Assembly: GCA_001600635.1 (NCBI GenBank)
Contig: BCKL01000020.1
Span: 62,001-126,000 of the forward strand
DNA from: Leucosporidium creatinivorum
Taxonomy: Eukaryota > Basidiomycota > Microbotryomycetes > Leucosporidiales > Leucosporidiaceae
Direction: 5' to 3'
DNA: 64,000 bases
Part shown: positions 1 to 64,000 of the stretch, piece by piece
How the letters are laid out: every line of letters begins with the position of its first letter
Position numbering within the stretch: the stretch's first letter is position 1
Notes under the pieces: generated by a model
Databases searched by the model: none
Seen by the model: only the letters and a program-made list of their open reading frames with translations
Told to the model about the DNA's origin: nothing
Made by a program: the position numbers and the translations under genes

Positions 1-594
1 GCGAGCATGATCTCCTCCCGACTTTCCCACCGAGAGCCTGGCGTCGGCCAGGACATGATTGCGATTCAAGGGGTCGGATCTCGGCGATGAGGGCGGAAGC
101 GAAAGGACCTGCAAATGGGGATCAGAGGCTCAGCGCCATTTCTTATGCAGGTCTAGGAGCTCTCTCTGCACTCACCGAGTGTCGACCGCAAATCTTCCCG
201 AGCAGCAGCCGGGCCGTGAGAGCTCGGCGAAGAGGGGCGGAGGCTGTAGGGCGAGATGCAGCTGTCGAGAGTGTGCTGCACCAGTGACGGATGATACTGA
301 GGTGGCTCAGAGCTGTCGTAGACTGACTTGAGCGAGCGAGATGCAAGAAGGAGAGGAGCGAGCGCGCTCAGACGGACGTCGAGGTCGCTGAGAGCGACGA
401 AAGGGGGTGTTCGGCTTCAGCTGAGCTGTCGGAGAGCAGTGGGAACATATTCACAACGTCTTAGAGCTCTTCGGTGCTCTGTTAGGCTTGAAGAGCAGCG
501 GCTGCTTTCGGGAGCTGAGAGGGCAAGAAGCGAAAACGCGCCGGCAGCTTGAGCTTCTACGCAACCTCCTCGTCCACTTCGAATCGACTACAGG
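1..594. other. 5' flank of the DEAH helicase gene, no gene seen
   Basis: This stretch lies upstream of the helicase start codon. The open frames across it are short, overlap on both strands and match nothing I recognise. It probably holds the promoter and 5' untranslated region, and possibly the end of a gene outside the window. Confidence 0.5.
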
Positions 595-3500
595 ATGCCG
601 CGCAGTCTCTCACTCGAAGCTGGATCGGCCTCGCCTGCTCGCCGTCAACGCCAGGGCTCACCACCAGCTCTGGCGCACAAGCCTAAACGCGCAAAGACGG
701 CTCACTTCGATTCCGACGACGAGGCAGAGGCTAAGGCTAAGGCGTCCAGCTCGGCTGTCAAGGGACTCAATGGAAAGATCGCTGGGAAGCTTTCGCCCGC
801 GCTCAAGCTAGCTAGGAAGCAGGAGGCCGATAGGCTGCTCGAGGGAAGGAAGCGTCTGCCCGTCTATGAAGGTGAGTTGTAGCGAGGTACTGCGGGTAGC
901 GGAGAGCTGTAGCAGGCTGTTCGCTACTTTCTCGAGCTGCTCAGCCTAGCTAGAAGTCTTTGCTGATCCTTCTTCGCCGAGCAGTTCGCGCCGAAATCAC
1001 GAAGATGGTGGCGGACAACGACACGGTCATCATCATTGCCGACACGGGATCAGGAAAGACTACTCGTAAGTCTACGTTTCTTGCTTGCATACGCCGCTGC
1101 TTCACCCGAGTCGAAGCTGCCCAAAGCGACGAGCAACGCCGGCTCGCTTGACCCGCTCGCAAGCTCTCGCAAGCTGTACGAAGGCTGACCTCTGTTCCCT
1201 CGAACAGAAATCCCACAAGCCCTCATGCGCTCTTCTACCCCCTGCGACGCTCCTCGTGTCGTCGTTACCCAGCCTCGTCGAGTCGCCGCCCTCTCGCTCG
1301 CCGCCCGTGTCGCCGCCGAGGTCGGCTGCGGTGTAGGAGGACTCGTCGGATACACCATCCGATTCGACGACAAGAGTACTAAGGGCACTCGCCTCAAGTT
1401 CGCCACCGACGGAGCCCTCCTCGCCGAGATGCTCGCCGACCGAGATCTCGAGCGCTACGATATTGTCGTCCTCGATGAGGCCCACGAGAGGAGTCTGAGG
1501 ACTGACATGCTCATGGGATTCCTCAAGGATATTCAGAAGAGGCGGCGGGACAAGTTTGAGCTGTGGGAGAAGGAGGTCAAGGGAAAGGGAAAGGAGAAGG
1601 GCTCGGATGCGAGGGATCCTTCGCCGCTCAAGATCGTCGTGATGAGTGCTACTATCGACGCCAAGCGCTTCAGTGACTTCTTCAACGCGTGAGTCTTTTC
1701 TATCATCTATGTCAAGAAGCCAGACTGACCCACTCCGCTGCAGAGCCCCCGTCGTCTACGTCAAAGGTCGCCAATTCGAGGTCGAGGTCCTCTACGCAGA
1801 GGAAGCTCAGGCGGACTACCAAGAGGCTGCTCTCAAGACCATCTTCCAGATCCACATGAAGCGTCCACCAGGCGACGTCCTTGTCTTCCTTCCTGGTAAG
1901 CTCCGCGATCCTTCTCCCGTCTCGCCAACCGAGACTAAAGCTCTCCTCGTCAACAGGCCAGGACGACATCGAGTCTTTGACCGCCTCCATTAATACCTAC
2001 ATGAAGGATCTTGGGACCAACTACCCCACGAAGGACAGCGTGAGTCGGCCTTCCCACAATGCTCCCTCTCGCCCGGTGCTGACCCATCATCTCTCTTCAG
2101 ATCCTCATTTGCCCGCTTTACGCCAAGCTCGCTCCCAGTGAGCAAGCCAAGGCCTTCGCTCCCGCACCACCAAACACTCGCAAGATCATCCTCGCTACCA
2201 ATGTCGCCGAAACCTCCGTCACCATCCCCGGCATCAAGTACGTCGTCGACACGGGTATGGCCAAGGAGAAGCAGTATCACGCTTCTGTTGGTGAGTTGGC
2301 TCTCTGCTTGTCACCTCCAGCTGTAGCTCATCTCTCGACTCGCAGGCATTGACTCGCTCGTCACCGAGAGCATCTCGCAATCTTCGGCGATGCAGCGTAC
2401 GGGACGTGCTGGTCGTGAAGTATGTCCTTCTCCCTCTGTCGCCTCGGATCCCTCACTGATGGTCTTCTTTTCAGGCCGCCGGCATCTGCTTCCGCCTCTA
2501 CACCGAGAAGGACTTCCTCGGCCTCGAGAAGACGACTAAGCCTGAGATTCAGCGCGTCAGTCTCACCTTCGCCATCCTCCACTTGCTCGCCGCTGGGCAA
2601 GAGGACGTATGGAAGTTCGACTTTATGGACCGGCCGTCTAAGGACTCGAGTGAGTTCTCCTTCTCTCACACTCTCACAGCGCTCGCGCTTACGCCCTCCT
2701 CTCACAGTCACGGCCGCTCTCCTCACTCTCCACGGCCTCACCGCCATCGACGCCAAAGGTCGCATCACCGCCTTCGGTCGTCAAATGGCCTCCCTCCCTC
2801 TCGAGCCCGTCTTCGCACGAGTCCTCCTCGTCTCCTTCGCCGAGGGCTGCCCATCCGACGTCATCGACCTTCTCTCTCTCCTCGGCTCGCGCGACAACCT
2901 CCTCGTCAACACCGTCTCCACTCGCGATGCCGCCAACCTCGCTCGCAAGAAGTTCGTGCACCGAACCGGCGACCACATGATGCTTCTCAACATCCTCAAG
3001 GCGTTCGAGGACGTCGAGAAGGATGAGAGGAAGACGTGGTGCAAGGACAACTTTGTCAACCTCAAGTCGATGAACCAGGTCTTGCAGGCGAGGGGGCAGC
3101 TGAGGGAAAGGTGTGAGAGGCTCCAGCTGGATTGGGAGGTTAGCGCGGGAGATGATGCCGAGCCCGTATTGAACTCGTTGGTGGCGGGTCTGTTTGCCAA
3201 CACCGCGCTACTGCAGCCCGATGGCAGCTACCGTCATACGACGTCGAGGAGGGTGAGTTTCTGTCCTCTTGCTCCATCTCCGCTCGCCCCAGCTGACCTC
3301 CTACTTGCCCTACAGCTCATCAACGTTCACCCTGGATCTACCATGCACAACAAGAAGGTCTCCGCGATCCTATACGACGAGCTGGTCAGTCGTTTTCTCT
3401 CGCTCATTGCGAGCTCGGCGCTGACTCTCCCTCTCACAGGTCCTCACCACCAAGACCTACGCTCGCGGCGTTTCTTCCATCACGCCTAACTCGATCCGCA

Positions 3501-3613
3501 CCAAGGCGCCTGCTGTGTTTGGTGGTGAGTGCTGTCGCTGGCAGCTTAGCGTTCCGCCGAGAGACTGACTTCTTCCACCTCTCCTCGCCTTCGCTTCTGC
3601 AGGCAGCAAGTGA
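595..3613 (+). CDS. DHR2: DEAH-box RNA helicase, Dhr2/DHX33 type
   Basis: The gene has about eleven short introns and encodes a protein of roughly 700 residues, the usual size for yeast Dhr2 and animal DHX33. In order one can read a basic N-terminus, the Walker A motif GSGKTTQIPQ (its codons joined across an intron), TQPRRVAA, the DEAH box (DEAHERS near 1475), SAT (VVMSATIDAKRF), the TNVAETSVTIPG motif, and the QRTGRAGR motif split by an intron near 2420. The C-terminus carries HA2 and OB-fold sequence ending INVHPGSTMHNKK and SSITPNSIRTKAP. Family members work in the nucleolus in ribosomal RNA processing, so that role is inferred. The start at 595 precedes a basic, serine-rich leader and joins cleanly through the first intron (872-984) to the helicase core. 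The last exon adds only three codons, ending at 3613. DHX33 and Dhr2 are treated as one orthologous group here, and other DEAH subfamilies are less likely. Confidence 0.88.
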
Positions 3614-3954
3614 GGCAGCGATAGAGCAGTACATTCATCAGTTTGTTTTTCGAGCGCCTGATGCTCTGCAACGAGGATGCTGTCCCCGAGCTACTGCAGA
3701 GGGCTCCAAACGAGCTCGGCGAAGGTGCGATGGCGCAGAGAGGCGAGTCGAAATGTGTGCTCAGCTCAGCCCGAAGGAAAGGAAGAAGCACTGGCCTCAG
3801 CAATAAGCGAAGTCCTCTGTGCAGGAGCATCAACTCTCGACAGCTTGAACCTCTCGCTTCGTGGCAGGGGGGCGACGAAGCTCGAGTCGCTCGCCTCTCT
3901 CCCTCCTTCCTCATCTTGCTCGTCCTCTCGCTTCTCGACTCGCGCTCTACCAAG

Positions 3955-4702
3955 ATGGAGAGGAAGCTCGTCAGAGGCGTATGGGTGGAGCATGTGAGTT
4001 CTGTAGCCAAGCGAGACGACGAACCAGCTGACTCGTCCAACGCTTTCCTTCCCTCTCCTCAAGGCCAATCTCAACATGATGCAAGCGATGGGACAGCTTG
4101 GCGAGGCGCTAGTCAAAGCAGAGAGTATAGTGGGTCTTTCCCAGCTCTCCGGGGCGAACTGCTGGCTCAAGTTTCGGCGCCTTCGCAGAGGAAGTACGCG
4201 GCGGCAATGGAACGAGAACGCCTCTGGTTCAAACGCAGGAACGATCTTATGCAGCAGAAGCTCGAGGATGTTAGACGGCTAGTGGAGGACAAGGAGAAGG
4301 AGGAAGCCAGCGGCGGCAAGGTGCAGCTCCACTACGACGGCAGAGGTTTCGGCCGCTTGCTCCAACCGTGCTGTGCCGAGGCGTACAATGCTATGTCGGA
4401 AGGAAGTGAGACGGAGCTCAGCTCCACCGGTTGTGACTGGTGTACCGAGATCAGACAGCTTCCAGGGTTTCCTGCGCAGGAGAAGGAAGAGGCTTCGGAG
4501 ATTCCCAGCTTGCCTTCCTGGAACTCGGAGAGGCATGCGCTGGAGGTCTTGATGCGTGGAGGAGAAGGTGAGCTCAAACTTGCAGGAGCCTGAGAGCAGG
4601 GAGCGGATAGCTGACTCCTCTCCATTACGGTTCGCAGACTCATCGCCGAACTACGCTCGCTTCGTCGCCTACCCTTCTCGCTTCGGCAAGACGAGCTTCT
4701 GA
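3955..4702 (+). CDS. Unrecognised small protein with a coiled-coil segment
   Basis: A spliced model reads MERKLVRGVWVEH, a first intron (GTGAGT donor, CTGACT branch, CAAG acceptor), a short exon with MMQAMGQLGEALVKAES, a probable second intron of about 50 bases, then a long exon with a charged helical stretch (RKYAAAMERERLWFKRR). A last intron near 4570 with a CTGAC branch leads to a final exon ending YARFVAYPSRFGKTSF. The frame stays open through every junction and the splice signals match neighbouring genes, which is the main reason to call it. I do not recognise the family. The second intron is the weakest part of the model. It lies on the same strand just after the helicase gene, with its own upstream gap of about 340 bases. 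Confidence 0.5.
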
Positions 4703-4969
4703 TGTAGGTCAGCAATGAGTCGCACTCCACCTGAATGCTCACCTCCGTCACGTCGACCTCGAGACCACCTGGCTGACCTCTTTTCCCCCTTCGCAGGCCG
4801 TCGAGATCCCGACCTCAAGCTCGGCCTGGCCCCGTCTCTCCCTCCTCTGCTACGGACTCGCTCGAAGCCTCGTCTTTCGACTCGTCCTATTTTTCGTACA
4901 TACCGGATCTCACGTAGCTAGCTCTGTACACTCTTGCACCTCGACTGCGATCTTCGGCGCTCGAGGCAG

Positions 4970-6331
4970 ATGGATGGACGTCGAGAGAGGCGAGCCAGTT
5001 CGAGGCAAAAAGCTGTCCCTGCGGTGTTACAAACCATTTTACTCACTACCGTGCTTCACGACGATGGACGGTCGGATACTGAGCACCAGAAAGCTCGTCG
5101 AGAAGCTCGGCGCTCGGCGGAGGGGCAAGAACCGGAAATCAAGGGTTTGCAGCATCGTAGTAGAGCTCAGAGTTTGCTCTCTAGTACACTCGAGCTGACT
5201 ATCAGCGGCGAAGCCTATCTGCCAGACGTACCGGAGGTGCGAGTCCAACTAGCAGCAATGGCCCTCGTCACCCGGAGCTGGCGAGCTCCATCGCAGGAGT
5301 TATTGCTCTCCACCTTCTGCACACCAAGCATCTTCTGGGTCTGGGAGCGGTTTCTCCTTCGTTGCGCTAGGCCTACTTTCCCTCCTCTGCGGCACCTCTA
5401 TCGGCTGCAGCTCGCTGTCGGCGCGGATTCGGCGGACCAGCTCGCGCTTCTCCAGCGCGAGAGCATTCACGTAGAAGAGTTGCGCGTTTCAGGCAAGACA
5501 CTCAAAATCGGCGCGACTCAAGCTTCGATCTTTCGGAGTGCGTGTTGTCCTCTCAGTGCCCCGAAACCGTACAGAGCTGACCCAAACTCTCGTCCAGATC
5601 TTCGGCGACTGAAACTGCAGGCTTCTTCGATCGACGTCGCCGACTCCTTGGATACATTCAACCCTCTCATGCTGAAAACACTATGCATCGACTCCCGTCT
5701 CCCCAAGCTCTCATCCTTCCTCACCCCGCTCTCTGTCATCTCCCCTGACCTCACCAGCCTCGAACTCGACCTCTCGGCCAGCCCTCTCTCCAGTACACAC
5801 GACGCTCCATTACAGGAGATCGCCCCTCACCTTCGTCAGCTCAAGCTGGACTACTCCTCGCGGGTGGAGTATCGTCATCAAGGGCGTACCCTCGTTCGCA
5901 GTCGAATTATGACCGCCGAACCGCACGACACATTCGACTTTGCAGCTTTCCTTGCTGCCTGCACATCTCTCGCGGCATACCACTCCCGAAAGCAGCGTCC
6001 TACAGACCTGCTCAACCATCTCTCCAACCTCCCGCGTTCTCTCCTCTTCCTGGACGTTCGAGTCTACGTCGAGAAGCAAGGCGAGGTCAACGACTTCCTC
6101 GAGCGTATCCCGGATGTCCTCGAGTTGGGATGCATGGCGCAAGTACGCCGATGGAGGTTCACCTGGCAGTGCGAGCATCGTATCATGATCCTCCAGAAAA
6201 CGCAGGACTCGTGGAAGGAAGCTTGCCGAGCGCGCGGGATTGAGCTCCGTGGGGTGCGCGCTACTTCACGGGTAAGCTGCCTTCCCCTTAGCTCTCATGG
6301 CTCAAAGCTGACCCTCTCTCCTACAGACTGA
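4970..6331 (+). CDS. F-box family protein 1, degenerate F-box, cassette 1 first gene
   Basis: This is the first of eight local paralogues. The body is clearly family-like: VTRSWRAPSQELLLSTF, then an intron at about 5538-5597 (GTGCGT donor), then LRRLKLQ and leucine-rich stretches, ending with the signature CRARGIELRG. The usual N-terminal F-box (compare MAVIQDLPPEILYRIFEL in the 29335 gene) is not visible. Only a weak trace, LLSSTLELT, sits where it should be, so the start given is just the first in-frame ATG. Near the 3' end the block encoding RGDERYFT in paralogues is one base shorter, which shifts the frame before the terminal intron. It may be a decayed gene or a diverged one with a changed C-terminus. 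If expressed, loss of the F-box helix would be expected to stop Skp1 binding. Confidence 0.55.
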   Translation: MDGRRERRASSRQKAVPAVLQTILLTTVLHDDGRSDTEHQKARREARRSAEGQEPEIKGLQHRSRAQSLLSSTLELTISGEAYLPDVPEVRVQLAAMALVTRSWRAPSQELLLSTFCTPSIFWVWERFLLRCARPTFPPLRHLYRLQLAVGADSADQLALLQRESIHVEELRVSGKTLKIGATQASIFRSACCPLSAPKPYRADPNSRPDLRRLKLQASSIDVADSLDTFNPLMLKTLCIDSRLPKLSSFLTPLSVISPDLTSLELDLSASPLSSTHDAPLQEIAPHLRQLKLDYSSRVEYRHQGRTLVRSRIMTAEPHDTFDFAAFLAACTSLAAYHSRKQRPTDLLNHLSNLPRSLLFLDVRVYVEKQGEVNDFLERIPDVLELGCMAQVRRWRFTWQCEHRIMILQKTQDSWKEACRARGIELRGVRATSRVSCLPLSSHGSKLTLSPTD

Positions 6332-6560
6332 TCGCTCAATCACTACGGAGGGTGGGCCTATCTCTCCTCTCCCTTTGAAGCGCTCGCTGGCCCTTGGCGC
6401 TGACCTCCTTCACCTCGCAGGCGGGCTGAAAGGATGGAGCGATGTACAAAAGAGCGAGAGCAGCTGGGCAAGACACGAGATACCCCGGCCGTGCGATGGA
6501 GCTGGCTCTGTACCCTAGCCTTGCAGCGAGAGCGAGAGACGGCGAAGGAGGCTCGGCGAT
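6332..6560 (+). repeat. Family 3' block after F-box gene 1, with probable 3' UTR intron
   Basis: The segment matches those following the F-box genes at 19588 (minus), 28289 (plus) and 37257 (minus). It begins in a 25-base micro-exon that carries the usual stop, followed by a donor reading gtgggcctat and an acceptor ending cctcgcag. Further on is a shared run around gcgagagcgagagacggcga. It marks the first gene of each two-gene cassette. Confidence 0.6.
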
Positions 6561-6639
6561 GGTCGACTGGCGCTCGACGAGCTGCGAGCTCGATCGGGAG
6601 CACTTGAAGCTCAGCAGTAGGGGAAAATGTAGCACGACT

Positions 6640-7260
6640 TCTCCAATCCAGACCAGACGACCCTTGAGCTGAAAGGAGAACAGCAGGAAGCCGAGTACGG
6701 GGAGAGGCGAGCCGAAGCTGGTTGCGCCGAGGGGGAGCAGAAAAGCTCGTCGTGGTACGGCGGCACTCGATCCCCGCTCTGCACTCCACCACATCTCCCA
6801 CCGACCACCTCGCCCAGGTCGAGAACACCCCTCTTCCCCTCGCCCTCTCCGCTCGAACCGCCCCAAGCTTAGACGTCCGTTTGCTCCTTGCCCTCCCACC
6901 ATTCACTTGACTCGTCTCGCTCGTTTCGCCCGCTTCAACATCCCGCTCAGCTGGGCACAAAGGACAGCTCTACTATCAATCTCTACCACCCTCGCCCGCT
7001 TTCCCCTCGTCGACGGAGCCGCTCGAGAAGCTTGGCGGGAGGACAGGACCGCGTGCTGTGCTGAGAGAGACGAAGCTGCTGCTCGGAGTCGACAATTGCT
7101 GCTGAAGGTGAGTAGTGTTGCTCTGCTGGAGAGTATGAGGTGTTGTGTGTGTGCTCTGAGGTGGCTAGGAGGGTGAGAATAGACGAGCTGGAGCGCTGAG
7201 GAGGGTTCAGTCAAGCTGGGACGGGAGAGCTGATGCGTGGGAGGAAGCTGGAGAGCTACA
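6640..7260 (+). repeat. Conserved leader block upstream of F-box gene 2
   Basis: This non-coding block recurs upstream of most of the F-box genes (about 18815-19290, 28600-29160, 36470-36950, and in shorter form 20985-21250 and 26610-26900). Recognisable parts, in order, are gctgcgccgag, agacgtccgtttgctccttg, gacagctctacta, the run ending ttgctgctgaag and then a gtgagtagtg donor. A GA-rich acceptor follows near 7240. It most likely holds the promoter and a non-coding first exon with a 5' UTR intron. No conserved reading frame crosses it. Confidence 0.6.
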
Positions 7261-7366
7261 TAGAGACTCTCCCGAGCGCATAGTTGACCTCTCATTACCG
7301 GCCAATAGCTACATCGGCTTCTCTCATCCCCCTCGACCCGTCGCCGAGCTCCACACCTCGGCCGAG

Positions 7367-8535
7367 ATGGCCGTCGTCGGAGACCTACCACCCGAGCTTC
7401 TCTACCGGATCCTCGAGCTTACGGTCCAAAAGACGGAGCCCCACTACGAGGAGCCAGAGACGAGGAGAACTTTCGCCAGTGCATCACTCGTGTCGCGAAG
7501 GTGGCGAGCTCCCGCGCAAGGACTCCTCGCATCAACACTCTCGGTGGTCGCCGCGTGCGGGCGCTGGATAGCCTATATAGACGTACTCAACAACCCTGGT
7601 AGAGCGTCACCGAAGCGGCTGAAGTGTGTACTGGCTAGCCCCAGTCAGGAGCTGGCAGACGAGTTCGCCCTTCTCCAGCGCCACAATGTCCGTATAGACG
7701 AGCTGTCGTCATCAACACGCCTTTACAAGCTGATACGCAGAACATTCAGATCCTCCAGAGTATGCCGGTCTTGATGAACCACTAGCACGCTGAGCTTCTA
7801 CTGACCACCCACTGTGCTCTCAACAGGGCTTCGGCGTTTGCTCCTGTTTGCGCCCATCGAGGTAGATCAGACTGCTCATGTGGAAGGTCCTACGTGGTTG
7901 GAGTACCTCTGCCTTAGCGCCAAGGTACCCGCCGTCCCTTCCTTCCTCCTTCCCTTCTCTACTTCGGCGCCTCGCCTCACGTTCCTCGAGCTCGACTGCT
8001 GGGACCACTCCTTCCAAGACGCTTTCCAGTCACCCCTTATCGAACTCGCTCCTCGACTCGCCCAGCTCCGGCTCACGGTCTCCATGCAGAGCCCCGACGT
8101 CCAGCAATCGGACATCCAAAAGCTCAAGTCCTTCCTCCGCGCCTGCACCTCCCTCACCACCCTCCGTCTCTGCAACCCTACCGGCAAGACGGTGGTCCAA
8201 GTCCTCTCGCTGCTACCCTGCGCTCTACTCTTCCTTGACGTCTGGGCTCTCACGCACACGAAAGGGACTGTCGGAAGATACGCAATGGTGAGCGACGTCG
8301 GCGAGGCGTTCGACATGCCGTGCATGGCACAGCTACAGCGTTGGAGGATGACGCTGGAATCGTTTGATGAACCTGCGCTCGGGAATTATGGTGGGCGGGA
8401 GTGGGCTGCAGCTTGTCGGGCTCGAGTGATCGAGCCTCGCGGCGACGAGCGCTACTTCACGGGTGAGCTGTGTGCATCTCTGTTCCCTCCCTCCCTCCCG
8501 TCGCTCCAGGCTAACTCTCTCACGCTGAAGACTGA
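7367..8535 (+). CDS. F-box family protein 2, cassette 1 second gene, probably frame-broken
   Basis: It starts with a clear F-box helix, MAVVGDLPPELLYRILEL, followed by LVSRRWRAPAQGLLAST. After the central intron (donor gtatgc near 7758, acceptor aacag near 7827) come GLRRLLLF, leucine-rich stretches and CRARVIEPRGDERYFT. The terminal intron (gtgagc to ctgaag) then brings in AC TGA, giving a D and a stop at 8535. The segment from the ELSSS codons to the central donor is one base shorter than in the paralogue at 27165, so exon 1 and exon 2 do not join in frame by the family pattern. This is either a one-base sequencing or assembly error or a true frameshift. A role as SCF substrate adaptor is inferred from the F-box only. 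Confidence 0.65.
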
Positions 8536-8974
8536 CGACCCGCCGACTACGAACGGTGCGCATGTCCTCGTCTCTTTCCCGCCTCGGTCATCCTTGGGAG
8601 CTCGGCGCTGACCCTCTTCGCCTTCGCAGAGCCCCCTGGAACGGTCGCTCGGTGCACAGAGGTGCGGAGGCTAGTGTGGAGAGGAGTAGATACCGGTGGA
8701 GATGTGCGATGTAAACTTGGCTTTTGGTACCGTACATAGCTGAGCCGCTAGCGAGGTGAGCAAGGCGCAGCGAACCGATTCTTCGCTGCTGCTCTGCACC
8801 TCCCTCCTTCGCTCCTCCCTTCTCAGCGAGCGCGTAGCGTGAACTACCTCTGCATCTATTCGTAACAACAAATAATCTCGACCCTCACCTCCTACGCTAC
8901 GCTGGAACCCATCTCCGCATCACATCACCCATCCCTCGTCCGGCGCCCCGCCCAACTCCCGCCCCAGCGCCCAA
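8536..8974. other. Convergent gap between F-box gene 2 and the G-patch gene
   Basis: The left part continues the family 3' pattern: the micro-exon ends in gaacg, a gtgcgc donor follows, then a ctgac branch and a ttcgcag acceptor near 8630. The rest is low-information 3' flanking sequence shared by two convergent genes. Confidence 0.5.
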
Positions 8975-10044
8975 TCACTCGCTCTTCCCCCCATTCTCCT
9001 CCTCCCTCAGCGCCCTCCTCACCACCTTCCTCAACCTTTTCTCCTCCTTCTCCGCTTTTCGAGCTGCCTTGGAAGCGGACTTGGAGTCATCCTCGTCGGC
9101 GGAGGGGTCGGCGGTGGTTGGGGTGGAGCGGGAGGATTGAGAGGACTTGGACTTCTTGGTGGTGGGGAGAGAAGTGGAAGGGGAGCGGGAGCGTTTCTTG
9201 GAGGATTTGGATTTGGATGCGGGTGGTGGTGGGGAGACGAAAGTCGAGGTGGAGGGTACGCCGAGCGCCGAATCCTGCTCCTCCTCCTCCGTCTCTACGG
9301 GCGTAGCTGCTCCCGACCCGGCGGCCGAGTTAGCAGCACTAGCACTAGCACTAGCCCTCGCCTCCCTCCTCTTCTGCCGAATCGCCTTCCTAATCCTCTT
9401 GCCCTCCAAACTCGCCTCGGACTTGTTACTGCTCTTCCTCTCCTTGCCTCCCTTGCCCTCCATCTCTCCCCTCCCCTCCCCCTTGGCCGCCAGCTCTACT
9501 TCCCGTTCCCGCTTAATAGCCTCCTCCGCCGTCCCTCCTACAACCTTTCCCCTCAGGAACCCAGCATAGAGTTGTCGTCGCGCCTGCTCGATTTTAGCAG
9601 CGGCGAAGGCGTCCATGTTGATCCCTCCTCCGCCTCCTGTGGTGGGAGCAGAGGTGTAATCGTCGGGTTTAGGACGAGGAGGAAGGGGAGAGAGGATGCC
9701 CGTGGTGGTGCGGTGGTGCGGGTCTTCAGGCTGCTCGGAGGGAGCGCCGAAAAAGAATGCGAAAGCGTCAATAAACAGCTCGGCGCTGTAGTCCAGCAGA
9801 AAGAAAAGAAAGAGAGACGCACCTTGTCGGTACTAGTACTAGCTCCTGCTCCAACTTTACCCGCTACGTTTTTGAAGACCATCTCCCACCAAGGGAAGGC
9901 TACATCCCTATCCTTTCCCAGTCCACTGAGGCTCGTCTTCTTGGCCACGGTGACGGGTTTGGCTCTCGAGCCCTCGTGTAGGCCAGTACCTTCTCCTTTC
10001 CATCCTAGACCTTTGAGGTAGTCGCCTGGGTTGAATTTCGACAT
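8975..10044 (-). CDS. TMA23: G-patch nucleolar protein, Tma23/GPATCH4 type
   Basis: The N-terminus reads MSKFNPGDYLKGLGWKGEG, a G-patch start, followed by TGLHEGSRAKPVTV and a tryptophan-pair motif DVAFPWWEMVFKNVA. This arrangement (G-patch, then WWE-x-x-F) is typical of yeast Tma23 and animal GPATCH4, small nucleolar proteins linked to ribosome biogenesis. One intron near 9730-9820 separates this from a long C-terminal region that is lysine, serine and glutamate rich with many basic runs, consistent with nucleolar localisation. The gene is divergent from the SCOC-like gene with fewer than 100 bases between starts, so the two probably share a promoter. Confidence 0.8.
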
Positions 10045-10130
10045 GTGTTATGTAATCGAGAAGAGGTTGAAGAGGGAGGGAGAGAAGCGAATGAATTGCG
10101 GGTTGGAAGAGACGACAATAGCGGAGAGGA

Positions 10131-10769
10131 ATGGCCCGACCGCACGCTTCTTCCGTGGATGCTGAACGGGCTTGGGGAGATCAACCTACAGAAGAATCGG
10201 ATCAGCCTACAGAGCTGACGGCACAGGATGTATTGGACAAGGAAGCCCTCGTCAAGTGAGCTGCTCAGCTACTCGTCTCTCGCTCGGCTCGTCTCTCTCG
10301 CTTACTGACAGTCTATATCACTGCAGGGACATCATCAATAAACAAGACGGACTACGAGGTGTGCTCCTGCCCTTCTACAGCTTCAGCAGCAGGCCAGGCC
10401 ACGCAGCTACAACGCGTTAACGAACCGAGCGCTAATACACCCTCGCTCTGCACCTCAACAGCCCTCCTCCAACGCGTAACGGACGTACAAGCAGAAGGAG
10501 CGAAACTCAAGTCCGATAACGGGACCCTGCAGACTTGTGAGTCCTCTTCCTCTTGCTCGCTCGATGGAGCCGAGAGCCCGCCCGGAGCTTGAGGGCTAGG
10601 CAAGGGCTGCTCGCTGACTTGTGAATACATGCAGATATCGACAATCTGACGAGGAATAAGTACGTTTGGGCTGTGCTCTGTCGAGCGACCACGCCGCCGA
10701 GCGGGGGATCAAGAGCACTGACGACCGACCCCTTCGCCGAACAGCGCTGCCATGGCTGCACCTCGTTGA
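10131..10769 (+). CDS. Short coiled-coil protein, SCOC/Slo1 (DUF2205) family
   Basis: Four short introns divide a small gene of about 95 codons. The spliced protein starts MARPHASSVDAERAWGDQPT and carries a coiled coil: KQDGLRALLQRVTDVQAEG, then KLKSDNGTLQTYIDNL, ending NNAAMAAPR. The run LKSxNxxLxxYIxNL is the hallmark of the SCOC/DUF2205 family, which binds Arl1-type GTPases at the Golgi in animals and yeast. The micro-exons are each bounded by canonical donors and a CTGAC branch, and the frame is kept throughout, so this gene would be missed by single-frame ORF searches. The Golgi tether role is inferred from the family. Confidence 0.75.
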
Positions 10770-11326
10770 TCTTGGCCCGCCGGTGGTGAAGAATGTACAG
10801 AGAAGATGAGGGAGCTATCTGTGAAATGTTGTAAGAGTGTCGATAGCTTGCTCCGAGCGAGAAGGGAGATGCGAAGGCCGAGCGCCGAGAAAGGGGGTTC
10901 GGACTCGCTGTGTAGCGAGTCTCAGAGTAGGAGAGAGTAGAGCTTAGTGTATCTGAGACGACTACTGTAGGACGCGAGTTGTGCGAGTCGATTCTGAGGA
11001 CCTCTCCTTCGCGGCGCTTTGAGAATCTCGCTCGACGCGCGCGCTCGGGCTTCTCCTTCTCTTCCCTCTACAACTTGCCCTCGTCTCTCTCTTCAGCTCG
11101 ATCTCGACTCTCTGGGCGGTACAAGGGTACAGGACTACTTTCGCTTGTAGGACAACAGCCTCAGTGCCATCAAAGAAGAGCGACTCGACTCGACTCGACC
11201 CTTCTCGCGTCTGCTCGTTCGACTCGCCTCTTCTTCAAGTCGTCCACCGCCTCTCTCCCTCTCTCCCTCTACGCCAACAGCAGCAGCCTTTTGTATCGAC
11301 CTACAGGACTCGCGCTCCCCTCTGCT
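10770..11326. other. Gap upstream of the sphinganine hydroxylase gene
   Basis: The interval holds the 3' flank of the SCOC-like gene and the promoter and 5' UTR of the hydroxylase. An in-frame extension of the hydroxylase exists back to 10979 but lacks an ATG at its start and has UTR-like composition. Nothing else is recognisable. Confidence 0.4.
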
Positions 11327-12804
11327 ATGATGAGCTACAACCTCACCCTCTCAACGCCACCACTCCCCTTAACCCTCCCCCTCTCCTCCTACCCCTTCTA
11401 CGCCCTGCACCGTCCATCAATCCTCTCCTCCCTCCCCGACCGCTACCTCTCCGTCCTCGCCCCATTCTTCATCTACTGGTCCTTCTCCCTCTTCTTCTAC
11501 TTGCTCGACTCGCTCCACCATCCAGCACTCGAGAAATACAAGCTACACGATCCACAAGAGGTCCTCACCAAGAATAGGGTCACAGTCAAAGAGGTCATCA
11601 AAGCGGTATTGGTCCAACAGGCGTTGCAGACGGTCCTGGGGTTGTTGTGGTTGGAGGAGGACGATCCTTTTAAAGGTCCGTTTCGCAACCATCGAGCGGA
11701 TTTGGAGGGGTATGCAAGGGTTGTAGGGAGGGTGGTGGTGGCTGTATTGGGAGAACGAGTAGGAGGAGGGATTTCCAAGGCTCAGGGGAGCGCATGGGCC
11801 AGTTGGATCTATTGGTGGGGGGTGCCCATCGCTCAGTTCTTCTTCGCCGCGTGAGTTAGTCTGTCTGGCTACATCGGTCCCGCTTCGCTTTTTCCTTTCA
11901 TCTCCCTACTCCCTTCCTGCTCCTCACCGCTTCCCATCCCATCTCCCTCGCTGTTCAACCCGCTAACCCCCACTTGCGCCGAACCCCCCCGCACAGCTTC
12001 ATCCTCGACGCCTGGCAATACACCGTCCACCGCTACTTCCACACCAACCGCTTCCTCTACCGACACATCCACTCAATCCACCACCGCCTCTACGTCCCCT
12101 ACGCCTTTGGAGCCCTCTACAACCACCCTCTCGAAGGCTTCTTCATGGACACTCTGGGCGCGGCTGTCGCTCAAACTTGCGCGCTCATGACCACCAGACA
12201 GGCGATTCTGTTCTTTGCGGTCAGTACCGCAAAGACGGTGGATGATCATTGTGGGTACAAGTTCCCGTGGGATCCGTTTCAGGTCTTGTTTGCCAATGAT
12301 TGCGATTATCATGATATCCATCGTGAGTTTGTCTCTGGCTTTGGGTCTTCGATGTAGTCGAGTCGAGTTTAAGCTGACGATCGGCCCAATCGAGCAGACC
12401 AAATCGCCGGGCTCAAGTACAACTTCTCTCGTTCGCTCCTCTTTCTATCTCTCTCCTCCCTTCTCCCCTCGCTAACGCTCTCGACTCCCACGCAACGCAG
12501 AACCCTACTTCCTCCACTTCGAGTGCGTTCCCCTTCCTCTTCTCCTCCCTCTCCCTCCCTCTCCCCTCGCTGACCTCCCCCTCCTGCATCGCGTTGCAAC
12601 AGCCACTTCCTCGGCACCCGCCTCACGCGCGCCGAATTCGAGGCCAAGAAGAACAAGCGGTTCGCCTCGAAATCGTCCCCTCCCACTTCTTCTCCCACCT
12701 CCGACACCGAGCCAACAGCACCGAAGAACGAGGTCAATGGACCGAATGAACTGGCGGGGACGCCGACGAGTAGGAGGAGGGGGGTCGCGCTCAAAGAGGA
12801 ATGA
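11327..12804 (+). CDS. SUR2: Sphinganine C4-hydroxylase, fatty acid hydroxylase superfamily
   Basis: The protein has N-terminal hydrophobic segments (FFIYWSFSLFFYLLDS and others) and the histidine clusters of the di-iron fatty acid hydroxylases: HRYFH and HSIHH in the second exon, HPLEG, and HDIH continuing as H across an intron near 12322. It matches yeast Sur2, the ER membrane enzyme that hydroxylates sphinganine at C4 to phytosphingosine. Introns lie near 11851, 12322, 12417 and 12522, several producing tiny exons such as the one encoding PYFLHF. The C-terminal tail is charged and serine/threonine rich. Two ATGs lie side by side at 11327 and 11330, and either may be used. A C5-hydroxylase of the ergosterol pathway is a less likely alternative. 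Confidence 0.85.
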
Positions 12805-13793
12805 GAGGGAAGAAGGGAGGGGGGGATGAGTTTATTCTGCTGCATGGGTTTTTGCTAGTCGTCTCGTTGATATACCCCTACACCACCATCACAGCCAGAC
12901 TACACGCTGAATTTACATTCGCTAATCATTTACTGACGGCGGAGAGCTGGGAAACGCGAGCTTCAGCCCACGCGAACCATTGCGATGTACAAGCCTCAGG
13001 GCCGAGCCGAGGACACCGCTTGCGTAGGCCTCGGAGCGAGCCTTGAACTTAACTGAAGCGCGCGCCGAGCATTCTGAGCTGAGGGATGGATGAGCGTAGA
13101 TTGGACCTCGAGAGACGAACACGTTGCCTTATCGTACTCATCGGGATCAGCCATGACTTTCGACGAAGCGACCTCTCTTGACCTACAGCTGCCGATCCCG
13201 AAGCTGAGCTTCGGCTCGGCGTTGGCGTTGGTGAACTCGGAGTGAACGAGCTGCTTGGGCCTGTGAGAGGTTCAGCGACCGAACGGAGCTTTGTTTAAAA
13301 GATGCTGCTGTACGTTTTCGCACTCAAGAAGAGCTGCTGCACGCTGTGCTCGCTGCAACTTCGGCTGAGAAGTGCTCGGCGCCGGCTTGTAAAGGTTCGG
13401 GCTTTGCAGGAGCTGGACCGCCGAGTCTCCGGCTGCGCTGGCAAGCTTGGTGATGAGTTGCTTATGTTACACTGCGTCTAGCATACTCGCTCGAGCTTCT
13501 TGTAGCCTGGTATGACTGCAAGAGGGCTCGCAGGGGGGGTGCGAAGGGTACATCTCGGCTCGGCTCTGCCAGCTCGGTCTCTCTAACACGCTGCAAATTC
13601 CAGTACGCCTGCGGGTCGGCAGCAGCTTCGTCATGGCGCATGCATGCACTCAGATCGCTCGGCGGGATCGACTTTCTGAGTGACGCGCGGTCAAAGCGAC
13701 GGGACTCTTGAGGTCAGCCAGGTAGCTTCGACTCCTACCACAACACTCGTCTCTTTCTCCAAGGACGTACCAGCACTTAAGAACACTCACCAG
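12805..13793. other. Long gap with no gene seen
   Basis: Nearly 1 kb lies between the hydroxylase and the HAM1-like gene. Open frames are short and on both strands, with no recognisable domain and no run of frame-keeping splice sites. It presumably contains the hydroxylase 3' end and the promoter of the HAM1-like gene. A small RNA gene cannot be excluded by eye. Confidence 0.4.
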
Positions 13794-16726
13794 ATGACTA
13801 CGTATCATCCCAACACCTCATCGCTCCCTCTCCTCAGCGAGGAGACGGTCGAATCGGCCTCCATCCAACTCTCCGCTCTCGCAGCAGCGGGCGCCGCGGC
13901 CAAAGAGGGCAAGATGCCCAGCTCGGACCAACTGGCGAGCATGGTCCAAAAGCTGCTCAAGTCCAACCTCCTCCAACCGGGACTCGGCAGCCGCGTAGCA
14001 GGCAAGATCGGCGGTGGTGAGTTTCGCCATTTCGCTCTCGCTCGCGCGGGCTCGGAGAAGCGGGAGCAACGAGCTGAAGATTCGTGGTACATAGGCAAGC
14101 TTAGCCCCAAGGGAGAGGAAGTCGTAGCGAGCAGCCGTGGCGTCTTGGAGGCGCTTACCAGGCTCGGACTCGAGAAGAACAACGATGACAAGGTGGGTCC
14201 TTTCTGCTCGGGCTTCCGAGTGAAGAGAGATACTGACGAGCTGTACTCTACTTGTTCTCCCTACCCCGTACCTCATCGCAACGACCGAACCGACCAGATC
14301 CAACGCTTCATCTGGGCCGCTTCGCACGCCGACGTTGACGTCGATGTCGCCGTCGATGCTGGTAAGTCTCTCTCTCCTACTCCTCCTCCAACCTCCCGCT
14401 GACCTGCTACACACAACAGCCACCCCCGACATTCCCCTCCCCACGGCCGAAGAGCTCACCGAAGCCAACGACGCCATCAAGCAACTCGGCTCGCTCCTCC
14501 TCACTTCCACCAACCTCCGCGACATCGTCTCGGACCTCGTCAACCTCGGACGGGACCTCTTCGCCGATGCGGCTGAGCAAGTTGCCAGCGCGTCGATTCA
14601 GACGACCAAGGCCTCCAAGAGGGCTGCTAAGAAGGCCCGTGGGAGTGAGGCGGAGAGGAAGAAGAGTGGGGTTGAGCAGATTAAGGGTGTTAGTATTACG
14701 CCCGCTGATGTGAGGGATGCGAAGAAGAGTGTCGTTCGCGGCTTGGAGGACAAGAGGGATGAGGCGGTCGACGCTGCTGCCAACAAGGCTCTCGAGGTGA
14801 GTCTTGATGTGATCTTTGCGAGTGTACGGTGGCTGACTATTCGCGATTACTTATAGCTCAAGGAGTGGGCCGAGGAGTCGCTCCCTACCGACGCTCACGA
14901 TGCCTTCATCGAGCGCTTCAAGTCGGTGGGTTCCATCTCGGCGTTTCTCTCACTCATCGCGCGCCCTCGCTGACCCCCTACCCCTCCACCACAGATCATC
15001 AACGAGGTCCAGTCCTCGCCCGAGTACCAAAACTCGCTCAACACCCTCCTCGGCCTCGTCCGCAAGTACGCCAACGCCGCCGGCGACGAGATCAAGAAGG
15101 TCGCCAAGTCCGTCGAAGCCGACGGCGACATCGAGACCAACGCCGCTGCCGACAACGCCCTCACCCTCCTTCGCCAGATCATCGAGTCCTTCACCGGCCC
15201 CCTCGATGGCATCTTCGCCTCGGCCGACAAGGTCGTCACTCACCTCAAGAGGGACGAGCGCCTCAAGAAGCTCGTCAACGAGATCAACAGTCTCGCCGAC
15301 CGCGCCATCAACGATACGGGCTACGCTACCTCGAGCAAGGCGCAGAGGAAGGTCGAGCAGCTCTACAACGAGGCGCAGGAGATTGCCAAGAAGAACGCCG
15401 ACTGGAAGAGGGACGCCGATGCGCTCGTTGATGAGGTCAACAAGGCCCTCGATAACGCGGCCAACGACAAGGCTCTCCTGCAGCTTGGAGATGCGGTCGA
15501 CCGCTTCGAGTTCGCCTCCAAGCAGTTCTTCAAGACTGGCTTCTCCCTCGTCGACACCAGCGCTTGGTCCGACATCTCCCAGGTCATCGTCCCTCGTCTT
15601 CTTGGTGCTCTTCACACCATCCCCCTTCCCCGTGTCGAGTTCACCGTGAGTTGTTTCTCCTCCTTCGCCATCGCCGAGCCGAGAGCTGACCCGCTTCCTC
15701 ACTCTCCCTCAGTCCGCCGACGTCGACCTCATCATCGACAACGTCCGCTTCACCTCCGATTCGTTCATCCCCGACGGCATGTTCTTCAAGAACCACAACG
15801 AGGGCTCGGTCAAGAAGGGCTACGCCGCCTACGCCTCCGAGTTTACCACCTCGACCACCGTCAGCTTCTCGGGTCTCAGACTCCAGGCCAAGGACATCTC
15901 GTACTACATCAAGAAGAAGACGGGATGGATCGGCCTCGAGGATTACGGCCTTTTGGATATCGACATCGGAGGCAGCTCGGGCGATGGACTCGACGTCACC
16001 ATCACTGTTGAGAACGCCGATGAGGACGACCGCGAGACGTTCTTTAAGGTCAAGAAGGTCGATGTTGCTATCGATGGCTTCAACATTTCGATCCACGACT
16101 CGCAGCACTACATCCGCAACTGGTTCGCTCGCCCTGCCCTCCGTGGCTACATCGAGAAGCAGTTGATCCAGGTCGTGAGTCTTGGCGCGCTCTGTGATTT
16201 CCTCCTCGCTGTCGCATTGCAATCGCTGACGCTCCCTCTCTCTCTCTCACAGCTCGAGGAGCAGACCGCCTCGGCGTTCAAGTCCGCCGACAAGGCCGCC
16301 TATGAGCTCTCGCTCAAGTCTGCCGGCGCCTACGGAGCCGCTCCCGACCCTCTCGCCTTCCTCCGCGGCATCTTCTACACCTCGCCCCTCTCCTCCTCCG
16401 CCCTCTCCGAAGTCACCTCCACCGGCGTCACCAAGATTGGCCCCAACGGCGAGTGGATCCTCTCCGTCGGAGTCGAGGAGGAGCTTCTCCCTGGAAGGAG
16501 GACTGGCCTCGCCATCAAGGATTCGAGCGACGTCGTTTCCCGCAAGAGGGCGCTCGAGAGCCTCGCTGAGGAGGGCAGGCAGGAGCTCGAGGATGTTAGA
16601 CATCAGCTCGAGGGTGTCGTTGAGGAGGTCAGCGAGGAGGCCGATAGGATCAAGTTTGAGGCGCAGAAGAAGCAGAAGGAGGAGGCGAGGAGGAACGGAT
16701 GGAGGTCCCAGGCTTTCGACCTTTGA
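13794..16726 (+). CDS. HAM1-like fungal protein, N- and C-terminal HAM1 domains
   Basis: A long multi-exon gene encodes a fungal protein of about 770 residues. The N-terminal half contains TAEELTEANDAIKQLGSLL, a central helical region with many coiled stretches (HLKRDERLKKLVNEINSLAD), and TDTSAW-like and IPLPRVEFTSADVDLIIDN sequence. The latter begins a beta-rich tubular domain continuing with FSGLRLQAKDISYYIKKKTG. The C-terminus ends GWRSQAFDL after an acidic coiled coil. This architecture fits fungal proteins annotated as hyphal anastomosis HAM1-like, with a C-terminal part resembling BPI-type lipid-binding folds. A role in lipid binding or cell fusion is inferred from annotation of relatives only. 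The start at 13794 gives MTTYHPNTSSLPLL, which is preferred over the non-ATG extension upstream. Confidence 0.75.
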
Positions 16727-17117
16727 GAACCCCCTCGTCGTCGCCGAAGTTGCTCAGTTCGCCGTGTTTAGTCTTCCCCCCGCTCTTACATAACAAAGTC
16801 AATCTCTTGTAGCATAGCACACAAACAGATACAAGCCGTGCAAAGAAATGAAGTCTCAGTGCCCTTTCCACTCTCGTCGAGCTTCGAGCGAGCTTCGAGC
16901 TACCTTCACTCTCGCTTCGAGATACGGTACAACCAAGATTCATCGCATGTCCCCTCGGGTATCGCTATTCCCCCTTCCGAGCTTTCCGTATCTCTATACA
17001 TCGAGCAACCGTCCCCGCGGGCTCTGCGAAAGCGACGAGGTCAGCGCTGAGCTCGAGCGAGCGCCGGGACGGGAAAGGACGGGACCGAGGTATGCGCACC
17101 GTTCAGAGTCGGAGCGG
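16727..17117. other. Convergent gap between the HAM1-like gene and a broken F-box gene
   Basis: The interval holds 3' flanks of two convergent genes. Short purine-pyrimidine repeats (cttcgagc units near 16875-16925) are present but do not form an array. No gene is seen. Confidence 0.45.
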
Positions 17118-18546
17118 TCAGTCTATAGCAAGAGAGGGAGTTCAGCTTCCGGTCGACGGAGGAGGTGGTAGAGCAGCTCAGCCGTAAAGTAGCTCTCGTC
17201 GCCTCGAGGCTCAATGCCTCGGGCGAGACAGGCGGCCTCCCACTCGCTCTCCATAGAAGCGCCGCCATAGTAGAAGTTCTCCCACATATCATGGATCCTC
17301 CAGCGGCGTAGCTGAGCTATGGAAGGCAGGTCCAGCACTCCGAGAAGCTCGGGCGGTAGTCGATCGGCGAGGGGGTCCAAAGTGAGCTTGGAGATGACCA
17401 GTAGGGTGAGAGGGTGGGAGATGAGTGAGAGGAGGAAGTTTAGAGTGGATGGCTTCACGCTGTAACTATTGAGAGCCGTGAGCGAGGTGCAGGCGGAGAG
17501 GATGGCTTTGAGGGAGGAAAGGACGGGAGGAAGCAGATCGGCCATGGGAGAGTCCGCAACCACGTCGGGGTATGTGAGCCTGAGTTGGGAGAGTTGAGGT
17601 GCTACCTCCAGAAGGGTCTCTTGAAGCTCGTTGGTGGGGCCATCAAGCTCGCAGTGCAACTCGAGGCGGGTGAGCTGAGGCGCCCGTTTCGAAAGGGGGG
17701 ACGAGGAAGGAGGGGAGGTTGGATAGGTGAGTCTCGAGGGCGAGGCTGTGAAGCATCATTGGGGAAGCCTCCATGAAGTCTTTGTCAACCGTGACCTCCC
17801 CGCACAGCGACAATCGGCGGAGCTCTGTCAGGCAAGGCATCAGTTCTGGAGGGAGACGTATCGGCTCAGAGGGGGTACACTGTTGGAAGGGATTGGTGGA
17901 GCAGAGTTCGGAGCATTCGGTCAATGTAGCATGGAGGGCTGGCGGGAGCTTAGGAGGATGGCTGGGGATTTGAGGTCCGAGCTCGGCGGGATTGAGGCGG
18001 CGCGAAGGCTTTCGTTGGCTCGGCATCTCGAGTACAACAGCTAACGCGCTGCATCAGGTGAGAAGAGTAGAACTACACTGCATTAGATCTCGAGTACAAC
18101 AGCTAACGCGCTGCATCAGTCCCCGCGAACGAATCGCTTCTCTACAAACACCTACTGCCGACCAGATCTTCATGTGAGGCGTTGAGCCCGACGCCGTTGC
18201 CGAAGATTTCAAGCTCTCCCACCATGATCTGCACCCGTTGCAGCGTCGCAAGCTCGTCGGCCGAATCGGGCGCGTCGACATGAAGGCGCCCCAAGCGCAT
18301 CGGACGGGATCCTCGAGTGCTGGATACTGCGTTGATGAACCTCGTCCACTTTGGACTCCGGCAGTTGACCTCGTGGGTTGAGCTGAGGAGATCCTGCGAA
18401 GGGGTGCGCCAATCCTGGGCGACGAGTGAGGTGTGGGTGAACAGGTGTCTGGTGAAATCCTGTCCCATGGCGTAAGTTTGATCGTCTTCCGTGAGCTCAG
18501 GGACGCGGTGGAGGATCTCGGGAGGCAGGTCCTGGATGGCGGCCAT
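17118..18546 (-). pseudogene. F-box family gene 3, broken, cassette 2 second gene
   Basis: The gene opens with MAAIQDLPPEILHRVPEL and LVAQDWRTPSQDLLSST and is closest to the paralogue at 35060-36221. Three lesions are visible against that copy. First, the run near 17690-17700 has one extra G, shifting the frame after SFLVPP. Second, the terminal donor reads acggctgag instead of acgggtgag, destroying the GT. Third, the central intron region carries about 280 bases of extra sequence (roughly 17860-18140), including a 33-base direct repeat. Downstream parts remain recognisable (LRRWRIHDMWE, ARGIEPRGDESYFT), so decay is recent. The lesions apply to this assembly and one could be a base-call error, but three together support a pseudogene. 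Confidence 0.7.
18025..18119. repeat. 33-base direct repeat, two copies 62 bases apart
   Basis: The same 33 bases, beginning atctcgagtacaacagc, occur at 18025-18057 and 18087-18119. Both copies fall in the extra sequence inside the central intron region of the broken F-box gene and are absent from its paralogue. The repeat suggests a local slippage or repair duplication. Confidence 0.8.
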
Positions 18547-18814
18547 CTCGGCGGAGGGGTGGCACTGAAGCTCGGCGTTGGGTCGAAGGGGGTTGAGAGG
18601 GAGGGTGTAGCTGTATTTGGAGGCGGAGTGTTAGTCCCGCGTTTCGCTTCGATCCTCTGCAGCTCTCCAACTTCCTGCGACCCGTCAGCTGGTTCCTCAT
18701 AGCTCAACCGAACCCTCCTTAGCGCTCCCGCTCGCCCACTCTCGTCCTCTCCACCTCCGAGCACACACAGAACGCTTCCTGCTCTCCGCAGAACAGCACT
18801 ACTCACCTTCAGCA

Positions 18815-19290
18815 GCAATTGTCGTTCCGAGCAGCAGCTTTGTCCGTCTCTCTCAGCACAGCACGCGGTCCTGTCCTCCTTCCCAGCTTCGAGAGCGGCT
18901 CCTTCGACGACGAGGGGAGAGCGGGCCAGGGTGATAGAGATTGGCTGTAGAGCTTAACTGCTGTCCTAGCTAAGCGAGCTGTCAAAGAGGGCGAAACGAG
19001 CGAGACGAGCAAAGTGAATGGNGGGAGGGCAAGGAGCAAACGGACGTCTGAGCTCGGGCGGTTCGAGCGGAGAGGGCGAAGGGAGAGGGGTGTTGTGAGT
19101 TGGATGTGGATGTGGATGTGGATGTGGATGTGGTGGAGTGTAAAGCGGTGACTGGAAGCTGGTGTACCACTATGAGCTCTTTTGCTGCCCCTCGGCGCAG
19201 CCAGCGTCGGCTCACCTGTCGCGCTGCTGAGTCTGCTGCTGGTCTCCTCCCAGCCTCACGGCTCGCCTGCTCAATGAATATGGAGTAGGG
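18815..19290 (-). repeat. Conserved leader block upstream of F-box gene 3
   Basis: Read on the minus strand it matches the block at 28600-29065. The parts from the hexamer repeat to the agacgtccgtttgctcc segment are nearly identical, and the matches become weaker from about 19018 leftwards. The segment ending ttgctgctgaag with its gtgagtagtg donor lies near 18818. It is probably promoter plus non-coding first exon. Confidence 0.6.
19101..19133. repeat. GGATGT hexamer microsatellite
   Basis: About five and a half copies of tggatg/tgtgga-type hexamer stand in the leader block. The same tract in reverse complement stands at 28744-28776, in the mirrored block upstream of F-box gene 6, with the same number of units as far as can be read. 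Confidence 0.8.
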
Positions 19291-19587
19291 CTACGTCCCA
19301 ACGAGTCTTTGGTCTCTCGACTGGACAGGACGCTGAGTGCCAGGTCCGACTACCGCCGAGCTTTTGCTTCGCCGCCTCTCGCTCTCGCTGCGAGCCTAGG
19401 GTACAAAGCAAGATTCATCTCATGGCAAGGGTATCTGAACTTTCGTATAGCGTATCCTCGCTTCTTCGTGCAGCGTTTTGTCGCTCCAGCAAGTCTGCGA
19501 GAGGGTGAAGTAGATCAACGCCGAGGTCGAGCGAACGCCGCAAAGGGAGAGGAGGAGATAGGCCCACCGTTCGTCGTGGTCGAGCCA

Positions 19588-20712
19588 TCAGTCTGTAGGA
19601 AGAGAGGTCAGCTTCGAGTCGTGAGAGCGAAGAGTGGAGGTAGCTCACCCGTGAAGTAGCGCTCATCGCCGCGAGGCTCAACACCTCGAGCTCGACAAGC
19701 TGCGTTCCAGTCGGTCTCGCCACCATCGATGAAGCTCGGAGAACTCTCTATTCTCCAGCGCTTCAGCTTGGACATGCTGGGGAGGTCGAACGCCTCGGCG
19801 AGCTCGTCGGGCATTCGATCACAGAGGGTTTCAAGGCGGAGATTCGAGATAGTGAGTAGAGTGAATGGACTCCGGAGGAGAGCAAGGATACGCTTCGTGA
19901 TGGATGGCGCTACTCCGTTGAGGTCGAGAGTAACTACTGAGGTGCAGGCGGCGAGGAATGCATCGAGGCAGGGAAGGGAGTGGAGCGCCTCTTGCTCCAC
20001 AGTTAGCTGGAGTTGCGTGAGGCGGTTGGCAAGGGATACGAGCCCAGCTTGTAGAGTGCTGCTGAGTGCGTCATGCCTGCAGAATAGCTCGAGACGGCTG
20101 AGGCGAGGAGCGATCGTAGCGAAAGGGAGAAGGAAGGAGGGGATCTCGGTGAGGTCTGAAGTAATGCTAAGTGTCTGTAGCATCATCGGGGTGGGAGTAG
20201 CAAACCCTCCGCCGACAGCAGCCGCAGCCGCGGAGCTGTACAGCTTTAGGCAGCGCAGTCCTGCAATAACAGTCACGGTTACTTCGAGTTTCGGCCTACC
20301 GTCGGGGCGAGTGCTTACCACTAATGAGGCGAGCGTGTAGCGCACCGAGTGGTTTTCCCGCACCGACGATANACAGCTGCTGCACCTCAACACACTGACG
20401 TTGTANAAGCGCGAGCTCGTNGGCNGATGTCTCCGTTACGACGACGATCAAGGACCCTAGCTGCTTCGCAGGGGAGCCGTGCGGAGAAGCGATGNCCTCN
20501 AGGANCTTCCTATACGNCTGGGTGCGCCACGTGTTGAACCGAAAAGTTGAGGCGAGGAGGCGNTGTGCAGGGGCTCGCCAAGCTCGGGCGACGAGCGCCG
20601 CCTGGCGAAACGTTGGGCCCACGCTCTCACCCTGAGTCGCGATAGATGGGATAGCTACGAGCTCGAGGATTCGATCAAGGAGCTCGGGTGGCAGGTCTTG
20701 GATGACGGCCAT
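19588..20712 (-). CDS. F-box family protein 4, cassette 2 first gene
   Basis: The protein starts MAVIQDLPPELLDRILEL, then VARAWRAPA and LLASTFRFNTWRT, an intron (gtaagc donor, attgcag acceptor) and GLRCLKLYSS. Leucine-rich stretches such as PRLSRLELFCRHDAL follow, then CRARGVEPRGDERYFT and a terminal intron giving D and stop at 19588. Nine ambiguous bases lie in exon 1 (20371-20563), so the exact sequence of that part is unknown. The copy at 27165-28289 on the opposite strand is nearly identical over the whole gene with no length difference. A visible change is EPRG here against EPRD there. It is likely intact. The F-box suggests Skp1 binding and the leucine-rich body suggests substrate recognition; both are inferences. 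Confidence 0.75.
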
Positions 20713-21496
20713 AGCGAAGGAGAGGGTGTGAGAGAGCAGAGAGCGCCGGGGAGAAGTCGAAGGAGCCGGCGTAGGAGAGCGAGGGTAGCTTCGGTTCTAT
20801 GTGGGGGGAAAAAGGTAAGAGATAGACGCAACGCGGGCGCCAACCTGCTCTGCTACAGCTCCTCAGCCGGCTTCCAGCGGCGATGCACTCCCTCAACATC
20901 AGCTCCAGCATGCTCTGCACTACCGCCAATCGCCTACAGCAGAGCACAGGCTGCACCCCAGTCACTCAAAGACTAAGCACTCACCTTCAGCAGCAGTCGT
21001 CAACGCCCAGCAGCAGCAGCAGATCACAGCTCCTCGTTCCCAGCAGCTTTCCCGTTTCCAGCTTCTGTAGTCCTTCGAGCGCGATGGGAGAGCGGTCGGT
21101 ACCAGCGATGGTGGTGTGTGAGTCGGAGTCGTGTCTTAGCTGAGCGAGCTGTCGAGACGAAGAAGCGAGGCGATGAGAGAGGAAGCAAGAGGGAGAGAGC
21201 GATGAGACGCGAGCAAGTCGAGGTCGGAAAGGGGCCGAGTGCAGTTATACGCGGAGCAAGGGCTGTTTGCAGCGTACGACTCTACTCAATTCTGCTCTGT
21301 CGAGTTCTGCAGCCCTTGAAGCGGCTTGACAAGCCCTGCTCGGCGAAGGCTCGGCGCTTCCTTTCGCGTCTCTTTCCTCCTTTCGCCTCTACCCTCCTTC
21401 ACCCCTCACCAACCCAAAGATCAAGCGCAAATCATTTACTGCAAGCTACACCCACGTCACCTCTCGCCCTCACCCTCTCCCTGCTGACTCGTTCCC
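20713..21496. other. Region upstream of F-box gene 4 and downstream of AOS1
   Basis: The segment from 20713 to about 21250 corresponds to 26610-27164 in mirror image, but with many substitutions and length differences, unlike the near-identical gene bodies. It includes a short leader block (20985-21250) with the gctgctgaag and gtgagt donor. The rest is the AOS1 3' flank. No gene is seen. Confidence 0.5.
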
Positions 21497-22806
21497 CTAC
21501 ACCCCCACGGCCCAAACCTGTCCGGCCCCCGTAATGCCATCAAACAGCATCAAATTCCTCACCGGCTCCTCCTTGCCCCCCAAAATATTAAGGACATCCT
21601 GGCCTGCTACTCCGCCGATAATGGCGCAAGAGGGGGGGAATTCGAAGGAAGCGGTTTGGGCTATCCGGCTGTGAGGGAGGCGAGAGGTCAGCAGGGTAGA
21701 AGGGGGGGCATGGGAGGGAGAAGCAGGGCGCACGTGATGGTCGCAGGAGTGAGGAGCGAGGTGGCGACGGAGATACTGGGGAGGAAAGTGGTGGCGGTGG
21801 TGGTGAGAGTGTCGGCCGAGATGGGCATGGAGGGAGTGGCTTGTTGGGCGGCCCAGAGCGCTGTTGGTCGGGCAAGCGGTCAATTCCTTACTCGTTTGGA
21901 TGAGCACTACATCGAAGGGAGAGAACTCACAGAGCAATCCCCAGAGCGTATCAGGCGTGCTCCTCAACTGACGAGCCTTGATCCCGGTCCACTGGTGCTT
22001 CAAGGCCTCATCGAAAGGAACATAGCTGTTGGTCGACTTGGTAGGGACCGTGATCTGTTCGTGGTTGTCTCCAGTCTTGATCACGTCGCTGTTGGAGGTT
22101 GGGAGGGGCGTGAGTTCGGCGAAGGGGGACGAGAGGAAGAGGACTGGACCCACCAGACGAACTCGTGCTGGAGCAGATCGGCAAAGATCCAGCCGTCCAT
22201 ACCGAGCGAGGAGGCGGCGTAGAGCTTCTTGCCGAGCTTGCGAGTGAGGGCGTTGGTGCGGAGCTGTAAGTCCGGGCGAAAGCGAAGTCGAGAGATCAGC
22301 TGGGCGCGCGGGAGAGCAGGAGTAGAGGCAAAAGCAGCTCACCAATGTAGGAGCATCGACATCGGTGAGGACGATGAGGTCGAAAGTAGCGAGGAAGGCC
22401 TCGTCGGCGAGGAGAGCGGCGTCGGTGCGGGTGGTGAGGTTCACACGAGGATTGAGGGCCTGTACGCGAGGAGCGCCGGCTTCGACGCGCTGTAGTATCA
22501 GAGCAATTGCGTATCAGCTCCCTTACAGCCCAGCTCACCGCGTCGCCAACTCACCTTCTTTCCCACCTCCTCCTCCCTCAAGAAGTAATTGGCCCCCAAA
22601 TCCTGTTCCTCTACATCCTTCTCATCCAACAAGGTAACGTTTCCCACTCCCGCAAGGACGATATTCTTGGTAATCTCTGCTGCTACGCCTCTGAACGAGT
22701 GGATGAGGACGGACGAGTTGCGCATGCGGTTCTGCGCTTCCACCCCCCACAGGCGCAGCTGACGGTCGTACAGAGCTGCTTCGTCTTCGGTTATGCTCGT
22801 TGACAT
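21497..22806 (-). CDS. AOS1: SUMO-activating enzyme subunit 1, E1-like
   Basis: The start MSTSITEDEAALYDRQLRLW is the classic N-terminus of Aos1/SAE1. It is followed by the nucleotide-binding fold sequence FRGVAAEITKNIVLAGVG, then LLDEKDVEEQDLGANYFL. Later exons give LTRKLGKKLYAASSLGMDG, YVPFDEALKHQWTGIKARQ and finally CAIIGGVAGQDVLNILGG and ending GQVWAVGV. The product pairs with Uba2 to activate SUMO, and the Aos1 subunit lacks the catalytic cysteine domain, in line with the length here. Several short introns lie near 21660-21730, 21880-21930, 22270-22340 and 22490-22560. The gene lies with TOM22 and CTU2 between the two inverted F-box arms. Confidence 0.85.
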
Positions 22807-23620
22807 GGTGTAGTGAGGTGTGAGGGAGACGAGAAAGGCGAGGAGAGAGACGCGTCGAGCTGAGCTGGGCTGAGCTGTTGTAGGGTGTGAGGTGGAGCTG
22901 TAAGGCTGTAGTTGAGTTGAGCTGTAGCTTTCTAGCTCTTTTTGAGGGGTCGAGGTGAAGAGCGAGTGAGGGAGGAGGGAGAGCCGTCTCTCGCCGTTCG
23001 AGCTCAGAGTCGTGGGCTGGCGGAAGGGGCAATGGGCTCTGCTCGATTGCCGGAAAGCAGTGGCGAGTCGTGTTGAGCTTCCATTGAGATGCTCGAGCTG
23101 CGCGCTGCTGCGTCGCCGCACTCGTGGCGAAGCTTCGCCATCGCCGACCAGGGTGATCCTTCGCGCCCTGCTGAGGTTCGCAATCCATCTCGCTATACGA
23201 AGCTCGGCTGCAGAGCCCACTCTGTAGCCCTTGAGTTTCGAACCCTGGGCCCTGCGAGCTCTCAGCGTACACAGGACCGGATCAGGTAGTGCTCGGCGCC
23301 GAGCGTCGGGGCTCTCGACCAGGGCTTGTCGGCGAGCAGGGGCGCAGCTGGGCCAAGTGGACCTTCCACAGAGCTCGAGACATCGCTCGGGAGCTCTGCG
23401 AAGCGCCTGAAGACCTCAGGCGCTCGTTGGCCTCCGAAACGACCTTCGGCGCTGGCTCCCATCCTGCCATCCTCCTCCAGACCTCGCTCGCCCTGGAGCC
23501 ATCACAGATCACTCTACCCACCCGAGATACGTTGACGAGGGGCGATATTCCAGCATGTACAAAGGGGCGTCTTCCCTCTCCTCCTCCAGCTCCTCCATGT
23601 CCAGCTCCGACGACGATATC
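22807..23620. other. Gap between AOS1 and TOM22
   Basis: About 0.8 kb separates two minus-strand genes. It must hold the AOS1 promoter (a run of gctgagctg-like repeats at 22855-22925) and the TOM22 3' flank. Open frames on both strands near 23089-23520 are GC-rich and match no family I know. Confidence 0.4.
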
Positions 23621-24146
23621 TTAAAATCCAGCGGGAACGACGGTCGTTGGTGCGTTGGGGGCAGCTCCAAATTGAGGGTTCTGAGCGGCCTGTCGTGTAG
23701 TGTGGCGAGCGCCAAAGGTCAGCCATGAAAGTCCCAGAAAGCCGCATCTCGCCGGGGGGTTCGGCGGTCGTCTCGTGAGCTGACCCAAAACTCACCTGAG
23801 CTCCGAGGTACTCCTTCTCCTGGGCAACGATAGCAGCCTCACCCTCAATGCTAAGCATGAGAGGCAGTCCCACGACCAGAGCGCTAGTAGTGACGATCCA
23901 AGCTGCCGAACCAATCTTGGATCCAGTCCACTTGGCCCAATCGAAAGTGGTGGCGAGCGAGTCCTGTACGGCTTGACGAGTGGAAGGAGGGACGATATCC
24001 TTGAGAGCGGCCAATCGCTCCCGGATGGTCTCTTGTGAAGGGTCGTAGAGGGCGAGTTCCTTCTCTTCAGAGTCTTCGAGCGATGAGGCGACCGAGGACG
24101 AGTCGGACCAGTCCTCGTTATCGTTGACTTCGACAATGTTGACCAT
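23621..24146 (-). CDS. TOM22: Mitochondrial import receptor subunit Tom22
   Basis: The protein has the Tom22 layout. An acidic N-terminus (MVNIVEVNDNEDWSDSSS, then SLEDSEEKELALYDP) serves as cytosolic presequence receptor. A central ERLAALKDIVPPSTRQAV and WTGSKIGSAAWIVTTSALVV segment forms the single outer-membrane helix with the flanking lysine. A short C-terminal domain follows a single intron and ends NAPTTVVPAGF at 23621. The length, about 140 residues, suits the family. The coding end is set by the spliced exon rather than by the longer unspliced frame that runs on to 23514. Confidence 0.85.
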
Positions 24147-24425
24147 GATCTGTAGCAGAGTAGACGGGGTCAGCCTGGCGCGACAAAGCCGAGCGGAAGC
24201 TGATGGACGATGATGCGAGGCGAGAGACGCACTGTTTGCTTGTGAGGGCTGTAGGGGAGTGGGATTAGCTTCTAATGAGGTACAGAAGTGTAATACAGCT
24301 ACTTACGGGGTGTAAAGTGCTTGAAAAGTGCGAAAGAGGCTACAAAAAGCGGAATGGGCGGAACTCAAGAAAGTCGAGCGGGCGAGAGCAGGGGGGTTGC
24401 CCTCTGTCGAATCACTAGAGCCGAG
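24147..24425. promoter_or_regulatory. Shared divergent promoter of TOM22 and CTU2
   Basis: The two genes point away from each other with about 280 bases between start codons. No specific element could be assigned by eye. Confidence 0.4.
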
Positions 24426-26327
24426 ATGAGCTGCGGTCAACCTCCACCAGATGAGGTACAAGAGCTACCAGGTGAGCTCTGTCAGCCTCTCCTGCTACCG
24501 CCCTACAGCTCACGCTCTTTCTCGCTTCCTCAGCTGCCGTCGCCCCCGCCGCTACCTGCGTTCGCTGCTCGCTACCACCAGGCATCGTCGTTCGCACCAC
24601 TTCCTACTGCTGGTCGGTATCTTCTGCACTATTTCTCGCTATCCCTGCTGACTCAGCTCCCTTCAAACGATGCAGGGAGCACTTTCACGACCACTTCACC
24701 TTTGCCTACCGCAAGGGCATCGACGGCGCGAGGACTCGGAGTCGTTCAGGTCGACCGCAGGATGCGGTGAATGGAGCGAAGCGAGGCAACAAGCGGTCAA
24801 AGGTTATGCTCGCCTTCTCTGGCGGCGCTTCGTCCAGGTGGGTCTGGCGCCGAGCTTGCTCCGAGATGAGAGCTGATCATATTATCGTCTTCAGGGTATT
24901 GCTCGATCTACTACAGGCCAACAACTTCAGCCGACCGGAAGATCCCAGCCAGTCGAACCCCCGATTCAAGCCACCACCGATATTCGAGTCGCTCGAGATC
25001 CTCTACGTCGATGAGAGCGGTGTACCAGGCTTCGGAGTGAGCTGCAACGTACTTAATCGCGCACCGTGACACTCTACTGACAATCTCGTTGAATTGCAGC
25101 CCGACCGGACAGAGGAAGTTCGCGCCCTAGTCGCCGAGACCCCCTTCACCTTCCGCTCGGTCAAGTTCGAATCCATCTTCTCTTCCTCTTCCACAACCTT
25201 CTCGACCTCCTATTCCTCCCCTTCCCTCCCCACCACCACCGCCAGCAGCAGCTCAGCGACCCCTGCCTCACCACTCGACTCCCTCCTCGCCCTCCTCTCA
25301 CCCAAAACCCACTCCCCCACCTCCCTCTCCTCGCTCCACTCCTCCCTCCGGCACTCCCTTCTTCGTCGTGAATCCCTTTCGTCAGGATGCGAGATCCTCC
25401 TCACCGGCGAAACAGCCAACCGAGTCGCGATCCTAACAATCTCTGGTATGGCCGAAGGGAGGGGATATAGTATGGGCGAGGAAGTGGGATGTGAATGGGA
25501 GGCTGAGGAGGGGTTGTTGGTCGCGAGGCCGTTGAGCTCGATTTTGTTGAAGGAGGTGTTGTTTTATCAGAGGACGAGGGAGTTGGGCAGTTTGACGATG
25601 AGGAGGCCGCAGACGGGGGTGGAGCCGAAGAAGGCGGGGATTGAGGCGCTGGTGGAGGGTGAGCTTCGTCTCTCTCTCTTTCTCAACAAGACGAGCGATG
25701 GCTGACCCTAGCTTGCCTGAACAGACTTCGTCAACGGCCTCGAAGCCAACTTCCCTTCCACCGTCTCGACCATCATCCGAACCGCACAAAAGTTGGGCAT
25801 GCGCTCCGCCGACGAGAGGGAGAGGAAGGTCGAAGGAATTCGATGCCCTCTTTGCGGCCTGTACGTTCTCCCCCCCTCGCTCTCTCTGCTACCTCCCGCT
25901 GACCGCCCCTCCCGACTCGAACAGACCCGCCCAACTCGGCGCCGAGGATTGGAGGAAAGCCATCACCATCTCCACGCAGCACGACCTTCTCGCCGCTGCT
26001 CCTTCCTCGACCTCCCCTGCCACTCCCTCCCTTCCAGCACCCTCCCCACCCCCCTTCAACGCCTCCGACGCCGAGTCCCTCGCCCCCCTCCTCTGCTACT
26101 CCTGCCTCCTCATCATGCAGGGTACGCTGCCACCTCCACGCGGTGCGCCTACACCGATTGAGGCAGAGGAGGGCAAGACGGTCGTACTGCCGCTGTATGT
26201 GGAGGAGATGGCGCGAAGGAGGAGGAGGATCGCCGAAGCCGAGGAGGAAGAGGCTGTAGGGACGAGGACGGTGAAGGGTGAGGAGGGGGTGAGGAAGGAG
26301 GTGGAGGGGTATTTGCTGGATGAGTAG
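24426..26327 (+). CDS. CTU2: Cytoplasmic tRNA 2-thiolation protein 2
   Basis: The spliced protein opens MSCGQPPPDEVQELP, then a cysteine-containing segment ATCVRC and YCREHFHDHFTFAYRK, and the PP-loop-like VMLAFSGGASSRVLLDLL. Later come CEILLTGETANRVAI, the RPLSSILLKEVLFYQR segment, and GIRCPLCGL with a second pair LLCYSCLLIM, the zinc-type cysteines of Ctu2/Ncs2. In yeast and animals the Ctu1-Ctu2 complex thiolates the wobble uridine of lysine, glutamate and glutamine tRNAs, using the Urm1 sulfur carrier. A low-complexity serine/threonine/proline insertion (near 25180-25330) is an oddity of this copy. Introns lie near 24470-24530, 24615-24675, 24835-24895, 25035-25100, 25658-25725 and 25860-25925. 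Confidence 0.85.
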
Positions 26328-27164
26328 GATGCTGAGCCGACCAAGGGCATTACAGAAGACGGAAGATGCTCGGCAGGGGTGGCGAGCGTGAGAGTGAGAA
26401 GAGAGCGTCAACACGTGGCGGAGGACTTCGGGAATTGATCTCGGTAAGCTTCGACTCCACGACCCGGCCCCGAGCCTGAGACAGAGAGGCGACAGACGAG
26501 GCGCTCGGCAAAGAAGTTGGCTCGGTGAGGCCAAAGGACAGGATGGAAAGACATGCGGCACTGCTGTAGAGGTTAGAGCGTACTCTGTAGTATGATGCAC
26601 TGCTTTCGAGACCGCTCGGTCCAGTCTGTCACCCCTTTCCGGCCTCTACTTGCTCGAGTGCTCGCGTCTCTCGCTCTCTCCCTCTTGCTTCCTCCCTCAT
26701 CGTCTCGCTTCTTCGTCTCGACAGCTAGCTCAGCTAGGACAGGACAGAAGCTCATACAGCACCACTTCCTGCTACCGCCCGCTCTGCCTCGCCGCGCTCC
26801 AAGGACTACAGGAAGCTCGACGCCGGAAAGCTGCTGTGACGGGAACGCTGAGATCTGCGGCTGCTGGGCGTTGACGATAGCTGCTGAAGGTGAGCTGTTC
26901 GTCTTCGAGTGATGAAGTGTAGAGACAGACTGCTCTGGCTCAGGCCATTCGTGGTAATGAAGTGCATGGTGGAGCTGATGTTGAGCGAGTGCATCGCCGA
27001 TGGAAGCCGGCCGAGGAGCTGTAGCAGAGCAAGTTGGCGCCCGCGTTCAGTCTATCGCTGAACTTTTGTCCCCGCACACAGAACCGAAGCTACCCTCCCT
27101 CTCCTACGCCCGCTCCTTCGCCTCCTCCCCGGCGCTCTCTCACATCCTCTCCGGATCTTTCGCT
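26328..27164. other. Region between CTU2 and F-box gene 5, with a leader block
   Basis: The first part is CTU2 3' flank. From about 26610 to 26900 is a short version of the F-box leader block, ending gctgctgaag with a gtgagc donor near 26890. The last 260 bases are the 5' flank, related to but clearly diverged from the mirrored 20713-20970. No other gene is seen. Confidence 0.5.
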
Positions 27165-28289
27165 ATGGCCGTCATCCAAGACCTACCACCCGAGCTCCTT
27201 GATCGAATCCTCGAGCTCGTAGCTATCCCATCTATCGCGACTCAGGGTGAGAGCGTGGGCCCAACGTTTCGCCAGGCGGCGCTCGTCGCCCGAGCTTGGC
27301 GAGCCCCTGCACANCGCCTCCTCGCCTCAACTTTTCGGTTCAACACGTGGCGCACCCAGNCGTATAGGAAGNTCCTNGAGGNCATCGCTTCTCCGCACGG
27401 CTCCCCTGCGAAGCAGCTAGGGTCCTTGATCGTCGTCGTAACGGAGACATCNGCCNACGAGCTCGCGCTTNTACAACGTCAGTGTGTTGAGGTGCAGCAG
27501 CTGTGTATCGTCGGTGCGGGAAAACCACTCGGTGCGCTACACGCTCGCCTCATTAGTGGTAAGCACTCGCCCCGACGGTAGGCCGAAACTCGAAGTAACC
27601 GTGACTGTTATTGCAGGACTGCGCTGCCTAAAGCTGTACAGCTCCGCGGCTGCGGCTGCTGTCGGCGGAGGGTTTGCTACTCCCACCCCGATGATGCTAC
27701 AGACACTTAGCATTACTTCAGACCTCACCGAGATCCCCTCCTTCCTTCTCCCTTTCGCTACGATCGCTCCTCGCCTCAGCCGTCTCGAGCTATTCTGCAG
27801 GCATGACGCACTCAGCAGCACTCTACAAGCTGGGCTCGTATCCCTTGCCAACCGCCTCACGCAACTCCAGCTAACTGTGGAGCAAGAGGCGCTCCACTCC
27901 CTTCCCTGCCTCGATGCATTCCTCGCCGCCTGCACCTCAGTAGTTACTCTCGACCTCAACGGAGTAGCGCCATCCATCACGAAGCGTATCCTTGCTCTCC
28001 TCCGGAGTCCATTCACTCTACTCACTATCTCGAATCTCCGCCTTGAAACCCTCTGTGATCGAATGCCCGACGAGCTCGCCGAGGCGTTCGACCTCCCCAG
28101 CATGTCCAAGCTGAAGCGCTGGAGAATAGAGAGTTCTCCGAGCTTCATCGATGGTGGCGAGACCGACTGGAACGCAGCTTGTCGAGCTCGAGGTGTTGAG
28201 CCTCGCGACGATGAGCGCTACTTCACGGGTGAGCTACCTCCACTCTTCGCTCTCACGACTCGAAGCTGACCCCTCTTCCTACAGACTGA
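27165..28289 (+). CDS. F-box family protein 5, cassette 3 first gene
   Basis: This is the inverted twin of the gene at 19588-20712, with identical exon structure and no length difference. The start MAVIQDLPPELLDRILEL, central intron (gtaagc donor near 27560), the LRCLKLYSS exon, and the end EPRDDERYFT followed by D and stop at 28289 are all present. Eight ambiguous bases lie in exon 1 (27314-27471), at positions that mirror those of the twin. The frame is otherwise open, so it appears intact. Differences from the twin are few, in contrast with the diverged 5' flanks. Confidence 0.75.
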
Positions 28290-28530
28290 TGGCTCGACCA
28301 CGACGAACGGTGGGCCTATCTCCTCCTCTCCCTTTGCGGCGTTCGCTCGACCTCGGCGCTGATCTACTTCACCCTCTCGCAGACTTGCTGGAGCGACAAA
28401 ACGCTGCACGAAGGAGCGAGGATACGCTATACGAAAGTTCAGATACCCCTTTCATGAGATGAATCTTGCTTTGTACCCTAGGCTCGCAGCGAGAGCGAGA
28501 GACGGCGAAGCAAAAGCTCGGCGGTAGTCG
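28290..28530 (+). repeat. Family 3' block after F-box gene 5, with probable 3' UTR intron
   Basis: After the stop, the micro-exon ends gacgaacg, a gtgggcctat donor follows, then a ctgatc branch and a ctctcgcag acceptor near 28381. The same structure in mirror image lies at about 19345-19587, and diverged forms lie at 6332-6560 and 37020-37256. Confidence 0.6.
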
Positions 28531-28599
28531 GACCTGGCACTCAGCGTCCTGCCCAGTCGAGAGGACCGAAGACCCGTTGGGGCGTAGCTCTACTCCATG

Positions 28600-29160
28600 A
28601 TCATTGGGCAGGCGAGCAGTGAGGCTGGGAGGAGACCAGCAGCAGACTCAGCAGCGCGACAGGTGAGCCGACGCTGGCTGCGCCGAGGGGCAGCAAAAGA
28701 GCTCATAGTGGTACACCAGCTTCCAGTCACCGCTTTACACTCCACCACATCCACATCCACATCCACATCCACATCCAACTCACAACACCCCTCTCCCTTC
28801 GCCCTCTCCGCTCGAACCGCCCGAGCTCAGACGTCCGTTTGCTCCTTGCCCTCCCGCCATTCACTTCCTCGTCTCGCTCGTCTCGCCCTCGTCGACAGCT
28901 CGCTCAGCTGGGACAAAAAGACAGCTCTACTACCACACTCTACCACCCTCGCCCGCTCTCCCCTCGTCGCCAAAGGAGCTGCTCTCGAGCCTTGGAGGGA
29001 GAGACAGGACCGCGCGCTGTTCTGAGAAGAGACGCCCGGAAAGCTGCTGTTCGGTATTGACGAGTGCTACAGACGGCGAGTTCACTGTTCTGTTAGCGAG
29101 TCTGAGACGTTCGGCGTGTGCTCTGAGGTGGACAAGAGGGCGAAAATGGAGGAGCTGAGG
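28600..29160 (+). repeat. Conserved leader block upstream of F-box gene 6
   Basis: It is the mirror of 18815-19290. The left part, up to about 28859 and including the hexamer tract at 28744-28776, is nearly identical to the mirror. To the right the two diverge sharply. The block presumably supplies promoter and non-coding first exon for the gene at 29335. Confidence 0.6.
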
Positions 29161-29334
29161 AAGGTCGCTGGGTCCAGTCGAGCGGAGCGAAGAGCTGCCG
29201 GGTCGGAGAGAGTGGTAGAGTTACAGTGGGTCGAAGTAAAGTGCAAAGCTAACCATCTCCTCCTCACCGACAGCTGCACCCTCCCTCTCAACCCCCTGCC
29301 GACCCATCGCCGAGCTCCGGCCCCCCCGGCCGAG

Positions 29335-30495
29335 ATGGCCGTCATCCAGGACCTACCGCCCGAGATCCTCTACCGGATCTTCGAGCTTACGGAGAAGAAG
29401 ACGGGCCGCTTCAGCTCCGACAGTCTCAATACGAGGTGCACCTTTGCCCGCACAGCTCTCGTCGCCCGCAGCTGGCGTGCACCTTCGCAGGACCTCCTCG
29501 CCTCGACCTTGGCGGTCCATGAATGGGACGGTCTGTGGGAGCGATACCTTGGCATCCTCGACGCCTCTCCCTGCCTGACAATCCACAGACTGAAGCACCT
29601 TACCCTTGGCAGCAAGGAAGGCTCGGCGGATGGACTTGCTCGGCTCCAAGAGCGACAGGTCGCACTGCAAGAGCTCGAAGTCGCACTGAATAGCATAATG
29701 CTGACTGCTGTACATGCTCGCCTGCTCGAAGGCTCACCGCTGAATGAAAAGCAAACGCCGAAACGAGCTGACAAGCGACCTTCAACCAGGACTACGGCGA
29801 CTGACGCTTTCTGGCTCAATCGTTCGGGATGAGAGTGTCGAGGAGTACGCAACGTTGATGCTGGAAGCCCTTCACATCTACTCGGCCCTATATGAGCTGC
29901 CTCCCTTTATGCTCCCTCTATCGACCGTCGCCCCTCGTCTTACTCGGCTCATCCTCAACACGTGGGACTACCACCTCTCCGACACATACAACGCACCCCT
30001 ACACGATCTCGCTCCTCAACTTCGCCATCTTCATCTCGAACTCAATCCGACCTCGCCGCTCGAAGGAGGCGACGGCTGTCTCGCTCTGGATCGCTTCCTC
30101 TCGAACTGCTCCTCCCTCGCTTCCTTCGAGGTCGACACCGTCAGCCCTTCAGACTTGAAGACACTGCTACAACTCCTCCCCGCCCCTATCCAACTACTCC
30201 AAGTCTCGCTTCGCCTTCGAACGTCGCAAAAAGAGCGGGACTTGATGACGTTGCACTTCTCTGGCGTCTTTGAGCATCCCTGCATGGTGCAACTGAAACG
30301 CTGGAGATTGTGCGGGTATACCGGCCACGGTATGCGTACGAGGGACATAGCGGAGCGGGCAATGGCAGCGTGGCGCGCAGCTTGTCGAGCCCGAGGCATC
30401 GAACCTCGCGGCGATGAGCGCTACTTCACGGGTGAGCAGCTATCCCATTTCTTCTCTCGTCTAAACGTTGAAACTCACCTCTCGCTGCAGACTGA
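29335..30495 (+). CDS. F-box family protein 6, cassette 3 second gene
   Basis: The protein starts MAVIQDLPPEILYRIFEL, then LVARSWRAPSQDLLASTLAV. The second exon begins GLRRLTLSGSI and carries leucine-rich runs (PRLTRLILNTWDYHL, LAPQLRHLHLELN), then CRARGIEPRGDERYFT, the terminal intron, D and stop at 30495. The central donor position, fixed by the family phase-1 pattern, reads ctcgaag followed by gctcac, so the intron would be of the GC-AG type or the donor is damaged. Everything else is open. The unspliced frame upstream of 29335 is leader and not family-conserved protein. Confidence 0.7.
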
Positions 30496-30897
30496 CGACT
30501 CGCCGACTAAGAACGGTGCGCACGTGTCCCGGTCTCGACATTCTCGGCCTTCGCTCGAGCTCGGCGCTGACCCTCCTGACTACCGCAGAGGCCGCTGGAA
30601 CGGTGACTCGTAGATAGGGATACGAGAGATGAATGGAGAAGGCGCTGATACCCAGCGAAAGGTGTGATGAAGCTTGCTTTTCGTTTTTCACCGCGACCGC
30701 CGAGCAGCATGAGAGCTGAAAGCCAAGGCGAGCGCGGAGCAACATGGCATCCGAGAGCCACGCTTCGACGCCAAATCTCGTTTTCCAGTCTGCTCGAGCG
30801 TGACGAAGTAAGAGCATAACGATCGTTTGATTTCCTTGAGCGCCTGCAGCGCCGAGCTCACTTCTAAGCCTCGCTCCCTCGTCGACGCTGCTCCCGC
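30496..30897. other. Convergent gap after F-box gene 6
   Basis: The first 120 bases repeat the family 3' pattern, with a second intron (gtgcgc donor, ctgac branch, accgcag acceptor near 30590). The rest is shared 3' flank with the Tad3 gene. No gene is seen. Confidence 0.45.
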
Positions 30898-32854
30898 TTA
30901 GCAATCCAACTCCACCTCCAACCCGACGCCTACGCCCCTCCCCATGTCCCCACCCTTCCACTGCCACACCTCGAACTTGTGGTTCAACCCCTCGTTCTCA
31001 TGCACCGAGTAGGTGCTGCCACATCCTCCACCGCCTGGGCTCCTCCTCACATAATACAACTCCCTAATCCTCGAATGCAGCAGGCTCATCGAGCACAGCA
31101 GGCAGGGCTCATGGGACATGAACACGGTCAACCCGGTGAGGAGGTAAGGCGCCGGTTCGCCCGCGACGAGGGGAGCGGAACGGGCGTTGGCGCGGTCGAG
31201 GATTGCGACCGAGTCGATGGCGTTCGAGGCGGCGTGGCAGAGGATGTTGCGGGTTGAGAGGCGGGTGTCGGTGCAGCGGGCGAGGGAGAGGGGGAGGGAG
31301 AGGGAGGAGTGGACGCGAGGGTCGAAAGAATCGGCGACGTGACAGGCGATGGGGTGCTGTGTAGAGAAGAGGGTTACTCGAGCTGTCACAGCTCGGAGAT
31401 GTCACGACTTACCTCGCCCCGTTCTCCAGCTTCCTTCGCCGCGTTCCAAACCTTCTCCGCCTCCCTCCGAATCCAAATCTCCTTCGCCCTCTCCCAACCC
31501 TTCGACCTCGGCAACGCCTTCGGTCCCTCCCTAATATGCACCATCTGCACGGGCCAAACCCTTCCCCACTCTTCCGCCTGCGCATCGGTCCTCGCAATAG
31601 TAGCGGGCACGTCCACCTGGAAGACCTCAGGGAGCGCGATATCGGCTGCCGCAAGAGTAGTAGCGAGTGGTGAGGCAGCGAGGAGGGTGATGAAGTCGGT
31701 GGGAGCGGTGTGGACAGGGAAGAGGAGGACCGAGATGGTCGAGTCGGCGCCGACGGAGGTTTCGGTGCGGTCGACTTGGCGGACGCGCTTGAGGTGGCCG
31801 AGCTCGTCGAATCGGGCGGCGTGCTTGCGGACGAAGGCGAAGGCGAGTTGGGCGTAGCGGGCGGGGAGGAGCATGGCGTGACAGGGGACTGTTGTCGGTG
31901 AGGAAGGCGGAGGAGAGTGGGAGGGCTCTCGGTCAGCGACTGGCGAGCGAAGGAGAAGGGAGAGCTTGTCACGTACAAGTCGTCAAGGGCATATTCTCGG
32001 GATCGATAATATTGGTGACCTTCTCCCACTCCAACTCTTCAAACGGCACAATCTCCAAGTCCCACTCCTTCTTCTCCTTCTCCGTCCTCTTGCGGTTCTT
32101 GCCCCTCTTGTACTCGCTCTCCTCAAACTCCATCCCGCCCAATCCACCCCACTCACCCTCGTCGCTAACGGCGGAAGAACGAGGAGCATCTCCCTCGAAT
32201 TGAGCGCCGTGGCCATAGAAGATGCAGAGCTCGTCGCCCGAGGTGATGCGCTTGAAGGTCGTGTATTGGATCGTGTAGGAGGAAGTGAGGAGCTCGAAGG
32301 TGACGTTGGGAGTGGTCGAGTGGTTGAAGAGAGAGCCTAACAGGGGAAGCTGGAGTCAGCGCCGAGCACCGAGAATCGTCGTTCTCACAAAGCTCACCCA
32401 TTCCCAGAGCCAACGCCATACCGCCCTCCTTGCCCTTCCAAGTGAAGACATATCCCCTCAACACACTACCCTCCACTCCCTTGCCCTCGCCCTTGTTTCC
32501 TCCGCCGTAATACTCCTCGTTCGTCAAGAGCAGGACGGGCGAGATATCGATGAGCGTGCCAGCGGGGATGTCGGCTGTCGCGTAAACTCCGCGACCCTTG
32601 CCGGGCGAGGAGAGGATGGCGATAGGCGAGCGATGGAGCGTCGGCGTCGTCGAAGGATAGACGGGAGGAGGTGGGTACGAGTAGGCGATCGAAGCCGTCG
32701 CTGGCTCGGGCTGGAGCGTAGACTGATGTGCTACAGCAGTCTCATCTTGTACGAGCTCCTGCTCGGCGCTGACCTGATCGTCTTGGACGTTCAGCGCGTG
32801 AAGCGAAGGCAATTCCGGTTGTTCGAGGAGGTCCTGTGGGTCGATAGCGGGCAT
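30898..32854 (-). CDS. TAD3: SET-domain protein fused to tRNA adenosine deaminase subunit Tad3
   Basis: The N-terminal half has a compact SET domain: GKGRGVYATADIPAGTLIDI, then, after an intron near 32340-32400, SLFNHSTTPNVTFELL and DELCIFYGHGAQF. A second intron (gtacgt donor near 31980, ctgacc branch, caacag acceptor) joins ENMPLTTF in frame to PCHAMLLPARYAQLAF. This leads to a Tad3-type half: HLKRVRQVDR, HAASNAIDSVAILD where active deaminases have HAE, and the zinc pair SHEPCLLCSMSLLHSR, ending EVWQWKGGD. Tad3 is the non-catalytic partner of Tad2 that makes inosine at the wobble position of tRNA. No stop separates the halves, so one fused protein is the simplest reading; two genes would need an alternative exon. 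An upstream exon near 33020 could extend the N-terminus. Confidence 0.75.
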
Positions 32855-33291
32855 CCCGCCGCTAGTTTGGATAGGTGTAGGCTCGAGTTGGGTTTTACTG
32901 AGGTTGCTACCATGGTCGAAGATGACCTGTAGGGCAGCACACCGTCAGCACCGACGCGTTTGAGACGGAGGGAAAGCAAAAGCGAGCAAAGCAAGGCTCA
33001 CATTGGCACTAGGAGTAGTAATGGTGGAAAGGTGGGGGTAAGTTGGGCGAGAATTGAGCTCTTGTAGCGTACTACACGAAGAGCTGGAAGGGAGCGAAAG
33101 CGAGAGACGAGCGAAAGCGGACGAGAAGAGAAGGAAGGAGACCCTTTCCGAGGCGAGTCAAATCTAAAGGGGCAGGAGCGCCGAGCTGCAAAGGGTTGGC
33201 TTCCTACTCACCACTTTGCCTCGTTTTTGTATCTCAGCAGCCGCTCAATTAGTTAGCTCTCACTCTACCGCCCTACAACTGCAAGTGCACA
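32855..33291. promoter_or_regulatory. Divergent interval between SET-TAD3 and TRP4
   Basis: The two genes are transcribed away from each other. On the minus strand an intron (donor gtgagc near 32999, acceptor ctacag near 32927) probably belongs to the 5' end of the SET-Tad3 transcript. No regulatory element was identified. Confidence 0.4.
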
Positions 33292-34745
33292 ATGGACAGC
33301 TACCGACACGGCGACGGAGCCGCTACACCTCGCGACGTAACTCGCATCATTGGGTGAGCATATAGTCCTGCATCCGACAGCTTCACGTTGCCAGCCCTGC
33401 TCACACGACGTCTGATATCCTACAGCGACACTCCATCCGAAGCATCATCGCCTGCTCCTTCCTCCTTTGAAGGGTCCGAGCCCGCCTTTTCGCCGGTCTC
33501 GTTCGCCCTACTATTGAAGAAGTTGGTGCTGCACCCCGATACCTTCACCCTCGACGACACCCGCGCCGCCTTCTACCACCTCGCATCTCCTACCGGCGCT
33601 TCAGCTCCTCAAATCGGCGCTTTCCTCTCTGCCCTTCGCTTGACTGGGAAGGATGGACAACCGAGCGTGGTAGCAGCGTGTGCGGACGTCATGCAGAGGC
33701 ATGCTCTTGCTGTGGATGTAGGAAGTCATGGAGAGGGGCCCGTGTGCGATATTGTCGGCACCGGAGGAGACGGTCAGAACACCTTCAATGTGTCGACCAC
33801 GGCCGGTATCGTCGCTGCTGGAGCTGGTTGCAGGGTCTACAAGGTGAGCTCTCTGCCCTCTGCTGATTTCAGCTTCCCTCTCTCTCCTTTCGGCTCACAA
33901 TCGCTGACTTTCGTCCTCTCCCTCTCCCACGTTCCCCTTCGGCGCTATCTCCCTCAATAGCACGGCAACAAAGCCGCCACCTCCTCCTCGGGTTCCGCCG
34001 ACATTCTCCTCTCCCTCGGCTGCCCCGTGACCACCCTCCCCGCCTCCGCCATCCCCACCGTCGCCTCCCAATCGCCCTTCCTCTTCCTCTACGCGCCAAA
34101 CTACCACCCCGCCATGGTCCGCGTCGCGCCCATTCGCAAGCAACTCGGATTCCCTACCGTCTTCAACGCCCTTGGTCCTCTGATCAACCCTGCGAGGCCG
34201 GGAGCGATGATTGTCGGCGTTCATTCGAGGTTCTTGGGTCCTATCTTTGCTGAGGCGCTCAAGATTACGGGTGTAGAGAGGGCTTGGGTCGTGTGCGGTG
34301 CAGAGGGATTGGATGAGATCAGCCCAGCAGGCGATACCTACGTCGGTCCCTCCTACTTCTCGCCGAAATCGAACTCCGAGCTGACCCTCTCTTCTCACTC
34401 TCTCAGGTTTGGGACCTCAAAGACCACACCATCACCGAGCGCACCATCTCCCCTCTCGACTTCGGCCTCCCCCTCAACCCCATCTCCACCGTCGCGGGCG
34501 GTACGCCTCTCGAGAACGCCGCAACTCTCGATCTCCTCCTCGACGACAAGCTCGGTCACTCGAACCCCATCGAAAACTTTGTGGTCCTTAACACGGCAGC
34601 GCTGTTGGTTGTTGCGGGGAGGGCGGAGAACCCGAAGGAGGGTGTCGAGATGGCGAGGAGGAGTATTGCGGAGGGAAGGGCGAAGGAGGCGCTCGCTAAG
34701 TTTAGGAAGGCGAGCCAGGCTGACGCGGAGAGCGTGCCGGTATAG
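33292..34745 (+). CDS. TRP4: Anthranilate phosphoribosyltransferase
   Basis: The enzyme transfers phosphoribose from PRPP to anthranilate in tryptophan synthesis. The start MDSYRHGDGAATPRDVTRII is followed by an intron near 33354-33425. The core carries the PRPP-binding DIVGTGGDGQNTFNVST, then, after a second intron, HGNKAATSSSGSADILLSLG, and the anthranilate-site sequence VRKQLG-like (VAPIRKQLGFPTVFNALGPL). A third intron near 34345-34406 precedes WDLKDHTITERTISPLDFGL, and the end is SQADAESVPV. Length and motif order fit fungal Trp4. It shares a divergent promoter with the SET-Tad3 gene. Confidence 0.92.
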
Positions 34746-35059
34746 AGCATCGGAGTTGATGAAAGCAAAAGCCACCGAGTGGCATGTCGATATTGTCGGA
34801 CACCGAAGCGAGAGGCGAGAGCTCGAGGTCGCGAAGACCTCAACCGCTGCTCTCGGCGAGGAGGGTCGAGCAAGATGGCTCAGATGAGAAGCTCGATTGC
34901 TATCGTAGAGTAATACACGTCTTTCATACATCTCTCCTTCCATTTCTTGACCCTTTGAGCTGCACACGACCTGCGAAGGCAGCAGCGTCAGCTCGACTCA
35001 TCATCGCCGAGCAGCGAGAGCGAAGGCCACCGGCTCACCAGATCCAGAAGGGCAGGAAA
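34746..35059. other. Convergent gap after TRP4
   Basis: The interval is a 3' flank shared by TRP4 and F-box gene 7. No gene or repeat is seen. Confidence 0.4.
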
Positions 35060-36221
35060 TTAGTCTGCACAAGAACAGAAGTGAGTCAATGTGTGAGACC
35101 AAGCTACGAAAAGAGCCGCTGACCTGTGAAGTAGCGCTCCGCGCCTCGAGGCTCAATTCCTACCGCTCGGCAGGCCGCTTCCCACGGGCTCTCCTCGGCA
35201 TCGCCTCTGTAAAGATACTCCCACGCATCGGAGATTCTCCAGCGGCGTAGCTGAGCTATGGACGGCAGGTCCAGCACTTCGAGAAGCTCGGGCGGCAGTC
35301 GATGGGCGAGGGGGTTAATGCCGAGCCTGGATGTGACCAGTAAGGTGAGAGGGTGGGCAATGAGGGAGAGAAGGAGTTTGAGAGTAGGTGGGTTTGCGCT
35401 GTAGAGATTGAGAGCTGTGAGCGAGGTGCAAGCGGGGAGTATGGCATCGAGGAGAGAGAGAATGGGAGGAGAGAGGTCGGCGATGGGAGAGAACGCGGCG
35501 ACTATGGGGAGCGTCAGGCTGAGCTGGGAGAGTTGAGGTGCTACCTCCAGAAGGGACTGTTGGAGCTCGTTGGTGGGGTCACTAAGCTTGCAGTACAACT
35601 CGAGGCGGGTGAGCTGAGGCGCCCGTTTTGAAAGGGGGACGAGGAAGGAGGGGAGGTCGGGTAGGAGAGTCTCGAGGGCAAGGCTGTTGAGCATCAGTGA
35701 GGAAGCCTCCATGAAGTCTTTGTCAACCGTGACCTCCCCGTACAGCGACAATCGGCGAAGCTCTATCAGGGAAGGCGCCACCCTGCATCAGTTTCGGAGC
35801 GAAACGGATCGGATGAGGAGAGAGACCTACTGCCGACCACATCCTTATGTGAGGCGTTGAGCTCGATGCCGTTGCCGTGGATGTCTAGCTCTCCCACCAT
35901 GATCTGCAGGCGTTGCAGCGTCGCTAGCTCGTCGGCCGAATCGGGCGCGTCGACAAAAAGGCGCTTCAAGCGCATCGGACGGGATCCTCGACTGCTGGAT
36001 ATTGCGTTGATGAACCTCGTCCACTGTGGATCCCGGCAGTTGACCTCGTGGGTTGAGCTGAGGAGATCCTGCGACGGGGCGCGCCAATCCCGGGCGACGA
36101 GTGAGGTCCGGGTGAATAGGTGTCTGGTGAACTTCTGTCGCCCGGCGTAAGTCTGATTGTCTTCTGTGAGCTCAAGGATGCGGTGGAGGATCTCGGGAGG
36201 TAGGTCCTGGATGACAGCCAT
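35060..36221 (-). CDS. F-box family protein 7, cassette 4 second gene
   Basis: The protein starts MAVIQDLPPEILHRILEL, then LVARDWRAPSQDLLSST and a central intron whose frame-keeping donor reads gtctct (near 35829). The second exon gives LIELRRLSLYGEVTV, PQLTRLELYCKLSD and LRRWRISDAWEYLY, then CRAVGIEPRGAERYFT. The terminal intron gives D and, unlike the others, TAA. The 25-base micro-exon after the terminal acceptor seen in most paralogues is not conserved here. It is the intact counterpart of the broken gene at 17118-18546. A substrate-adaptor role is inferred from the F-box. Confidence 0.75.
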
Positions 36222-36469
36222 CTCGGCGGAGGGGAGCAGCTCGGCGATCAATTGGGGGGGTGGGGGGAGGAGTGTAGCTGTGTTTGGAGGCCAGATGTTA
36301 GCCTCGCGTTTCGGTTTGATCCTCTGTAGCTCTCCAACTTCCTGCGACCCGTCAGCTGGTTCCTCATAGCTCAACCGAACCCTCCTCAGCGCTCCCGCTC
36401 GCCCACTATCGTCCTCTCCACCTCCGAGCACACACAGAACGCTTCGTTGCCCTCCCCAGAACAGCACTA

Positions 36470-36950
36470 CTCACCTTCAGCAGCAATCTTCAACTCCGAG
36501 GAGCAGCAGCTTTCCGGGCGTCTCTTCTCAGCACAGCGCGCGGTCCTGTTCTCCTTCCCAGCTTCGAGAGCAGCTTCTACGACGACGAGGGAAGAGCGGG
36601 CGAGGGTGGTAGAGTGTGGTAGTAGAGCTGTCCTTTTGTCACAGCTGAGCGAGCTGTCGAAGAGGGCGAAAAGAGCGAGACGAGCAAAGCGAATGGCGGG
36701 AGGGCAAGGAGCAAACGGACGTCTGAGCTCGGGGGTTTCGAGCGGAGAGGGTGAAGGAAGAGGGGGTGCTGGGAGTCGGATGAGTCGGAGTGGGGTCAAT
36801 AGTAGAGTGCAGAGTGGGTATGGAGAGCTGCTGTAGCACGGCAAGGTCCTCTGCTGCTCGCCCTCGGCGCAGCCAATTCCGCCTGGCTCTCCGCCCTGGT
36901 CAGCTCTCTGCTGCTCTCCACCCGACTTGAAATCTTGTCTGGCCATTCAA
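36470..36950 (-). repeat. Conserved leader block upstream of F-box gene 7
   Basis: Read on the minus strand it matches the other blocks in order: gctgcgccgag, agacgtccgtttgctccttg, gacagctctactaccacac, then attgctgctgaag and a gtgagtagtgc donor near 36475. The acceptor near 36345 is preceded by a ctgac branch. Confidence 0.6.
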
Positions 36951-37019
36951 GAGAGTCCTGCACCGCTACTGAGTTTTAGAAACCTTCGAGGCAGCTAGCA
37001 GCTCGTCGAGCCCCGATCG

Positions 37020-37256
37020 ACCATCGCCGAGCCTCCTTCGCCGTCTCTCGCTCTTGCTGCAAGGTTAGCGTACAGAGCAAGCTCGATCGCATGGCAGGGG
37101 TATCTCAAATCTTGGACAGCGTATCCTCGCTCTCTCGTACATCGCCTCGCCGCTCCAGCATGTCTGCGAGGGATTGAAGGAGGTCAGCGCCGAGGTCGAA
37201 GGCGCGCTTCGAAGGGAGAGGGGAAATAGGCCCACCGTTTGTAGTGGTCGAGACAT
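37020..37256 (-). repeat. Family 3' block after F-box gene 8
   Basis: On the minus strand it contains the micro-exon end acaaacg, a gtgggcctat donor, a ctgac branch and an acceptor near 37168, then the shared gcgagagacggcgaagg run. It leads directly into the leader block of gene 7, giving the head-to-tail cassette order. Confidence 0.6.
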
Positions 37257-38416
37257 CAGTCTGTAAGAAGAGAGGGTCAGCTTCGAGCTATGATAGCGAA
37301 GGGCGATGTAGCTCACCCGTGAAGTAGCGTCGGTCGTCGCGAGGCTCAACTCCTCGAGCTCGACAAGCTGCGTGCCATTCCTCCCCCATCGTCCCGCTCA
37401 AAGCTTCTTCATAGCCCTTAAACAAGAAGTTTTTAGTCATCCTCCACCGTCGTAGCTGAGCCATGCAAGGAAGAGTGAAGGCGTCGACCAGTTCCTTCGG
37501 CAGCTGATGTTCGTGCTCTTCGAGTCGAAGGCCGATAACGTCGAGGAGGATGAGAGGATGCTCTAAGAGGGAGAGGGTGCTGTACAGTTCTACCGCGCAG
37601 CATCCTTCCACCGAGAGTGCGGTGAGAGAGGTGCAGGCGCGGAAGAAGGGCTCGAAGCAGGAGAGGCTGTCGTGCCGTTGATTCGGAAGGGATGTAACGG
37701 CAATGTCCAGTTGCTGGAGTTGCGGGGCCACTGAACGAAGAGGTGTGACGTCGAAGGGGGCGCCCGACCGAGTGCTGACCCATTGCAGGTCAAGGCGAGT
37801 GAGCCGAGGGGCGATAGTCAAGAGTGGTTGGAGGAAGGAGGGGAGGCGTGGAAGGGACGAATGCAGGCGGAGAACTTCTAGTGCCATCGTTCCTACGTCT
37901 TGTGAATCTCCTTCGAGGGTGATGGGGGTTGCCAGAGCCAGGATGCGGAGACCTACGAAAGTGATCAAGGGAAGGTGAGCGTCGCTATTCTGTGTACCCT
38001 GATTGAGCGAGGAGTGCACCTTGCAGTAACGGCAAGTGGGCTCCGCCGACGAGCAAAGGAGACGTGTACACGTGCAGCTCCTCCACCTTGACTTTGTTCG
38101 TTGCCCGAAGGGCGAACCTACTCAGCGCCGAGTAGTTGGTGCCGGAGAAGCCCAGACGCTTGACACGCTGCAGGCGAAGGGACTTTGACTGTGCAAGTGT
38201 CTGGATGTATCGCGACCATTTCCAGCCTGCTGTATCCATCTTCAAGAGCGAGGAGAGGAGCGACTGGGAAGGAGCTCGCCAGCACGGAGCAACGAGAGCC
38301 GTCCGGGCCAGGCCGTACGTCGACTCGCCCCGAGGTTGGAGGGTGTTCTTGTACTCCACCGACAGTTCGAGGATCCGAGTGAGGATCTCGGTGGGTAGAT
38401 CTTGGATGATGGCCAT
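37257..38416 (-). CDS. F-box family protein 8, cassette 4 first gene
   Basis: The protein starts MAIIQDLPTEILTRILEL, then LVAPCWRAPSQSLLSSLL. A central intron (donor gtgcac near 38023, acceptor cgtag near 37953) joins LLQG to LRILALATPI in phase 1. The body has PRLTRLDLQWVSTRS, PQLQQLDIAVTSL and MAQLRRWRMTKN, then CRARGVEPRDDRRYFT, a terminal intron, D and stop at 37257. It looks intact. The upstream region differs from the leader block of other copies; instead the gene is divergent from the protein kinase with about 540 bases between starts. Confidence 0.75.
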
Positions 38417-38960
38417 TTTCGGCGAAGGGGAGGTAGGGCCGAGCGGCGAAGAGAGGTGGAGATTAGGCGAGGGCTGCAGGCAGCGGAGCGTGTTAGTTGC
38501 AGCGTCTCTGAGCTAATCGAGAGAGGCGTGTAAAGCGGTCAGGCGAAGCTGGCAACCCACCTGAAGTGGTGAAGGCGGCCAGAGATGAGCAGTTTGCAAG
38601 CGAGAGCCGAGCTGAGCGGTAGCGTAGCAGAACGCTGGTAGAGATGTTACGAGTCGACGGAACCGACGAGACGAGCAATGAAGTACAGCGAGCCAAGGGC
38701 AGGAGCACAAGAAGCGATTCGAGCTCCAGCGCGCTTTTGGCTTCGCCTTTATCCTCGAAAGTCGCTCGGAATCGTCCTACAGCACCAGAATCAGTCGGTA
38801 ATACATCCCTACAGCCTCAACATTACATCCGACTCGCCTTCGCCTGCTTCCCAAACCGTCCGCCTCCAGCTCGAATCATCGCTCGTCGCGCCTCCGAATA
38901 TAGCTGGGAGCTGCAGAGATGCACGGGCGCGGTTCACGAGGTCACCGTCCAGGTAGTAGC
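38417..38960. promoter_or_regulatory. Divergent interval between F-box gene 8 and the protein kinase
   Basis: An ATG-started frame runs from 38644 on the plus strand but is out of frame with the kinase exons across the first intron, so it is more likely an upstream ORF or chance. No known element was identified. Confidence 0.4.
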
Positions 38961-41900
38961 ATGGCGGGCTCAGCCTCTCAGAAGCAAGCTGTAGGTCTTC
39001 AACCGCCTTTGTTTGGCGCGCCAGCTGACCCTGCCGTCCACCACAGCTCTCGTCGGCCTACGCTTCGCTCGCTAATGAGCTCACTCGCAAGGAGCTGAGG
39101 TCAATAGGCGGCTACAGCTTGGGTCGGACCATCGGTCAAGGTGAGCCCAAGCAGCAGCGCTTCTCCCCAAACGGACCGCGCGATCTGACCATTTGCGGTC
39201 GCTACACGACTACAGGCGCCTTCGGAACCGTCAAACTCGGCGTGCACCGTCTCACCAACACACGAGTAGCCATCAAGGTCGTCCCCAAGTCCCTCCAGAG
39301 CGCTTCGGCGGACCCTTCCTCTCCACTTTCGCTCCTCACGCGCGAGCTGCACCACCATCGCCGACTCCGACACCAGCACATCCTCGCCCTCTACGAGATC
39401 ATCGCTACTGAATCTTCCATCTACCTCGTCTCCGAGCTCTGCAGCGGCGGAGAGCTCTTCGACTACCTTGTCGAGCGGGGTCGGCTCTCGCTGAGCGAAA
39501 CTCGGCGGGTCTTTGGACAACTTGTGCTCGGCGTAGCACACCTCCATCAGAGCGGAGTAGTCCATCGGGATCTCAAGCTCGAGAACATCCTCCTCGACGA
39601 GCGAGTCAACGTCAAGATCGCCGACCTCGGTTTCGGGCGAGAGTTTGAGAAGGGGAGGTGGATGGAGACGTGGGTGGGAACGCTGGGATATTGTGCACCA
39701 GAAGTGGTGGCAGCGAAGCGCTACTTGGGAGAGGGTAGGCTGTCGTCTTCTCGGCTTCTTTGAGCTCTTCGCTGACCTTTCCCCTGCACAGAGGTCGACA
39801 TCTGGTCGCTCGGCGTCATCCTATATACCCTCCTCACTGGCTCACTCCCTTTCGACGACGACGACGAGGCCGTCATGAAGGAACTCATCCTCAAGTGTCA
39901 ATACGACATCCCGAGTTGGCTCGATGATGGTGCGCCGTTCGCTGGTCCTCCGCGACTCGTTGGCTAACATTTTGCGCTCCTCCCTAGACGCCGCCGATCT
40001 CATCAAGTCGATCCTCATTCTCGACCCTCTCGCTCGCCTCCCCCTTCGCTCCATGCTCGCCCACCCCTTCTTCACTCGCCCCTCAGCCGACGAGCACCAG
40101 TCGGGCCACCGACGAGACGCGTCGCCGTCAGTGAGCCGAGACGCCTTCCCTCCGGTCATTCCAGAGGAGGGAAGCATGTCCGACTCGCCCTCGGCCGACC
40201 AGACTACCTTCCGCAACTCTCCTTCGCCTGCCAGCACCCTCCATCCTCCATCCGTCCCTCTCTTTGGCGACCCATCCCACTCATTAACCGCCTCGGACGT
40301 CTCGGATGCCTCCTACTTCTCGGCGATGGGGTCGGAACCAGGACCAAGTCGGTCAGGAGCAACAACGCCCATCACGTCGGATGAGGGCTCTGCTCCTCCT
40401 GCGCCGAGTCTCGATGCTGCCGGCAGCGACGTACTGAAGGGCAAGCAGAAGGCCGACGATCAGACGGCGGCGGCGTCGCTGTCGCTTCTGCATCCGAATG
40501 AGTCGCAGGCGACGCTGAGGAGGGAAGGAGCGGACGACGGCGTCTCGTCAGCGTCGGACTCGACACCTAGGAACGCCTCGACGAGAGGCAGGAGCACTGC
40601 TCCAGCAAGAGCCGAGGAGGAAGCAACACTACCACACTCGCCATCTCTCGTCCCCGTCTCCTCCCTCGGCCTCATCGCACCACCGCTGCAGCGCAACATG
40701 TCCAACTCGTCCTCGGCTGCCTCCATTAAGAGCGCGAGCGGCTCTCCCGTTCCTCACACTCGCACTCCCTCCCGCACAAAACGACGCTCCGTCGGCTCCA
40801 CCTTCTCCGAACGTCTCTTCTCCCTCGACGAGGAGCACCCTTCAGCCAATGTCGACTACCTCGCCCTACTCTCGACGCCCATTCCTCCTCCCCTCTCCAC
40901 TCCACTCGAGCAAGCCCTCCTCGACTCGCTGACGACACTAGGGTTCGACGGAGGACAGATCGTGCATTCGATTACGACGGATGCGTGCGATGCGAGTGGG
41001 GCAGTGTGGTGGATGCTGAAGCGGAAGGCAGACGAGCGGGAGAGGGAGAGGAAGGAGGCCGAGGCAGATGCGGCTCAGCATCAGTCGCCGACGGTATCGA
41101 GGCAGTCGTCTACGAGACGTCCCTCGCCGAATGAGCCGCTTGAGCCGCTGCAGGAGACGCCCGAGAAGCCGAGCACGCCGCCAGCGGACGACAACCGCGC
41201 GAGGAGACCGAGTGCCGAGGAGCACCTTTCGCCGCCTGGACAACAGCGGGAGCCACCACTTACTCCAACGGCCGAGGAGCGACTACAATACTTCCTTCAC
41301 AACCAGCCGCTCAGCCCCACCGCCGGTCCCCTCCTCGAGTACTTCCCCGCCGCTCAAAATTCGCCCTCTCGCAAATCGGCTCTCCTCACCAGCAAGTCGC
41401 GCGAGCAGCTGTCTTCCGGCGGCTCCCCCGAGTCGCAACACTCGTCCCTCCACAACGACAGCCCCGACCTCAGCGACGGCAAGGCGAAGCGAGGTCGCGC
41501 TGGGTCGGTCAGCATGCTCGCTCGGGCGACGTCAGCACTCGGGACGAGCCTCGCGCTCAAGAAGCCGGTCGATGGAGCAGAGGAGAGCAAGGACGATGGC
41601 AGGTCTTCGCCAGCTCGAGGCGGCCTCTTCCATCGCAAGAGCTCCGTTCCCGACCTCGACCCGCCGAGACGAGCCTCGGTGCCGAACGACGACTACCCTC
41701 GCTCGACCCCTCCCGCCTCCCCAGAGAAAGCTCGCAACAACTCGGTCCAACTCGAGAACTCCCCTACGCCCGTCACCCCCGTTCGAGCTCCCGCTCCCTC
41801 CGTTGCCGCCGTCGCCGTCGAGCGGCAAGGCAGCCCTTCCATTTCCACCTCTGGATCGACCAAGACGTTCGACACCATCACCAGCACCTCTAGCCGTCGA

Positions 41901-43244
41901 GTTGCAGGACCGAGCGTCCCGGCCAAGAAGGGCAACAAGCTCCTCTCGAACCTCAAGATGTGGTTCGTCACGGACCATCGCAAGCGACCGACCACCAAGA
42001 CGGCTCGCTCGCCTTCGTTCGGCAACGATGCGATCCCTCCTCGCTCCATCTCGCGCAGTGGATCTGTCAGCTCGCGCCAGGCGCGAGGAGATGGACTCTA
42101 CGGCCCCTCACCTCTCGCTCGACCGCCCCTCGGCTCTCGTCGTTCCTCCAACGGCAGCGTCGCTCCCCTCTCCCGCCACTCTTCCATGAACTCGAACGTC
42201 GGTCGTCCCAAGATTGGAGACCTCGCTTCACCTCTAGGCCACCACCGAAGGAGGAGCGATGCTAGTCGCAAGTCCGACAGCGACCGCGAGCCCTCTCGCC
42301 CCCCCTCTATTCGCTCTTTCTCGGCAGACGGCACTACTCGTCGCGCACACCACCGACACTCCAAGGCGGCTTCCGCCTCTTCCGCCGGCTCCTTCCTCCC
42401 CAACTCGTCGCCCAAGGACCCTGTCGGAACCTACCGCCGACCTCCAACCAGCACCACCGTCCGCCGTCGTCATGGCTCGAGTACAGCGCGAGGCTCTCAC
42501 AGTCGACAGCGATCGACCTCCTCGTCTATCGTCACTCGCAATTCGTCGTCCTCGTCGGCTGGAGAGGAGGAGGTCCTTCTCGACGAGGCAGGAGCCAAGG
42601 GCTCGGCGCCGATTCTCGAAGAGGACGAGACGATCGATGGCAGCGCATTGGTCTTGATGTCGGACATCGTGGAGCAGAAGGAGTGGGAAGCTGGAGCGCC
42701 CGTCGCTCCCGAGGAGAAGGCGGCCAACCGCGAACGTGCTCTTCGCTCGCTCAGCGGAGACTACTCGTCTCGACCTCCTCACAAATCCTCCTCCCGCCTC
42801 TCCCTCAACTCCGCCTCCTCTTCTCGCTCGCATGGACCCGTCCTCTTCACCGCCCACAAGGAGCACCACATCTTTGGCACTCCTTCGCAGCCCGCTCCCA
42901 TCAGCCACCATTCCCACTCTCGCAAGGTTTCAGCACCTCGACCGCCTCTTCGCGACGTCTTCTCACAGGAGGCAGCAGGCGATGACGAGTGGATCGACGA
43001 TGGAGAGGATCTCGACTCGTTCGGCGGAGGACTGGGGCAAGGGACCGCGGCGCCGGCCTGGGAAGGAGGTGTAGCAGGAGCAGCGAGTGCTGGAGCGGAT
43101 AGTAGGATGCCGGATAGTCCTGTGGCTGCTGGAGTCGGAGGTCAAGGGCAGGGGCAGCAGGGGCAGGGCTTATTCGAGACGGGGAGGAGGGCGTTTAGGG
43201 CCCCGGTCATGACAGTCGAGGAGGAAGAGGAGGAGGAGGAGTAA
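38961..43244 (+). CDS. CAMK-like serine/threonine kinase with long disordered tail
   Basis: The start MAGSASQKQA joins through a gtaggt intron to SSAYASLANELTRKELRS and IGGYSLGRTIGQGAFGTVKL. The kinase core has VAIKVVPKSL, HRDLKLENILLDE, a DLG in place of DFG (IADLGFGREF), GTLGYCAPEVV and EVDIWSLGVILYTLLTG, ending near MLAHPFF. The layout fits the CAMKL group (SNF1/Kin4/Gin4 relatives). About 1,050 residues of serine, proline and charged low-complexity sequence follow. They hold one conserved-looking island near 40900-41030 (LGFDGGQIVHSITTDACDA, then WWMLKRK), which resembles a UBA-type helix bundle, and a second near 41935 (LLSNLKMWFVTDHRKR). The exact subfamily and target are not clear. Confidence 0.78.
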
Positions 43245-43523
43245 CAGGCATTATTAGTCTTGATGTTGATTGTATATTTTCTTGAGAAGCAGGCTTCTAT
43301 CCACATCTAATCAGCCCCTCGGTCGAGAGTAAGAGCGAGCAAGGGAGTTCGGCGGGTTCGGCGATCGTCAAAACCCCCAGCAGCTTGCTCGCTGTTTCGC
43401 TGAGACGCACCAGATTGGCGCAGTAATACGTGTATAACTATTACCTGCCTAGCGAGTGTCGACCAAGCGTATCTGACCAGCCTCATGCTCGGCGCTCACG
43501 TCAAGCTCACCCTCACGTCAAGC

Positions 43524-45980
43524 TCACCACGCTCCTCCGCCAGCAACAAGCACACCTGCGCCCACTCCACACAACACCATCATCAACCATTCGACCTCTC
43601 TCCTCCTCGCCGCACTAGCTCCACTCCCTTCCGCCCTCGCCGTCGAGGTCGCTTCGGCTCCTCCCAAGCCGCTCACGCTGACGGTGACTTCTCCGCCGCT
43701 GCTCGTCGGGATGGCTCCATACGCCAAGAGGGATTGGGAGTCGTTGAGGGGAGCGAAGCCGACGGAAGGAGGTGAAAAGCGGAAGGAGGAGTAGAAGGAG
43801 AACACTTGGGGAGCGCCGAGGGCGGAGAGTCAGCGAGCCGAGCAGCGAGGGAGGGCGAACAAGGGATGGAAAGACTCACAAAACGGCGTCCCAATGATCC
43901 AGGTCTCTCCACCTCGCCTACTTGTCTCCAAACCGCTGACGGCGCCTGCGCAAAGTCGGCCGTTGGTGGAGACGAGGCCGGCGTTGAAGCTCTGAGGCGG
44001 AAGGGTGTAGGCGGTCGAGCCAAAGATTAAGGTGAGGGAGACGTCGGTGCTGTGGTATGGGTTAGAGGTGAGGAGGTGGTGAAACAGACCGCAGAAGGTG
44101 GGAGTGAGGGGAGAGATGAAGGATAACGAGGAGGGAGTCAACGCCGAGCTTCGCACGCGAGGGGAGCAGCAGCTCACCTGCAAGGGTAGCTGAAGATGCC
44201 TGGGCTACCAGCCACTTGACCAGAGCCGGGGATCTGAGCGTAAATGGCTTCGGCGGCGGCTTGAGGGATGGCGATCGAGTTGGTTCCGCTGGGAGAAGAA
44301 GGCAATCAGCTCGGCGCTGTACTGGCCCTGCTCACCTCGAGCTGGTCACTTACGTGTCGATGACCACAGCACTTGCGCTCAATCCCAAAGCTTTTCCAGC
44401 GACCTGGATCTCCACCAGCGGAATACTCCAGTACAGCTCGGCCCCGGAGGCAGAGGAAAGGGGAACGTAGTCGATGGAGCCGGTGAAGAGTGAGGGAAGG
44501 GTGGTGCCGAGTGAGAGGCTGGGAGGTTGTTTAAAAATGTGCGAAGATGAGGAAGAGTGGACGGTAGATGAAGGGAGAAGGGGAAAGGTCAGTGGACGGA
44601 ACGCCGAGGTTTAGCAGCGAGAGAAGGCGCTCACATTCCACCAGGAACAACCTCATTCGGGTCCGATACTGACCGAGCATCACTTTGAATTGAATAGAGA
44701 GAGTCAGCTCAGCTTCGGGCTTGCTTGCATGTCCGAATCCCTCCTCATCATCTACCTGGTCGGCCGAGCCTCTTCTTCTCCCCCAGCGAGTAGGAGAACT
44801 CACAGCGGCGCCAATCCAAACGCCATCACCGGTTCTGTGAGATCTCCGGCTTCAAAGAGACCCTGCACAAAAGGCATCGCACCCGACTCGGCGAGACCCT
44901 GCCAGGCGAGTCCGAGCAGTCCAGTTTGGTCGGGCGAGGAGACGAGGTCGGAGGCGAGGGATGGCGGGCTGGCGATGAAGCTCTGTAAGGCGGAGTAAGA
45001 AGGGAAGAAGAGTGAGTGAAGAGAGGGGAGAGTTGCGGGAGGAAGAGGAGAGAAGGTGAGTGAGCGCCGAGATCTGCAAGCACCACCGCCGAGCGGACCA
45101 TAACACACCTGATTCGCAGTCCAGCCTCCGAAGCCCATACTATCGCTGACTAGTACTCCCTCTGCGCTTCCCGTGCCGTAGGTGATGCTGACCGGATCCG
45201 AGGTCACCTCGGCTGAGGAGGAGGCCGAAGGGTCGTAGAGCGCTGCCGTGATGACACAGTTGGTCGAGCAGGCGTCGGCAGTACCGCCAGTCGGTAGAGG
45301 GACAGAGGTGAGAGTCGAGAGGACGACGAGGTCCTGTAGAAGGTGGCAGGTTAGAGAGGGGAGGCAAATCTATGCGTAGAGCTCAGGACTTACGGACGAG
45401 CCTGTGTCCATGAGAACTTCGTGAGTCTGTGGCGGGGTGCCGAGGGTGATGGAGGTGTAGTAAGATCTATTGAAGAGGGTGAGTGGAGTCACGAGTCGAG
45501 GAAGGAGGGGCAGGGTTAAGAGAAGGGTCAGCGAAGGCTCGGCGATTCCATCTGCCACCTGCATCGGATCTTGAGGAGCTGCACGAGGCTCTGAGACCCT
45601 TCTGCTTCACTTTGAAGTCTTTGACAGGGGTCGTCAAGCTTTTGGGAGCATCGCCGAGGTCACCAACTCGCCTTTCGCTCGGCGACGCTCGTCAACAGCT
45701 GCACAATCGCGAAAACTCACCCTTGGTTCCCTGCCAACCTCACACTAGCACTCCTCGCTTGCCTCTTATCCTTCCCGCTCGCCTGCTGCACCTCTCCCTC
45801 GCTCCCAATCCCATACTTGGCCCTCGTCCCGATCTGCGCCTTGACGAGCTGCTGCAACCTTTCCTCGGGCGAAAGAGGCTTCGAGGGCTGTCGACGATAC
45901 AGAGGGAGGTGGATCTGAGCTATAGAAGAGCTGCAGAGGAGGGCGAAGATGACGCCGAGCAAGAGCAGCGGAGAGCGCAT
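43524..45980 (-). CDS. Pepsin-type aspartic protease, secreted or membrane-anchored
   Basis: The start MRSPLLLLGVIFALLCSSSI is a signal peptide. A propeptide with dibasic sites (YRRQPSK, KDKRQAR) follows. The mature enzyme has YYTSITLGTPPQTHEVLMDT continuing GSS, the first catalytic site, joined by an intron to DLVVLSTL. It also has the flap-like ITYGTGSAEGVLVSD, LLGLAWQGLA and the second site VIDTGTNSIAIP. The C-terminus, after ETWIIGTPF and FRFSPPSVGFAPL, is serine/alanine rich and ends in a hydrophobic segment (VLCGVGAGVLVAGG). That is consistent with a membrane or GPI anchor as in yapsin-like enzymes. Many short introns split the gene. An alternative in-frame start lies upstream at 46154 but would bury the signal peptide. 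Confidence 0.8.
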
Positions 45981-46327
45981 CCCTGCTGGAGCTCGTACGA
46001 GTGCGGGGTGAGGCGGGGTTGGATTTGTGAGGTTGTAGGGCTTCAGAGGAGCTGTAGGAGTTGCGGAGAGAAGGCCGAGTCGAGGTGAGAAAAGCGAGCG
46101 AGGAGCAGGAAGCAGAGAGGCGCGAGGCTGTGCTCGACGACCCTCCGGCGGCAAATCTCAGCTGAGAATTGCGAGCAGCGTCGAAATGGATACGGGATAG
46201 AAATGGAATACACCTTAATAGTACTAAGAGTCATGCTAAGCTCGCGTCTGCTGCTGGGCGCGCTCCTCAACTCCTCCTTAAAGCCGACTCCTCATCGCCG
46301 AGCTGCCTCGCTCCCTCCTTCTGCAGC
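45981..46327. other. Gap between the aspartic protease and RNase H2 subunit genes
   Basis: Protease promoter and 5' UTR are expected here, together with the 3' flank of the RNase H2C gene. Nothing further was recognised. Confidence 0.4.
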
Positions 46328-47282
46328 CTAGTAAGCGTGGATCTATGAAGGCGAAGCGTCGTCAGTAGCATTCTACTCCCCCGCCTACCACACTGTCGAC
46401 ATCAGCAGCACTCACCTTCGCACTAACGCCGACCCATTCACTCATCGTCCTCGCGTAAACGTCGTCGGCCAGATCTCCAGCGTAGTCGGGGTGCCAGATG
46501 TCGATCGAGTTGAAGGTGAGTACAGGGACGAGGTGGCGCTCATCGCGGGCGAGGGGGAGGTCGTCGTCCTGAGCTTCGGCGATGGGAGCTTCGGGTTCGG
46601 GGGTCGCTTCCTGCGGCGCTGGTGCTGGCGCGGGAGGTGCTTCGTCGATGATGGTCTCCTCCTCTACGACGACAGTCTCCTCCACCACCATCTTAACCTT
46701 CTCCTCCTCCACTGCCTCCTCCTTTGGCGCCTCGGCGACGGCAGGCTGGTTCTCTCGATCCTCCTCCTCCTCCTCATCGTCCGAGTCCAGCATAAACTTC
46801 TTGACCTCCTTCTTGACGACCCTCTTCCTCGGACTCCTCCTCAATCCCTTAGCCCTCTCCGCCGCGGCCTTCCTCTCCGCCGCCGCGTCGACCTTCACGC
46901 GTTTGGGAGCCGTTCCAGCGCGCTTGGAAGGGGTTGTAGGTGCCAAAGGCGCAGCAGCGGCAGCGGCAACGGGTTGCGAGGTACTAAAGACGAGTCCCGT
47001 GTATCCTGGTGGCAGAGCGACGCGCTTGGAGACGAGCAGACGACCGCGGAAAGCTGCTTCTTGCTGTAGCGGTTTCGTTTCTCCTTCGGCGACGGCGGCC
47101 GAGGTGGAAGGTACAGGCGAGGGGTGAAAGTAGGTGTAAATGGGTGCGGGTCCGTCGTGATTGATGGAGAAGGGCAGGAGCGAGATGGAAACGACGGAGC
47201 GAGGAGCGCTGGACGCGTCGGAGGTGGAAGAAGTTGTAGGGAAGGGGTCGAGGATGGTCGTCTGAGCTAGAGGAGTGGACAT
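46328..47282 (-). CDS. RNH203: RNase H2 subunit C, Rnh203 type
   Basis: The protein reads MSTPLAQTTILDPFP and VVSISLLPFSINHDGPAPIY, then EAAFRGRLLVSKRVALPPGY continuing TGLVF. A long low-complexity insertion rich in K, R, E and A follows. The C-terminal DIWHPDYAGDLADDVYARTM continues SEWVGVSAK and, across an intron with gtgagt donor and ctgacg branch, IHAY and stop. The RGR, PxGYTG and C-terminal W...IH elements are characteristic of RNASEH2C, a non-catalytic subunit of the enzyme that removes ribonucleotides from DNA. An in-frame upstream ATG at 47453 would add an arginine/serine-rich, mitochondrial-leader-like extension. I prefer 47282. Confidence 0.75.
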
Positions 47283-47931
47283 GTTGCTCTGAAATGAGCT
47301 TTTGGAGCTGCTGAGGCGAGACGAGATGAGCGAGGGAGAGGCAGAAAGGCCGGGACGCGTCGCAGAGGTCGAGAAGCGAGAAAGGCGAGCTAAGGCGAGT
47401 TGACTGTACTCTCTGAACAGCTGCCCGAGAGCTGCGAACAGTAGTCTGAGCATATTTACCAGGCTTTGGGATCGACTTAGCGGAGTTCAAACTCATCTCA
47501 AACGCTGCTCGGCGCTCGCTTCGGCGATGGCTTGAGCCAGCCTTGTCGCGAACCAACTCGCTCCCAGTATACAGCCGGGCTTCCTCAGACAGACCAACAC
47601 TGAATCTGAACAGCTACAGTCTTGTGAGAGAGGTCCTGGACTCAAGTCCCTGCTAAAATAACCCGCAGCGATCTTAGCGTCGATTTCCACCCTGGAATCG
47701 GGGGGAATCTGAGCCATGGGAGGGCGAGAAAGGTAGATACATGTCAGTAAGAGTGTACAGAAGAGTGGGGAGGAGCTAGGCGGGCTGCGAGGGCTGTAGA
47801 TAGGGAGAAAGGGACTCACGAGGTCCTCGGCGATGAGGCAAGGGGAGGCTCTCTGTGCTCCCGCTCCCGACGGCTGAGGATGGCAAATCGTTGATGACAC
47901 TAAAAGCAAGGCACTACACGGATCTGAAAGC
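47283..47931. other. Gap between RNH203 and the coiled-coil gene
   Basis: The interval is upstream of RNH203 and contains a degenerate copy of the URC1 last exon, annotated separately at 47651-47830. The rest shows no gene. Confidence 0.45.
47651..47830 (-). pseudogene. Detached copy of the URC1 terminal exon and intron
   Basis: The block matches 49721-49901 base for base over most of its length, including exon codons for IPPDSRVEIDAKIAAGYFS and the preceding intron with its acceptor and ctcctccc tracts. Beyond the block the two places share nothing obvious. With no upstream URC1 exons nearby, this is a duplicated gene fragment, about 2 kb downstream of its source in the direction of URC1 transcription. 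It is unlikely to encode anything by itself. Confidence 0.75.
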
Positions 47932-49068
47932 TCAAGCGACACGGTTCAGGGCAGGTTGGGCGTAGGTGGACGTCGAGGCCCTGCGACTCGGAGGGAGAGA
48001 AAAAGAGGTCAGCTCGGCGATGGTAATACACGGCGAGGGTAGCTCACCTCGAAGAGCGCTTGAACGTCGTACTGACTTGAGGCGTTTCCTTCGCCTCTTC
48101 CTTCACCGAGACCTCCTTCTCCTTCTTGGGCTTGATCTCCTTCTCCTTCTTCACGCCCTTCCTCCTCTCCTTCTCCAACTCGCGCTTGACGACACACAAC
48201 TCCTCCTTGACCTTGCTCAACTCCCCCTTGACGCTGCTGAGCTCTTGCGCCATCTCGTACATTTCGTCGTCAGCCTCAGTCGCCTTGCTCCACGCCTCAT
48301 CGGTAGCCTCGTTGGCTCCCTCAACCTCGGCCTCCAACTCGGCGATACGAGCTTCGGCGACTTCGGCGCTGGCGTACGAGTCGGCGAGCTTCTTCTTGAG
48401 CGTGAGCGATCCTTGAAGGGACTGTTGGCAAGCATCGAGTGGGCGAAACGGGTCAGCTTCCGTACTTGAGAACAGGACAGCGCGCGCCGAGCCAACGAAC
48501 CTTGATCAACTTCTCGATGAAGACCGTATCCTCGTCCTCTCCGTCGGCTTCGCTCGACTGGGCGCTGTTGTAGGACTCGTCGTCACTCCCAGTCTCGGTG
48601 GTAGCCGTGTGCTCGCTGTCAGAGCCGGCGTCGGACTGCGAGCGAAATCAATCGCGAGAGGAAGGTCAGCTCGTCGTGGCTGCCTCGGGCCGAGTGCTTT
48701 GGTGGCATAGCTGCCGCTCAGCTAGTCGCTTGGAGCATCGACAAAACTTCTGCCCCGCTCATGCACCGCCTCCCCTCAGCATCTCCCGTCCTGCGCTGCT
48801 CGCGCCCCGCCCTGCAGCTCAGCTCGCCTGCTCAAGCCGAGCTCTCCCAGCCTTCCAGCTCGTCCGGGCTTGCTGCGACAACGGCAGAGCACCCCTAGCT
48901 ACTCACGTGGCAGTCAGCGAGGTCGACGGTCTCAGCATCCTGAGCCTGGCCGTGGACGAAGTTGGGCGAGTTGAAGTTGGGCGAGTCGGACGACGAGGGA
49001 GGGAGCGAGTACATGGTGTCGCCAGGCCGGACGCTCGTGTAGTGCTCGGGTCCTAAGCTAGTGCCCAT
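47932..49068 (-). CDS. Unrecognised acidic coiled-coil protein
   Basis: The spliced model starts MGTSLGPEHYTSVRPGDTMY, continues with an acidic exon (SDAGSDSEHTATTETGSDDE) and a long coiled coil from about 48410 to 48050. The coiled coil has regular heptads (AELEAEVEGANEATDEAWSK, ELSSVKGELSKVKEELCVVK) and ends in a lysine/glutamate tail. A last small exon gives RRASTSTYAQPALNRVA. Three introns keep the frame. No family was recognised and the composition makes homology weak evidence. A structural or tethering role would be a guess. Confidence 0.6.
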
Positions 49069-49659
49069 GGTCGAGTCGAGAAGAGGCGAGGTGACGAAGC
49101 GAGTGAGAAGCGGGAGGGAAAGAGGCGAGCTCGAGTTTGAGCGCGAGATGAGCGGGTTTGAGAGGAATGAGAGTGGTGCAGCAGATGTGCCGTGGGCTTC
49201 GCGCGCTTTTTAACAGGTCTAATCCGCCCTACCACCTGCCGCAAGGAGGCTGACTATAAGCGATTAACGCTCTCGTCGTTCTTCGCAGCCCTCACCGAGC
49301 TTCGGCGCGACCTCAGTTGGCTAGACACAAGCTGCATGGCGGGTCTCGCAGTCAGAAGCAGCTCATTTGTATACTCTGTACCATAGTGTGCTCCGCTAAA
49401 CCCCAGAGCTAGCCTTTCGTCCCTCGGCGCTTGCCTTTCAGCGCCGAGGTGTCTCTCAGCTCGCTCCTCATGTCATGTAGCTCACTCGAAGAGGCTCGAA
49501 TGCGTACGAATGAATCCTAGGTATCAATACATCAAGAGAGAACGAGACCATGTAGCTCTAGAGTACTGCAAATCGGGCCGAAGCCTCCCTCGGCGCTCGG
49601 CGCTTCCCTTCCTCGTCTTCTCGCCCCTCCTCGACATCCTGCGCACCACCAACTGTAGC
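49069..49659. other. Gap between the coiled-coil gene and URC1
   Basis: The promoter of the coiled-coil gene and the 3' flank of URC1. No gene seen. Confidence 0.4.
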
Positions 49660-52227
49660 TTAGTGCTGCAGATCCTCCCACAGCCTTCCTGCAGTCTTGG
49701 AAAGGTCCTTGACCGAGGTAGTGCTGAAATAACCCGCGGCGATCTTAGCGTCGATTTCCACCCTGGAATCGGGAGGAATCTGAGCCGTGGGAGAGCGAGA
49801 AAGCAAGATACATGTCAGTAAGAGTGCACAGCAGAGTGGGGAGGAGCTAGGCGGGCTGCCAGGGCCGTAGAGAGGGAGGAAGGGACTCACAAGGTCCTCG
49901 GGAATCTCGTAGCGCTTGTGGATGGGGATACCAGAGTTGACGATGGCGTCGTGCTTCAGGTCCGACATGGAGATCATCTGTTGGACATCATGAAGGAGTC
50001 AGCTCGAGGCTCGAGAGGTGGGGTTCGGCGCTGAGAGAGCCGGCTCACGTTGTCGATCTTCTTGACACCGAGCCAGTGAAGGACGTCGGGCATCAGAACC
50101 TGGAAACGCATGTCTGTAGTCGATTTGTGAGGTATCAGCGTCGCTCTCGAACAGCACAGAAGCGCGAGGGCTCACCCTTGACACCGGCGATGTCCTCGGT
50201 ACGCCTGAAGTAGTCGGCAGCGTTGTCGCCTCCACGCTTGCGAGCGTTGTAGACCTACAGAGAGAGAAAGTGACGGGTTAGCTCAACGTCAAGAGAGTCG
50301 ATGAAGGCTGCAGTCGACCTCACCAGGTATTTGGTCACCTCTCCGAGAGCACGTCCCTCCTTCCTAAAGTAGATGACGATTCCGACACCACCGCGCTGGG
50401 CGCACTTGACGGCCTCCTCGATACCGAAGATGAGGTAAGGACGGCAGGTGCACTGGTCGAAGAGAAGCGGTCAGCCAGGGTTTCGGCAAGATGAGGTCGG
50501 GGCCAAACTTACGATATCGGAACCGAAGACATCGGATCCGTTGCACTCGTCGTGGATACGGAGAGTGAGCTCCTTGGTCTCGTCGTGAATGTACTCGACG
50601 GGTCCGAACTGTGAAAGAACGGCGAGGTCAGCTCAGCGACTTGGAGGCGAAGAGAAGAAAAGCACAACGCACGATGTAGACGGTCATTCCGCCGATGGGA
50701 GGAAGGAAAGTCTTGAGGTCGTGGCGGGTGAGAAGCTCGGGGTACATTCCTCCAGTGTCCTCGAAGAGGGAGCGACGAAGAGCGCCCTCGGTGATGTTGA
50801 AACGCTCGGCGATTCCTGCGAGACCGGAGGAGAAGGCGTTAGCGGACATTCGACATATCGCATGAGGTTGTGACTACTCACCAGGAAGGTACCAAACGGG
50901 CTCAAGGGCAGCCTTGGAGACGTTAAGCTCGACACCGGCGTCAAAGTTGGAGTAAAGAGTCGCCTTGCTAGCGGCATCATCATCAGCACGCGCCGACTTG
51001 GCTTCAGCCGAAGCAGCCTTGTTGGCGTTGATCCACTCGGTGGGAGTCTTGACCACAATCTTGCCATCGACTTCAAGCGAGCCCGAGCGGACGGCCTCGT
51101 CCATGTCGATGAGCTTGATGTGAGCCTTGGTCACCGAGATTGTGGGTCGGATGTCGATGCCTTTTCAAAGCAAATCAGATTCAGCTTTTGAACGCAAGCT
51201 AATCCACCGCAGAAGAGCGAGCAAACGGACCGGCGTCGAAGTACGACTTGAAGACTTGAGGAGCGAGATGACCGTAAGGGTCGATGGACACAATCTTGGT
51301 CTTGTCATCCCAGGAAGGATTCCAGACGATGTCGACGGGAGGCTCAGTGTTGGTGTAGTCTGCAGAAAGGGAGGAGTGTGGGGTCAGCTGATTGCTCCGC
51401 ATTTCAAAGTGAAGCTTATCGTCGCTGCAGTACACCGATTGAGGGAGCGCGGAAGCAGAGCAGTATCCTTGAGATACTGATGCAATTATCCCTTGCGAGT
51501 CCGAAGCTGTCCGTCGCTCAGCGCTCGCGAACGAGCACCACACGTGCCGTCAGCCGTCGAAACAGCGAGCTTACCAGGACGGTGGTTGGGATCAATGAGA
51601 CCCTGAGCGGCAGCGAGGGCACGGTAGATCGAGTAGCTTCCCGAGTGTGCTCCGATGGCGTTGCGGACCTTGAGCGAGTTGACGTGGCGCGAAGCGACGA
51701 CGGGACCACGCTCGGCGGAGGAGGGGGCTCCCCACTTGAGCGGAATGGGGTGGATGCCGACTTGACCAGGGTAGGCTGCAGGGAGAGCTACATGTCAGCT
51801 GGTTGTTGCTGCTGTAACTCGATAGCGGGACGTACTGGTGAGGATCACGCGCTGCGAGTAGGGGCCGGCATCCTTCTTAGCGACGATGGAAGGGCTCTTG
51901 GGGGTGTCGGATGGCTTGCTGACGAACGGAGTAGGGATAGGCGAGCCATCTAGCGAGGGGAGGTTGATGCCCGAGACGGAAGGCGACCCGAGAGCGCTGA
52001 AGTGAGGCGAGGTAGGGGGGAGCGCGAGCGCCTCGAGCTGTAAGATGGTATGAGTCAGCTTGAAAGAGCAGCACAGTAGTCTCAGATATGCTCACCTTCT
52101 GCTCAAAGGTAGCCTGAGTCGCCTTCATGCCCTGGAGTTCGGTCAAGATAGCGGCCAGGAGCTGCTCGGTGGCGGGGGGCTGAGGCTGAGCTGCCCCGTT
52201 GGCTTTGGTGGTGCACTGGGCGCACAT
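49660..52227 (-). CDS. URC1: Uracil catabolism protein Urc1, GTP cyclohydrolase II-like
   Basis: About ten exons encode a protein starting MCAQCTTKANGAAQPQPPAT. The middle carries NAIGAHSGSYSIYRALAAAQ continuing GLIDPNHRP, then DYTNTEPPVDIVWNPSWDDK and VSIDPYGHLAPQVF. The C-terminal half has the cyclohydrolase II zinc and catalytic region: HDECNGSDVFGSDI joined to CTCRPYLIFG, then GIVIYFRKEGRALGEVTKYL. The last exons give DMRFQVLMPDVLHWLGVKKI and IPPDSRVEIDAKIAAGYFST, ending WEDLQH. Urc1 of yeasts is needed in a pyrimidine degradation route distinct from the reductive one; the exact reaction is not settled. No other URC gene is in the window. The last exon has a stray copy at 47651-47830. Confidence 0.88.
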
Positions 52228-52682
52228 AGCGATGTAGCTTTAGGTGAGTGAAGACGAAGTGAGGTGTGGAAAGAGGAAGAGGGAGAGAGAAAGGCAAGAG
52301 CGGACCAAGCGCTTCGACTTGGCCACGAGCGCTCGCTGGCAAAGCGGGCAGCCCGTTCAGCTCATCCGTTCTGCTCTTCCGCTGAAATGCGCGCACTCGG
52401 CCGCTCCGCGCCTGCATTCGATTGATTGCAGTGTTTGTATGCCGGCGAAGTCGATATCTTATCGCAATGCACGATTGTCGAGCCCAAGGATCAATCGCCG
52501 AAAGTCGATCTGGCCAGCTGTAGGGAGTTAGCGAGGGACCGTGAGACCTTGCGTTAGACTAATCATTGACTCTAGAGTATTTCTGGCTACCTGGGTGTCA
52601 CCAAGAAGCTGTGGAACAGCGCTCGCAGCCCTCCCCGCCTTTCGCCGAGCAAGCGGCGGAGCCCAAGCAAGGCGGCCTTCCT
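52228..52682. other. URC1 upstream region up to the RPL3 fragment
   Basis: The left part is the URC1 promoter. From about 52560 to 52682 is a stretch of unknown origin that ends exactly where RPL3 similarity starts. It does not match the RPL3 exon found at that place in the complete gene. Confidence 0.4.
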
Positions 52683-53442
52683 GCACCCTTCCAAGGTCAT
52701 GTACTCGGTCGCCCGTGCTGGACAGGTGGGTTTTATCGAGCTTCGTACAGATGCAGCATCAAGCTGACCGGAGCTTCACAACAGAACGGATACCACCACC
52801 GTACCGAGCTCAACAAGAAGGTGTACCGCGTTGGCAAGGCCGAGGACCCCAACTCTGCCTCGACCGAGTTCGACACTACCACCAAGGTGCGTTCTTACTT
52901 GACTCTTGAGGAGCAGTATGTAGAGAGGACTCTGAGCTGACTTTTGCCGCCCCTTCCCTCCTCGGCGCTCGTCCTTCTCGCAGGCCATCACCCCCATGGG
53001 AGGATTCGTCCGCTACGGTATCGTCAAGAACGACTTCATTCTCATCAAGGTACGCAAAAAACATTATCGCAGGGGAATCCCCGTCACTTTCGGCCGCCGT
53101 CGACCTCTGCCAGTTGGCAATGGTCGCTCGGCGCGGTCGTCTCGCTCCCCGGACAGCGCTAACTTTACTCCCTTCCTTTCCTATCGTACAGGGATCGTGC
53201 CCCGGTGTCAACAAGCGTGTTATCACTCTCCGCAAGAGTCTCATCACCCACACCTCGCGCAAGGCCCTCGAGCAGATCTCGCTCAAGTTCATGTACGCGC
53301 TGCTCCTCGCCTTTCCCGTACACTCTGCAGCCGCTGACACCTATTTCACTACAGCGATACCTCTTCGAAGTTCGGTCACGGACGTTTCCAAACCGTTGCC
53401 GAGAAGAACGCCTTCGAGGGAGTCAAGAAGATCAAGGCCTAA
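52683..53442 (+). pseudogene. 3' fragment of RPL3
   Basis: It begins inside a codon run ([14 protein letters not shown]) and continues through four introns with the exons [57 protein letters not shown] and the final KKIKA with stop at 53442. These are the same as in the complete gene at 57561-59370. The first half of RPL3, including the start, is missing, and the sequence just upstream is unrelated. It cannot make a normal ribosomal protein. Confidence 0.85.
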
Positions 53443-53602
53443 TCGTCTCGGTCTACTTCGCGCTCGCTGCTTGGGTCGACGGTGTGTCGGTCGCTTTGTT
53501 GGTAACGCTGGGTACTTGCGCGTTGCTGGGAGGGTGGCAGGACTCGTCTAGTACAGTCGGAGATTTAGATTGCAAACCACAGTCGGTCCCCGCTGTCGAA
53601 AC

Positions 53603-53779
53603 TCAAAACCCTGGCTTGCTGTCCACCGAGAGCTTCGAGAGTTGTCCTTGAGCGAAGATGAGCCGTCTCATCTGCTTCGTGAGCTTGTAGATGTCGCCTC
53701 CGGTGCGTTCGGTTTTGTGCTGCGCTTCTTGAAGCCCTCCCTGCACCTTGCGAGCGTCGAGNANGGTGAGCTGAGCCAT
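53603..53779 (-). CDS. 58-codon open frame, left copy, possible small gene end
   Basis: An ATG-started frame opens MAQLT, has two ambiguous bases in one codon, continues LDARKVQGGLQEAQHKTERT and GGDIYKLTKQMRRLIFAQGQ, and ends KLSVDSKPGF. The composition is amphipathic and helical, unlike the chance frames around it. A second possible exon lies upstream (SHLDVLRTSCTLLRDLSSL) with a GTANGT donor, so this may be the last exon of a somewhat larger gene. No family was recognised. The identical frame is at 57234-57410 on the plus strand. Confidence 0.35.
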   Translation of the reverse strand: MAQLTXLDARKVQGGLQEAQHKTERTGGDIYKLTKQMRRLIFAQGQLSKLSVDSKPGF

Positions 53780-54116
53780 CGCCGAAGGTCGTCGACCGCC
53801 GTTAGGGCCGACTTAGGATCAGCTGTGAGCGCGAGTGTCTTTGCGAAAGAGCTAAGTATCTCTGAGATGCCCTATCAATCTTCANGGCGCCGTCCCCGGG
53901 ACNTACANAGGATAGANAGCTCTCCCTCGGCGGTAGGTTGCGAGAGAACGGCTCGATGCAGGGACGAGAGGTCTCGTAAGAGGGTGCATGACGTGCGAAG
54001 GACATCAAGATGGGATTTGAAGAGATTGGACACCACTACAGAAGCTTCACCTTGCACTCAAGTGACCGCTTCTGAGCCCGTCGCAGGTTGCCTTCCTCCC
54101 TCATCTTTCGCTCGCC

Positions 54117-55957
54117 ATGGGAATCAAAGGACTCACCGCGCTCATCAAGGAGCATGCTCCCGGTGCTATCAAGGAGACGGATATCAAAGCTCTTTTTGGC
54201 AGGGCGGTCGCTTTAGACGCGTAAGTCTTTTAGTGCTGTACAGCTGCAGGAAAGAGTTCGAAAGAGTCGGGGGAGCGCGAGCAGGGCGGCGCGCGGTCGA
54301 ACGGCACGATGGGAGGCTTAGCTGACGCCCTTCGCTTGCAGCTCCATGTCCATGTACCAGTTCCTCATCGCTGTAAGGCAACAAGACGGCCAGCAGCTCA
54401 TGAATGAGCAGGGAGAGACGACCTCCCACTTGATGGGTGAGACGCGTCGCGTGAGCGTAATTGAGGATGAGCTGACGCGTCTGACGACCTACAGGATTCT
54501 TCTACCGCACTCTGCGCATGATTGACAACGACCTCAAGCCTTGCTACGTCTTCGATGGCAAGCCGCCCGACCTCAAGTCCATGGTCGTAAGTTGCGCGCT
54601 CATCGCAGCCTTCGCCTCAACTGCAGAGCTCGGAGCTAATATTGCGCGGAAATTGTACAGCTCAAAAAGCGTTTCTCTGCTCGCGAGGCTGCCAAGGAGG
54701 GCGAGGAGGAGGCCAAGGAGACGGGTGAGGCTTTGCATCGTGACGGCGGAGGCGGAGGTCTCAGAAAGCTGATGCGAACCATTGTCGACCTACAGGTACC
54801 GTCGAGGACGCCGACAAGCTCAACCGTCGCCAGGTCAAGGTCACTCGCCAGCACAACGAAGAGTGCCAGAAGCTCCTCACGCTCATGGGAATCCCTTGGA
54901 TCACCGTACGTGCCGTGTATCGCTCTAGACGCACAGGACAGCTGACTGCTATCCTACAGGCTCCCTCCGAGGCCGAAGCGCAGTGCGCCGAGCTCTGCCG
55001 TGGAGGAAAGGTGAGCTCTTAGCCCGAGTTCGGCGATCCCCTTCTCGGCTGACTTGCCCTCGACACAGGTTTACGGCGCCGGAACCGAAGACATGGACAC
55101 GCTCACCTTCAACTCGCCGATCCTCCTTCGTCACCTCACCTTCTCTGAGGCTCGCAAGCTGCCCATCGAGGTGATTACGCTCAAGGATGCTCTCGAGGGA
55201 CTCGAGCTCAACATGGATCAGGTGAGTTTAGTGACACTCGCTCGCTCAAGCCCTCTACTCACACCTTCCTTCCTACCAGTTCATCGACATGTGCATGCTC
55301 TGCGGATGCGACTACCTCGAGCCGATCAAGGGAGTCGGAGCCAAGACGGCGCTCAAGCTCATCAAGGACTACGACTCGTTCGAAGACATCATGGCTCACC
55401 TTCGCAAGGGCAAGAACCCTCCCCCCGAGGACTGGCCTTACGAGGCGGCGAGGGAGCTCTTCAAGCACCCCGACGTCACCCCAGCGAGTGAAGTCGAGGT
55501 AGGTCTTAAGCCGACGCTAAGCTACTCAGCACCGCCTTCGCACAAGAGCTGATCATCTCTACTCATCAACAGCTCGTCTGGAAAGAGCCCGATGTCGAGG
55601 GTCTCGTCGAGTTCCTCGTGAGGGACAAGGGATTCGCGTGAGTTCGGCTCGGCTTCGCGCTGAGGGGGGTCGCTGACGCTTTCGCTCCCACTCTTCTCTC
55701 CCACCACAGCGAGGACCGCGTGCGCAAGGGTGCAGATAGGCTCAAGGCTCGCCTCAAGACCAAGCAGCAGGGTCGTCTCGACAGCTTCTTCACCGTCAAG
55801 CCCAAAGATCCCAAGGACATCAAGAAGAGGAAGGTGGGTGCTTGAGACTCTCGTCGAGCAAGGAGAGCCGTCACTGATATGCTCCCTACTTCACCAATAG
55901 CCTGACGACAAGAAGGACTCGAAGAGCAAGAAGGCCAAGCCTGCGCCGAAGAAGTGA
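54117..55957 (+). CDS. RAD27: Flap endonuclease 1
   Basis: The protein starts [20 protein letters not shown] and carries the N-domain [20 protein letters not shown] and [14 protein letters not shown]. The I-domain has [18 protein letters not shown] and [14 protein letters not shown] with the metal-binding acidic residues. The helix-hairpin-helix region is [20 protein letters not shown]. Near the C-terminus is the PCNA-binding box QGRLDSFF, followed by a lysine-rich tail ending [11 protein letters not shown]1 cuts 5' flaps in Okazaki fragment maturation and base excision repair. The first exon and the promoter lie inside the inverted repeat; the rest is unique. The family usually has VYAAGSEDMD, so the GT here is a mild variation. 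Confidence 0.92.
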
Positions 55958-56785
55958 GGCGGCGGCTCGCGGTCGCTTGGATACTTGCTTGCCAAAAGGG
56001 CGCCTCGAAGGCTCCTGTGTACATCCCCTACTCGTCGTTTTTCCTCTCCCCTTTGTCTGCTTTGCAAAGCTGTGATACCCTAGCTGCTGAGGCCGTCGGT
56101 CGCGAAGGAGCGAGCTCGGTGAGGTGCAGGCGATCTGCTTCTCATCAGAAGGGCTGAGAGCCAAGTCCTCTCCTGCAATAGTGGCCGACCTGACCACAAC
56201 ATGCTGACAGCCTATTGTCGCCCCTTCGAGCTGCCCCCGAATTACCGCTCTCCCTTTTGCTCAGAAGAGGCTGCTCGCAGAGAGAGGGCGGGAGTGAACA
56301 GACTCGAGGGCGCTACCAGCTTCGTCCGGGGCACCCAGAGAGCCTCGACGGAGGTCAGGGTTATGAGCATCTGCACGTCTGTGGGCCAATCGACCAGAAA
56401 CGAGCTATAGCGGGCGCCGACGCCGAAGCCGTTCGAATCATGGAACTAGACAGGAGATGGCGTTCATGCTGAGCTGGAACAGGAGTACGCGATGCTCGTG
56501 GCATCTACATAGCACCATTTTACTTGCAGACGATGAGCGCCCGGGGGAAGCGGAGCGAGAGCGCTCGGCGACGACTGAGCAGCTCGGCTCTCCGTCTTTC
56601 GATGCAAAGCGAATACACGAGTACGATCTTAGCCCCCAATAAGAGGGGAGGAGAGAACAGCGCATAGGATGCAGAAGGTGGTGCACCTTCTCGCAAGCCC
56701 GCTCACGGAGCCTGCAACTCAGCTCGGCAAGTCCGAGTCGGCTCAGCAGCCCAGTGAGCAGCGCTCACGAGTTCTGCAGGACGGC
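55958..56785. other. Spacer between FEN1 and the right inverted-repeat arm
   Basis: FEN1 3' flank followed by unassigned sequence. Several open frames on the plus strand (for example one with LHVCGPIDQKRAIAGADAEA near 56380) look partly protein-like, but none joins into a model I can support. It may include remains of a gene disrupted by the duplication. Confidence 0.35.
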
Positions 56786-56794
56786 AAGACTTAC

Positions 56795-56896
56795 GCGCAA
56801 AGCGACCGCCCTGCCAAAAAGAGCTTTGATATCCGTCTCCTTGATAGCACCGGGAGCATGCTCCTTGATGAGCGCGGTGAGTCCTTTGATTCCCAT
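56795..56896 (-). pseudogene. Copy of the FEN1 first exon
   Basis: It encodes [20 protein letters not shown] and FGRAVAL like the gene at 54117, then differs by two bases just before the donor and passes into unrelated sequence beyond gtaagtctt. No other FEN1 exon follows. Confidence 0.8.
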
Positions 56897-57233
56897 GGCG
56901 AGCGAAAGATGAGGGAGGAAGGCAACCTGCGACGGGCTCAGAAGCGGTCACTTGAGTGCAAGGTGAAGCTTCTGTAGTGGTGTCCAATCTCTTCAAATCC
57001 CATCTTGATGTCCTTCGCACGTCATGCACCCTCTTACGAGACCTCTCGTCCCTGCATCGAGCCGTTCTCTCGCAACCTACCGCCGAGGGAGAGCTNTCTA
57101 TCCTNTGTANGTCCCGGGGACGGCGCCNTGAAGATTGATAGGGCATCTCAGAGATACTTAGCTCTTTCGCAAAGACACTCGCGCTCACAGCTGATCCTAA
57201 GTCGGCCCTAACGGCGGTCGACGACCTTCGGCG

Positions 57234-57410
57234 ATGGCTCAGCTCACCNTNCTCGACGCTCGCAAGGTGCAGGGAGGGCTTCAAGAAGCGCAGCACAAAA
57301 CCGAACGCACCGGAGGCGACATCTACAAGCTCACGAAGCAGATGAGACGGCTCATCTTCGCTCAAGGACAACTCTCGAAGCTCTCGGTGGACAGCAAGCC
57401 AGGGTTTTGA
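57234..57410 (+). CDS. 58-codon open frame, right copy
   Basis: It is the mirrored twin of 53603-53779 with the same start, stop and ambiguous codon. It converges on RPL3, about 150 bases from the RPL3 stop. See the left copy for what can be read; no family was recognised. Confidence 0.35.
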   Translation: MAQLTXLDARKVQGGLQEAQHKTERTGGDIYKLTKQMRRLIFAQGQLSKLSVDSKPGF

Positions 57411-57560
57411 GTTTCGACAGCGGGAGGCGACTGTGGTTTGCAATCAAATCTCCAACTGTACTAGACGAGTCCTGCCACCCTCCCAGCAACGCGCAAGTAC
57501 CCAGCGTTACCAGCAAAGCGACCGACACACCGTCGACCCAAGCGGAAGAGACCTAGACGA

Positions 57561-59370
57561 TTAGGCCTTGATCTTCTTGACTCCCTCGAAGGCGTTCTTC
57601 TCGGCAACGGTCTGGAAACGTCCGTGACCGAACTTCGAAGAGGTATCGCTGTAGTGAAATAGGTGTCAGCGGCTGCAGAGTGTACGGGAAAGGCGAGGAG
57701 CAGCGCGTACATGAACTTGAGCGAGATCTGCTCGAGGGCCTTGCGCGAGGTGTGGGTGATGAGACTCTTGCGGAGAGTGATAACACGCTTGTTGACACCG
57801 GGGCACGATCCCTGTACGATAGGAAAGGAAGGGAGTAAAGTTAGCGCTGTCCGGGGAGCGAGACGACCGCGCCGAGCGACCATTGCCAACTGGCAGAGGT
57901 CGACGGCGGCCGAAAGTGACGGGGATTCCCCTGCGATAATGTTTTTTGCGTACCTTGATGAGAATGAAGTCGTTCTTGACGATACCGTAGCGGACGAATC
58001 CTCCCATGGGGGTGATGGCCTGCGAGAAGGACGAGCGCCGAGGAGGGAAGGGGCGGCAAAAGTCAGCTCAGAGTCCTCTCTACATACTGCTCCTCAAGAG
58101 TCAAGTAAGAACGCACCTTGGTGGTAGTGTCGAACTCGGTCGAGGCAGAGTTGGGGTCCTCGGCCTTGCCAACGCGGTACACCTTCTTGTTGAGCTCGGT
58201 ACGGTGGTGGTATCCGTTCTGTTGTGAAGCTCCGGTCAGCTTGATGCTGCATCTGTACGAAGCTCGATAAAACCCACCTGTCCAGCACGGGCGACCGAGT
58301 ACATGACCTTGGAAGGGTGCCACGCTCCGATACAAGCGACCTTACGAAGACCCTTGTGGGTCTTGCGAGGGAGCTTCTTGGTTCCCCAACGGTGGGTGAC
58401 TCCTTCGAATCCGTGACCCTGAGTGACACCGATGATATCGATGTTCTCGTTCTGCTCGAAGACCGAGGCGACGTCGACGGTCTTCTCGAAGTGGGACTTG
58501 GCGAACTCGACCTTGTCGGCAACGGATCCTCCGTTGACCTGGATCTCCATGAGGTGGGCCTTCTTCTGCTCGAGGCCGGTCTTGCGGACTGTAGTGAAAG
58601 TAGGTCAGCGCATGTCGAGCGACGGAAGAGCGAGGAAACGTACTCTGAGTGTGGGCAAGGACACGGACGACGGTGCAGTACTTGGAGATGCGCTCAAGCT
58701 CGCGAGCGATGGACGACTTGGGTCCAGACTCGGCGTGCTTCTTAGCGTACTTGGTGAATGCCTTTTTCTTGGACCTGTACCAGTTCTTGTAGAAGCGACG
58801 CTTGACCTCGTCCGAAAGGTGCTCGGCCCAGACGGTGGTGAGGGAGCGAAGTCCACGGGGGGTCTCGACGTAACCGACAACTCCAACAACGACCATAGGG
58901 GGGGTCTCGATGATGGTGGCGGCCTCGACAACCTCGCGCTTGTGCATCTCTGCGGTGGGGAGAGGCGGGTCAGCGATTCGGCTCACGTCGGTTCCTGGCC
59001 GAAGCAGCTCAAGACGCACTGGATCCGGGGCGCTCGAGGTCGCGAACGATGTGGGTCATTCCGGCCTTGTATCCGAGGAAGGCGGTGAGGTGGACGGGGG
59101 CCTTGGCGTTGTCCTGCGAAGCGCGAAGGGGGTCAGCATGCGCTCTGCGCGGTTCGTGAATCGCCAGCCTTCTGGTCGAGCGGCAGCGGTCCAACGTACA
59201 ATGGGGAACGACTTGGCCTTTCCGCGGTGCCGGGCGGCACGCTTGCGGGGCAAGAATCCAAGGGATCCGTGACTGGAGGGGAGCAGAGAGAGGGTCAGCT
59301 CGAGCTCGGCTGGGGGAGACGAGTCTGTAGTCTCAACTCACCGGGGCTGCTCGTACTTCCTGTGAGACAT
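57561..59370 (-). CDS. RPL3: Large subunit ribosomal protein uL3
   Basis: This is the complete gene: [10 protein letters not shown], then [60 protein letters not shown], the exon with [16 protein letters not shown] and [20 protein letters not shown], then [20 protein letters not shown] and the end [12 protein letters not shown]. These are the invariant blocks of eukaryotic uL3, which lies near the peptidyl transferase centre. Nine or so short introns are present, common in basidiomycete ribosomal protein genes. The 3' half from the HPSKVMYS codons on is shared with the truncated copy at 52683-53442. Confidence 0.93.
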
Positions 59371-60244
59371 GTTGAGAACTGTGTAGTGGTAGGAAAGAGG
59401 GAGAGGAGAGGCACACAGGTCAGCCCTTCAATCCCTCGACGTCGACGATTTTTTACTCCGAGCTGCCGCCTCCCACGACCTCTTCCAGCGCCCTGTAACC
59501 CAGCAGCCAGGCAGTAGGCGGTGCATCCCATCACTGTAGCCCTGTAGCCCTTCTGTCGACCCCCCTCAGCCTCCCGCAAAGTACGCCAAACGCAGACGAC
59601 GAGTTTGCTCTCCGGCTGAGCCTCCGAGAAGGGCGATGAGAGGTAGTGATGGTGTAGAGTCGATGGGAAGGGTGCAGAATGTGCTGGTGTACGATTGCCG
59701 AAGGGTAGCGCGAAGCTTACAGATTGGCACAAGTACGGGAGAAGCAAGAAAGGCTGGCCGCTCGATTCGAGGACTTGGGCGAATTCGCAGCTGCAGGCGA
59801 GAGGGGGTTCGGCTGCTCTCTAGCCTTTCCATCGACTTGCATCCGAGCAGAGACAGCTCCAGTGCATCGTACAGACTATTCTGCACGCAGACCGAAGTCC
59901 TTGCTGCACTACATACCTCGCGCCGAATTGGACTCGCATTCGATCGCTGCCAACTCTCGGTCTCCTTCCTTTCCCTCTTTCCGCTTCACCGTCTGTTCGA
60001 GAGCATAGTCTACAGTATCTGTAGCGCTACCAGGTGAGTTCCAGCTACCCGTGCATGTCTACCGCACTTGAAGCTGATCCAGGCCGCGAGCGCTTCAGCC
60101 TCCCCTTCTCTCGCTCTCGGATTTCAGGCTCTGCTGTAGGAGGACATGCGCGACTGTTAAGACTAGCTTACTCGTGAGTACTGAGCTCACCTAGCCCATC
60201 CTTATCATGTACTGACCAGCTCGCTGCAAAAGCTCAAACCAACA
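59371..60244. promoter_or_regulatory. Divergent interval between RPL3 and the FMP27-like gene
   Basis: About 0.87 kb between two divergent starts. A donor-like gtgagt stands three bases downstream of a caccag-type run near 60033 and a branch-like ctgatc near 60074, which could mark a 5' UTR intron for the plus-strand gene. No gene is seen. Confidence 0.4.
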
Positions 60245-63200
60245 ATGAAGGCCGTCGCCCTCGTCTTTTATGCGCTGGTCGCGCTCCTCACGCTCCGGGT
60301 GCTGCTACCCATCCTCCTACGACTATTTGCACCCGCCCTCAGCATCGGACGTCTCTCGCCGCTCGGCCTAGGCGACATCGCGTGGACTTCACAGCTCGGA
60401 GGCAGCGCTCCACAAGAGCGAATCCGAGTCCATGTCGGCCGCGTAGGCTGGAGCTGTTGGGGCAGCAAGACGTGCAGCAAAGGCTGGTTCGTCCTCAAAC
60501 TTACGGGAGTGCGCGTTATCATCCCTCGCGCTGCACTTCTCGCTCCTCCTCGCGGCGCGAGCTCCAAGCAGCGCACCCCTCCTACGCCGTCAAAGGACCC
60601 GCCAGTCGACCCCAAACCCACCGAGGGCAATTTCGCTCGTCTCCTGCACCTCCGCCACCGCCTCGTCGCTCCCGCCCTCGACCGACTCAGCAGCGTCGCT
60701 TCGGCTCTCTCCTCCGCCCTCGTTCTCTTCGCGGTCCAGGTCGACTTCGCCGTCGAGATGGAGAGCACTCTTACTGCTACTGGAACACTCAGCGCAGGAG
60801 TCGAAGTCGGCGGTCACCTCGGTGCCTCCAAATCGTCCTCGTCGCCCTCCCGCGACCTTCGGGAGACTCGACTCGGCGGCTGGCTCGCCCTCGGCAACCT
60901 CGAGATCTTTGAAGCCCATCCGACCCCATCTGCCAACGCCCCTTCCACCAATTTCACTCCTCCCCTCCCCGCTCTCGCCATGCGGGAACGACTCGTCGTC
61001 TCGCTCTCCGCTCCCCTCGGTCCAGCAGGAGGATTCGCCGCCCTCGTCAGCAGCAAAGGCCGCTCCTTTCGCGCCGAGGAGGCGAGTCTGCGGGCGAGCA
61101 TCACGTTCGGAGCAGGTCAAGCGGGAGATGGAGAAGGTGTGCATGTTCGCATTCACGAGTTGAAGCGGATCGTGACGAAGGCCGAGGAGGTCGGTCGAGA
61201 ACGAGCTCGGATGCTGGAAGAGCATCGCGAAGGAGTCGACAAGCGGGAGGGGCCAAGTCAAGACCAAGAGCATCCTCCGCTCAAGAAGATGTCGCCCATC
61301 CATTACCTCCGCTCCGTCGAGCTCTCCCTTCCCCTCTTTGTCCTCTCCGCCCACTACCACACGCCTCTTCACATCCTCGCCGCCTCTCCCAAGCGCCCTC
61401 TACCTCAATCCGTCGCCTTCGCATGGACCATCAAGGACGTGCAGGGCAAGCTCACGCTCGGCGGGACGACCGAGGAGGTCGCCAAGCAGCACTCGCAGTT
61501 TCTCGGCAAGGATCGCGAGCTGGGCTTGGGAGTACGTTTGTCGTGGGAAGAGATTGAGGGTAGAGTCAAGGTCAACGGCTCAGAAGGTGAGCTCTAGTGC
61601 TAATCTTGTCAGAACGAACGTCACGCTGACCCCGAATCGCTCGCAGAGGACATCCTCCCCTCTTCCGCCAAAGCCTTCTCTCTCGGCGCTTCCGCCCTCC
61701 ACATCACCTCGACCTGGCTTCCACCCTCCCTCGTCAAGTGCTCCTCCCAGACTTCTACCTCCGTCCCTCCTCGCGACTTCAACGACGAGACGATCGTCGT
61801 TGAGGGCATGGTCGGCGAGATGCGCGGCCACACGACCTTCGAGACGCTCGACAGTGCTCTACGCATCTTCAAGGCTCGCCCACGACCCGAGCTGCAACCT
61901 CGCAGCGCGAAGAACAAGAAGCCTCTCGCCCTTCGCGCTCTCCCTCGCGTCGTCGGCACTCTCGCCAGCGCAGGCATCGAACTGAGGATACAGGCGCCAC
62001 TCAACTCGGAGCTGCGCGAGGCAGAGGAAGACGATCACTTCTTCCGAAGCTGGTCCTCTCCCGAGCTCTTCTGTATCTCGTTCCCCAACGGAGCAGTCAG
62101 CTTCGCCTCGGAGTACACCGACCGGAGCGTCAGGCGCAACGAGGTGGATCGCAGGGTCGCCAAACGGATGGCCAAGCAGTCGTCGAGGGCGCAGAGGACC
62201 GAGGAGATGACCAGCACAGACGACGAGTCGCAGCAGGCGCCAACAGCGGAGCTCGAGAAGGCGCTCGGCGTTCCTCCACCACCTCCCATCTCGAGCCCGC
62301 CTCGCCGGCATCTTCCTCAGCGACCCGACACCACTCTCTCCAAGTACCTCGACTCTCACTCCCTCCGCTATTCTACCCACGCCCACCTCACCGCCGACAT
62401 GCTCAACATCTACATCCTCGCTACGAACCACGGCTCGACCAGCGCGGACGATGCTGCAGGATGGCTCGACGAGAAGCCTACTCTTCCCTCCGACCCGATA
62501 CGCCTCGACATCCTCGCCATCGGACCCGTCGAGATCACCACGACTCAGACGGTGAACGGCTCGGAGGAGGCGACCCCCTTGGGTCCAGTCGCCGTGCTCG
62601 ACTCCGACACGCACACGGGCGAGATCAACTTACTTGTCGAGGAGATTGGCATCGACCTCTGGCGCCCACTCGTCATGGGCAGCCTGCGCGACTTCCTCTC
62701 CTCCTTCGCCAGCGCCTCGGCCACATCGACCCTTCGCACTCCCTCCTCCTACGACAAGCCTCCCACCGAGCCGCCGAGACCTCTTGTCGACATCTTCCCG
62801 CCAGAGCAATGCCTCTACATCGCCGTCGCTTCCTTCGATCTTCGCATCGCCGGCTCGGATCCCAAAAACGACGAGCATGCATGCCGAGGAGTCGCGATGC
62901 ACTCTGGCCCCCTCATCTTCGAGTACCTCCTGCAAAAGTCGCTACGCTCGGGAGCCGTCAACTATGCCGATCGGCATCAGCTCGACATGCGCGAGGACAT
63001 CCGAGTCGAGGCCAACGCCAACGTCGCCGAGAAGGCTGGGACTCGTCAGGCGCTCCTCAAGTTCTCGCTCAACGACTTCCATCTCGACCCCGTCGTCGAT
63101 GCGAGGGCATCTCGAGGCCATACACGCAAGTACTCGAGTGTGCGTGGAGACGGGGAGCAAGACGAGGAGGATTGGGAGCTAAAGAACCGAGCGCAGATCT

Positions 63201-64000
63201 CGGATCTCGTCAAGCGGAGGAGGTCCATCATGCCCGTTCGCCGCAAGGAGGAGGCCAAGAAGAGTATCGTCGGCATTCCTCACATCGCCATTCGAGTGCG
63301 ACTGGGCGCAACGATCGCGGCAGCGCGGGAAGGAGAGTCTGCACCGCTGGACGAGGTCACTGTCTCCATCGAAGGCGACACAGTCAACCTTCGCGTCGAG
63401 CTCTTCACCATCTACCTCTGCCTCGTCGCCATCTCCGCCATCCGTTCCCTCTCTCCCAAATCAGCAGTCTCCCCTCATACTCGCCCACCTCCCGAAACCC
63501 CTCCTTCTCTTCGCCGACCTCCACCTCTCGTCAGCCTTCGCCTCGAGATCGCCGACTGCAACCTCTTCCCTACCCTACCTCACAACGTCAACCTATTCGG
63601 CCACATCCGTCGTCTTCGCATCCAGCACTCGCAGAAGATTGGGCTCCTCGCCGAGTGGGACATGTTCCTCCTCGCCGGCGAGTGTCCAACGGCGGCCGGC
63701 AAATGGGACGACATCATTCGCCTCCGAGTCACCACCCTCGCCATTCGACCCGAGCCCGACAACGACGGCTACAAGCCCTTCGTCGTTGTCCTCACCAGCG
63801 AGTCGGCGCGTCTTCGCATCCCATTCCGCTACGTCTTCTCGCGCATCGTCGACAACACGGCCAACCTCATCAAGGCGGTCAAGCAGCTCGTTCACCAGCA
63901 TGTCAAGGGTGGTCAAGACTTCATCATCGAGCCCTGCGTCGAGGAGGCTAAACGCCTGCCGAAGATTGAGATCAATGTTCGCATGTTCGCCATCGAGATC
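60245..64000 (+). CDS. FMP27: FMP27/Hobbit-type bridge-like lipid transfer protein, 5' part
   Basis: The start MKAVALVFYALVALLTLRVL gives an N-terminal membrane helix, followed by LSIGRLSPLGLGDIAWTSQL and the repeated beta-strand pattern typical of bridge-like proteins (GWSCWGSKTCSKGWFVLKLT continuing GVRV). A single intron near 61587-61647 is visible. Later blocks such as GEINLLVEEIGIDLWRPLVM and RRLRIQHSQKIGLLAEWDMF match fungal Fmp27 and animal BLTP2/Hobbit/SABRE. These form long hydrophobic grooves that move lipid between the ER and plasma membrane. More than 1,200 residues are read before the window ends; the family is usually over 2,500 residues, so the 3' half lies outside. Confidence 0.82.

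What the first reader, a model, noticed from the sequence alone, without database searches (positions are those of the whole stretch)
4970..38416. Four two-gene F-box cassettes in alternating orientation, spaced about 10 kb apart
Eight paralogous F-box genes occur strictly in pairs: 4970-8535 (+), 17118-20712 (-), 27165-30495 (+), 35060-38416 (-). In each pair the first gene ends in a shared 3' block, then a shared leader block precedes the second gene. First genes resemble one another (micro-exons TDRS, TDVS, TDGS) and second genes fall in two subtypes (7367 with 29335, 17118 with 35060). The cassettes are separated by conserved, unrelated genes rather than sitting in one tandem array. Seen in sequence are the pairing, orientation and shared blocks. 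That the unit moved or was copied as a cassette is inference. Such dispersed pairs could diversify substrate recognition in SCF ligases, or be a mobile gene unit of an unusual kind.
Basis: partly seen in the sequence, partly recalled or inferred. Interest (0 to 1): 0.8.

Follow-up and report, generated by a model that had tools for sequence, protein, structure and literature searches.

The report
F-box genes swapping within shared frames
In a fungal chromosome, paired F-box genes sit inside closely similar stretches of non-coding DNA while the genes themselves differ greatly and have been swapped from one pair to another, which suggests a reshuffled library of recognition proteins rather than a jumping gene unit.

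Summary
Four two-gene F-box/LRR-like cassettes lie at 4970-8535 (+), 17118-20712 (-), 27165-30495 (+) and 35060-38416 (-), among ordinary genes. They belong to a fungal family of about 76 loci (lower bound, hand-merged).

Coding trees do not separate first and second genes, and cassettes were not copied whole. A shared non-coding frame (spacer 73-84% identical) holds two coding slots with separate histories. A2/B2 leaders differ by 12% (intron 8%), while 51 of 78 comparable fourfold sites differ; conversely N/P coding is nearly identical (5 of 182) but leaders differ by 20%. AU tests reject a common topology both ways. Leader divergence follows distance along the contig (rho 0.74); coding divergence hardly does (0.14). 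Contig C24 repeats the pattern with a largely unrelated spacer.

Best explanation: local ectopic gene conversion/recombination homogenises frames and swaps coding bodies. Transposon signs were not found. Neighbouring blocks tend to alternate in orientation (P 0.0005-0.03 by block threshold). Function, diversified SCF substrate receptors, is inference. One genome only; no expression data.

The parts
4970..6267 (+). C1: first gene of cassette C; F-box start decayed and frame shifted before the conserved YFTG end; probable pseudogene
   Evidence: Open frame 4922-6328 without the MAVIQDLPPELL start
6208..7418 (+). Shared frame of cassette C: end of first gene, 3' tail, leader exon, leader intron, start of second gene
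   Evidence: As DNA (6250-7400) it gives 18 matches including itself, all on contig C20, the others 69-82%; edges at about CDS1 end -60 and, in most pairs, ATG2 +55
7367..8461 (+). C2: second gene, core coding region to YFTG; intron positions uncertain
   Evidence: Own splice model, no stops
17183..18546 (-). D2: second gene of cassette D; splice model uncertain
   Evidence: sister of F2 (100/100)
18547..19649 (-). Shared frame (spacer) of cassette D
19650..20712 (-). D1: first gene of cassette D
   Evidence: Coding practically identical to E1, 1 of 192 fourfold sites differs
19012..20721 (-). Near-identical tract shared in inverted orientation with 27156-28866: probable recent gene conversion
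   Evidence: 99% and 97% arms; leader upstream only 75-90%; ambiguous bases in both arms
27156..28866 (+). Partner arm of the near-identical tract
27165..28227 (+). E1: first gene of cassette E
28228..29334 (+). Shared frame (spacer) of cassette E
29335..30430 (+). E2: second gene of cassette E
   Evidence: sister of B2 (100/100)
35125..36221 (-). F2: second gene of cassette F
36222..37317 (-). Shared frame (spacer) of cassette F
37318..38416 (-). F1: first gene of cassette F; coding sister is the single gene S59 at C20 59207; its leader matches none of those compared

Best explanation
Each cassette is a two-slot frame. The frame is mainly non-coding: a leader exon, a leader intron of about 200 nt, the spacer and the 3' tails, plus about the first 18 and last 20 codons of each F-box/LRR-like gene. 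Between these edges lies the variable coding body, the predicted substrate-binding LRR part. Ectopic homologous recombination, chiefly gene conversion between copies on the same contig, keeps frames alike and moves coding bodies between frames in blocks. Shown here: frame and body histories are decoupled in both directions, coding bodies are mosaic between cassettes, frames are most alike between near neighbours, and a second cluster shows the same. Inferred: gene conversion as the agent (rather than repeated reciprocal exchange or duplication with loss); that the genes make SCF substrate receptors; that a varied repertoire is what selection keeps.
For: Of 276 gene pairs on C20, 40 have leaders within 25% difference, and 30 of these differ at 40% or more of comparable fourfold sites; of 6 pairs with close coding (25% or less), 5 have leaders at least 18% apart. 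Leader introns, unlikely to be strongly constrained, differ by only 8% in A2/B2 but 33% in N/P. AU tests: leaders reject N+P (p 0.011), B2+E2 (0.006), L+N+P (0.002); coding rejects O+P (0.0025), A2+B2 (1e-9) (groups named after seeing the trees). Identity profiles change at the ATG, for example A2/B2, O/P, B2/E2 and N/P. Among 16 genes leader distance follows contig distance, rho 0.74, P 1e-4; coding distance does not clearly, rho 0.14, P 0.065. C24: unit 405 shares first gene and spacer with unit 355 (88%), spacer and second gene with unit 454 (84%, then 97%), and with unit 418 the spacer (83%) plus shorter end pieces. The C24 spacer matches C20 only over 127 nt or less. A control stretch of the window matches only itself.
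Against: One genome, so no direct observation of conversion. In 9 of 17 pairs compared, leader exon 1 is more alike than the leader intron (exon 10-16% different in 13 of 17, intron up to 37%), so part of the frame's likeness may be ordinary constraint. D2/F2 are concordant, and leader and coding distances still correlate overall (rho 0.37, P 3e-4). Gene models lack RNA evidence. F-box scores are weak: 7 of 10 members match Pfam F-box-like at E up to 0.1, best 0.0018. Structure models are poor (mean pLDDT 57 and 65). dN/dS of 0.32-0.59 in close pairs gives no sign of positive selection.
Confidence: 0.78

Rival explanations
1. The frames are old regulatory DNA under strong purifying selection; coding bodies simply diverged, without exchange.
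For: In 9 of 17 pairs leader exon 1 is more alike than its intron; all 16 leader places found by blastn in the held part of C20, the query's own included, precede a family gene.
Against: Cannot explain coding younger than leader (N/P, B2/E2, D1/E1), likeness of leader introns (8% in A2/B2), or the absence of the C20 spacer from C24 at the search's threshold (from the C24 side at most 127 nt match C20).
Confidence: 0.1
2. A mobile element or capture cassette that transposes as a two-gene unit.
For: Dispersed copies between unrelated genes; fixed inner edges of the shared spacer; one of 6 units has an 8-nt flank match reached by about 1% of random pairs.
Against: Inverted ends at chance in 6 of 6 and flank duplication at chance in 5 of 6; outer borders vary; no Pfam match in 10 spacer ORFs; contents mosaic; one spacer type found on C20 only, the other with long matches on C24 and C6 only.
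Confidence: 0.05
3. Tandem and segmental duplication with loss; the mosaic reflects differential loss from larger ancestral arrays, not exchange.
For: Same-strand tandem neighbours (20 of 20 within 3 kb) and a block of four genes on C24 at 400.9-406.5 kb.
Against: Identity changes inside genes, as in J/M (no blastn match from +151 to about +530) and N/O (matching again from about +790), which loss of whole genes cannot give.
Confidence: 0.12
4. Assembly artefact: near-identical arms and mixed haplotypes create false mosaics.
For: All 30 ambiguous bases of the window lie in its two 99% inverted repeats, 28 of 30 at mirrored positions (five sums computed, the others by hand).
Against: Most discordant pairs differ by 10-60%, far beyond mis-joining of alleles, and the pattern recurs on C24.
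Confidence: 0.05

Closest known systems
F-box/LRR (FBXL, SKP2-like) SCF substrate receptors
   Same: F-box-like start followed by an LRR-like body; best PDB profile match is SKP2, E 2.6e-4; Foldseek lists NLRC4, SKP2 and ASK1-D3 weakly, best E 0.0035
   Different: Short (mostly about 290-410 aa core), F-box score weak, not assigned to a known subfamily
Caenorhabditis F-box expansions (PMC8665587, abstract read)
   Same: Large species-specific F-box families that grow by duplication
   Different: The abstract names tandem duplication and gene-structure change, not conserved frames with exchanged coding bodies
S-locus F-box (SLF) genes of plants (PMC11161657, passages read)
   Same: Multiple F-box genes acting jointly in non-self recognition; gene conversion has been proposed
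   Different: No linked target gene or mating link shown here; a fungus; two-slot frames
Segment switching in snake three-finger toxin genes, ASSET (PMC2474615, abstract read)
   Same: Introns highly similar beside exon segments that differ sharply and appear exchanged
   Different: There segments within exons; here almost the whole coding body inside a 1.2 kb frame, in tandem pairs
Cassette-exchange systems such as trypanosome VSG or yeast mating cassettes (recalled)
   Same: Conserved flanks around variable contents
   Different: A single active site, a silent store or a programmed nuclease were not tested for and nothing points to them

Membership tests
F-box/LRR SCF receptor | F-box domain over the curated cut-off | tested here: inconclusive
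   7 of 10 members at E<=0.1, best 0.0018; the one member shown in full is below cut-off. In the six-frame search two C24 stretches at family loci (372749, 245273) pass the cut-off
F-box/LRR SCF receptor | LRR body | tested here: inconclusive
   Profile match to SKP2, E 2.6e-4; model pLDDT 65, Foldseek best E 0.0035
F-box/LRR SCF receptor | Binds Skp1 in an SCF complex | not testable with these tools
   Needs a binding assay
Transposable element or mobile cassette | Terminal repeats and target-site duplication | tested here: not met
   inverted ends at chance in 6 of 6; direct flank match at chance in 5 of 6, borderline in C. Borders were taken from homology, so the test is limited
Transposable element or mobile cassette | Encodes mobility enzyme | tested here: not met
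   10 spacer ORFs, no Pfam match at E<=0.1
Multigene family shaped by ectopic gene conversion | Conflicting trees for neighbouring segments | tested here: met
   AU tests; trees
Multigene family shaped by ectopic gene conversion | Likeness of copies falls with distance | tested here: met
   Leader rho 0.74, P 1e-4, 16 genes
Multigene family shaped by ectopic gene conversion | Conversion seen between strains or generations | not testable with these tools
   Only one genome held
Programmed cassette-switching system | One expressed site fed by silent copies | not tested
   No expression data

The most novel reading that the evidence does not exclude
This fungus keeps a recombining library of F-box recognition receptors. 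Conserved non-coding frames act as homology arms through which variable recognition bodies are exchanged within a contig, giving new receptor repertoires without changing expression signals. Alternating orientation is favoured because recombination between inverted neighbours only inverts the genes in between, several of them probably essential, whereas direct neighbours would delete them. The repertoire might serve non-self, viral or parasite recognition.
Probability: 0.2. Interest if true: 0.85.

Novelty: new variant of a known kind. Interest (0 to 1): 0.62.

Why it matters
In most gene families coding sequence is conserved and flanks drift; here it is often reversed, and coding and flanking histories contradict each other in both directions. 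If the bodies are substrate-recognition modules, this is a natural system for reshuffling ubiquitin-ligase specificity, and a fungal case in which the role of a large F-box expansion could be tested. The alternating orientation offers a testable idea of how a recombining family can live among genes that cannot be lost.

Tried and rejected
Coding exon in the leader: rejected for most of it, because 1-2 nt length differences between copies break any common frame, 10 spacer ORFs have no Pfam match, and no conserved ATG was seen by eye. Structured RNA in the leader: none found, alifold energies no better than shuffled columns (z 1.6, 0.8 and 1.4 for exon parts, -0.6 for the intron). Rapid evolution by positive selection as the cause of body divergence: not supported, dN/dS 0.32-0.62 over the 15 pairs tried, dS above 1 in 6 of them (the D1/E1 ratio rests on almost no changes). 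Transposon: see rivals. First versus second genes: not separable in coding. Structure prediction: weak models only. Literature: 9 searches of an open-licence library; judged by titles and starts of abstracts, none listed a paper on this family, which is no proof that it is unpublished. PMC4469406 (passages read) has a table row of ten PF00646 F-box counts from 3 to 43; this genome gives at least 128 F-box-like matches (a different model, so not strictly comparable). The organism was not identified: uL3 against the PDB has best matches in entries that are, from recall, fungal.

Dropped before counts: one C4 locus (hits 312766-313834) was left out of the orientation list; exon hits were merged into genes by hand; C1 and the unfetched locus at C20 328116 were left out of the leader/coding pair table of 24 genes; F-box loci on C20 outside this family were not counted; the distance test used 16 of the 24 genes (those with the second-gene type of leader). 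The orientation result depends on the block threshold: 0 kb (single genes) P 0.77; 3 kb 0.026; 4 kb 0.015; 5 and 6 kb 0.00045; 7 kb 0.0005.
Full report
WHAT IS THERE. The window is C20:62001-126000 of a 27.7 Mb, 63-contig genome. uL3 at 58345-59055 has its best PDB matches in entries that are, from recall, fungal. The four cassettes are real; I call them C, D, E and F, and further pairs on the contig A, B, G and I. With my own splice models (codon and splice-site scores, no RNA evidence) I followed 24 genes on C20 plus the decayed C1. A typical gene starts MAVIQDLPPELLxRILEL, has a variable middle, and ends W.AACRARGIEPRGDERYFTG before an intron and a micro-exon. Upstream lies a leader: an exon ending in a splice donor (consensus GCTGAAG|GTGAGT), an intron of about 200 nt and a short exon before ATGGCC. 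Between cassettes lie ordinary genes: fatty acid hydroxylase and HAM1-like between C and D, ThiF-like and Tom22 between D and E, a weak SET match and a glycosyltransferase family 3 gene between E and F.

FAMILY. Searching the genome with two members gives 99 and 120 matches, mostly exon by exon, which I merged by hand to about 76 loci (list): C20 26, C24 25, C6 12, C28 7, C17 4, C10 2, with one C4 locus left out. The tool says such counts are lower bounds. F-box identity is supported but weak for single members; two stretches at C24 family loci exceed Pfam's cut-off.

THE FRAME IS OFTEN YOUNGER THAN ITS CONTENTS. The spacer of cassette C as DNA gives 18 matches including itself, all on C20. 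Among cassettes A-F the spacer is 73-84% identical, leaving aside B/E and D/E, whose alignments run on into related genes. In all 14 of the 15 cassette pairs that have unrelated first genes, likeness begins 58-70 nt before the end of the first gene's core; in 10 of the 13 pairs with unrelated second genes it ends 45-64 nt after the second ATG, the other three at +165, +169 and +170. Inside these edges the coding bodies mostly give no DNA match. For A2/B2 the 540-nt leader differs by 12% and its intron by 14 of 186, whereas 51 of 78 comparable fourfold sites differ and protein identity is 41%. Of 40 gene pairs with leaders within 25%, 30 have a fourfold difference of 40% or more.

AND SOMETIMES OLDER. 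N/P coding is 96% identical (fourfold 5 of 182) but the leaders differ by 20%. B2/E2, L/N, L/P and D1/E1 behave likewise; D2/F2 is the one concordant close pair of six. Trees conflict: leaders join O+P and A2+B2, coding joins N+P and B2+E2, and AU tests reject the alternatives (groups were chosen after seeing the trees). Constraint on the flank alone cannot give this; exchange is needed. Constraint may still add to it: leader exon 1 is more alike than the leader intron in 9 of 17 pairs, less alike in 6 and equal in 2.

MOSAIC CASSETTES. E has the first gene of D (1 of 192 fourfold sites differs) and a second gene sister to B's; D's second gene is sister to F's; F's first gene is sister to the single gene S59. 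Profiles show changes of identity at the ATG and inside genes. J/M match upstream for 2.5 kb (89%), have no match from about +151 to +530, then match again at 81%. D1/E1 are 92-100% identical (mostly 99-100%) from the ATG to about +1.7 kb, with the leader at 75-90%: a tract that spans the gene and part of the spacer.

REPLICATION AND CONTROLS. A C24 spacer gives 40 matches including itself: those on C24 and C6 at 71-85% over up to 1 kb, those on C20, C17 and C28 only over 127 nt or less. On C24, unit 405 shares first gene and spacer with unit 355 (88%), spacer and second gene with unit 454 (84%, then 97%), and with unit 418 the spacer (83%) plus shorter end pieces. A control stretch (24250-25400) matches only itself. 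Among 16 genes leader difference rises with distance on the contig (rho 0.74, P 1e-4); coding difference hardly does (rho 0.14, P 0.065); leader and coding differences also correlate (rho 0.37, P 3e-4).

ORIENTATION. Within 3 kb, 20 of 20 neighbouring family genes share a strand; between blocks 34 of 50 neighbours alternate (permutation mean 27.2, P 0.026), on C20 14 of 17. With 5 kb blocks 31 of 42 alternate (P 0.0005; within blocks then 25 of 28 share a strand). Other F-box loci, neighbours less than 60 kb apart, alternate at 29 of 50 with 3 kb blocks. C28 does not follow (2 of 6) (all). My reading, an inference, is that recombining copies in direct orientation are lost or delete what lies between, while inverted ones only flip it.

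HOW IT PROBABLY WORKS. Local ectopic gene conversion homogenises leaders, spacers and tails and moves whole or partial coding bodies between slots. Bodies stay under purifying selection (dN/dS 0.32-0.59 in close pairs), so most are probably working proteins; C1 is decayed, P has a stop codon in its F-box start (seen by eye), and B1 is doubtful (stops in its matched stretch). By domain makeup they would be SCF substrate receptors. What they recognise is unknown.

COMPARISON. Large F-box families (Caenorhabditis), F-box sets with proposed gene conversion (plant SLF), and similar introns beside swapped coding segments (snake toxins) are each known from papers seen in part (PMC8665587 abstract; PMC11161657 passages; PMC2474615 abstract). 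I found no report of the combination in nine searches of one open library. I rate it a new variant of gene families shaped by conversion, not a new kind of mobile element.

LIMITS. One genome, no relatives, no expression data; 48% of C20 read; 30 ambiguous bases in the window, all within its two 99% inverted repeats.

Noticed in passing
window 52683-54214 and 56799-58320: A second 99% inverted repeat: a fragment of a ribosomal L3 gene lies at the left copy and the main L3 match beside the right one; between them lies what reads by eye as a flap endonuclease 1 gene (54200-55960; recalled resemblance, no search). Six ambiguous bases in each arm.
   Followed up: partly
window 19022-20563, 27314-27471, 53762-53917, 57096-57251: All 30 ambiguous bases of the window lie in the two near-identical inverted repeats, 28 of them at mirrored positions, so reads could not be assigned to one copy or the culture was mixed.
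   Followed up: partly
C20:134465/136654 and 205637/207812: In these two pairs the order of leader types is the reverse of that in the other pairs compared.
   Followed up: no
window 37318-38416: F1 has a leader unlike those compared (29-49% to S59 upstream of the ATG) although its coding is sister to S59: its promoter may have been replaced.
   Followed up: no
leader exon 1, e.g. window 6843-7111: The leader exon is well conserved across copies (10-16% different in 13 of 17 pairs), with no reading frame and no RNA structure found: perhaps a promoter or UTR element.
   Followed up: partly
whole genome: At least 128 F-box-like matches, most outside this family.
   Followed up: no
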